This document shows, piece by piece, positions 1 to 36,880 of a stretch of 36,880 nucleotides of DNA. The notes beneath the pieces were generated by a model. The model did no database searches. It was given only the letters and a program-made list of their open reading frames with translations, and was not told where the DNA came from. Made by a program: the position numbers and the translations under genes. The stretch is from Planctomycetaceae bacterium (lineage in GTDB: Bacteria; Planctomycetota; Planctomycetia; Pirellulales; Pirellulaceae): positions 1-36,880 of the forward strand of contig PKCN01000187.1 of the NCBI GenBank assembly GCA_002862205.1, given 5' to 3'. The first letter of the stretch is position 1. Every line of letters begins with the position of its first letter.

Positions 1-614
1 CACGAGCCCGGCATGTCCAGGAAAGTTGTCGAAGGCTGAATCTTCAGATTCCCGCCGATGTCGCCATTCTAGGTGTCGACAATGACGAGCTCATGTGTGA
101 ACTGGCAAATCCGGCACTCTCCAGCATCTCCCTGGGGACAAACGAAATCGGATATGAAGCGGCGCGTTTGCTCGACGATTTGATCGCCGGTAGGCGCGTT
201 GCGAAGAAGCGAAGAAAGGTCCAGGTAGCCCCTGTGGGTATCATCACACGCGAATCAACGAATACGATTGCCATTGCGGACGAGGTGGTTGCCCAAGCTG
301 TCGAGTACATCCGAACGAACATCGATTCCAGCGTGCGAGTGGCGGATGTGACCAGGGATGCTGACCTTTCCAGATCGACGTTGGACAACCGTTTCAAACA
401 AGTCCTCGGTCGCACCGTTCACGATGAAATCGAACGTGTGCGTTTAGAGCGAACAAGGGAATTGCTCGTGACGACGGATTGCACGCTGAGCGAAATCGCA
501 TTGCAGACTGGCTTTGGCACCGTTCATTACCTGGCAGCCGTCTTTCGGCAATCGACGGGCCAAACACCGGGCGAGTTCCGAAAATCCAACATTGGTTCGC
601 GGAGGCTTGAGTAG
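1..614 (+). CDS. xylR: XylR-type AraC-family transcriptional regulator, C-terminal part (partial)
   Basis: The reading frame is open from the left edge (first full codon at base 3), so the gene starts outside the window. About 203 residues remain. The first part ends a periplasmic-binding-protein-like sensor domain, with the XylR/LacI-type stretch DVAILGVDNDELMCE followed by NEIGYEAARLLDDLIAG. The last ~100 residues are an AraC helix-turn-helix pair: AVEYIRTNIDSSVRVADV, then LSRSTLDNRFKQVLGR, and a second helix-turn-helix with LSEIALQTGF. In this family the sensor binds a pentose such as xylose and the AraC domain activates sugar catabolism genes. The ligand here is inferred from family likeness only, and the target operon is not in the window. 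The ATG at base 93 is internal and is not the true start. The stop is TAG at 612-614. Confidence 0.85.
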   Translation, partial: RARHVQESCRRLNLQIPADVAILGVDNDELMCELANPALSSISLGTNEIGYEAARLLDDLIAGRRVAKKRRKVQVAPVGIITRESTNTIAIADEVVAQAVEYIRTNIDSSVRVADVTRDADLSRSTLDNRFKQVLGRTVHDEIERVRLERTRELLVTTDCTLSEIALQTGFGTVHYLAAVFRQSTGQTPGEFRKSNIGSRRLE

Positions 615-846
615 TGCTCTAAACGCCTCGCTGTACATCGGCATGTGATTCCGTAGCATCGCTTGAACGTGGCGACGGGATTTGAACGCAAACGGACAAA
701 GCGTCACGTGCTCCGACAAACGGAGAACGCCCCAACTCGGATTACCAGTGGCGCCGGCATCGAGCGACGTAGCGCAAGACGCCCAGGGGTGCAGACCTGC
801 CTTACACAAGCTGTCTCTCCGCCTCCCTTAGTGCAGTCGGTTGCAT

Positions 847-867
847 CGACCGAACGGAGTTCGGTCG
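847..867. repeat. Perfect inverted repeat, 9-bp arms, 3-base loop
   Basis: CGACCGAAC and GTTCGGTCG are separated by GGA. It lies about 235 bases past the XylR-type stop. There is no T-run on either side, so it is not a canonical intrinsic terminator. It could be an RNA processing hairpin or an operator. Confidence 0.5.
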
Positions 868-946
868 GGGCGCAAGTCGCATCGGTGTGAAGACCGAAGT
901 GAGAACCGCGTGTGGCTGCGAGCGACGTTCTCTAAGAAACTGAATG

Positions 947-972
947 CTGTTAACCGTTCCTGTTAACCGCTG
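947..972. repeat. Tandem duplication, 13 bp x 2
   Basis: Two adjacent copies of a unit beginning CTGTTAACCG, differing only in the last bases. It is one of many short tandem duplications in the window. Confidence 0.7.
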
Positions 973-1129
973 TCGGCAATTAACCAGAGACTCTGAGAGT
1001 TCTCTTTCGAGACTGCGTGAGCCCGGAACTAACCCCCGGGGTCGGGTTCGGGCTGGCGGTCTCGGGAAGAGAACCGAGAGCGCGGCGAATTTGGGGTCCT
1101 GGGTGCCGAAAGGACCGGGGAACCGGGGT

Positions 1130-1172
1130 AAAAACGAAAAACGCCCGCCGGGTGAGATTACCGGGCGGGCGT
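1130..1172 (-). terminator. Rho-independent terminator of tRNA-Asn
   Basis: On the minus strand, ACGCCCGCC (1164-1172 complement) pairs perfectly with GGCGGGCGT over 9 bp. The stem continues after one G-G mismatch with a 3-bp stem and a 6-base loop. It is followed at once by TTTTTCGTTTTT (complement of 1130-1141). It lies about 40 bases past the 3' end of the tRNA gene. Confidence 0.85.
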
Positions 1173-1212
1173 GAACCGTTGTGGCGAACAAAGTTCGCGA
1201 ATTTCAAATCAG

Positions 1213-1285
1213 CTCCCCCGACAGGACTCGAACCTGTGACAAGGTGGTTAACAGCCACCTGCTCTACCAACTGAGCTACAGGGGA
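1213..1285 (-). tRNA. tRNA-Asn (anticodon GTT)
   Basis: The minus strand folds as a complete 73-base cloverleaf. The acceptor stem is TCCCCTG with CGGGGGA (one G-U pair) and discriminator G. The D-arm has GTAGCTCAGTTGGTAGAGC, the anticodon loop is CTGTTAA (GTT, asparagine), and the T-arm is ACAGG-TTCGAGT-CCTGT. CCA is not encoded. It stands alone, with its own terminator and a candidate promoter upstream. Confidence 0.97.
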
Positions 1286-1709
1286 TTGTGATTTATGAGG
1301 GCCTGGCAACGCCGAAACCCTCTCCAATCAGCAAGAAATTTACTAGACGATCCGTTCTCTCGCAAGGGAGGAATGTTTTGACGCGTTTTTCACCTTGGAA
1401 CTCGCTTGGGCCCCCTGCATCACATGAGATTTGGATCTTTCATCAATGACAAAATCTCATCCACCCCACGGCACGTCGCCGGCCAGAAATCACGAACTTT
1501 TTAACCAGTCCAGCGATTTCACGGTACTCTCACAGCCTACTTCGCAGCTAGCGAGATGCAACGAATCGCCTGTCACGCGGGGAGTCTGCGATTTTCGTGC
1601 GTCCTTGGGAGTCGCTGAGGCTGTGGTTAGAGATTCACCGTTCTCGCAGGCCCAAGGTAGTTAGGACGGGCTACTGGTGGTCGGCAACCGGAAAGGGTGC
1701 ACGCTAGGC
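1286..1709. other. Intergenic region upstream of tRNA-Asn
   Basis: About 420 bases between tRNA-Asn and the end of the barrel gene. It holds the candidate tRNA promoter (1337-1365). A 77-codon open frame at 1431-1664 (plus) has no recognisable domain and an unlikely composition, so it is not called. Confidence 0.5.
1337..1365 (-). promoter_or_regulatory. Candidate sigma70-type promoter for tRNA-Asn
   Basis: On the minus strand, TTGCGA (-35-like) is followed after 17 bases by TAAATT (-10-like). The -10 lies about 50 bases upstream of the mature tRNA 5' end. The match is good but untested. Confidence 0.4.
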
Positions 1710-1715
1710 CTAGCG
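1702..1715. repeat. 14-bp perfect palindrome over a stop codon
   Basis: CGCTAGGCCTAGCG is its own reverse complement and includes the TAG stop of the barrel gene. It has no loop and no T-run, so terminator function is doubtful. Confidence 0.5.
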
Positions 1716-3509
1716 GACCATGCTCATGTAAAAACTGAATACCTGCACCTGGTCGGTATCGGCCTTGGCGACCGGGTAGGCAAAGTCGAAGGCGAGCGGC
1801 GCGGGACCGAGCATTGGCAAGGCGACTCTTAAACCCAGACCTGGAGCGACCCGATAGGATTTTGAGCTGAGCCTTGAGGTTGGCTCAACCGTACCAAAAT
1901 CGACAAAGCCGACACCTCGGAAGGCATCGTCGGCCGTGATCGGAAAAATATACTCCAAGGTGTTGAGCCACTGGAAGCGACCTCCCACCTCGGTGTTGTT
2001 TGGGCCCAAAACGGGACTCGCTCCGCGAAACTCAAAGCCTCGGATGGTTGCGTAACCGCCAGCAAAGAAGTTTTCGTAGATAGGTGTGTCTTTTCCGCTG
2101 TAACCCGCCCGTGTTGAAAATGAGAACGTCTGTTTGCCGGACCCGTCAGCACGTTCGGCGACCAACCAGTAACGTCGAAATTCAAGTTCGAATCGAGGGT
2201 ACGAGAAGTCGCCAAACGCCTGCTGAACGTTGGCTTCAAAAAAGTGGCCTCGTGAAGCTTGGATGGGACTGTCTCTGGTGTCGTGAACCAAGGCAAGTTC
2301 GCCACTGAACAGCGATGTTTTTCCGTAGACCCCTGTTGGTTGTGCTTGTAGCGGTTGGACCGCGGTATTTGGATCGTACCCCGTCATGTCGACTCGCTGG
2401 CCGGTGATCCCCGCCGAAATGGACAAGTCGGGTGTGATTCGATAACCGAAGGAGAGTCGTCCACCGAGGCGTTCTTCATCCCAATCGTTGAATCGTCGAT
2501 CGTACAGGAATCCGCTGACCGACATGCTGACCGGCTTGTACCCGAACAAGTTCGGGTCCGCAAACTGCATGGTGTAGCGTTTGAAGTTGGTACCCGGCGC
2601 CGCTTCGATGCGGAACGTCTGTCCGGCACCCCGGAAGGCGGTTCCACTGAACATGTCCTGAAAGGATTTTGGCCAGCGACAGATGTCAAAGTTCCGCTCG
2701 TCGATGGTCAGCTGGCCGGTGATTCCGGCGTCACTGTTGACGGCACCTCCCAACATGATGCGACCTGTGCGTGCTGGAAATCCGTTGATGATCAAGTCGG
2801 CTTCACGTACCGTCGGACCGGGCTGATATCCCATGTTGGGCGTGATCGGAGCATAGGGTTCTGCGATGCCAGTATTTCCCACCATCGGAGCACCGTTTGC
2901 GGTTCCATAGATCGGAGGTCCCAGCGGTGTGTTGGTCGTAGGCGGCAACCCTGAGCCAAAGCCTGGCGATGCCGGAGGCGGTAGGTAGTTGGGTGGTGGT
3001 GCGTTGCCCGTCGTCTGAGGAGCTGTCGCTAAAGAGGGTGGGGCAACGGTTGGAGGTGAATAGTTGGGTGGTGGTTCGGTGGGGAACTGCCGGGCAACGT
3101 ACGGTGCGGGCGTGCCGGGTTGTGATGCCGCAGCATTCATGCCCGGGGTCGTTGCCAAGTCACCCACATAGCCCGATACCGGAGTGACGGATTGGTTGTA
3201 GGCTGCAGGCTGGTTGTAGACGTTGTTTGCAGGTTCAGGTCTGGCGGCAGCAGCCTGGTCACCGAGGTTAATGTCGGACAGGTTGAAATCAACCGCGCCG
3301 GGGTCAGTCGGCGGTGTGAGGATTTCGCCAGTCACCGGGGAGACCGTGAATGATCCGCTCGTGGGATTTGAGGTGGGAAGGGGAGGGGCTGGCGTGAACC
3401 ACGGCTGATTCGTCAGGGGACTCACGCATCCTGCCAAGCACACCAGACAGCCCATCATTGCCAAGGCTTTGGCCCAATGACGCGGTGATGTGCTATTCAT
3501 ATCCTTCAT
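1710..3509 (-). CDS. Omp85/BamA-type outer-membrane beta-barrel, lipoprotein-like N-terminus
   Basis: About 599 residues from the ATG at 3509. A lipoprotein signal peptide ends in the lipobox CLVCLAGC (Cys ~28). A Pro/Asn/Gly-rich linker without clear fold follows (~30-240). From ~247 the C-terminal half is an Omp85 (surface antigen D15/BamA) barrel, starting TGRIMLGGAVNSDAG and containing FFAGGYATIRGFEFRG (~480-495), the IRGF form of the conserved VRGF motif of loop L6. The last residues (FSFYMSMVR) resemble a terminal barrel strand. It has no POTRA domains; five of them are in the gene just upstream, so the two products together make one BamA. An ATG at 3614 has a strong ribosome site (GAGGGGAG) and overlaps the upstream stop, but would place the signal peptide 62 residues in. 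ATG at 3500 is also possible. The start is therefore uncertain, the family is not. Confidence 0.88.
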   Translation of the reverse strand: MKDMNSTSPRHWAKALAMMGCLVCLAGCVSPLTNQPWFTPAPPLPTSNPTSGSFTVSPVTGEILTPPTDPGAVDFNLSDINLGDQAAAARPEPANNVYNQPAAYNQSVTPVSGYVGDLATTPGMNAAASQPGTPAPYVARQFPTEPPPNYSPPTVAPPSLATAPQTTGNAPPPNYLPPPASPGFGSGLPPTTNTPLGPPIYGTANGAPMVGNTGIAEPYAPITPNMGYQPGPTVREADLIINGFPARTGRIMLGGAVNSDAGITGQLTIDERNFDICRWPKSFQDMFSGTAFRGAGQTFRIEAAPGTNFKRYTMQFADPNLFGYKPVSMSVSGFLYDRRFNDWDEERLGGRLSFGYRITPDLSISAGITGQRVDMTGYDPNTAVQPLQAQPTGVYGKTSLFSGELALVHDTRDSPIQASRGHFFEANVQQAFGDFSYPRFELEFRRYWLVAERADGSGKQTFSFSTRAGYSGKDTPIYENFFAGGYATIRGFEFRGASPVLGPNNTEVGGRFQWLNTLEYIFPITADDAFRGVGFVDFGTVEPTSRLSSKSYRVAPGLGLRVALPMLGPAPLAFDFAYPVAKADTDQVQVFSFYMSMVR

Positions 3510-3527
3510 GCGGTCAGCTTCATCTGA

Positions 3528-3557
3528 AGTTTGAAAGTTACCAGTTTGAAAGTTAAC
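3528..3557. repeat. Tandem duplication, 15 bp x 2
   Basis: Two adjacent copies of AGTTTGAAAGTTACC, the second with one change. It lies between the POTRA and barrel genes. If the barrel gene started at 3614 it would encode the repeat NFQTG/NFQTS. Confidence 0.75.
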
Positions 3558-3603
3558 AGTGACTGAGTGGTCGGAGCCGCGAAGGCGGCGGGGTTGTCTG
3601 ATA

Positions 3604-5058
3604 TTAGAAGTCATCAAATTGCTCCCCTCTTGGTACGACCTTGATGTCTGGTGGGTCAGCGATCTGTGGATTGACTTCCAGCAGCTGGCTTCGTTCCAAG
3701 CGTCTGCGATTGAGTTCAAGCGTCCTTCGATCGATCCAGTCACCTTCGCGAAGGTCGACGAGATTCAGCATCGTGGTTTCTTTCATTAGATCTGGCTCGC
3801 CCTCGATGTTGACCAGAATCTCACCCACTTTCCAGCGATCGCCTTCTGTGATTTCGTAGACAAGGTCTACCACGTTGGCTTCGTCACGCATGACCGTTTT
3901 GGGTTCAACATCCGCATAGATGTAACCGAGTTCTCCGTAGCCATAGACGAGTTCACCGATGTCGCGTCGCATCAGCGTGCCGTCAAACATGTCGCCAGGT
4001 TTCAGGTTCATGCGTTGTCGCAATGAGCCTTCGGTAATGTACTGATTGCCGATGATCTGGATGTCATTGACTTTGAATCGAGGTCCTTCATTGACCACAA
4101 AGTTGACGGTCAACCATTTGCCGCTGTCGTCATATTCGATTTGACGGCCAACGGTTGCTGTCAAAAAACCGAGGTTGTGGTAATAGGTTGCCAGCACGTC
4201 AACGTCCTGGTCAATTTTCCGCATGTCGACTGCATTGCCGATGTAAGTCAGGAATCCTGCCATGGGGCCGCGACTGTTGATGATCTTTTTCAGCCGTGCT
4301 TCACTGACAATGGTTGAGCCATGGATGTGGATGTTTGCAATCCTCTCCTTGGGACCTTCGTTGATTCGATAAACCACTGCTCCCGAATCACCCTCGATTC
4401 CGATGACCGAGGTGATGGAAATCTGATTGAAACCTTCGGATTGGTAGAAGTCGACCAATCGGCGTCGAGCCGACTCGATCGAAAACTCGCTCAACGGATC
4501 GCCCTTGGAAATACCACAGCGTCCTGAAACTTCTCTTTCGCCCATGGCTCGGTTGCCGTGGTACACCACTCGCGTGATCATCGGCCGTTCGTTGACGATG
4601 TAAGTCACTTCGACACCGTCAGGTTGCTCATCAATTTTGAATGTGACATGGTCAAATGAGCCCATGTCGTTGAGCCGCCGTACGTCTCCGAGTACCAACT
4701 CGTAATCGTAAAAACGGCTCTTTCGTGTCTGCAGCTTGGATGTGATCTTGTGAATGCCAACCGTACGGTTGCCAACCACTCGAACGTTCTTGACAATCGC
4801 ATCCCCTTTTTCACGATGGATGGGGAGTCCTTCGATATTGTGAATGTGGTCCCGGAACTTCGGCTTTTCTTCTGCCATGGGGGCAGCCGGACCACCGCCT
4901 CCAGACATTCCTCCGCCACCCATTTGGGCGTCGAGAGTCTGAGGTAACGCAGCCAACAGCCAACAAAGAATGAGCGTCCGGGATGTCACCGGCGATCTCG
5001 ATTCCGCCCAGATGGCAGTGCAGGAAACTTGAAATGGGATCAATGAACGTTGCGGCAT
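3604..5058 (-). CDS. BamA-like periplasmic protein with five POTRA domains and no barrel
   Basis: 484 residues from the ATG at 5058. A hydrophobic stretch TLILCWLLAALPQTLDA ends in an A-x-A-like cleavage site before a Gly-rich segment. Five POTRA repeats then fill the protein (~87-158, 159-236, 237-326, 327-407, 408-484). They show typical starts such as VKNVRVVGNRTV and VNDIQIIGNQYI and repeat ends such as INEGP, VNEGP and ITEGD. The protein stops after POTRA5, where ordinary BamA enters its barrel; the barrel is in the next gene. The role inferred is docking of unfolded outer-membrane proteins in the periplasm. In frame, TTG at 5100 and GTG at 4989 are other possible starts; the GTG would give a textbook signal peptide with a short n-region. 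The stop TAA lies just inside the ATG at 3614, so translation of the two genes may be coupled. Confidence 0.9.
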   Translation of the reverse strand: MPQRSLIPFQVSCTAIWAESRSPVTSRTLILCWLLAALPQTLDAQMGGGGMSGGGGPAAPMAEEKPKFRDHIHNIEGLPIHREKGDAIVKNVRVVGNRTVGIHKITSKLQTRKSRFYDYELVLGDVRRLNDMGSFDHVTFKIDEQPDGVEVTYIVNERPMITRVVYHGNRAMGEREVSGRCGISKGDPLSEFSIESARRRLVDFYQSEGFNQISITSVIGIEGDSGAVVYRINEGPKERIANIHIHGSTIVSEARLKKIINSRGPMAGFLTYIGNAVDMRKIDQDVDVLATYYHNLGFLTATVGRQIEYDDSGKWLTVNFVVNEGPRFKVNDIQIIGNQYITEGSLRQRMNLKPGDMFDGTLMRRDIGELVYGYGELGYIYADVEPKTVMRDEANVVDLVYEITEGDRWKVGEILVNIEGEPDLMKETTMLNLVDLREGDWIDRRTLELNRRRLERSQLLEVNPQIADPPDIKVVPRGEQFDDF

Positions 5059-5320
5059 ACTCTTGGAACCAACAGCACGAAATTTTTGTATTCCGGTCAA
5101 TGGAGTCGAAACTCCGTCTACAGTTCCCGGTAACTACCAGTGCAGGTGGGATTGCCACAAGTCGGATTTGCATCGCTGGCAGGTGAATCGGGCCTGGTTT
5201 AACAAAAAATATAAAATTTGCAGACTTTGTCGTTCCACTCAGTTTCACGGCTGGGAGCGTTTCACGAGCGTTAACGTTTCTCGATTCTCGCCGTTTCGCG
5301 ACGGCATTCCGTCAGGTTGC

Positions 5321-5348
5321 CATGAGGCTGATTGCATGAGGCTGATTG
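5321..5348. repeat. Tandem duplication, 14 bp x 2
   Basis: Two identical adjacent copies of CATGAGGCTGATTG. Non-coding. Confidence 0.85.
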
Positions 5349-5357
5349 CCAGGGAGG

Positions 5358-5405
5358 CAGGGTCACAGTCCGTCAGGGTCACAGTCCGTCAGGGTCACAG
5401 TCCGT
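5358..5405. repeat. Tandem array, 16 bp x 3
   Basis: Three identical adjacent copies of CAGGGTCACAGTCCGT, followed by a partial derivative. Perfect identity points to recent expansion. Confidence 0.9.
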
Positions 5406-5549
5406 CAGTCAGGTTACCGTCAGTGAAGAAGACGCGGAGACGGGGAAGTCAGCACGCTGGGTGTTGTAGAGCCTGTTGTCTGAGAGCGACAGCAGAATGG
5501 AACGCAGAAAGGTGCAGCCCGTTTGAGTTCAAGCTTCTGTTGAACTGAG

Positions 5550-5599
5550 CGGTGCCTGTTGTGCTTGGCGGTGCCTGTTGTGCCTGGCGGTGCCTGTTG
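5550..5599. repeat. Tandem array, 19 bp x 2.6
   Basis: Copies of CGGTGCCTGTTGTGCTTGG with a single substitution in copy two and a 12-base partial third copy. Non-coding. Confidence 0.9.
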
Positions 5600-5694
5600 A
5601 GTTCAGTGCAGGACAGAGCGGGTGCATTCCAGTCGCTGGTCGGTTTGAAACTCGTTATTGGAACGAGCAGGGTCTGCAAGGCGAGCGGAGCGAG

Positions 5695-6168
5695 TTATTG
5701 CAACGCCAGTTTTTGCGCGGGCCTGTCGAGCTGCAGGTCCACGCTTTGGACTGGGAGTTCAAGCCAGTCGGTGATCAGCATTCGCTGGACCAGAGGTTCT
5801 TCGAGATGTTTGTGAACAATTTTCATCAGGCGATCACGAATCTGGCTTTGCGTGGGGTCTTCAAGCCATTTTGGATCGACTTGCCTGAGAGTCTGTTCGG
5901 CTGTTTCGCGAATCTGCATTCGCATCATGTGTAGACCTTCTTCGCCGCGTCGCATTTTGGTTGGGTCAATGACTGCATGCAGTTTGAAATGGTAAACCGT
6001 CGTCAGATTATCGACAGGTTGAAATCGATAGCTGCCCATCGCAACGACTGTGGTTTCGAGGTCGCTGAGTCTGGAAACTCGACTTCGCACATATCCAATG
6101 ACCGCCGCATGCACGACGACCATCATGACGATAAGGCAGGCGCCCCAGTAGCGACGAATAAGGTTCAC
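5695..6168 (-). CDS. Single-pass membrane protein with FliL-like domain
   Basis: About 157 residues from the GTG at 6168. The N-terminus NLIRRYWGACLIVMMVVVHAAVIGYV is a short positive head and one membrane helix. The rest is predicted outside the cytoplasm. Its order of elements resembles FliL/stomatin-like domains: a strand (YHFKLHAVIDP), a helical region ending in a run like IRETAEQTLRQ, a second helix (IRDRLMKIVHKHLEE) and a final strand (RMLITDWLELPVQSVDL). No flagellar gene is nearby, so a flagellar role cannot be claimed. The frame is open upstream to 6462, and an ATG at 6276 with AGAGGG six bases before it would add 36 residues. I prefer the GTG because it puts the helix at the N-terminus. 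It is divergent from the lipid kinase gene. Confidence 0.55.
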   Translation of the reverse strand: MNLIRRYWGACLIVMMVVVHAAVIGYVRSRVSRLSDLETTVVAMGSYRFQPVDNLTTVYHFKLHAVIDPTKMRRGEEGLHMMRMQIRETAEQTLRQVDPKWLEDPTQSQIRDRLMKIVHKHLEEPLVQRMLITDWLELPVQSVDLQLDRPAQKLALQ

Positions 6169-6509
6169 GGAAACAGTCTCGGATGAGATGAGGGGAATGC
6201 ACGAACAGCTACCGGATTGGTTGGCAGGCCGTTTCGTACCGATTGCAACGATCAGACGGATTCGGGGGCAGACCATTTCCGACCCTCTGGACAAGCCTAG
6301 GATACGTTTTTGACCTGTGCGCTGATTCTCGGACAACGAGTTCAGAATTGCGGCTCGAACAGCCCGGAAATCATCGGAGAATAATGCAAAGGTCAGTTTT
6401 CGGTATAGTTTCCCTGCCGGGGGGCTCTTCCTGCTGTGAGCCACATTACCCAGTTGAACCATGTTCAGTAGTCAAATCCATTTGCATGATTTCCCGAAGA
6501 GTTCCAACC
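6169..6509. other. Divergent promoter region
   Basis: About 340 bases between the divergent FliL-like and lipid kinase genes. A -10-like TATAGT lies at 6404-6409 (plus) without a good -35. In-frame codons upstream of both genes are open, so either gene could start inside this stretch. No other feature was seen. Confidence 0.4.
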
Positions 6510-7544
6510 ATGGATCGTCTAAGCCAGCCAGAGTCGGCTCAAGTGTTGATCTTTACCAGCCCCAAAGCTGGCAGTGGTATCGGTCGTGAACAGGTTCCGC
6601 GGCTGGAGACTTTGCTGCGGGACTTGGGGGTCCATGTGCAGGTCGTTCACGAGGTTGATCAATTGCGTCAGCTGGCGAGGGAGGCTGTTGGAGACGCTGG
6701 ATACGACAACACGATTGTCGTGGCCGCAGGTGGTGATGGGACTCTCTCGCTGGCATGTGCCACACTGTTCCTGTCCGAAGATAGACGCAAGCAGTTGTCT
6801 GGAGACAAGTCATCTGTACTGGCTGGAGACAAGTCATCTGTACTGTCTGGAGACAAGTCAGTAGGGGGTGAACTGACGGTACTGCCAATGCCGTTGGGAA
6901 CAGAGAATTTGCTGGCCAGGCATTTTGGGCAAGTGGCAGACGCCACGGTCGTTCTGGAAACTATTCGCCATGGTCAGGTTTTTCAATTGGATGCGGGGCT
7001 GGCAAATGGCAAGCCTTTTCTCGTCATGGCGACGTGTGGATTTGATGCGGAGGTGGTTCGTGAGATGCATGCGCGGCGTCAGGGACATATCAATCGGTTC
7101 AGCTACTTGGTTCCGATCTTCAATGCCTTGCTGAGGTATCGGTTTCCCAAGCTGAAATTGGTGGTTGATGACAGGGATCTTGGCAAGTGCTGTTGGGTGA
7201 TGAGTTTCAATTTACCCAAGTACGGCGGTGGCCTGGAGATTGAGCCCGATGCTTTAGGAGACGACGGGCTGTTGGATGTGATTGTGTTTGAACGCGGATC
7301 GATCGTGAGCGGGTTACGTTATGTGGCAGGCATTTGGACAGGTCGGCACTTGGATGCCGAGGATGTGACGCGTCTTCGTGGGCAGGACATTCGAGTTGAA
7401 TCAAAGAAACCAGTGGCTTATCAGTTGGATGGTGACTACGGCGGCCAATTGCCGCTGGAAATCACCACTTTGCCTGCTGCTGTGCCGCTACTGATTCCTC
7501 CCGAGGACAAATCGCCTCCCGAGGACAAATCGTGCGAAGCGTAG
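6510..7544 (+). CDS. Diacylglycerol/lipid kinase family protein (DAGK catalytic domain)
   Basis: 344 residues from ATG 6510, preceded by GAAGAG. The frame is open from 6243 but the domain begins just after this ATG. The N-terminal lobe has VLIFTSPKAGSG (~12-23), the nucleotide-binding GGDGTL (74-79) and PLGTENLLARHF (128-139), in place of the usual GTGN/GTAN form. The C-terminal lobe has ATCGFDAEVV and the late YQLDGDYGG motif. Family members use ATP to phosphorylate diacylglycerol, sphingoid bases or related lipids at the membrane; the substrate here is unknown. Odd: between the two nucleotide motifs sits an in-frame repeat (S/A)GDKSSVL (~97-117), and the C-terminus ends in two copies of PPEDKS. 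Both come from tandem DNA duplications. The gene is followed by kdsA on the same strand after 195 bases. Confidence 0.88.
   Translation: MDRLSQPESAQVLIFTSPKAGSGIGREQVPRLETLLRDLGVHVQVVHEVDQLRQLAREAVGDAGYDNTIVVAAGGDGTLSLACATLFLSEDRRKQLSGDKSSVLAGDKSSVLSGDKSVGGELTVLPMPLGTENLLARHFGQVADATVVLETIRHGQVFQLDAGLANGKPFLVMATCGFDAEVVREMHARRQGHINRFSYLVPIFNALLRYRFPKLKLVVDDRDLGKCCWVMSFNLPKYGGGLEIEPDALGDDGLLDVIVFERGSIVSGLRYVAGIWTGRHLDAEDVTRLRGQDIRVESKKPVAYQLDGDYGGQLPLEITTLPAAVPLLIPPEDKSPPEDKSCEA
6798..6860. repeat. In-frame tandem array inside the lipid kinase gene, 24 bp x 2.6
   Basis: Copies at 6798-6821 and 6822-6845 differ at two bases; a 15-base partial copy ends at 6860. The core is GGAGACAAGTCATCTGTACT. 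The unit is a multiple of three and encodes SGDKSSVL/AGDKSSVL/SGDKS. Confidence 0.92.
7497..7532. repeat. In-frame tandem duplication at the lipid kinase C-terminus, 18 bp x 2
   Basis: Two identical copies of CCTCCCGAGGACAAATCG, encoding PPEDKS twice, ending 12 bases before the stop codon at 7544. Confidence 0.92.
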
Positions 7545-7739
7545 CGAGCCTGCCGTTGGAGGCAAGCAGATGCTATCGCAAGATCATTCAAGACCGGCCT
7601 GGTTGAGGGTTGTGAGGCAGACGGCTTGCCGTCGACGTCTGGTTAGCCGAAACTTTGGCCTGTGATGATTCACTTTGATTGGTGATTCATCTGATTCACC
7701 ATCCACCTGATCCAGCATCCAAACTTTGGCGGCATTTCC

Positions 7740-8573
7740 ATGAGCAGTGTGACTGTTGGCGACTATTTGTGTGGTCCGGGGCAACCGCTGCTGTTGATCG
7801 CGGGCCCCTGTGTGTTGCAGTCACTGGATTTGGCGTTGCAAATTGCTGAGCCGCTTGCCCAGCTCAACGAGCGACCTGATGTCAACGTGGTCTTCAAAGG
7901 CTCTTTTGACAAGGCGAATCGAACAAGCTTGAATGCCCAGCGGGGACCGGGCTTGGAGACGGGGCTCGGGATGATGGAACAGATTGGCCGCAAGACGGGG
8001 TTGCCTACGACCACGGATGTGCATCTACCCGATCAGGCAGCGGCGGTGGCTGAGGTTTGCCAGCTGCTGCAGATCCCAGCATTTCTGGCCCGACAGACCG
8101 ATCTGCTCGTTGCCGCTGCCAGAACCGGGCGGCCTGTGAATGTTAAAAAAGGGCAATTCATGTCGCCTGAGGACATGAAATACGTCGTCGACAAGGTCCA
8201 GGGCAGTGGCGATGGTGGCGTGATGTTGTGTGAGCGAGGGACGTTTTTTGGTTACGGGCGGCTGGTCAACGATATGCAGTCACTGGTCCTGATGCGTAAT
8301 TTGGGCGTTCCTGTGGTTTTTGATGCCACGCACAGCGTGCAGCGTCCGGGAGGATTAGGGGGCGCAACCGGTGGAAACCGCGAAATGGTTGAACCATTGG
8401 CCCGCGCAGCCGTAGCAATCGGTACCGACGCACTCTTTTTCGAGACACACCCCAACCCGGAGACGTCCCCAAGCGATGGCCCAAACATGATTCCTCTGGA
8501 TGCCTTTGTGGCGACCATCACGCGTTTGCTAACGCTGCGTGAAGTTGCACAGCAGTTGATGGCAGAAAGTTGA
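7740..8573 (+). CDS. kdsA: 3-deoxy-8-phosphooctulonate (KDO-8-P) synthase, metal-dependent class
   Basis: 277 residues, full length. It condenses phosphoenolpyruvate with arabinose-5-phosphate to give KDO-8-phosphate, the precursor of the inner-core sugar of lipopolysaccharide. Conserved stretches include [42 protein letters not shown] and THSVQRPGG. Cys24 (IAGPC), His198 (DATHS), Glu235 (FETHP) and Asp246 (SDGP) correspond to the metal ligands Cys11, His185, Glu222 and Asp233 of the Aquifex enzyme, all with the same offset of 13. The class that needs no metal has Asn at the Cys position, so this is the metal-dependent class. The ATG at 7740 has a weak ribosome site. No other Kdo gene is in the window. 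The product supports a lipopolysaccharide-bearing outer membrane. Confidence 0.96.
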
Positions 8574-8638
8574 TTCTGCGGTGTGATCGCCGGCTCAAAG
8601 GTGTGAGTTGCGCAAACCATGTTGATAGCCGTGCCCCG

Positions 8639-8724
8639 GTACTTCTGGTCTGGTACTTCCGGTCCCGGTACTTCTGGTCCTGATACTTCCGGACCGGTAC
8701 TTCCGGTCCGGTACTTCCGGTCCG
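8639..8724. repeat. Diverged tandem array, 14-15 bp x 6, hairpin-forming
   Basis: Six units that begin GTACTT (one ATACTT): 8639, 8653, 8668, 8683, 8697 and 8711. The last two are identical (GTACTTCCGGTCCG); older copies differ and two have an extra base. GGACCGG-TACTT-CCGGTCC at 8691-8709 is a perfect 7-bp hairpin formed across copies. It lies between kdsA and the lipoprotein gene. The minus-strand frames here read like collagen repeats but are artefacts of the array. Confidence 0.9.
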
Positions 8725-8768
8725 AGTTTCCTGACCTTGGCCATGTTGATCTGGAAGTAAACTGAACG

Positions 8769-10646
8769 ATGCGGAAATTGATGAATCCAGTGACACACGC
8801 CAAACGAATTGGGATGCCAGCCAGTCTGATGCTGTTGGTGACACTTGCAGCCATGGTTGCGGTGGTTGGTTGCAGTGATGGTGTGGATCAAATCCGAGCG
8901 ATCGAGCGTCAGCGTCAGGAACGCGTCCAGTCCGGCACCAAAGTCGATCACCTTGGTGAGATGCACGGGTTGCTGTCGAGGCTTGTGGAACTGAACCCGC
9001 AAGAATCGCAACGCGAGATGATTTACCACCTGAACCGTTGGAAACAGGGAAACGCAGCGGCGGACGCCAAGATCACTCCACTGATCAGCACCATCAGTGA
9101 AGTGATCCCCGAGGACAAGTTGCTGGAAATGACCCAGCAACCACTGTTTGTTGGTCCCGACAGCAACCATTTGCGTGATTGTTATCTATTTCGTCAAATC
9201 AGTGAGTGGGTGGATCGTGAGCCTGAGGAAGATCCGCTGCTGGCAGATTGGTTGAATAGAATGGAAGCGAAGTTACCCGAGCAAGATGGGGTCAAATTAC
9301 GAACAGCTGTGCGGCTGTTTGACTGGACGGTGAGAAATGTGGGGTACGAACCACAGCAGCCAGAGAGTAGTTTGCCACCTCATCCACCCTTCAACGGGAT
9401 GACTATCCCCAAGTTCTCCTTGGGCATGGAATTTCAAGGGCCTGGGTATCGACAAACCGACTACGAAACCGTCTGGCATGGGTTAGGGGACTCTTTGCAG
9501 CGAGCAGGGGTTTTCACTCAGTTATGCCGGCAGGCATCGATTGCTGCGTTCGTGCTGGCGACGCAGTCGGATCAGGATGGAAAACTCACTCCATGGAGTG
9601 TTGGTGTTCTGATCGGCGAAGACGTCTATTTGTTTGAGCCGGAGCTGGGCTGTTTTGTGCCGGGGCCTGGTCAGGTTGGCATTGCAACCCTGGGGGAGGC
9701 GAGATCCGATGCGTCCGTGCTGCGGCGTTTGAATGTGGTTTCCTTTTTTGATTATCCGCTCAGCAAGTCTGACATACAGCAATCCATCGCGCTTTTGAAT
9801 GTCACCCCCGAAGCAGTCAGTCTGCGGATGAAGCAGCTCCAGGCGGCCCTGACTGGTGATCGACGAATGACAACGTTCGTGGATGTTGACACCATGGCGA
9901 AGAAAATAGACGCCGTGCCGGGGATCGCAGGGGTCAGACTTTGGGACGTTCCTGTTCTGGCTGCCGTGTATGCCGCTGAACTCGAAGCAGCTGCAAGCCG
10001 CGATCCCTTGCTGAACTTCTGGTCGCGGGCTGCATGGTCCATCATTGAAGACCTGTCAGATAACTCAAAATTGCTGGCGTTAGCGCGATGGCGACATCTG
10101 CATGGACAGTTTGATAAGGATGATGAGGAAGATACTGAGGGCGCTAGAGTGCTTTACCTGCGGCAGCGTGCTCCTGAATTTGAGATTGAAGATCTTGTCA
10201 TCGATGTCGATCTGCAGAAGGCTTATGGGGTACGCCGTGAGCTGGGCATGAGCAACAAGGAATACAACGCGCAGTTGAGTTATGCGCAGGACTTGATGCG
10301 GATGTCAAAGAATGCAGCGACGTTCTGGGTCAGCCTGATTCAATATGAAGACGAGCGATACGACACCGCGCAAACGTGGTTTTCGAAACGTGTTCTGGAC
10401 CCGGAATTGGTTTCACGTCGTGAATTCACCGGCGATGCGCTTTCTCCGTGGCCGCCCTCGGCTCGTTACAACCTCGGTCGCAGCTTGGAGCGAAGTGGCA
10501 AGTTTGATCAGGCGATCGAGCTTTATAAGACGGATGGTGATCCTCAGGAACATGGCAACCGGCTCAGGGCTCGAATGTTGGCGAAGCAGCAGGCGGCGGG
10601 TAAGAACGACGATGCTGATCAGGATCCTGTCCCACCGGAAAAATAA
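8769..10646 (+). CDS. Lipoprotein with transglutaminase-like region and C-terminal TPR
   Basis: 625 residues. A lipoprotein signal has a long n-region, the helix MLLVTLAAMVAVV and the lipobox VVGC (Cys35). Residues ~175-300 resemble a transglutaminase-like fold: LFDWTVRNVGY (183-193), then a putative nucleophile helix around Cys253 (RAGVFTQLCRQAS), then WSVGVLIGEDVYLFEPELG (276-294). In active enzymes this last part carries His and Asp; here the His position is not His and the Asp is Glu, so activity is doubtful. Near the C-terminus (~555-590) is a TPR-like helix pair ARYNLGRSLERSGKFDQAIELY. The end is charged and low in complexity. I know no named family; a periplasmic scaffold or binding role is inferred. 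The ATG at 8781 is another start. Three hairpin-forming repeats begin 5 bases past the stop codon. Confidence 0.75.
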   Translation: MRKLMNPVTHAKRIGMPASLMLLVTLAAMVAVVGCSDGVDQIRAIERQRQERVQSGTKVDHLGEMHGLLSRLVELNPQESQREMIYHLNRWKQGNAAADAKITPLISTISEVIPEDKLLEMTQQPLFVGPDSNHLRDCYLFRQISEWVDREPEEDPLLADWLNRMEAKLPEQDGVKLRTAVRLFDWTVRNVGYEPQQPESSLPPHPPFNGMTIPKFSLGMEFQGPGYRQTDYETVWHGLGDSLQRAGVFTQLCRQASIAAFVLATQSDQDGKLTPWSVGVLIGEDVYLFEPELGCFVPGPGQVGIATLGEARSDASVLRRLNVVSFFDYPLSKSDIQQSIALLNVTPEAVSLRMKQLQAALTGDRRMTTFVDVDTMAKKIDAVPGIAGVRLWDVPVLAAVYAAELEAAASRDPLLNFWSRAAWSIIEDLSDNSKLLALARWRHLHGQFDKDDEEDTEGARVLYLRQRAPEFEIEDLVIDVDLQKAYGVRRELGMSNKEYNAQLSYAQDLMRMSKNAATFWVSLIQYEDERYDTAQTWFSKRVLDPELVSRREFTGDALSPWPPSARYNLGRSLERSGKFDQAIELYKTDGDPQEHGNRLRARMLAKQQAAGKNDDADQDPVPPEK

Positions 10647-10650
10647 TCGC

Positions 10651-10698
10651 AGCTGAGTGACATTCAGCTGAGTGACATTCAGCTGAGTGACATTCAGC
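10651..10698. repeat. Tandem array, 15 bp x 3, each join a hairpin
   Basis: Three identical copies of AGCTGAGTGACATTC begin five bases past the lipoprotein stop. Adjacent copies form AGCTGA-GTGACAT-TCAGCT-type stems, so an RNA of this stretch could fold into successive small hairpins. Confidence 0.9.
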
Positions 10699-10768
10699 CG
10701 GCGCCAGCGGTGTGATCGCGTCACGGCTTATCCTTGCGTGAACTGCCCGCAGCGGTGTCTCTCATGCA

Positions 10769-10821
10769 ACGCTGTGGGGTATGTGGCACGCTGGCGTATA
10801 TGGGACGCTGGGGGATGTGGT
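10769..10821. repeat. Diverged tandem array, 17-19 bp x 3
   Basis: Three units beginning ACGCTG at 10769, 10788 and 10805 share a GG(G)xATxTGG ending. It lies just past the end of the mfnE-like gene. Confidence 0.55.
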
Positions 10822-10832
10822 ACGCGAAACGC

Positions 10833-11429
10833 TTACAGAAGTTGCTCGATGCGAACTTGCGCCAGCTGAGCCGCCAGAGCGGGAAACACTGGATCCACAA
10901 TTCCCACTTCTGCAAGTTGCGTGGGAGACATGGTTGCCGGAATGGGGCAGGATTTCAGCAGTACCAGTTCATCGGCATCAAGGATAGCTGATAGCAAACC
11001 GGCGATGGAGTCTGTCGTGGTGCGCCAGTCGTCAGGGAGTTTGTGGCGAGTGTCACCTGATTTGTCGTGTTGCAGAGGTGCGGAGCGTTGGTGGTAGAAC
11101 ACTTCGGGTGCGATCACCGTGGGCAGGCATTGGATTGTCGGCGTCTCAAACGCTGCTTTCCACTGCGACGGGTTTGTGATCAGCGGCCAGCCAAACATTT
11201 GCGCCACGAAATGTGCGGTCGTCGTCAGCAGGTCAACGCAGGTCCAATGGACCTGTTGTTGATTCAGGGGGTGCAACTGGTCAAGTTCGCGAACCGCATC
11301 AATCAGCTTGCCACCTCCGACGATGATCAGAGTCTGATCAGCGGGATGGGCTGCCAGCCATTGGTTGACTGCTTTTGTCAGGTCAGTTCGCAAAAGCATA
11401 CTGCCACCAATTTTTACGATTCGTCGCAT
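10833..11429 (-). CDS. Amino-acid-kinase family protein, MfnE-like (methanofuran biosynthesis)
   Basis: 198 residues. The N-terminus VKIGGSMLL and LIIVGGGKLIDAVREL are the two glycine-rich motifs of the amino acid kinase superfamily. The TTTDSIAGLLSAILDADELVLLKS stretch near residues 137-160 matches the C-terminal nucleotide-binding region. The protein is shorter than acetylglutamate or aspartate kinases. MfnE of methanogens belongs to this superfamily and phosphorylates the aminomethylfuran phosphate unit of methanofuran. The assignment here rests on the neighbours: it starts 10 bases after an MfnF-like gene, itself overlapping an MfnD-like gene. In planctomycetes and methylotrophs the product would be a methanofuran-type cofactor for formyl transfer in the H4MPT C1 pathway. 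Family is firm; the exact step is inferred. Confidence 0.72.
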   Translation of the reverse strand: MRRIVKIGGSMLLRTDLTKAVNQWLAAHPADQTLIIVGGGKLIDAVRELDQLHPLNQQQVHWTCVDLLTTTAHFVAQMFGWPLITNPSQWKAAFETPTIQCLPTVIAPEVFYHQRSAPLQHDKSGDTRHKLPDDWRTTTDSIAGLLSAILDADELVLLKSCPIPATMSPTQLAEVGIVDPVFPALAAQLAQVRIEQLL

Positions 11430-11439
11430 GGTTCAGCTC

Positions 11440-12447
11440 TTACTGAGATTGATTTGCTTGAAGCCGTGCGACTGCGTACGCCGGGCCGCATCTGGCGATC
11501 TCTTTTCCGAGCTGGTCAGCCAATCGCAGGGCTGGCTGTTCCTGGGGAATCGAAATCAGTGATTCACCATGCCCACTGAGTACCCATGTGTCGTAGCTTC
11601 CAAGGCGCGCGATTGCCTCTTGGATTTGTTGCTGTGCAGCGGCGATGATCTGTTGGGCGAGCGGCTGTGCAAGTTGGATACTGACGGACCTTCGGTCGAG
11701 TCCAATCATTCTGGCCAGGCGGTTGGCTGCCAGTGGGCGTGTTCTGGGTTTGCCGTCAGCCGTGCCACAGTCGTTGGCGTCTTGGGGGGTGTGTCCGAGC
11801 AGCAGCATCGCGTCATCAATTGTTGCAAAAAGTTCGTTCATCACTGGGGTTGGGATTCCATGATAAGTCAGGCTTTTTACCAGACTGCAGACTGGGGTAC
11901 GTCTACAGCCGACATAGACGAGTGCTGATTTGCACAGGCGATCGTAATCGGTCAGAGAATCCGTCGCGACTTTGTGTTCTCTGATTGGGATGAGATCAGT
12001 TGTGGTTGATCCGATATCGATCAACAGGGCATTGGGTGCAATTTCACTGCCAATGAAGTTTGCCAGAGCGTGCCAGTTTGCAGCGGCAACAAGATCCGGA
12101 TTTTGGCGGGCGTGTTCGGCATGATGAAAACAACCGTCAACACCGTAGAAACGAACGTTGCTGATTTCCAGTGTTTTCGCTGCCTGGCAGGTTTGTTGGA
12201 CGATGTGGTCAACGCCAATTCCGCGATCCAGAAAACAGTCTGCCAGTTCGCCAGTCATGGTGACTGCGAGCGTATCGGGTTTGAGGTCGTGATCGAGAAA
12301 GTTACGCTGTAGATCTTCTGTCAGCGTGTTGGCCAGTTTTTCGGGCGTTAACCACATGGCAAATTCACGAGACGCGGCGGTCCCGCAAGAGCTTGCATAC
12401 TTGAGGTTGGCCCCGCCGATATCGGTTCCGAGAACGGGATGCTTCAT
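11440..12447 (-). CDS. Hydantoinase-like H4MPT/methanofuran-pathway protein, MfnF-like
   Basis: 335 residues from the ATG at 12447, with GAGAG five bases before it. A GTG at 12459 that overlaps the upstream stop (GTGA) is the alternative. The N-terminal motif GTDIGGANLKYA and the second motif LLIDIGSTTTDLIP (142-154) place it in the hydantoinase/oxoprolinase-like ASKHA group known as a probable H4MPT-linked C1 transfer pathway protein. In methanogens MfnF joins the furan pyrophosphate to gamma-glutamyl-tyramine. Late motifs are AANRLARMIGLDR and WVLSGHGESL. It sits between an ATP-grasp gene and an amino acid kinase gene with almost no spacing, which fits one polycistronic mRNA for methanofuran synthesis. 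Confidence 0.82.
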   Translation of the reverse strand: MKHPVLGTDIGGANLKYASSCGTAASREFAMWLTPEKLANTLTEDLQRNFLDHDLKPDTLAVTMTGELADCFLDRGIGVDHIVQQTCQAAKTLEISNVRFYGVDGCFHHAEHARQNPDLVAAANWHALANFIGSEIAPNALLIDIGSTTTDLIPIREHKVATDSLTDYDRLCKSALVYVGCRRTPVCSLVKSLTYHGIPTPVMNELFATIDDAMLLLGHTPQDANDCGTADGKPRTRPLAANRLARMIGLDRRSVSIQLAQPLAQQIIAAAQQQIQEAIARLGSYDTWVLSGHGESLISIPQEQPALRLADQLGKEIARCGPAYAVARLQANQSQ

Positions 12448-12455
12448 CGTTGCTC

Positions 12456-13484
12456 TCACACGCTCTGGACAGCCGAGTTGTTGATCCAGATTTCTCCATC
12501 GGGAGTCCAGCGAACGGAGTTGACGGCAGTGCAGCAGGAGACGGGCCCCGTTTCCATGTCAAAGAGTCTGGCTGCCAGGTTACCGTTGATCATGCGACGC
12601 AGTCCGACATAGGATGTCGTCAGGCGAGGATTGATTTCGATCACACAATCTTCGCTGGGCCGTTCCCCGAGTAATAAATCGAGGCCAACAAAACCGCGGG
12701 CCGTTGGAGGCATGGCAACCAGTGCACGGGACGCCAATGCCGTGGCCCTTCGTTGGGCATCTTCGTCCAATGGACCTTCACCGCCGCCGTATTCGCAATT
12801 AGAGCCGGAAAGATCTTGCGAAACAGCTGGCAAAAAAGTGTGTTCGCTGCCAGAGGCGATCAAGGCAATGGAAATGGCACGTCCCGGCATCCAGGCTTGC
12901 AGAATGGTACCTTCAGACAAATCGGCAGACGCCTCGTTGAATGAATCGTAGGTTCTGATTTCCTGAGTACCACATCCGTCGCGTGGTTTGACGACGAACC
13001 TCTGGTATGTCAGCAGGTCCTTTTCCATTCGGCGGTCTGACAGTGTGATGTATGGTGGGTGGGAAACGCCCGCGGTGCTGAGCGTTTTGGCCGTCAGATA
13101 TTTGTCGCTGGCAGTCCGCAGGAAGTCGCCACTTCCTGCAATGACATCGATCCCGCTGGCCCTTAGCATGGCGACAGCTTTGGCAAGGATTCCGTCGCTT
13201 TCGGGAGCCACCAGCAAGGCCGCATCACAAGTCTGGGCAGCGGCGACCCATTGTCCCCACAGCGATTGGTCACGGACGATATTGATGATATCTGTGGTAT
13301 TGCTGGAAAACGTCCCTGCAAAACGCGGGTCCAGGGGAACGACTGTTTCAGCAACTTCGGCAAGGTCAGAGACGATCGACTGCAGCATCGCTGCTCCTTC
13401 ACGTCGTAGACCGGCAGGAATTTCCTCGAGCGTCTGTTCAGCCAGTCCGCCACCACAGACGTATTCTCCGATAAAAATTCGCAT
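12456..13484 (-). CDS. ATP-grasp ligase, MfnD-like (tyramine/tyrosine-glutamate ligase)
   Basis: 342 residues, first gene of the trio. It starts MRIFIGEYVCGGG. The ATP-grasp fold shows a central RFVVKPRDGCG (162-172), the nucleotide-binding loop, LQAWMPGRAISIALI (~195-209), and the Mg-binding VIEINPRLTTSYVG (281-294). MfnD of methanogens is an ATP-grasp enzyme that joins glutamate to tyramine; methylotroph methylofuran is built on tyrosine, and no tyrosine decarboxylase gene is seen here, so the true amine is open. The stop overlaps the GTG form of the next start by four bases. The nearest upstream gene on this strand is sufT, 180 bases away, so the trio probably has its own promoter; I cannot point to one. 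Confidence 0.75.
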   Translation of the reverse strand: MRIFIGEYVCGGGLAEQTLEEIPAGLRREGAAMLQSIVSDLAEVAETVVPLDPRFAGTFSSNTTDIINIVRDQSLWGQWVAAAQTCDAALLVAPESDGILAKAVAMLRASGIDVIAGSGDFLRTASDKYLTAKTLSTAGVSHPPYITLSDRRMEKDLLTYQRFVVKPRDGCGTQEIRTYDSFNEASADLSEGTILQAWMPGRAISIALIASGSEHTFLPAVSQDLSGSNCEYGGGEGPLDEDAQRRATALASRALVAMPPTARGFVGLDLLLGERPSEDCVIEINPRLTTSYVGLRRMINGNLAARLFDMETGPVSCCTAVNSVRWTPDGEIWINNSAVQSV

Positions 13485-13665
13485 GTTGTATGTCTCCGAA
13501 CGGAAAAGTACCGGATAGACGATGGCAACGTGGCCACCATAATACCGGATCCTGAAAGCCCTGTTGGAATGCCAGAATGGGGACGAGGACCTGACGGATG
13601 ATTCAGGTCAGAAAGCATTCTCGAGGCTTTGGTTTCTGAAAAGTTGGGTCGACTCCTGCCGTCAA

Positions 13666-13986
13666 CTAGAAAATGCCGAGATGGTCGCGGGCTTCATCGG
13701 TCATCAGGTCGGGGGACCACGCCGGTTCCATGACGACTTTGACCTCGCAGCTGCTGACCTCGTCGAGTCCTTCGGCAGCGCCTTTGGTACCGGCGACCAG
13801 TTGTGGTCCGGCGGGGCACATGGGGCTTGTCATCGTCATCTCGATGTTGACTTCGTGCTTGCCGTCTTCATCTTCTTCGCCAATGTTGACAACATAGATC
13901 AGACCCAGGTCGACAATGTTGACGTAGAGTTCCGGGTCAATGACCTGTTTCAGTGCTTCGCGTACCGAGTCTTCTGCGAGTGCCAT
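13666..13986 (-). CDS. sufT: SufT/MIP18-family Fe-S assembly factor (DUF59)
   Basis: 106 residues. The fold is that of DUF59/MIP18 proteins: helix EDSVREALKQVIDPEL, then VNIVDLGLIY, then MTMTSPMCPAGP with the conserved Cys57. SufT-like proteins help mature Fe-S proteins, and eukaryotic MIP18 acts in cytosolic Fe-S targeting. Here it lies after sufD on the same strand (213 bases between), at the end of a sufR-sufC-sufB-sufD series. The acidic insert GEEDEDGKHE at ~36-45 is unusual. It is shorter than longer SufT variants that have an extra N-terminal region. Confidence 0.88.
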   Translation of the reverse strand: MALAEDSVREALKQVIDPELYVNIVDLGLIYVVNIGEEDEDGKHEVNIEMTMTSPMCPAGPQLVAGTKGAAEGLDEVSSCEVKVVMEPAWSPDLMTDEARDHLGIF

Positions 13987-14093
13987 GATGCGGACGTCCT
14001 GATTGAAAAGTTAATAGATGATTTAATCGATTATAAATTGCAACGCGTTTGCCTCGACACTCTGCTTTGGCGTCAGGCTTGGCGTTTTTCATG

Positions 14094-14121
14094 GAAGATT
14101 TTCCAATGAAGATTTTCCGAT
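14094..14121. repeat. Tandem duplication, 14 bp x 2
   Basis: GAAGATTTTCCAAT followed by GAAGATTTTCCGAT, in the spacer between sufD and sufT. Confidence 0.8.
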
Positions 14122-14199
14122 GAAGCTCATCACGGCGTTCATCCGCCTGGGTTCGCCGTATGAAAAACTGATTGTAGCTGATCGCTGCCATGGAGGCGA

Positions 14200-15522
14200 T
14201 CATTCGTATTCGCGTACCTGACGAGCAATTGCCGCGGCCAGAGCTTCGCGAACACTTTCGATCGAGATGCGGTCAAAAATCTGTTGAAAGAATCCGCTGA
14301 CGATCATGCGTGTCGCTTCTTTGCGAGTGAAGCCGCGACAGCGGGCGTAGAAAATCTGTTCTTCATCGACTTTGGCTGTCGTGCTGCCATGTGTGCAGCG
14401 AACGTCATCTGCTTCGATCTCAAGGCCAGGGATCGAGTCAGCCCGAGACGTGTTGGAGAGAACAAGATTGTCGTTGCGTTGGTAACCGTCAGTCTTTTGC
14501 GCTTCTTTGTCGACTTTGATCATGCCCCGCCAAACCGTCCGACTCTTGTCCTGCTGGGCTGCTTTGTAAAGGAAATCGCTACGGCATTCCGGTGCCTTGT
14601 GATGTTGCAAGGTGTGGTAGGCAATGTGCTGCCTTGCCTCGGTGAACATCACGCCATTGACTTGACTGTTGGCTCCGGCGCCAACAAGGTCAACCGTTTG
14701 GTTGACTTTGGAAAGCATCGAGCCCATCGCGGCCAATGTCCACTGCAACGTTGCATCGCGGTCAACGGACGCTTTTTGTTGCGCAAAGTTATAGGTTTTG
14801 TGCCCCCACTCCTGTAGATTGACATACCTCAAATGGGAACCGGGTTTTTGAATCAGTTCGACCGCACCCAGATGCAGACCTGATGCGTTGGCCGACGCGC
14901 CGTTGCTCTCGTGCAAGACGGTCGCCTCAGCACCTTCTTCCAACACGATCAACGTGTGGGTTGTGTCGGTGCCCCCTTCGGACAGGATGGAACCGATGTG
15001 CACCGGGCGTTCCAGAACCACACCGCGGGGAACATACAGGATTTGTCCTCCTGACCAAAACGCGGCGTGCAGAGCCGCGAATTTGTCTTCGTCGGGATCA
15101 AAAGCTGTGAATAGATGCTTTCGGACCAGATCGGGATGCGTCTCGCTGAGTCGCGAGAGGCTTCCAAAGACTACACCACGTTGGGCTACCGCATCGTCCA
15201 GGCTTTCGCTGACGATCTGGCTGTCTACCGTCTCAATCCGACCTGCAAGCTCAACGTCCTGCAGCAATTGGTGCACTTGCTCGCGGTCCGTGACAGCGGA
15301 TTCGGGTCCGTCCGTGCCAGTGGGAACGCCGTACTTGCCGATTTGGAATGCCCGGATGTCGGTGCGGATCCATTCTTCGTGGCGCCGTTCGGGCCATTGC
15401 ATGGCGGAACCGTGCTGCCACGCTTCCCGTCGCATCGACAGTAGCCAGTCGGGTTCGACGCGTGATTCGATAAATGCATCGAATCCAGCCTGATCGAAAG
15501 TTGTGAGGGTTGTTTGTGTCAT
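14200..15522 (-). CDS. sufD: SufD, Fe-S cluster scaffold subunit
   Basis: 440 residues. The N-terminal helical region (~1-150) has the AWQHGSAMQWPERRHEEWIRTDIR stretch, typical of SufD. The beta-helix core begins at ALHAAFWSGGQILYVPRGVVLERPVH (~150-175). The C-terminal conserved block EIEADDVRCTHGST with DEEQIFYARCRG and EATRMIVSGFF is diagnostic of the SufB/SufD family. SufD pairs with SufB and the ATPase SufC in the SufBCD scaffold on which clusters are built. It lies 219 bases past sufB, with a hairpin and a repeat array between, so its expression may be separately tuned. Confidence 0.95.
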   Translation of the reverse strand: MTQTTLTTFDQAGFDAFIESRVEPDWLLSMRREAWQHGSAMQWPERRHEEWIRTDIRAFQIGKYGVPTGTDGPESAVTDREQVHQLLQDVELAGRIETVDSQIVSESLDDAVAQRGVVFGSLSRLSETHPDLVRKHLFTAFDPDEDKFAALHAAFWSGGQILYVPRGVVLERPVHIGSILSEGGTDTTHTLIVLEEGAEATVLHESNGASANASGLHLGAVELIQKPGSHLRYVNLQEWGHKTYNFAQQKASVDRDATLQWTLAAMGSMLSKVNQTVDLVGAGANSQVNGVMFTEARQHIAYHTLQHHKAPECRSDFLYKAAQQDKSRTVWRGMIKVDKEAQKTDGYQRNDNLVLSNTSRADSIPGLEIEADDVRCTHGSTTAKVDEEQIFYARCRGFTRKEATRMIVSGFFQQIFDRISIESVREALAAAIARQVREYE

Positions 15523-15600
15523 GTTTTTTTAACGTGGACGCCAGACAGGCATTTTTGCAGTGGCGTTAATGTATGGTCGGATATCGTGGGGTGAACGTGA

Positions 15601-15629
15601 GCCTGAAACCCATGCATTGAGTTTCAGGC
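15601..15629. repeat. Perfect inverted repeat, 9-bp arms, 11-base loop
   Basis: GCCTGAAAC and GTTTCAGGC lie in the sufB-sufD spacer. No T-run follows on the minus strand. It may be an mRNA processing or stability hairpin. Confidence 0.5.
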
Positions 15630-15643
15630 GAAGTCGATGTAGT

Positions 15644-15698
15644 TGAGTGGCACAGTGCTGAGTGGCACGGTTTTGAGTGGCACGGTTTTGAGTGCCAC
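15644..15698. repeat. Tandem array, 15 bp x 3.6
   Basis: TGAGTGGCACAGTGC, then two identical copies of TGAGTGGCACGGTTT, then a diverged partial copy. It lies 44-98 bases past the sufB stop in the sufB-sufD spacer. Confidence 0.9.
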
Positions 15699-15741
15699 CG
15701 TTGTCCGGATCGTTGCCTGAATTCGCACCAGACTCTGAGGT

Positions 15742-17148
15742 CTAGCCGACACTGCCTTCCATTTGCAATTGGATCAACCGATTCATTTCAATTGCGTATT
15801 CCATCGGCAATTCCTTCACCAACGGTTCGATGAAGCCATTGACGATCATGGTGCTGGCTTCCTGTTCCGTCAGGCCACGGCTGAGCAGGTAGAACATTTG
15901 TTCTTCGCCAATTCGTGAAACGCTGGCTTCGTGCCCAATTTGGACATCCTGTTCGGCGACTTCGATATACGGATACGTGTCGCTGCGGCTTTCGGGATCC
16001 AAAATCAGAGCATCACAAACCACGTTATTCTTGCTGTTATGGGCACCAGGTTCGACGCGGACGAGTCCACGGTAACTGCTGCGTCCACCGTTTTTACTAA
16101 TGCTCTTGCTGATGATTTGCCCGGTCGTGTTCGGGGCTGCATGCACCAGTTTGGCACCGGCGTCCTGATGCTGTCCGGCACTGGAGAACGCGATCGACAA
16201 GATCTCGCCACGGGCACCTGGTTCCATCATATGTACCGCTGGGTACTTCATGGTCAGTTTGCTGCCCAGATTGCCGTCAACCCATTCCATGGTTGCGTCA
16301 CCGTAGGCATAGGCTCTCTTGGTCACAAGATTGTAGATATTGTTGGCCCAGTTCTGGATGGTCGTGTAGCGACAGCGAGCGTTCTTCTTGACGATCACTT
16401 CTACCACTGCACTATGCAGGCTCTCTGTGGAGTACATGGGTGCTGTACAGCCTTCGACATAGTGAATGCTTGCACCTTCGTCGACAATGATCAGGGTTCG
16501 TTCAAACTGCCCCATGCTTTCCGCGTTGATGCGGAAATACGCCTGCAACGGGAAGTCCACGTGGACTCCTTTGGGGATGTAAATGAACGATCCACCCGAC
16601 CAGACCGCACTGTTGAGCGCAGAAAATTTATTATCTTCGGGCGGAATGATTTTGCCAAAGTACTCTCGCAGCAATTCGGGATGCTCGCGAACGGCGGTAT
16701 CGGTGTCGGTAAAGATGACCCCCTGTTTCGCCAGATCTTCCTCAAGCGATCCATAGATCACTTCACTCTCGAATTGGGCTTTGACCCCTGACAGGAACTT
16801 TTTCTCTGCCTCGGGAATTCCAAGCTTATCGAAAGTGTCCTTGATTTCCTGCGGGACATCGTCCCAGGTTCGTCCCTGTCCATTGGTTGGTTTGAGGTAG
16901 TAGAAGATGTCCTGAAAATCGATGTCGATGTCACCGCCCCATTTGGGCATGGGACGTGACTCAAAAATCTCGAGTGATTTGAGTCGAAATTCACGCATCC
17001 AGTCAGGTTCGTTCTTGATGTCTGAAATCTGATTCACAATCCCGGCATTGATGCCCTTTTGCGCTTTGAAGACGCCCGTGGTCTCCGTGCGGAAATTGTA
17101 TTTGTTGATTTCACCCAGTTCAGCGGATTCGGTGATGTCAGTTGCCAT
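15742..17148 (-). CDS. sufB: SufB, Fe-S cluster scaffold subunit
   Basis: 468 residues, usual length. Conserved stretches include [28 protein letters not shown], the [19 protein letters not shown] block, [13 protein letters not shown], and [17 protein letters not shown] with [13 protein letters not shown]. The Cys that E. coli SufB has in its PYIEC motif is Val here, as in many non-enterobacterial SufB. SufB is the main scaffold of the SufBCD complex. It lies 56 bases after sufC. The antisense strand has a 286-codon open frame, which I judge a shadow of this well-conserved gene. Confidence 0.97.
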
Positions 17149-17204
17149 GAGTAATTCCTATTGCTCTCTATCGTGATCCCGTGTGGTGTTGCTGCTTTGA
17201 CTCT

Positions 17205-18020
17205 TCAAACAGCCGCTTCTTCAGCAAGCATTTCCTGATTGGCCGCTTCAGCGTCCGGGTAGGCTTTGCGAATTCGGTCGTAACCATGCTCATGCAGTTC
17301 GTCGGCCAGTTCGCGTCCCCCTGTCTCAACCAGCCGTCCCCCCAGCATCACATGCGTAAATTCAGGAGGATTGTGCTCGAGCAGTTTGTCGTGGTGGGTG
17401 ATGATCAAGAGCCCCATCTTGCCCTGACCAATCTCAGCAATTGACTCGCTCGCCAGTCGTACGGCGTCGGCGTCCAATCCACTGTCAGTTTCGTCAAGCA
17501 ATGCAAATTTAGGTTGCAGCATGGCCAATTGCAAAATCTCTGCCCGCTTCATCTCGCCGCCTGAGAAGCCATCGTTGACATACCGGCGAGCAAACTCGAC
17601 ATCCATTCTCAAGTGGGACATCTTGTCTTTGAGTTCTTTGCGGAACTCCCGCATGGGAATCAGCTCCTCGCCTTCCTTGCGATCAGGTCTGCGAACATTG
17701 GTTGTCGCATGACGCAGAAAATCAGCCATCTTCACGCCCGGAATCGCCATCGGCCGCTGAAACGCCATGAAGATCCCCTCGCGGGCACGCTCATCTGGTT
17801 CCATGGCCAACACATCTTTGCCATCAAGCGAGATCTTGCCCTTGATGACTTCGTAGCCGGGGTGCCCCATGATGGCCAACCCGAGCGTACTCTTGCCGCT
17901 ACCGTTGGGTCCCATCAATGCGTGGGTTTCACCATGATTGATGGTCAAATCGACCCCTCGCAAAATTGGCTTCTCGCCAACGTTCACGTGCAGGTCTTCA
18001 ATTTTCAGAACGTGTGTCAT
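17205..18020 (-). CDS. sufC: SufC, ABC-type ATPase of the SufBCD complex
   Basis: 271 residues. Walker A is GPNGSGKST (38-46), the signature FSGGEMKRAEILQLAML follows, and Walker B is FALLDETDSGLDADA. The Q-loop region reads GIFMAFQRPMAIPGV. SufC is a soluble ABC ATPase that drives a conformational change in SufBD during cluster assembly. It is the first structural gene after sufR (248 bases) and is followed by sufB, an order of C-B-D where many bacteria have B-C-D. Confidence 0.97.
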   Translation of the reverse strand: MTHVLKIEDLHVNVGEKPILRGVDLTINHGETHALMGPNGSGKSTLGLAIMGHPGYEVIKGKISLDGKDVLAMEPDERAREGIFMAFQRPMAIPGVKMADFLRHATTNVRRPDRKEGEELIPMREFRKELKDKMSHLRMDVEFARRYVNDGFSGGEMKRAEILQLAMLQPKFALLDETDSGLDADAVRLASESIAEIGQGKMGLLIITHHDKLLEHNPPEFTHVMLGGRLVETGGRELADELHEHGYDRIRKAYPDAEAANQEMLAEEAAV

Positions 18021-18268
18021 CGTGTTTAATTTAAAATCGGAGATGTTTAAAAATGGTTTGACTGATGTGCTGCGAATGGCGGCCCGTGGGCCGTGATGTT
18101 TTTCGACATTGACTGCCGCTGAAATCTGTCACCAGAGGTCAGAGCCGACGCGTTTGCTTGGGTCGGGAGTTGGATCGGTTCTTCTGTTCGGTATTTAATG
18201 CTGCGGTGTTTATTGATGCTGAGTGTCGCAATCATTCCTGTTTTTGATTTTCGGACCTGCTCGTTCGT

Positions 18269-18955
18269 TTAGGCGCTACCGCTCGCAGTTCCTTCTGTAG
18301 TGACAGTAACCGCAGTGAACTGACAACATTCATCACCATCGAGGCGGCAACTGCTCAAATGGACGGGTTGTCCGAGTGCTTCGGAGATCATCTGCTCTTC
18401 GAGCCGGCACATGGCCCGGTCGTCCGAGACCTCTGTCAGCGTCGGAAAGGGGCATACGCAAATGTCCAAGACTGGCAACTCACCCACATGGATCACCTCG
18501 GTGAGCATTTGACGTGCTGTCATTACTTCTGACAGTTGATGCATTCGGTCTTCGAAACTGTCTTTTGTTTGATCTGCCTCAAGCTGCGTGGCGAATTGTT
18601 GTCCCAGACGGGTTGCAACCGCTGAGACCAACTGATTTCGAATCGCTTTGTCATCGACGGCGAGTATTTCGCGCCACATGGCGTCAGCCAAGTCAGCCGG
18701 ATTGGCCCCGGCATCACGGTGCCCAGTCACCGTCAAACGATAGCGGAAAGTAGGCCTGCCTCTGCCAGCGACCACCTTCTCGCGATCAATGAGTCCCATC
18801 TTCAAAAGCCGTTCGGTCCGCTGGCGAACCGCGGTGGCTGTCACGCCCAGTACTTCCGTCAATTCACCCACAGCGAACGATTCACCGTCGCGCATCGCAG
18901 TTAGCAATTCCCGATCAACGGAGCGTAGTTCGTAGGTGGATGATTTGGAATTCAA
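18269..18955 (-). CDS. sufR: SufR-like Fe-S-sensing transcriptional repressor
   Basis: 228 residues from a TTG start at 18955, with AGAG upstream. The N-terminal winged helix-turn-helix covers ~14-75 (LTEVLGVTATAVRQRTERLLKMGLI, RGRPTFRYRLT). The C-terminal region has a cysteine set like the cluster ligands of SufR: VCPFP (Cys168), AMCRLEEQ (Cys183), SSCRLDGDECC (Cys203, 210, 211). In cyanobacteria and actinobacteria SufR binds an Fe-S cluster and represses the suf operon while clusters are plentiful. Here it is upstream of sufC on the same strand, so it may control its own promoter and the operon. The spacing to sufC leaves room for a second promoter. Confidence 0.88.
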   Translation of the reverse strand: MNSKSSTYELRSVDRELLTAMRDGESFAVGELTEVLGVTATAVRQRTERLLKMGLIDREKVVAGRGRPTFRYRLTVTGHRDAGANPADLADAMWREILAVDDKAIRNQLVSAVATRLGQQFATQLEADQTKDSFEDRMHQLSEVMTARQMLTEVIHVGELPVLDICVCPFPTLTEVSDDRAMCRLEEQMISEALGQPVHLSSCRLDGDECCQFTAVTVTTEGTASGSA

Positions 18956-18993
18956 AGGTTCTCTAAACTGGGAAAACTGAAACGGGGGAATCA

Positions 18994-19005
18994 GTTGAAT
19001 TGAAC
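18994..19005. promoter_or_regulatory. Candidate operator upstream of sufR
   Basis: GTTGAATTGAAC is symmetric at 10 of 12 positions and lies 39 bases upstream of the sufR start. It is not the cyanobacterial CAAC-N6-GTTG box, but its position suits autoregulation. Confidence 0.25.
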
Positions 19006-19215
19006 GTTGGTGAATTGGTGTGTTTTCGCTCGCTCCGCATAGATGGCGTTGCAGAAGAGTACGACAACCTGTGTTTCTGTGATGTCTTGGCGCCTAACAC
19101 CCCCCCATTGGTTACTCAACCTCCATCCGTTCCCGCTTTTTCTTGGCTCTCGGGGGTTGGCAGGCAGAAAATCTTGGGGATGATCTGCCCTGTAATGTTA
19201 CGGATATAATGTTTT

Positions 19216-19242
19216 TTGACAACTACTGTTGTGAAAAATAAT
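19216..19242 (+). promoter_or_regulatory. Promoter-like element overlapping a palindrome
   Basis: TTGACA (19216-19221) is followed after 15 bases by AATAAT (19237-19242); the spacing is short. ACAAC-TACT-GTTGT (19219-19232) overlaps the -35 and spacer, where a repressor site would be expected. It may serve the glucose-dehydrogenase-like gene, with a leader of about 165 bases. Confidence 0.35.
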
Positions 19243-19413
19243 TGCCTCCTCTGGCATCTATCTGCCAAGGATTGCCAGTGACTTGCCCATGAATCTTGGT
19301 TTTTTGATGTCAGGGGATTGCCACCCCCCCCACTGATACGATGTTTCGTGGGCTGATACGATCGTCATCGGAAGAGCCCAATTTCAACCCTCAAGCGTCA
19401 TTCTGAGTCCCCA

Positions 19414-20517
19414 ATGAAAGCAGTTGCGGTAACGCCCGGCACGCCAAATAGTGTTCATCTGGAAGAAATTGATAAGCCAACACTGGACGCAATTCCAGGG
19501 GGTTTGGGAGTCCTTGTGAGGGTTCTGAAAGTCGGTGTCGATGCGACGGATCGTGAGATCAATGATGCGTTGTACGGCAATGCTCCTGATGGCGATGGTC
19601 ATCTTGTGATCGGCCACGAATCGTTCGGCGTCGTTGAGGCAGTCGGCGAGAACGTGAAACGGGTGAAGGTAGGCGATTACGTGACTGCGACAGTTCGCCG
19701 CCCGGGCGGGTCAATTTATGACCTGATTGGCACGAATGACATGACCAGCGAAGAGGAGTACTTCGAGCGAGGGATCAATCTTAGGCATGGTTACCTGACC
19801 GAGTATTTCGTGGATGAAGAGGAGTACATCGTACGTGTTCCTTTGGGATTGAAGCATCTGCATGTTTTGATGGAGCCGATGAGTTGTGCGGCCAAGGCTG
19901 TGCATCAGGCTTACGAAGCACAGCAGCGAATGAAGGTTTGGCGGCCGAAGGTTGCCTATGTTCTGGGGGCAGGGCAGATCGGCTTGCTGACCACGCTTGT
20001 GCTGAAACTGCGAGGGCTTGAGGTATTCACTCTCGCTCGCGGTGAAGCTCCTCATTTGAAGAGCGAGATCGTATCGGGGCTGGAAGCCAGCTACATCAGC
20101 ACACGCGAAACTTCCTGGGGTGATCTGGTTGAGCAGACCGGTAAACCCGATTTGATCGTTGATGCCACGGGCAGCAGTCGGCTTGCGTTTGAAGCAATGG
20201 AACATCTGGGTCTGAATGGAGTGCTTGTTTGGACCGGGATTACCGGTGGTGACAACAAGAGCGAGGTGCCAGCTGACAAAATCAATCTGCAGTGGGTTCT
20301 GGGTAACAAGTTGCTGTTGGGCAGCGTGAATGCCAATCGCCATCATTTTGAAATGGGGATCAAGGACTTGGCTCTCGGTGAAATGATGTATCCCGGAGTG
20401 CTGGAGCGGATTCTCACCAACCCCGTCGACGGATTGGAAAATTATGCCGAGATGATGCGTCTGCTGGTGGAAGAGAAAGACGCCCTGAAGGTATACGTGA
20501 ACGTCGCGGACGAATAA
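19414..20517 (+). CDS. Glucose 1-dehydrogenase-like zinc-type (MDR) oxidoreductase
   Basis: 367 residues. It is a medium-chain dehydrogenase most like archaeal-type glucose dehydrogenases (glucose to gluconolactone with NAD(P)+). The catalytic zinc site reads Asp43 (GVDATDREI), His68-Glu69 (IGHESFG) and Glu154 ([11 protein letters not shown]). The usual first ligand is Cys; Asp at this place is known in the Haloferax enzyme. The nucleotide fold has [10 protein letters not shown] (~178-187). The C-terminal part fits the dedicated glucose dehydrogenase C-terminal domain. It stands alone, convergent with the sugar cyclase gene. Substrate is inferred; another aldose or polyol is possible. Confidence 0.85.
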
Positions 20518-20561
20518 CGTTGCTGTTCAAAGCATGAGGCTGTGGATCCCGACGGTTCAGA

Positions 20562-21782
20562 CTATCGTGGGTACTTCAGCCTGTTCGTTGCTTCAGCCTG
20601 TTCGTTGCTTCCAACCTTAGGCTCGCTGCTATCGACACGCTGGTGGTGAATTTGTTGCAACTGATCAATCGCAGTTCGCATTGCGACGTGATCAATTTCG
20701 TGAACATCAACGGGGTCGCCCACCGCCCGCAGCATGGTGATTGTCAGACGCCCACCAAGGTGTTGTCTGAATTCCTCGAGCCCCTCCAGTAGTCGCTCGG
20801 TTGGCGTCAAGGCTTCGTGCCAAAGTGGGATGCCAAGTTGCGTCAAGCAATTGCAGACCGCTCGCACGTCTTTTTCGGGAAAGCCAAACTTGAGTGAAGA
20901 ATAAATGGTGTCGATGGCGACACCGATGGCGACTGCTTCTCCGTGACGAATTTGATAGTTTGTCAGTGGTTCAAGTCGGTGAGCCGACCAATGCCCAAAG
21001 TCCAATGGCCGCGCTTCGAGCATCTCAAATGGGTCCCCTCCGTGGGTGATGTGCTTGAGGTGCAGCAGGCACGATTGGTGAATGGCGCGTTTTGAAGCAA
21101 TCGCATCACGCTCGCCAATAGCATTCGCCCGGTCACAAAGCCAAGCGAATTCCGTGTCGCTCTTGAGTAACGAAACTTTCACAGCTTCACTGAAGCCGCA
21201 TCTGAAATCACGGTCAGGCAATGTATGCAACAAAGCTGAATCATTGATGACTGCCCAAGGCACAGCGAATGTGCCAATCCAATTCTTCTTTTCAAAGTGA
21301 TTGATGGCGTTTTTGACACCTACCCCCGAGTCAGCCTGGGCGAGCGTTGTGGTGGGTAGGCGAATCAAGCGGATGCCCCGGTGGGCAACGGCAGCTGCAT
21401 AGCCGACGGCATCGAGCATCGCTCCGCCGCCGATCGCTACGATGTAGCTACGGCGATCGAGATTGAGTTGATTGATTTGATTCAGAATCAGGTCCACGGT
21501 GTCAGACGAGTTCTTGATCTCTTCACCGCCCTGGACCAGCACTGGTGCGCAAACCAATTGGACACAATCAGACTGCTCCAATTGCTGTGCGATTCGATCC
21601 GTCGGGTCAGACAGGGCTTGCTCTGCGATCAGCAAAACCTTGGCACATGCTGCGTCACCCGACTCCATCACTGCAAGCAGTTCGCGGAAGTCTTCACGCG
21701 ACACATCATCGGTGACTCGTAATCGATGCACAAATGGCACAGAAAACTGGAGATCGAGCGAGGTTTCAGACGCGTCGGTCAT
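20562..21782 (-). CDS. 3-dehydroquinate-synthase-family sugar phosphate cyclase, EboD-like
   Basis: 406 residues. The NAD-binding GGGAMLDAVGYAAA and the PTTTLAQADSGVGVKNAINH stretch are the hallmark of this family, as are GFSEAVKVSLLKS and the metal-site DFGHWSAHRLEPLTNYQIRHGEAVAIG. The DFGHWSAH form resembles the EboD group more than aroB, which usually has NxGHTxGHA. EboD acts in a multi-gene pathway for a cyclitol-derived product in some bacteria and algae, but no other ebo gene is in view. The last ~9 residues (ATNRLKYPR) come from a 17-bp tandem duplication that shifts the frame; see the repeat at 20574. It is convergent with the dehydrogenase gene, 44 bases apart. Confidence 0.82.
   Translation of the reverse strand: MTDASETSLDLQFSVPFVHRLRVTDDVSREDFRELLAVMESGDAACAKVLLIAEQALSDPTDRIAQQLEQSDCVQLVCAPVLVQGGEEIKNSSDTVDLILNQINQLNLDRRSYIVAIGGGAMLDAVGYAAAVAHRGIRLIRLPTTTLAQADSGVGVKNAINHFEKKNWIGTFAVPWAVINDSALLHTLPDRDFRCGFSEAVKVSLLKSDTEFAWLCDRANAIGERDAIASKRAIHQSCLLHLKHITHGGDPFEMLEARPLDFGHWSAHRLEPLTNYQIRHGEAVAIGVAIDTIYSSLKFGFPEKDVRAVCNCLTQLGIPLWHEALTPTERLLEGLEEFRQHLGGRLTITMLRAVGDPVDVHEIDHVAMRTAIDQLQQIHHQRVDSSEPKVGSNEQAEATNRLKYPR
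20574..20607. repeat. Frame-shifting tandem duplication at a gene 3' end, 17 bp x 2
   Basis: Two identical copies of CTTCAGCCTGTTCGTTG lie inside the last codons of the sugar cyclase gene. As 17 is not a multiple of three, the duplication changes the reading frame. One copy would give NEQAEVPTIV and a stop at 20557-20559. Two copies give NEQAEATNRLKYPR and the stop at 20562. Confidence 0.93.
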
Positions 21783-21938
21783 GAGTGGGAGAGTCTGCTA
21801 TGGGGTGCGGGGGAGATGGTTGGGTGTGAATTGATGCGGTGTTGTCTCGTATGAGACGGTCAGTGCTACGGTTGCCGAATCGGCCAGCTGGCCTGATGAA
21901 ACAGGCTGAGGTGTTGGACGGTAGGAATCGCATCGCGT

Positions 21939-22874
21939 TCAAGGGGATTGTTGTTCCCAGTCCCGCCAGAGCCACTGTAGGGAGTCAGGGAAAATCGTGC
22001 CGGCGTGTTTTCCATTATGCCCTCCCTGGCCAAAGACCAGTTTGTAGTCGTAGTCGTGGAATGACAATGCTTTGCCCATTTGCCGATTGGCCAAAGGCCA
22101 ATTTCCGAATCGATTGTCCAGATCGTTCTCGCCATCCTGCAGTAGAACGCGAATTGGTTTCTTCTCTGTCTTGCGAATCATGGGAGGGTAGTTGTGACCA
22201 CCTCGCAGGTCGACAAAGCTGCCGATATGGCTGAGCACTTTACGAAAAGAGTCTGGCCGATGCCATGCCACTGAAAAGGCGCAGATCCCACCCGAGCTGT
22301 TGCCACAAATCGCCCGCAAATTCGGGTTGTTGGTGATGCGGAATTTTGCCTCGATGGGTGGTAAAACCTCTGTCAGCAGGAATTGTGCGTAATCACCACT
22401 CACCGTGTCATACTCAACACTTCGGTTGGTGGGGGTGGGTTTCCAGCCGCGTTTGTCAGGTAATTCGCCTTTGTGGCCTGGATCGATCATGACGGCAATG
22501 GTGACGGGTATCACTCCCTTGGCGATCAAATTATCAAAGACCACGGGGACACGGAAATCACCCCGTTCACCCACGAAAGTGTGCCCATCTTGAAACACCA
22601 TCAACGCTGCCGGCGTTTTGGGCGTGTATTGGGCAGGAACATAAAGGCTGTAGCGACGCTTGGTCCCGGGAAAAACTTTGCTGTCCGACAGCACGTGCTC
22701 CGTGACGGTTCCCCGCGGATGATTTGCGTTACGCAGAGAATCCGGGCCATGTTTGTAAGCTGGGTCCGCTGCGGTCACGGCGACCGGCTTCAGGGAAATC
22801 AGGGAGCCCAGAGCGAGGACCAGCACCATGACAATGGCATTAAAAAAACGTGGGTGTGATGGGATTGGGAACAT
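21939..22874 (-). CDS. Secreted esterase/alpha-beta hydrolase (esterase D type)
   Basis: 311 residues. Signal peptide with AIVMVLVLALGSLI and cleavage near VTAA (~36). The mature part is an esterase D/feruloyl-esterase-like hydrolase: YSLYVPAQYTP, LMVFQDGHTFV, and GNSSGG (191-196) with the nucleophile Ser193. The acid and His are likely in LLQDGENDLDN and GQGGHNGKHAG. Its export and family suggest release of acyl groups from polysaccharides or iron chelates; the substrate is unknown. No polysaccharide gene cluster is next to it. The ATG at 22874 gives a good signal peptide. Confidence 0.85.
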   Translation of the reverse strand: MFPIPSHPRFFNAIVMVLVLALGSLISLKPVAVTAADPAYKHGPDSLRNANHPRGTVTEHVLSDSKVFPGTKRRYSLYVPAQYTPKTPAALMVFQDGHTFVGERGDFRVPVVFDNLIAKGVIPVTIAVMIDPGHKGELPDKRGWKPTPTNRSVEYDTVSGDYAQFLLTEVLPPIEAKFRITNNPNLRAICGNSSGGICAFSVAWHRPDSFRKVLSHIGSFVDLRGGHNYPPMIRKTEKKPIRVLLQDGENDLDNRFGNWPLANRQMGKALSFHDYDYKLVFGQGGHNGKHAGTIFPDSLQWLWRDWEQQSP

Positions 22875-23058
22875 GTTGCTGTGGATTCGAGAAAGGTATG
22901 AGGGCGATACTTTACCGCAGATTTACCTGACAAGTGTCTGGCAGCCGACATTTTCGCAAGTCGGATTGGGGATGCATTGACGACGATGTGCAGCCGTACG
23001 AACAAGTTGGGGGGAGGGAGTTTTTTCGTGGACACGTTATTCTAACCTGACATGGCCC

Positions 23059-23112
23059 GAGTTCAGGACCTGGCATGCCCTGAGTTCAGGACCTGGCATG
23101 CCCTGAGCTCAG
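23059..23112. repeat. Tandem array, 23 bp x 2.4
   Basis: Two identical 23-base copies (23059-23081, 23082-23104) beginning GAGTTCAGGACCTGGCATG, and a partial third. A diverged half copy precedes them. The unit contains the small palindrome CCTGAGTTCAGG across its join. It lies just upstream of the aldo/keto reductase gene and may include part of its 5' region. Confidence 0.92.
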
Positions 23113-23160
23113 AGATGGGGCAGGGGTTGATGTTTCCCGTTCAATTGAGAGATGCGAGTG

Positions 23161-24198
23161 ATGGAAAGGCGACGTTTGGGAGCCAGTGGTCTGGTGGTAT
23201 CTGACATTTGTATGGGCACCATGACGTTTGGCGGACAGTGTGACGAGCCGATCAGTCACGCGATTTGTGATCGCGCCTGGGAGGCCGGGATCGATTTTTT
23301 CGATGCAGCGGAGATCTATCCTGTTCCTCCATCGGCTGAGCTTGTCGGTGTGACCGAGGAGATCGTTGGACGTTGGATGAAAACAAAGCCACGAGAGACA
23401 GTGGTGATTGCGACCAAGGTAACTGGTCCAGGGCATGGCTGGTTCACGCCTCCTGTTCGCCATGGGAAAACTGCGTTGGATCGGCAGCAAATCGTGGCCG
23501 CCTGTGAAGCATCGCTCAAGCGTTTGGGAACGGATTATATCGATCTTTACCAGACGCATTGGCCGGACCATGGCATGCCCTACGAAGAAGTGCTGGGGGT
23601 ACTCACCGAATTGCGTGATGCTGGAAAGGTTCGTGTCATAGGTTGCAGCAATGAGACCAGTTGGGGATTGATGAAAAGTTTGTGGGCCGCCGATACCCAT
23701 CGGGTTGATCGTTACCAGACGGTTCAAAACAATTTCAGTTTGATCAATCGCCGATGCGAGAGCGAATTGGCCCAAGTGTGCCGTCGCGAGCAGATCAGTC
23801 TGCTGCCCTATTCACCCTTGGGCGGTGGTGTGCTGACGGGTAAATATCAGCAGGGCAAACCGGCCGGGGCGCGGTTCAGTGCTTATCTGCTCGATGGCAA
23901 TGAGCGGCAGAAAAAAATGGCGCAGCGGTTTGTCAATTCACGAACACTGGAGACCACAAATCGTCTGACTGAAATTGCCCAGTCGCTCGGAATCACGGTC
24001 ACTGCGCTGGCGGTGGCGTGGAGTCGCCAGCACGATTTTGTGGCCTCAACGATCATCGGGGCCACTAGCCTTGAGCAACTCGAGGAATCGCTTGAAGCAC
24101 GCGATCTGGTGCTTGATCAGGAAACACTCAAGCGGCTGGATGAGCTGGATGCCGAGTTGCCTAACCCAATGAGCGAGGACGGGTTACGCCGATTGTAG
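23161..24198 (+). CDS. Aldo/keto reductase
   Basis: 345 residues from ATG 23161, with GAGAG nine bases before; ATG 23152 would add three residues. It starts [23 protein letters not shown], as in Tas-like reductases. The tetrad is Asp48, Tyr53 (DFFDAAEIY), Lys86 (VVIATK) and His133 (YQTHWPDHG). The NADP-binding end has [15 protein letters not shown]. Such enzymes reduce aldehydes or ketones with NADPH in the cytoplasm; the substrate is not clear. It stands alone, with a repeat array upstream and the Gly-rich secreted gene downstream. Confidence 0.95.
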
Positions 24199-24321
24199 CG
24201 TGCATGCAGATTTTTCCGATTTCAACAGATTTCGTGATTGCACTTGAAAGCAACTCGAAATAACGTGGGAAGTACGGGGAGATTTCAAGCACATCCACTT
24301 TTTGGAAGTAGGTTGGCGCCG

Positions 24322-25161
24322 ATGCGAATCCCAATCCTTGTTCTCGCCGTTCTTTCTCTCTCGCCGCTTGCTCAGGCTGCAGATTGGCTGACTCTACCCA
24401 GTCGGTATAGCCACAATCCCAGTACCGGACAAAGAGTCTCGCAGTACAGCAAGATTCAGGCACCTTCGGTACCACAGCCCTCCAATTTCCGCACGAGCGG
24501 CTACACGCATACCCGCAGTTCGTTGAACTACGGCCAATCGGCCGATAACTACCACCGCGTTGAGCAGTGGGGTGATCCGGTGCGTCCCTACGGAGAATGG
24601 CGTTTTCCGTATCGTCCTTACAGCACGCCGTATCCAAATTGGGGGCCACCCTACGCCGGTTTGAATCTGGGTGGAGGCTTTTATGGTCCCTATGGCCCCA
24701 TGCCTTACGATCCCTATGGTGGGGCAGGTTTCAATCCTGGCGATCGCTATCCCAACCCAACTCCTCGTGGTCGGGGAGCTTACCCAGTGCCCAATTCCGG
24801 AGCGTCTGCTGGCCCGGGCGGAGTTCCCGGGGATGGCATGTTGCCGCCTGCCGCGACCATGTCGATCGTTCCAAGTCGAGATGGTGTGGGCATGCCCGTG
24901 GGCGGTCTCAGGCCCGAAGGTGAACGCGTTGCGCCGACCGGCACCCGGCCGTCTAATCGGCCAAACGCTGGCTCTGCGGGAGGCCCCGCTTCCAACCAGT
25001 CTTATGATCCACGGCAAAGTCCGGTCGACCGCCAGGGGAATCGCGGCCGATACCGCCCGACGCCTCAGCCGAGCCCATTCAATCCTTATCCGAGTGGTCC
25101 CGGCACGCCTTATCCGGTGGCGCCCTACTATGACGGATACTATCCGGTTTACCGGGATTGA
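24322..25161 (+). CDS. Secreted Gly/Pro/Tyr-rich protein of unknown function
   Basis: 279 residues from ATG 24322. The signal peptide is clear: MRIPILVLAVLSLSPLAQA. The open frame continues upstream to 24238, but that would bury the signal. The mature protein is low in complexity, with Pro-Tyr repeats (YRPYSTPYPNWGPPYAG), GGGFYGPYGPMPYDPYGG, a Gly/Pro/Arg middle and a Tyr-rich tail (PYYDGYYPVYRD). No domain is recognised. Such composition suits an extracellular or cell-wall structural protein, and Tyr may allow cross-linking, but this is inference. The opposite strand has a long open frame over the same place, which is a shadow of biased codons. Confidence 0.72.
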   Translation: MRIPILVLAVLSLSPLAQAADWLTLPSRYSHNPSTGQRVSQYSKIQAPSVPQPSNFRTSGYTHTRSSLNYGQSADNYHRVEQWGDPVRPYGEWRFPYRPYSTPYPNWGPPYAGLNLGGGFYGPYGPMPYDPYGGAGFNPGDRYPNPTPRGRGAYPVPNSGASAGPGGVPGDGMLPPAATMSIVPSRDGVGMPVGGLRPEGERVAPTGTRPSNRPNAGSAGGPASNQSYDPRQSPVDRQGNRGRYRPTPQPSPFNPYPSGPGTPYPVAPYYDGYYPVYRD

Positions 25162-25218
25162 TTCCGCAGCTTGATTGGTTTGCTGATACCGATCCGGCAT
25201 CAAGCCTGTTGCATCATC

Positions 25219-25278
25219 GGGTGTCACGCCTGAGGTTCGGGTGTCACGCCTGAGGTTCGGGTGTCACGCCTGAGGTTT
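25219..25278. repeat. Tandem array, 20 bp x 3, spanning a stop codon
   Basis: Copies of GGGTGTCACGCCTGAGGTTC at 25219, 25239 and 25259 (the last with TT at its end). The stop codon of rsmH (25264-25266) lies inside the gene-proximal copy, so the array starts in the coding end and extends away from it. Confidence 0.93.
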
Positions 25279-26184
25279 TGGCACACGTTGGGCAACACGC
25301 AGTTTCGCACTTCGGCTGCGAGGGTTTTGCTGAACTTCCTCTTCGCTGGGACGCAGTGGTTTTTTTGTCAACACATTCCACCTTGGGTCATCGCGAAAGG
25401 CATTCTTGACGATGCGATCTTCCAGAGAGTGAAAGCTGATGATCGCCAGACGGCCGTTCTCAGAGAGCCAGTCGGGAGCTGTCTGCAGGGTTCGCTCGAG
25501 GGCTCCGAGTTCATCATTGACCACGATGCGGAGAGCCTGAAAGGTCCTTGTCGCCGGATGAATGTCATGGTTCTTGCTGCGAGGTACGCATCGCATGCAT
25601 ACATCCACCAGGTCTTTTACTGTTTTCACACTGGCTTCGCGTCGCCGTCTGGTAACAATCTCGCGGGCAATCCGGCGACTGTATCGTTCCTCGCCGTATT
25701 GATAGATCGCATTGGCAATCTCATTCTCTTTGTTCCATGCCAGCCACTGTGCTGCTGATTGACCGGATTCAGGATCAAAACGCAAATCCAGGTCGGCCGA
25801 GGCGCGGGTGAAGCTGAAACCGCGATGGGGATCAGCTAACTGATCACTCGACAGACCGAGGTCCAAGACAGCACCGTCAGCGGCCGAAAGTTCAAGTGCT
25901 GCTAGCGCTTGCGGAGCTTTTTCGTAGCTGCCAAGAAAAACATTGAGTCTGGGGTCATGTTGTTCTGACTCCACTCGCTCGCTGACCGCCGGATCACGGT
26001 CGAGTCCAACAAGGTGTCCCCGCCCTGCTGGCAGTGTTGCCAGGAGTAACGCAGAATGGCCACCACCACCATAGGTACCATCCACGATCACGCTGGGGGA
26101 TGTCTCACCCAGCCAGTGAACGATTTCGTTTGGCATCACGGGAACGTGACACGTCTCAGTGGGTTCGCGATTTTCAGCCGGCAC
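25264..26184 (-). CDS. rsmH: 16S rRNA (cytosine1402-N4)-methyltransferase RsmH (MraW)
   Basis: 306 residues from GTG 26184; TTG 26190 is two codons upstream. No ATG lies before the conserved HVPVMPNEIVHWL, so the start must be non-ATG. SAM site: VIVDGTYGGGGHSALLL. Other family motifs: RTFQALRIVVNDELGALE and ISFHSLEDRIVKNAF, ending RSRSAKLRVAQR. It modifies C1402 in the ribosomal P site together with RsmI. It overlaps the 3' end of the TIM-barrel gene by 11 bases, with AAGAG eight bases before the GTG, so it is likely in the same transcript. In most bacteria rsmH heads the division and cell wall cluster; here it is outside it, in keeping with planctomycetes that lack most of that cluster. Confidence 0.95.
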   Translation of the reverse strand: MPAENREPTETCHVPVMPNEIVHWLGETSPSVIVDGTYGGGGHSALLLATLPAGRGHLVGLDRDPAVSERVESEQHDPRLNVFLGSYEKAPQALAALELSAADGAVLDLGLSSDQLADPHRGFSFTRASADLDLRFDPESGQSAAQWLAWNKENEIANAIYQYGEERYSRRIAREIVTRRRREASVKTVKDLVDVCMRCVPRSKNHDIHPATRTFQALRIVVNDELGALERTLQTAPDWLSENGRLAIISFHSLEDRIVKNAFRDDPRWNVLTKKPLRPSEEEVQQNPRSRSAKLRVAQRVPKPQA

Positions 26185-27118
26185 CGGCAAGACTCTTGTT
26201 GCAATTCAGGGATTCGTCCATGTGTTCGCTGACCTCTTTGAGTCTCGCGAGATCGCCGCCACCGACTTCGGCAGCCAGCCAGCCAGTGAATCCGACATCA
26301 CGAAGTGCCTTTTCCACCGAAGGCCAATCGATATCGCCTTCCGTAATTTTGGTGAAGTTGCCTTTGGCACGTGAGAAACCTTTGGTGTCCAGTTTCTTGA
26401 TGCGTGTGTTGAGTGTTCGGATCCATTCGGCGGGATCACCGTATTTCCAATGGTTACCGATGTCATATTGAACACCCACCAAGGGAGACTCAAACGAGTC
26501 GATAAAGGCGGCGAGTCGATCAGCGGTTTGGTCATTGCCGCCTTCGTGATCGTAACAGAAGTCATTCCAGACATTCTCTATCAGGATCGAAACGCCTTTT
26601 TCCTTGGCGAGCGGCAGAGCAGCCCTGATAGCGGTCTGGGCCCGCTCCATGACTTCGGCATCGCTGCCATCTTTCCCATGGCCCGGAACCAGCAGCATTG
26701 TCGTGCCACCCACCGCGGCGGTTTCGGTGATTCCCTGTTTGAGTTTGGTGAGTGCAACTTCACGAACTTTGGGATCAGGGTCGGTGTGCCGTTGCCCCCA
26801 GTGATAACCTCCGACGGTTCCATCGATGATGATTCCGGTTTCCTGAGCCGCTTTTTTTGCAGCTTCGATGTCGATGCCAGGAACATTCAATTCAACACCT
26901 TCGAAACCGGCCTCCTTGGCGATGTTGAATTTGTCGGTCAGTGATCCTTTGGATCGAATCATTCCAACCTTGAGCGTCTTGCGTAGCCATGGCTGCTGCT
27001 CGGGTTTCGCCTCTGCGTGGGCCTGTTGCCCATATTGGGGCAGCAGGCTGCTACCCGCAAGACCGGCTGCCGAAAGCGTCATGAAGCGGCGGCGACGAAT
27101 GGGGGATCGGTTGGGCAT
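26174..27118 (-). CDS. Tat-exported xylose-isomerase-like TIM-barrel protein
   Basis: 314 residues from ATG 27118, five bases past AAGGTG; ATG 27121 is adjacent. A Tat signal, RRRRFMTLSAAGLAGSSLLP, is followed by a sugar phosphate isomerase/epimerase (AP endonuclease 2) barrel. Motifs: AKEAGFEGVELNVPG, metal-site residues around ILIENVWNDF (Glu) and VGVQYDIGNHW (Asp, His), and GWLAAEVGGGD (Glu). Such barrels act on hydroxypyruvate, inosose or 3-keto sugars, and exported copies are common in planctomycetes. The substrate is not known. It lies 231 bases after the DUF1501 gene and overlaps rsmH. Confidence 0.9.
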   Translation of the reverse strand: MPNRSPIRRRRFMTLSAAGLAGSSLLPQYGQQAHAEAKPEQQPWLRKTLKVGMIRSKGSLTDKFNIAKEAGFEGVELNVPGIDIEAAKKAAQETGIIIDGTVGGYHWGQRHTDPDPKVREVALTKLKQGITETAAVGGTTMLLVPGHGKDGSDAEVMERAQTAIRAALPLAKEKGVSILIENVWNDFCYDHEGGNDQTADRLAAFIDSFESPLVGVQYDIGNHWKYGDPAEWIRTLNTRIKKLDTKGFSRAKGNFTKITEGDIDWPSVEKALRDVGFTGWLAAEVGGGDLARLKEVSEHMDESLNCNKSLAGAG

Positions 27119-27349
27119 CATTTCACCTTGAATGTTTGCGGGGCAGTAGAAAGGGGGGCGGTCAATGAACGGCAAAGGATGGGTTGCTGTATCAGGAGCA
27201 CACGTTTTGTCGCGTGGTCGGTATTGGGAACGCTGAATCATGGCAACAAAACAGCTTTCGCAAGACTCAGGAAATCCGTGTTTCAGGAACTCTTGAAACC
27301 CTCGCCTTGTGATCGGCTGGCGGCACAGTATAAACACAAAACCACCGGC

Positions 27350-28843
27350 TCAGGCGAGGATGTTTTGAACAACCTTGCCATGGACATCCGTCAAACGGAA
27401 TTGGCGACCCTGGAATTTGTAAGTCAGCCGTTCGTGATCGATTCCCAGCAGGTGCATCAGTGTGGCTTGAAAATCGTGGACGTGCACAGGATCATCGGCC
27501 ACATTGATTCCCAGATCATCCGTAGTCCCATGGCTGATGCCCGGCTTTGCTCCGCCACCGGCCATCCAGATGGTGTAGGCATAGGGATGGTGATCGCGTC
27601 CCCACCGGGGGCGATTGTTGATGTCACCCTGCAGGAACGGGGTGCGTCCGAATTCTCCGCCCCAAATCACAAGCGTGTCGTCCAGTAATCCACGTCGTTT
27701 CAGGTCCATGACCAAGGCAGCACTGGGTTGGTCGGTGTCGCGACATTGATTGTACAGTTCGGTGGTCAGGCTGTTGTGTTGATCCCATCCTGCATGCATC
27801 AGTTGGACATACCGACTGCCACGCTCGACCAGTCTTCGTGCCAGCAGGCAGTTGTGGGCGAAGGTCCCTGCTTCTTTTACGTCGGGACCATAAAGGTCCA
27901 GAGTTTCCTGGGACTCATCCGAAAAGTCTGCGAGTTCCGGAATGCTCGACTGCATCTTGAAGCCCATCTCGTATTGGGCAATCCGCGTTGCAATTTCCGG
28001 ATCACCAAATTCCTGAAGTTTCAATTCATTGATGGCGGCAATGTCATCCAGCCAGCCCCGGCGAACTTCACGACTGATGCCATCAGGGTTTGACACATAC
28101 AGCACGGGGTCCCCGCTACCTCGAAATTTGACACCCTGGAAACGGGAGGGCAAGAAACCATTGCCCCAGTAAAAGTCATAGAAAATTTGGCCGCAGCTTG
28201 TGTTTTTGGTGATGCTGGTCATCACGACAAACGCAGGTAGCTCATCGGTTTCGCTACCCAGCCCATAAGACAGCCATGCTCCCAGCGTCGGTCGTCCCGG
28301 CATCTCGCCACCGCTGAGGTTGAAGTTGATTGCCGGTGCATGATTGACCTGTTCGGTGTGCATGCTTTTGACAAAACACAATTCGTCACTGACCTTTGCG
28401 GTGTGTGGCATGAAGTCACTTACCCACGCGCCCGATTGTCCATGCTGTGCAAAGGGTTCTACGGGAGCCAGCAGCAGCTTTCCATCTGCATTGCCGGTCA
28501 TGGTGCTGAACCGCCGATCACCAATGTACGAATTGGGAACGGGCTCGGAATGCCTCTTCTTGAGGTTGGGTTTCCAGTCAAACAGATCAACGTGAGTGGG
28601 AGCGCCGTTCTGGAAGAGATAGATCACACGTTTTGCTTTGGGAGCAAAGTGTGGCAGTGAGGGAAGACCGCCGATTCGTGTTGGTGGTGATCCTTTTGAT
28701 TGTCCTGCCCCGTTGTCTCCATTTTCCGCAAAACCATCGCGTTGCAAAAGCGAGGCAAGAGCTGCGGTTCCGATCCCCGTAGCGGATCGTCCGAAGAAAT
28801 GACGTCGATTGAGGTGTTGTTGGTATTGTTCCAGAGGATTCAT
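27350..28843 (-). CDS. DUF1501 family protein with Tat signal
   Basis: 497 residues. The Tat motif NRRHFFGRSATGIGTAALASL (12-32) is followed by a sulfatase/alkaline-phosphatase-like fold of the DUF1501 type: FAPKAKRVIYLFQNGAPTHVDLFD, MHTEQVNHAPAINF, LGAWLSYGLGSE, and WGGEFGRTPF. The late DHHPYAYTIWMAGGGAKPG stretch is typical. These are abundant in planctomycetes and nearly always adjacent to PSCyt1/DUF1549/DUF1553 genes, as here (21 bases). Function is unproven; a role in the turnover of complex carbohydrates outside the cytoplasm has been suggested from context. Confidence 0.93.
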   Translation of the reverse strand: MNPLEQYQQHLNRRHFFGRSATGIGTAALASLLQRDGFAENGDNGAGQSKGSPPTRIGGLPSLPHFAPKAKRVIYLFQNGAPTHVDLFDWKPNLKKRHSEPVPNSYIGDRRFSTMTGNADGKLLLAPVEPFAQHGQSGAWVSDFMPHTAKVSDELCFVKSMHTEQVNHAPAINFNLSGGEMPGRPTLGAWLSYGLGSETDELPAFVVMTSITKNTSCGQIFYDFYWGNGFLPSRFQGVKFRGSGDPVLYVSNPDGISREVRRGWLDDIAAINELKLQEFGDPEIATRIAQYEMGFKMQSSIPELADFSDESQETLDLYGPDVKEAGTFAHNCLLARRLVERGSRYVQLMHAGWDQHNSLTTELYNQCRDTDQPSAALVMDLKRRGLLDDTLVIWGGEFGRTPFLQGDINNRPRWGRDHHPYAYTIWMAGGGAKPGISHGTTDDLGINVADDPVHVHDFQATLMHLLGIDHERLTYKFQGRQFRLTDVHGKVVQNILA

Positions 28844-28864
28844 GGGCCGAGTCGCTTGTGTGGG

Positions 28865-31800
28865 TCATTCCCTGTTCAGGGCTTCATCCAGATTCAGAAT
28901 GGCGAGGCAAAGGTTCGTCCAAGCTGCCAATTCGTTCGGGCTGATACTCTCATCGTGTTCCGATGCACCGACCGCAAGTAACGCCAACGCATCCTTTGTG
29001 CCCTCGGCGAATTGAACGCGGGTGCGATTCAAGCCGCGAAGCAGGATCTTCTGTTCCGGGGCGGAAGCGGGACGCGCCAGGATGCGTTTCATGACGTTGT
29101 CGATGCGAACTGAATCGATCTCATCCAGCTTGGTTTGCTGTGCAGCATTGTCTGCAGGGTGTTCCAGCAGCGTCTTCTGTGCAAGAGTTCGGGCAGCTTC
29201 AACGTACGCCGTGTTGTTGAGTGTCTGCAATGCATGCAGTGGTGTGTTGGTTCGACTGGCTTTGACCGTGCAGGTCTGACGTGACGCATTATCAAAAAAC
29301 ATGGTTGGCGCGATGATGCGACGCCAATACGTGTACAAGCTGCGCCGGTAAAGTTTTTCACCGCTGTCCTGACTGTATTTCTTCTTTCCAAATGAGGCTT
29401 CTTCCCAAACGCCCTCAGGTTGGTAGGTGTTGACCGATGGTCCCCCGTTGACAGGCGACAGAAGTCCGCTGGCGGCGAGAGCTTGATCACGCAGCATCCA
29501 AGCCGGAAGGCGATGACGTGAGGCTCTGGCAAGCAGGCGATTGTCGGGGTCGCGTTGATACGTTGCCTGATCACGGATCACGGATGATTGTCGATAGGTG
29601 TGGCTGGTGACAATCGTGCGTATGAGTTGCTTCACGTTCCAGCCATTCTGTTGAAACGTCTGTGCCAGCCAGTTGAGCAGATCCATTTGCAGAGGAACCT
29701 CACCCTGTGTGCCAAAATCTTCCGTCGTCTTTACCAACCCGATCCCAAATATCTGCTGCCAAAACCGGTTCACCGTGACGCGGGCTGTCAGTGGATTGTT
29801 CGAATCAACCAGCCAGCGGGCAAGCGTCAGCCGATTGGCCGGCTGGCTTGAGTCCTGACGGGGCGGTCTGGGAAGGAAGCCAGGTAAACCAGACTGAACC
29901 TCGTCGGTCGGTTTGTTGTAAAGACCTCGGTTCAGCACGAAAGTCTTGCGAGCTTTTGGCATGTCAGCCATCACCATCACTTTGGGAAGGCTGCGATTCA
30001 AGGCGTCACGTTGCTTGATCAGACCCGCTTTTTTATCCGTCAGTTTTTTGTAGGCCGGTGTGGCTGCTCGATGCTGATTGACCACAAGTTGCTTTTGCTC
30101 AGCCGAGCGTTTTTCCGTTTCCGTTTCCAGGGCCAGCACAAGGGCCTTGCCGCTTTCGTCAAGTTTTGGATCGGGGATGTCGGTTACCGACAGCAAAAAG
30201 TGCCCCACGTTGTGTTTCTTGTGGACCGAGTCATGTCGCAGTGTCACTTGCAATTGTTGATCATTCTCAATCACCAATGGCTTCTCGAAACGGAAAATGG
30301 CGGCATGATCGCGATCGACATGACGACCTTCATAAACTGCCCAGCCGGTCGCGCTGTTACCATCAAATGCATTGGCAACATCATGCGAACCCTGTTCATA
30401 CGTTGCCTCCGCGGTTGCAATCTTGTGCGGTGTGCCGGCTTTCGAATCCGGGTCGCGATTGACAATCTGGATTTCGAGCCCGGTCAGGACAAAGTTTCCA
30501 CTGTCAGAATAAGACAGACTGTTGCGAGGAAAGGACTTGTGTCGCAGTGCATCAATACGCAACGCCGTAATCGCTTTGATCGGTGAGTCTGCCACGATCG
30601 TGTAGGTGTCTTTGTCGGGAGCAGGACCGCTAGTGAGGATGGACTGGTCGGGCAGCAGTGAAAGGGTAGAGCCGGTTGCCTTGGCTTGGGTCGGTTTAAC
30701 GGTGTGCCATTTCGGTTCCGTTTTCAGCTTGGCAAGCTCATGTGCTTCCCAGGCACTTTGATCCGATGCAATCTGAGCTGACAAGGCCGTGATCTCGCCC
30801 TCTGTTTGTTTGATTTGATTGCCAAGTGCATCAAGCTTTTCCGATTGCTGAGCGGTCGGAACCGCAAGGTTCGGAGCGGTTTGGGGATCTCCACCCCCAC
30901 CGTTGACCGGGGTTTGATTGAAGAACCCAAAGAATTTGTAATATTCGCGATTGCTGATTGGGTCATACTTGTGATCATGGCAACGACAGCAGTTCAATGT
31001 CAAACCGAGCCAGACGGTGCCGACGGTTTCGGACATATCCATTACATACTCGACACGATTTTCCTCCGCAATCCGACCGCCCTCGCCATTGATCATATGG
31101 TTGCGGGAAAAACCTGTCGCCAGTTTCTGTTCCAGCGTCGCGTTGGGCAGGAGGTCGCCCGCGATTTGCCACGTCGTGAATTGGTCATAGGGCAGGTTCC
31201 TGTTGAAGGCATCCACGACCCAATCACGCCATGGCCACATGGTCCGCTCACGATCTCCCTGATACCCGTTGGTGTCGGCATACCTGCTGGCATCCAGCCA
31301 GTTCCATGCCATCCGCTGCCCGTAGGCATCTGAATCCAGCAACCTGTCGACAAGCTTTTCGTAAGCATTGGTCGATTTGTCAGCCAGGAATTGATCGACC
31401 GCCTGCGGTGTCGCAGGCAGACCGGTCAGGTCCAGAGAGAGTCGGCGTATGAGAGTAGCACGCGAGGCTTCCGGTGAAGCAGTCAGGTTGTGCTCAAGCA
31501 GGTTTCGGCGAACGAAGTGGTCGATCGGATTGCGGAGTGGAAAATCCGAACCGTCTTGCTGCGACGAGTTGAGCGTGGGGACTTCTGGCAGGCTCAAGGG
31601 ACGGAACGCCCAATGGGTTTGCCAAGCTGCCCCCTCGTCGATCCAACGCCGCACGAGTCCAATTTCTTCAGCCTCCAACGACCGATTGGAATCGGGCGGT
31701 GGCATGACTTCATCTGGATCGGTGGAAGTCAGTCGGCGTATCAGTTCGCTGTCAGTACTGGAGCCTTTTTCAATGACAGATTCAATTCCCTGCTGCGTGT

Positions 31801-32083
31801 CCAAGCGTAAATCTGCTTCGCGTGTTGATTCGTCCGGGCCATGGCAAAAAACGCAGTTCTCGGAAATGATGGATCGAACGTCCTGAGCTAAGTCAACCTT
31901 CGCAACAGGTGCGGTCACCGGATCACTTGCGTGTGCTGGCGTGACAGCCGTCAGCAGAAAGAGCAGCAGGATGCCCAGCACAGGGATGCCCAGCACAGGG
32001 ATGCCCAGCAGCGGGATACCCAGCAGCGGGATGACCAGCACAGGGCTGCATGGAGCGGTGGGGTGGGATTCAAAACGTCGCAT
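28865..32083 (-). CDS. Planctomycete cytochrome-c protein: PSCyt1 - DUF1549 (PSCyt2) - DUF1553 (PSD1)
   Basis: 1072 residues. Signal peptide (h-region ~12-46, cleavage after AHA at 52). PSCyt1 with the heme motif CVFCH (77-81) and [10 protein letters not shown], whose Met could be the axial ligand. PSCyt2/DUF1549 from ~165: [51 protein letters not shown] with a second CxxCH-like CCRCH. A coiled coil (~430-465) and a beta-rich middle domain with possible ligand binding precede DUF1553 ([25 protein letters not shown]). It is likely periplasmic and membrane-linked. It is first in the operon with the DUF1501 gene. Odd: the signal core is a six-unit 15-bp DNA repeat. Confidence 0.93.
31961..32050. 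repeat. In-frame tandem array forming the signal-peptide core, 15 bp x 6
   Basis: Six 15-base units; two are identical (CAGCACAGGGATGCC). On the coding strand they read [30 protein letters not shown], which is the hydrophobic core of the PSCyt protein signal peptide. Confidence 0.95.
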
Positions 32084-32401
32084 GTCACTATGTTAGCCAA
32101 CAATCAATCCTGCTGTGCAGCGTGGCACCCTCTGGTTCATGTTTTGGCAAGGATTTCATGCTGCCCGGCATGTGGGAATTGTGGTGGAAGAAATCGGTTT
32201 TCAGGGGACATCGTGAGGCTGCCGTGAGCTGACGGGATGTTGTCGTAAGACTTGCGCACGAAATAGCGGGGAATCCGGGTTTTCAGCTTCAGGTCGGGTG
32301 AAATGTCATGTTGTTTTTCAACGGGGTTCGCTATCTTTTTGACCAGGGCGGTTTTGAAAGCCTGAAACGTTTTAGTCGGCGAGTTGATTTCAGTGAGAAC
32401 G
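32084..32401. other. Divergent promoter region
   Basis: 318 bases between the divergent PSCyt and RluA-type genes. A TTGACC at 32339-32344 (plus) has only a poor -10 17 bases on. CATGC-N6-GCATG at 32157-32172 is a small inverted repeat. No small gene is supported. Confidence 0.4.
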
Positions 32402-33382
32402 ATGAACGCGACGCTGAGGCAGCGAAACGAGGATCTGCGACAACTGCAGGGGAGACTGCCCGGCAGTCTCCCCTATGACAATGTTCGGCCGATCAATGTG
32501 CCAGCTCGGTGCGATGGAAAATCATTGTTTGAATGCCTGATCATGGTTTATCCCCAAGTCAGCGAAGCGGAGTGGAACCTCTGGTTCTCCGAGGGGCATA
32601 TCCTGTTCGGGGATGTTCCCGCAGACCCGAATGTGCGAGTACGAGGTGGGCAGCAATTTAGTCATCTGTTTCCCAATACGACCGAACCCGATGTGGACGC
32701 TGCTATCGAAGTTGTGACCGAAAATACGGCGTTCATCGTCGTCCAGAAACCGGCTCCCTTGCCGGTTCACCCTTGTGGGCGATTCAATCTCAATACACTG
32801 ACGTCGCTGTTGTCGACGGTCTATCCGCAGGACGAATTGAGATTGGTTCATCGTCTGGATGCCAACACGACAGGATTGATGGTGTTGGCACGAACTCGTG
32901 CGGTGGCAACCGATTTGCGGCAACAGTTTGAGTTGAACAAGGTCCAGAAACAGTATCTGGTCTGTTGTAGCGGTCATCCGTTAACAGATGAGTTTGTTTG
33001 TGATGAGCCCATCGCGAAGGAGACGGTTGCAGGGGGAACGCGTGAGTTGCGTCAGGATGGCCGGGAATCACGTACCCGGTTTCGAGTTCTTGAGAAGTGT
33101 GCTGATGGAAAAGCTTTCTTGCATGCGTTTCCTGAAACGGGACGCACCAACCAGATTCGCGTGCACTTGTGGGGGATGGGCTTGCCGGTTCTGGGTGATC
33201 CGACTTATCTCGCAGATGGCCAGCGCATGGCCAATCAGACGCTGACACTGGCAGATCGACCGATGTGTCTGCATGCACAACGTCTTTCGTTCACTCATCC
33301 GCGAACGGGAGCCGCGTTACACTTTCAAGCCAGTGATCCTGTGTGGGCTGGGGAGCCGGGAACTTCATCTTCATTCCAGTGA
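32402..33382 (+). CDS. RluA-family RNA pseudouridine synthase
   Basis: 326 residues from ATG 32402, with GAGA before it; TTG 32384 and GTG 32393 are in frame upstream. An N-terminal region (~35-95) with LFECLIMVYPQVSEAEWNLWF resembles an S4-like RNA-binding module. The catalytic domain has VVQKPAPLPVHPCG, then the catalytic HRLDANTTGLMVLA (Asp153), then GRTNQIRVHLWGMGLPVLGDPTY. It converts uridines to pseudouridine in rRNA or tRNA; the target site cannot be told. The long N-terminus before the S4-like part is atypical. Confidence 0.93.
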   Translation: MNATLRQRNEDLRQLQGRLPGSLPYDNVRPINVPARCDGKSLFECLIMVYPQVSEAEWNLWFSEGHILFGDVPADPNVRVRGGQQFSHLFPNTTEPDVDAAIEVVTENTAFIVVQKPAPLPVHPCGRFNLNTLTSLLSTVYPQDELRLVHRLDANTTGLMVLARTRAVATDLRQQFELNKVQKQYLVCCSGHPLTDEFVCDEPIAKETVAGGTRELRQDGRESRTRFRVLEKCADGKAFLHAFPETGRTNQIRVHLWGMGLPVLGDPTYLADGQRMANQTLTLADRPMCLHAQRLSFTHPRTGAALHFQASDPVWAGEPGTSSSFQ

Positions 33383-33446
33383 TCACTGCAAAGCGAGCCT
33401 CGCGGACAGCGGATTCTCTGCACATTTACCCGAAGGGTCACAGGCT

Positions 33447-33617
33447 TCAGGAAGCTTTCAGTTTGGCAGCTTCTTCTTCAAGGCTGGTGATTTCGTTTTC
33501 CAATGCTTTGAGTTCGGCAGCATCGTCAGCTTGCTCACGTGACCCTGACAGGCGTGGTCGCAGGGTTTGCAGTTTCTTGTTGATGACATTGAGTCTTTTT
33601 TTTGCTTTTTTGTCCAT
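33447..33617 (-). CDS. Small coiled-coil protein of unknown function
   Basis: 56 residues from ATG 33617 with AGGA nine bases before. It is very basic at the start (MDKKAKKRLNVINKKL) and ends in a heptad-type coiled coil, AAELKALENEITSLEEEAAKLKAS. The frame is open upstream to 33707 but the clear ribosome site is here. It follows the Mla-like ABC gene by 33 bases, so it is probably cotranscribed. No domain is recognised; a link to the transporter is only positional. Confidence 0.65.
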   Translation of the reverse strand: MDKKAKKRLNVINKKLQTLRPRLSGSREQADDAAELKALENEITSLEEEAAKLKAS

Positions 33618-33649
33618 GCGCTGATTTCCTGCGGAGATGAGGCGGGTTG

Positions 33650-35329
33650 CTAGAATTCGATCAAGGCAATGATGAAGTGAACCAGCAATACATAGAGAGT
33701 CGTCCACAATACCGTGGACGTGATTGCATTGCTCACGTCACTGGCGGATTGCTTGGGAGCCAAACCACGGTAGAAACCAATCGCACCGGTTCCAACGCCA
33801 CACGCCAGATTCTTTAGCATCACCCATCCCCAGCCTTGAGGCCAGCCCCCGTCTGAAGAGAGCAGGTTTCGATAGAAATGCTGTTCCCAGAAAAAAGGCC
33901 CAACATCTGGGTGGGTTGCTGAAAAGCTGAGCATGCTGACAAAGCGAGCCGACGTGAAGGCCATCCATTCCAGAATTGGCGTGGCCAACATGAATGCCAG
34001 AACGATCGGGAGCAGCAGATATAGTCTTGGTTTGACGCCGAGTGTTCGCATCGCATCGATCTGTCCCCCATATTGTTTCACGCCAACATCTGCCGCGACT
34101 GCTGCTCCGCATCGTGCTGCAATCAGGATAGTTGCGAGAACAGGAACAAGAATACGGTAGAGTGCAAAGCCAATCGATGACAGCAGTTCATCGATCAGCA
34201 GTGGTTGGGTGTAGAGCCGGAACGGCAGGAAGCGGAACGTGAAATAGGTTCCTGTGAATCCAACGATCAGTCCCGCCAGGATCAGATAAACCCAGGCGGA
34301 AACGCCGCCAACCAATCGCAGGTAATGAGCAAAGAATCGCAGTCCCCAGCGGGGACGCGGGAAAAGTGGCAACAGGTCATAGGGAAGGCGTAACGCAGCA
34401 ACTACCGTCGACCCCGTTTGTGCAAAGAACGAGTCGATTTTTTCAGCGCTCTGGCCGACAACTGTTTGCGGCACACTCGCTGTGGCAGAAAGCTGGACGG
34501 GGCGCATGCGGGAAGGAATTTGAGGCCAGTCCGATTGAGGGACGGCAATCAGGTGATGGGTTTCACTGTCCAGTAACAGGACTTCGTCGGCAATTGGAAT
34601 CAGCGTTTCGTAATCATGGGTGACGATGATGCTGGTTCGGTGATAGGTGTCATGCGTATGGCGAATCAGTTCTGCTACTTTTCCGCCGCTGGCTGCATCG
34701 AGACCTGAGGTCGGTTCATCGTACAGAATGATGTCAGGATTGGCAGCCAGCGTGCGAGCGATCGCCAGACGCTGTTTCTGACCTCCGCTCAAAGCTGCGA
34801 CCGGTGTCTTGGCAGGCACTCCCAGTTCTTCCAGCCATTGCCGCGACGTGTGGCTGGGAGCGATGGCGCGATCGTTGCGGTGGTCGATCGCAAACTGGAC
34901 ATTTTCAGTCGGTGAGAGTTCATCGAATAGGGCAAATTGCTGAAACACGATTCCGATGCGTGGTTGCTCGGGGAAAACGATTTCAGGTTCTGACGTATTC
35001 GCCGATGTTCCAGTAGTGGTTTGATCTGCCTTTTCGGGTCCTGTTGGGTGCGTTGTTTGAAGATGGTGCCCGCTTTCGATCTGACCTTTCCATTTGATGA
35101 CAGGTCCGTTGCGGGGTGTCAAACCAGCAAGTGTACGAAGCAGGACCGATTTCCCGGCTCCACTGCCTCCGACGATCACAGTGATCTTGCCAGCCGAAAT
35201 TGTCAGATTTGTTTCGGCAAGCAACTCCCGATCACCTGCGTCGATTTTCAATTCATTCAGGCAAAGCGATTTGGGGATCGGCTGTTTGTCGCTTGTCGAT
35301 GGGGCGTGGTCATTGGGGTTGGTTGTCAC
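33650..35329 (-). CDS. Fused MlaF-MlaE-type ABC transporter (ATPase + permease)
   Basis: 559 residues from a GTG that overlaps the previous stop (GTGA). ATPase part (~22-280): Walker A GGSGAGKS (54-61), LSGGQKQRLAIARTLA, Walker B IILYDEPTSGLD, and H-loop IIVTHD. A ~40-residue hydrophilic insert sits between Walker A and the Q-loop (around HHLQTTHPTGPEKADQ). The second half is an MlaE/TTG2B permease: SAWVYLILAGLIVGF, RCGAAVAADVG and QIDAMRTLGVKPRLYLLLP, with several membrane helices. MlaFE move phospholipids between membranes in Gram-negative bacteria; the two are normally separate genes. It overlaps the gene before it by four bases and so is in an operon with it. Confidence 0.92.
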   Translation of the reverse strand: MTTNPNDHAPSTSDKQPIPKSLCLNELKIDAGDRELLAETNLTISAGKITVIVGGSGAGKSVLLRTLAGLTPRNGPVIKWKGQIESGHHLQTTHPTGPEKADQTTTGTSANTSEPEIVFPEQPRIGIVFQQFALFDELSPTENVQFAIDHRNDRAIAPSHTSRQWLEELGVPAKTPVAALSGGQKQRLAIARTLAANPDIILYDEPTSGLDAASGGKVAELIRHTHDTYHRTSIIVTHDYETLIPIADEVLLLDSETHHLIAVPQSDWPQIPSRMRPVQLSATASVPQTVVGQSAEKIDSFFAQTGSTVVAALRLPYDLLPLFPRPRWGLRFFAHYLRLVGGVSAWVYLILAGLIVGFTGTYFTFRFLPFRLYTQPLLIDELLSSIGFALYRILVPVLATILIAARCGAAVAADVGVKQYGGQIDAMRTLGVKPRLYLLLPIVLAFMLATPILEWMAFTSARFVSMLSFSATHPDVGPFFWEQHFYRNLLSSDGGWPQGWGWVMLKNLACGVGTGAIGFYRGLAPKQSASDVSNAITSTVLWTTLYVLLVHFIIALIEF

Positions 35330-36717
35330 TTGCGGGTTGCCTCCATCGAATCATCGTTCTCGACGCGATTGATGTCGGTACGGATGTCGGCGTCCGTGAT
35401 CGCAAGTTGGGTGTTGTCAGGATTGGCAAGGTAAACAATTGGATATGGCATCGCTTCCCGTGAAAGTTCGATTCGGGGTAGTTGCTGCGGAGCGTCATCC
35501 TGATCGGGGATGGCGACGATCCATTGTCGATCCTTACCCAGAATCTGGCTTCTCAGGACCCGGGCGAAGTTTGGATTGATACCCAGTTCACGCGATCCAA
35601 TCAGGTCGTCGCCAATGTTTCGAATCACAGGCTCCAATCGATCAGCGGCCAAATCCAACGCCCGGCGGGCCTCGTCACTACTCCAAACATCTTTCCATGA
35701 ATTCTTCAGACGCTGGTTGTCGACGAGGGATTCTTTCAGGATCTGTCGAACCAGCTGTTTTGCTTCTGGATCGTTCGCGATCACGACCGCTACGTCGGTA
35801 AGTTCCTTGCGAACGTTGGGGTTGGCAGCCACGTCAGCCACAATTCGCTGAATGCTGGTGACGATGTCGTCCATCCGTTCCTCAAACACAGGCACTGCTT
35901 CATTTTCTACGAAGCGAGACCACTCTTCACGCACGAGATCTTTTCGAGGCAGGAGAGGAAGACCATCGTAAGCGGCACGCCAGCCGAAAGACCAAATCGA
36001 GGCGCGGTCCCAGAGCTCTCGCCCAATTTCCTCCGCAGTTGGTTCGCCGTGTTCTCTCACAATGGGAACAATTTCCCGGCGAGCCAGAGGAATCAGTCGT
36101 TCGCTTACCACCTCGTCGTTCCAGCGATCACCCAGTGCCTCAATTTCACCACGATGCCTCTTGACCGAAAGGCGGAATTCCGACTCGATGATCGGAAGCG
36201 AGCGTTTCAGACTGTCCTGGACCAAGGGTACAAAAGCTTTGGACAGCTCCTGACCATGTTCTCTCATGGTGGCCGCCAGGCGAGCCTGAATCTTTGACCG
36301 TGTTTCAGGCGGAAGCATTGTTGCGATTACATCTTCCAAACGGCCACGGTTTCGATGCAAATAGTACTTGCAGCTTTGTGGATCAATGTTGGCAGAGTGC
36401 CATGTCAGAACAGCAGACGGTGAAGCGATGTCCAACGCTGTGGAGTCGGTCGGAAGCTGCGGTGCGATCTTCACGAATCCAACTTGTGTCCATGAACCAT
36501 CCTGCTGCTGAAGGAAGACGGGATCGTGAACTCGCAGTTGCCCTGCAGGAGCATTGATGGGGACTTCCTCGGTTCCACCGAACAAATAGTTCTTGAGCGA
36601 CTCATCCGCTCGGCTGGCGACACGTTGTTGTTCATGGCGTAGAACCGTGAGAACTGAACCGACGGCGACTACCCAGGTCGTGACTCCGATGATTCGCAGA
36701 ATCATTCTTTTCATCAT
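35326..36717 (-). CDS. Single-pass periplasmic helical protein in Mla-like operon
   Basis: 463 residues; ATGs at 36717 and 36714. One N-terminal helix (MILRIIGVTTWVVAVGSVLTVL) anchors a large domain outside the cytoplasm. Around 55-105 is LRVHDPVFLQQQDGSWTQVGFVKI, which could be a diverged small beta-domain like MCE (DPV...VGxV), but I am not sure. The rest is long helices rich in Arg and Glu (LPPETRSKIQARLAATM; VRKELTDVAVVIAND), and a C-terminal part with QWIVAIPDQDD. In Mla systems the gene beside MlaE is MlaD, a one-helix MCE protein. This product has the same topology and place, so it may be the partner that carries lipid. No clear MCE match, so function is inferred. Confidence 0.7.
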   Translation of the reverse strand: MMKRMILRIIGVTTWVVAVGSVLTVLRHEQQRVASRADESLKNYLFGGTEEVPINAPAGQLRVHDPVFLQQQDGSWTQVGFVKIAPQLPTDSTALDIASPSAVLTWHSANIDPQSCKYYLHRNRGRLEDVIATMLPPETRSKIQARLAATMREHGQELSKAFVPLVQDSLKRSLPIIESEFRLSVKRHRGEIEALGDRWNDEVVSERLIPLARREIVPIVREHGEPTAEEIGRELWDRASIWSFGWRAAYDGLPLLPRKDLVREEWSRFVENEAVPVFEERMDDIVTSIQRIVADVAANPNVRKELTDVAVVIANDPEAKQLVRQILKESLVDNQRLKNSWKDVWSSDEARRALDLAADRLEPVIRNIGDDLIGSRELGINPNFARVLRSQILGKDRQWIVAIPDQDDAPQQLPRIELSREAMPYPIVYLANPDNTQLAITDADIRTDINRVENDDSMEATRK

Positions 36718-36831
36718 GTTGATCGCCCCCCCCGGTTCTCATGGATTCTTTGCTGCGCAGACTCGTTACGACCTTGTTGCTCGATGAGCTGTTTCATTGC
36801 TGTCGCAGCGATTTTTCCTGTCGGCCGATCT

Positions 36832-36880
36832 CAGTTGTCGTTGCTGCACTTGACAGTTGTCGTTGCTGCACTTGACAGTT
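36832..36880. repeat. Tandem array, 22 bp x 2.2, running off the window
   Basis: Two identical copies (36832-36853, 36854-36875) beginning CAGTTGTCGTTGCTGCACTT, and the first bases of a third. More copies may lie beyond the edge. Confidence 0.92.

Follow-up and report, generated by a model that had tools for sequence, protein, structure and literature searches.

Abundant short tandem arrays in a Pirellulaceae genome, probably young minisatellites born by slipped-strand misalignment

Tandem arrays in the analysed window

The window, i.e., the whole stretch of 36,880 nucleotides that was analysed, carries Omp85 and POTRA genes, a DAGK-like gene, KdsA, a 3-dehydroquinate synthase-like gene and a gene for a PSCyt/PSD1 protein, with short tandem arrays lying both inside genes and between them. 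A search with Tandem Repeats Finder (TRF; score of at least 50, period 9-60, overlaps merged) revealed 17 arrays, whereas 50 Markov-1 shuffles averaged 0.12 and never exceeded two. The density is therefore far above chance in the comparison that a preliminary description of this DNA, made from the sequence alone, had asked for. Sixteen of the 17 places listed in that description correspond to a TRF array. The exception, place 947, falls under the TRF threshold; it shows no more than two matches of 9-10 bp, offset by 13 bp. One array absent from the earlier list was added. The units called were 14-24 bp long, except in two compound arrays. All features below were called by TRF; translation or Pfam is named where it was also used, and strand is given where one was assigned.

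3528..3560: 15-bp unit, 2.2 copies, between the Omp85 and POTRA genes
5321..5349: 14-bp unit, 2.1 copies, spacer
5358..5408: 16-bp unit, 3.2 perfect copies, spacer
5537..5600: 19-bp unit, 3.4 diverged copies, spacer
6799..6860, + strand: 24-bp unit, 2.6 copies, in frame in the DAGK-like gene, repeat LSGDKSSV (translation)
7497..7532, + strand: 18-bp unit, 2 perfect copies, in frame close to the end of the DAGK-like gene, PPEDKS twice (translation)
8635..8724: compound array with 14/29-bp units (8635-8723 plus 8636-8724), spacer after KdsA
10650..10698: 15-bp unit, 3.3 perfect copies, spacer, directly after a stop codon
10769..10825: 17-bp unit, 3.2 diverged copies, spacer
14094..14125: 14-bp unit, 2.3 copies, spacer
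15643..15702: 15-bp unit, 4.0 copies, spacer (called coding through a short predicted ORF)
20574..20611, - strand: 17-bp unit, 2.2 perfect copies, 3' end of the 3-dehydroquinate synthase-like gene (Pfam)
23045..23112: 23-bp unit, 3.0 copies, spacer or short predicted ORF
25217..25277: 20-bp unit, 3.0 perfect copies, gene border
31962..32049, - strand: 15-bp (45-bp compound) array, hydrophobic repeat at the N-terminus of the PSCyt/PSD1 protein (translation)
33917..33949, - strand: weak 17-bp array, 88% match, intragenic, the one added by TRF
36832..36880: 22-bp unit, 2.2 perfect copies, truncated by the contig end

The site of array 6799..6860 varies in length among relatives, and a 24-bp pair occupies the site of array 31962..32049 in relative G010. 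The array at 33917..33949, whose length is unchanged in G010 and G017, may be due to chance or be old. Two tandem units of the end array (36832..36880) were sought elsewhere in the genome, and no second place was found. The presence of short tandem arrays is thus confirmed, and they are unusually dense. Head-to-tail units of ca. 10 bp or more, in numbers beyond chance, were found in the window and in the genome as a whole, and the arrays belong to a known kind, minisatellites.

Density and unit size in the genome and its relatives

With 200 bp trimmed off each stretch end, TRF found 189 arrays in 820 kb of the genome, or 23 per 100 kb (the untrimmed stretches hold 200 arrays in 837 kb). The window, with 4.6 arrays per 10 kb versus a genome mean of 2.3, ranks third among 41 stretches. 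In E. coli, a bacterium of similar GC, one array was found in 150 kb (0.7 per 100 kb); the density is far above that value, in line with the earlier statement that it is unusual for a bacterium. It is peculiar neither to this stretch nor to this genome: relatives hold such arrays too, with unit sizes that mostly agree, at varying density. Sampled congeners contain 3.6 to 27 arrays per 100 kb, and 49 loci from further afield, almost all of them Planctomycetota, average 10; the samples behind these figures are uneven (17-176 kb each, from contig starts, contig interiors or around KdsA), and the density table leaves out G002, G007, G014, G025 and G029.

Prokaryotic minisatellites, as described by Subirana and Messeguer (PMC6749651), are likewise scattered tandem units of 10-30 bp, both genic and intergenic, and likewise yield amino-acid repeats where unit length is divisible by three; some of the satellites are thought by these authors to be local errors of DNA duplication. 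By TRF, 35 arrays with four or more copies were found in 0.837 Mb of our genome, about 42 per Mb, while the bacterial maximum in Table 1 of that paper (species with more than 20) is 23.0 per Mb and the value for Rhodopirellula baltica is 4.06, both obtained there with another program and other criteria. Short-unit families in the same source often share sequence, whereas none recurring was seen here. The same paper describes Methanosarcina, with up to 89 short-unit satellites per Mb, as likewise very rich in short-unit arrays and variable several-fold within one genus, though these are archaea of lower GC. No earlier description of such density in Pirellulales was found in the open-licence papers searched.

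Unit size was assessed from exact tandem duplications with units of 7-500 bp. In 837 kb there were 135 with units of at least 11 bp; the unit measured 12-18 bp in 111 of them and never exceeded 30 bp, by a method that discards a longer-period run if it is half-overlapped by a shorter one. A single shuffle control (437 kb, units 7-60) contained no exact duplication above 10 bp. In spacers, the size distribution of units climbs to a maximum at 14-15 bp and then declines, units of 8-12 bp being rarer than those of 14-16 bp. Longer units do occur: ten inexact TRF arrays of the genome have units of 28-54 bp, and single exact units of 36, 51, 167 and 169 bp were found in other genomes.

Placement and sequence of the units

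Spacers make up 13% of bases, yet they contain 94 of the 189 arrays. The number of arrays per 100 kb of spacer is 147 in convergent, 97 in co-directional and 81 in divergent spacers. Of 54 arrays in co-directional spacers, 52 lie inside the spacer range; 18 of these are in the fifth adjoining the upstream stop and three in the fifth adjoining the downstream start. The claim that many arrays adjoin stop codons thus stands in part, as a genome-wide lean towards the upstream stop. Because genes were called with a crude, purpose-written hexamer gene finder, the split between coding and spacer sequence is approximate; likely spacer arrays 3528, 15643 and 23045 were marked coding, the first through an extended ORF. 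Inside called genes, unit length is divisible by three in 57 of 64 exact duplications, versus 23 of 64 in spacers (seven border cases are omitted from this count).

The conservation of reading frame bears on whether the arrays could be false tandem copies made by short-read metagenome assembly. At 40 contig starts, eight arrays begin in the first 130 bp (1.2 expected), as such errors would predict, but real long arrays would themselves cause contigs to end within them. Many copies are diverged, and arrays are also present in chromosome-level records of relatives: four chromosome records and one 8.6-Mb contig (L016, L025, L026, L029 and L072) contain 17 arrays in 104 kb, with 11 in the 20.8 kb of L029 and none in L026 and L072. 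Artefacts would not preserve reading frame in 57 of 64 cases; assembly artefact was therefore rejected as the main cause, and we consider it highly improbable. Arrays do hamper assembly: at two contig starts, those of C3 and C7, the sequence begins within one 15-bp array, on opposite strands.

The unit list and k-mer tests revealed no unit sequence shared across places that would define one dispersed family. Since units differ from place to place, their cause must be sought in a recurring local process and not in a single mobile repeat, as the preliminary description had proposed. Judged by eye, two pairs of units have a longer word in common (e.g., CAGCAACCTTGAC in L083 and L092). The most strongly enriched 5-mer in the genome's units, CACAG, was present in 25 of 200 arrays (6.7 expected). 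It was rejected as a shared motif, with seven occurrences versus 7.4 expected in 282 arrays of other genomes, a set in which some arrays are counted twice (L011 is the same stretch as L139/L140). None of the genome's notable 5-mers recurred in these 282 arrays. CAG was mildly enriched both in the genome (135 of 200 arrays versus 108.5 expected) and elsewhere (165 of 282 versus 137.3). Hairpin potential did not differ between arrays and their flanks, either for 93 spacer arrays (p 0.32) or for 84 gene arrays (p 0.81).

When the 17 arrays of the window were sought as a tandem pair (at least 80% match) anywhere in 12 stretches of DNA from relatives, none was found, the 45-bp compound array being a hard query and coverage of the arrays varying from one relative's stretch to another. 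Some of the spacers concerned do carry arrays in relatives, though different ones. We considered whether the arrays might be binding sites, terminators or other regulatory elements maintained by selection. The tendency of arrays in co-directional spacers to lie close to the upstream stop, and the fact that certain spacers bear arrays in several species, would agree with such a role. Yet the units are unrelated from place to place, the 5-mers notable in this genome are not those of its relatives' arrays, the same tandem pair never recurs, and scarcity near starts is equally explained by selection against disruption. A function of this kind is very unlikely; the arrays show no sign of one, and the idea of a purposeful "system" received no support.

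Origin of the arrays

The ancestral single copy is clearly readable at one array only, 3528-3560, whose 15-bp unit is present once in G010, G017, L006 and L007. In L006, AGT stands at the unit start and again just beyond the unit, a 3-bp match at the junction. Because a degenerate 15-bp pair is found at this site in G008, the duplication may be older than it looks. Junctions were examined in clean cases, defined as the 34 of 95 exact two-copy arrays without a relic third copy. Microhomology of at least 3 bp was found in 17 of the 34, versus 2.2 expected from simulated random duplications, and its mean length was 3.6 bp (0.76 bp in the simulation). The other 17 cases had 0-2 bp. The share with at least 3 bp was 10 of 16 in genes and 4 of 15 in spacers, where about one would be expected in proportion.

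We conclude that the arrays are probably young minisatellites, born independently and continually by slipped-strand misalignment. In this model, as DNA is being synthesised, either the nascent end or a displaced flap would detach and re-pair slightly further back at a few matching bases, so that the roughly 12-18 bp between would be copied twice. A loop of roughly 12-18 bp exceeds what MutS-type mismatch repair removes. Once two copies are present, pairing between them would allow slippage to 3-10 copies, and substitutions would gradually erode the arrays. Selection would purge duplications that break reading frames or strike promoters or start sites, which in this proposal is why arrays concentrate in spacers, chiefly after stop codons, and why intragenic survivors are mostly multiples of three. 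We infer that polymerase slippage or flap misalignment was the actual event; the 17 clean cases with 0-2 bp of microhomology, and the spacer cases, of which only 4 of 15 have at least 3 bp, count against it. Slippage would also be expected to make the shortest spacings the commonest, whereas the spacer peak lies at 14-15 bp. The peak at about 15 bp and the several-fold differences in density among relatives are not explained by the slippage model.

Comparable events are known. In PMC2884548, short-homology-dependent illegitimate recombination is described, and small variable genome segments are attributed to replication slippage. Those events are likewise short and occur between repeats under the RecA threshold, but they concern segments of 20 bp or more that vary between strains, whereas duplications of ca. 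15 bp with a size peak are found here as standing arrays.

Duplications caused by flap-nuclease loss are likewise short and tandem with few matching bases at their junctions, but the flap-nuclease domain is retained here: it was detected in Pol I of 16 of 16 genomes. MutS_V was present in 22 of 22 genomes (the G008 copy is a contig-end fragment), and ExoVII and RecJ were each present in 15 of 15 (the G013 ExoVII is a contig-end fragment). Since these presence checks show all four (Pol I flap nuclease, MutS, ExoVII and RecJ) to be retained, their loss was rejected as a cause of the density. SbcD gave a match in 15 of 15 genomes, none above the cut-off; since dense and sparse genomes are alike in this respect, SbcD does not account for the density difference.

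Staggered double-strand breaks that are filled and joined with the help of Ku, so that the overhang is duplicated, would produce duplications of fixed size and low microhomology, a pattern that some of the clean cases show. None of 15 genomes, this one included, yielded Ku (PF02735), while the same search found it in the Bacillus subtilis control, and we regard Ku-dependent end joining as extremely improbable. Of the suggestion that the arrays reflect "a special form of slippage or end repair", slippage is thus the better fit, on the excess of junction microhomology in the clean cases as a whole though not strongly in spacers, while the Ku-based form of repair does not agree with the data. The unit peak at ca. 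15 bp leaves room for the slippage to be of a "special form".

A duplication of set length could also account for the peak. Here, a displaced flap, a repair patch or a staggered nick, in each case ca. 15 nt long, would be filled and sealed with microhomology optional, and slippage would enter later, merely multiplying copies. The 14-15 bp peak in spacers, the lack of exact cases above 30 bp and the half of clean cases with 0-2 bp of microhomology agree with it. The other half, with at least 3 bp, greatly exceeds the 2.2 cases expected and argues against it; retention of the Pol I flap-nuclease domain means that simple loss is not the cause, and the process is no more than a candidate. We consider this explanation rather unlikely. 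In the same vein, and equally tentatively, Pirellulales may have a process with a built-in length, yielding units mostly of 13-18 bp at a rate that shifts fast between related species. If so, a physical determinant (e.g., a staggered cut, a displaced flap or a repair patch), and not chance pairing of nearby repeats, would set the length, and the process would have given rise directly to the half of the clean cases in which microhomology is 0-2 bp.

Whichever step fixes the size of the unit, the arrays of this lineage are many, often perfect and narrow in size, and their densities differ several-fold between relatives. For these reasons the lineage could suit the study of minisatellite birth and unit length, and is potentially a good natural system in which to learn how minisatellites are born and what sets the length of their unit.

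Array density in the window and in related genomes

The window (contig C47) belongs to a source genome of 7.77 Mb (451 contigs, 98.7% complete). Among named records, the nearest matches to the window KdsA are for the most part metagenome genomes that carry the label Rhodopirellula or Rubripirellula. Pfam matches were obtained for 19 of 20 window proteins scanned, all of ordinary kinds, and one tRNA-Asn was the sole RNA family above threshold in the window.

Examples of window proteins identified by Pfam
Omp85 and POTRA proteins
Diacylglycerol-kinase-like (DAGK-like) protein
KdsA (DAHP synthetase I family)
Two SufBD proteins and an ABC ATPase
3-dehydroquinate synthase
MraW
PSCyt/PSD1 planctomycete proteins

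A putative short inverted repeat with arms of about 9 bases was spotted by eye at 847-867, upstream of the tRNA-Asn region. Three adjacent genes with AA_kinase, Hydantoinase_A and ATP-grasp_3 domains (10833-13484) resemble a cofactor-synthesis cluster, which may be connected to methanopterin-type C1 metabolism.

At 16 of the 17 places where the preliminary description had listed tandem arrays, an array was found by TRF (score of at least 50). The window contains 17 such arrays, versus a mean of 0.12 per shuffle in 50 shuffles. Sampling of the source genome covered 41 stretches, namely the window plus the opening 20 kb of each of contigs C1-C40. After trimming, this gave 23.0 arrays per 100 kb (189 in 820 kb), of which 94 lay in spacers, 84 within called genes and 11 at borders. 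E. coli, in comparison, had 0.7 per 100 kb (1 in 150 kb), and pSymB had 4.0 (2 in 50 kb). Relatives were counted in the same way but sampled differently.

Arrays per 100 kb in 15 genomes of the same genus
G001, 3.6; G008, 5.0; G004 and G009, both 5.1 (20 kb each); G006, 5.2
G011, 6.6; G015, 6.8; G010, 8.7; G003, 10.8 (one contig only); G018, 11.7
G005, 12.2; G012, 12.3; G017, 18.6; G016, 21.5; G013, 27.3 (51 kb)

Nine genomes from other families of the order (17-59 kb each) ranged from 0 to 20.4 arrays per 100 kb, and 49 further loci, nearly all from Planctomycetota (one, L076, carries the title Deltaproteobacteria), had 10.1. From these sampled densities we conclude that the source genome is rich in arrays relative to E. 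coli of like GC and lies near the top of the range, and that the wider group has dense arrays too, to a lesser degree.

One and the same perfect 15-bp array of 8.2 copies opens both source contigs C3 (L084:1-123) and C7 (L088:1-123), though on opposite strands; the two contigs therefore probably abut over one longer array that the assembler failed to cross.

Unit size, reading frame and position

Exact periodic runs, each maximal and with two or more copies of a 7-500 bp unit, were listed, which bypasses the TRF score threshold. Among 135 runs with units of at least 11 bp in 837 kb, 111 had units of 12-18 bp and none exceeded 30 bp. The exactness criterion is biased against long units; among inexact TRF arrays, 10 of 200 had units of 28-54 bp. 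Relatives' exact runs mostly covered the same sizes, apart from one case each at 36, 51, 167 and 169 bp. In spacers and at spacer borders, 50 of 71 runs had units of 13-17 bp (median 15).

Exact runs in spacers by unit size
8 bp, 6; 9 bp, 4; 10 bp, 3; 11 bp, 3; 12 bp, 3; 13 bp, 7
14 bp, 11; 15 bp, 16; 16 bp, 7; 17 bp, 6; 18 bp, 3

Spacer counts thus go up and then down, with no steady drop from the shortest units. Decay does not appear to explain the scarcity of 8-12 bp units, because short units should remain exact longer.

Within called genes, 57 of the 64 exact duplications had a unit length divisible by three, versus 23 of 64 in spacers. The DAGK-like gene carries an in-frame 24-bp array (6799-6860), translated as LSGDKSSV/LAGDKSSV, and an in-frame 18-bp pair near the C-terminus (7497-7532). 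In a PSCyt/PSD1 protein, the hydrophobic stretch at the N-terminus (31962-32049) is made of amino-acid repeats, and a distinct 24-bp pair sits at this spot in relative G010. An exception to the frame rule is a 17-bp pair at a gene 3' end (20574-20611). Within co-directional spacers, arrays lay preferentially toward the upstream stop and tended to avoid the start, which is the pattern to be expected if arrays are not tolerated at promoters and start sites.

KdsA of G018 (C3:554377-555249, L147/L148) is lengthened in frame by about 20 residues inserted mid-protein, where TRF at score 30 found no tandem repeat.

Origin of the duplications

The 15-bp unit at 3528-3560 is double in the window and single in four relatives; G008 has a degenerate pair. 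In L006, one of the four single-copy relatives, AGT is already present at the unit start and directly after the unit, equal to the 3-bp junction overlap. Of 95 exact two-copy arrays in the source genome, 34 had no relic third copy, and 17 of these had an overlap of at least 3 bp, versus 2.2 expected from simulated random duplications. Clean cases with such an overlap made up 10 of 16 in genes but no more than 4 of 15 in spacers. The signal from microhomology, though real, is thus mixed, and it is stronger within genes, where other constraints may act.

None of the 17 window arrays recurred as the same tandem pair (at least 80%) in 12 stretches of relatives. Some shared spacers had different arrays in some relatives and none in others: after the gene at 8781-10646, for example, both G005 and G007 carry arrays as the window does, and in spacer 5100-5695 the same holds for G010, G017, L007 and L009. 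The top 5-mer of source-genome units did not recur in other genomes' arrays, and no hairpin excess was found at arrays. Two arrays in called genes on different contigs (L083:11676-11726 and L092:16657-16702) have the word CAGCAACCTTGAC in common in their units, which may mean that common descent or a gene family links a few of the arrays.

We read these data as minisatellite birth, in which short duplications would arise at many places and the resulting arrays would then expand by slippage, decay and pass a selection filter. Slipped-strand misalignment is the best-supported event, with flap misalignment as a close variant. End joining through Ku is an unlikely source, since no Ku gene was found in any of 15 genomes of the genus and its kin, the source genome included. 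Matches to SbcD (TIGR00619) were found in all 15, every one under the curated cut-off, so standard SbcCD may be missing as well as Ku. The few repair genes tested offered no cause for the high duplication rate. This reading does not account for the unit peak at about 15 bp or for the several-fold density differences among relatives.

Table 1 of PMC6749651 gives up to 89 minisatellites per Mb for Methanosarcina and, for bacteria, a maximum of 23.0, with 4.06 for R. baltica; the source genome has about 42 per Mb with four or more copies (35 in 0.837 Mb, TRF), a rough comparison, as programs and criteria differ. Minisatellite-rich prokaryotes are already known; in the source genome the density is unusual and the unit-size peak unexplained.
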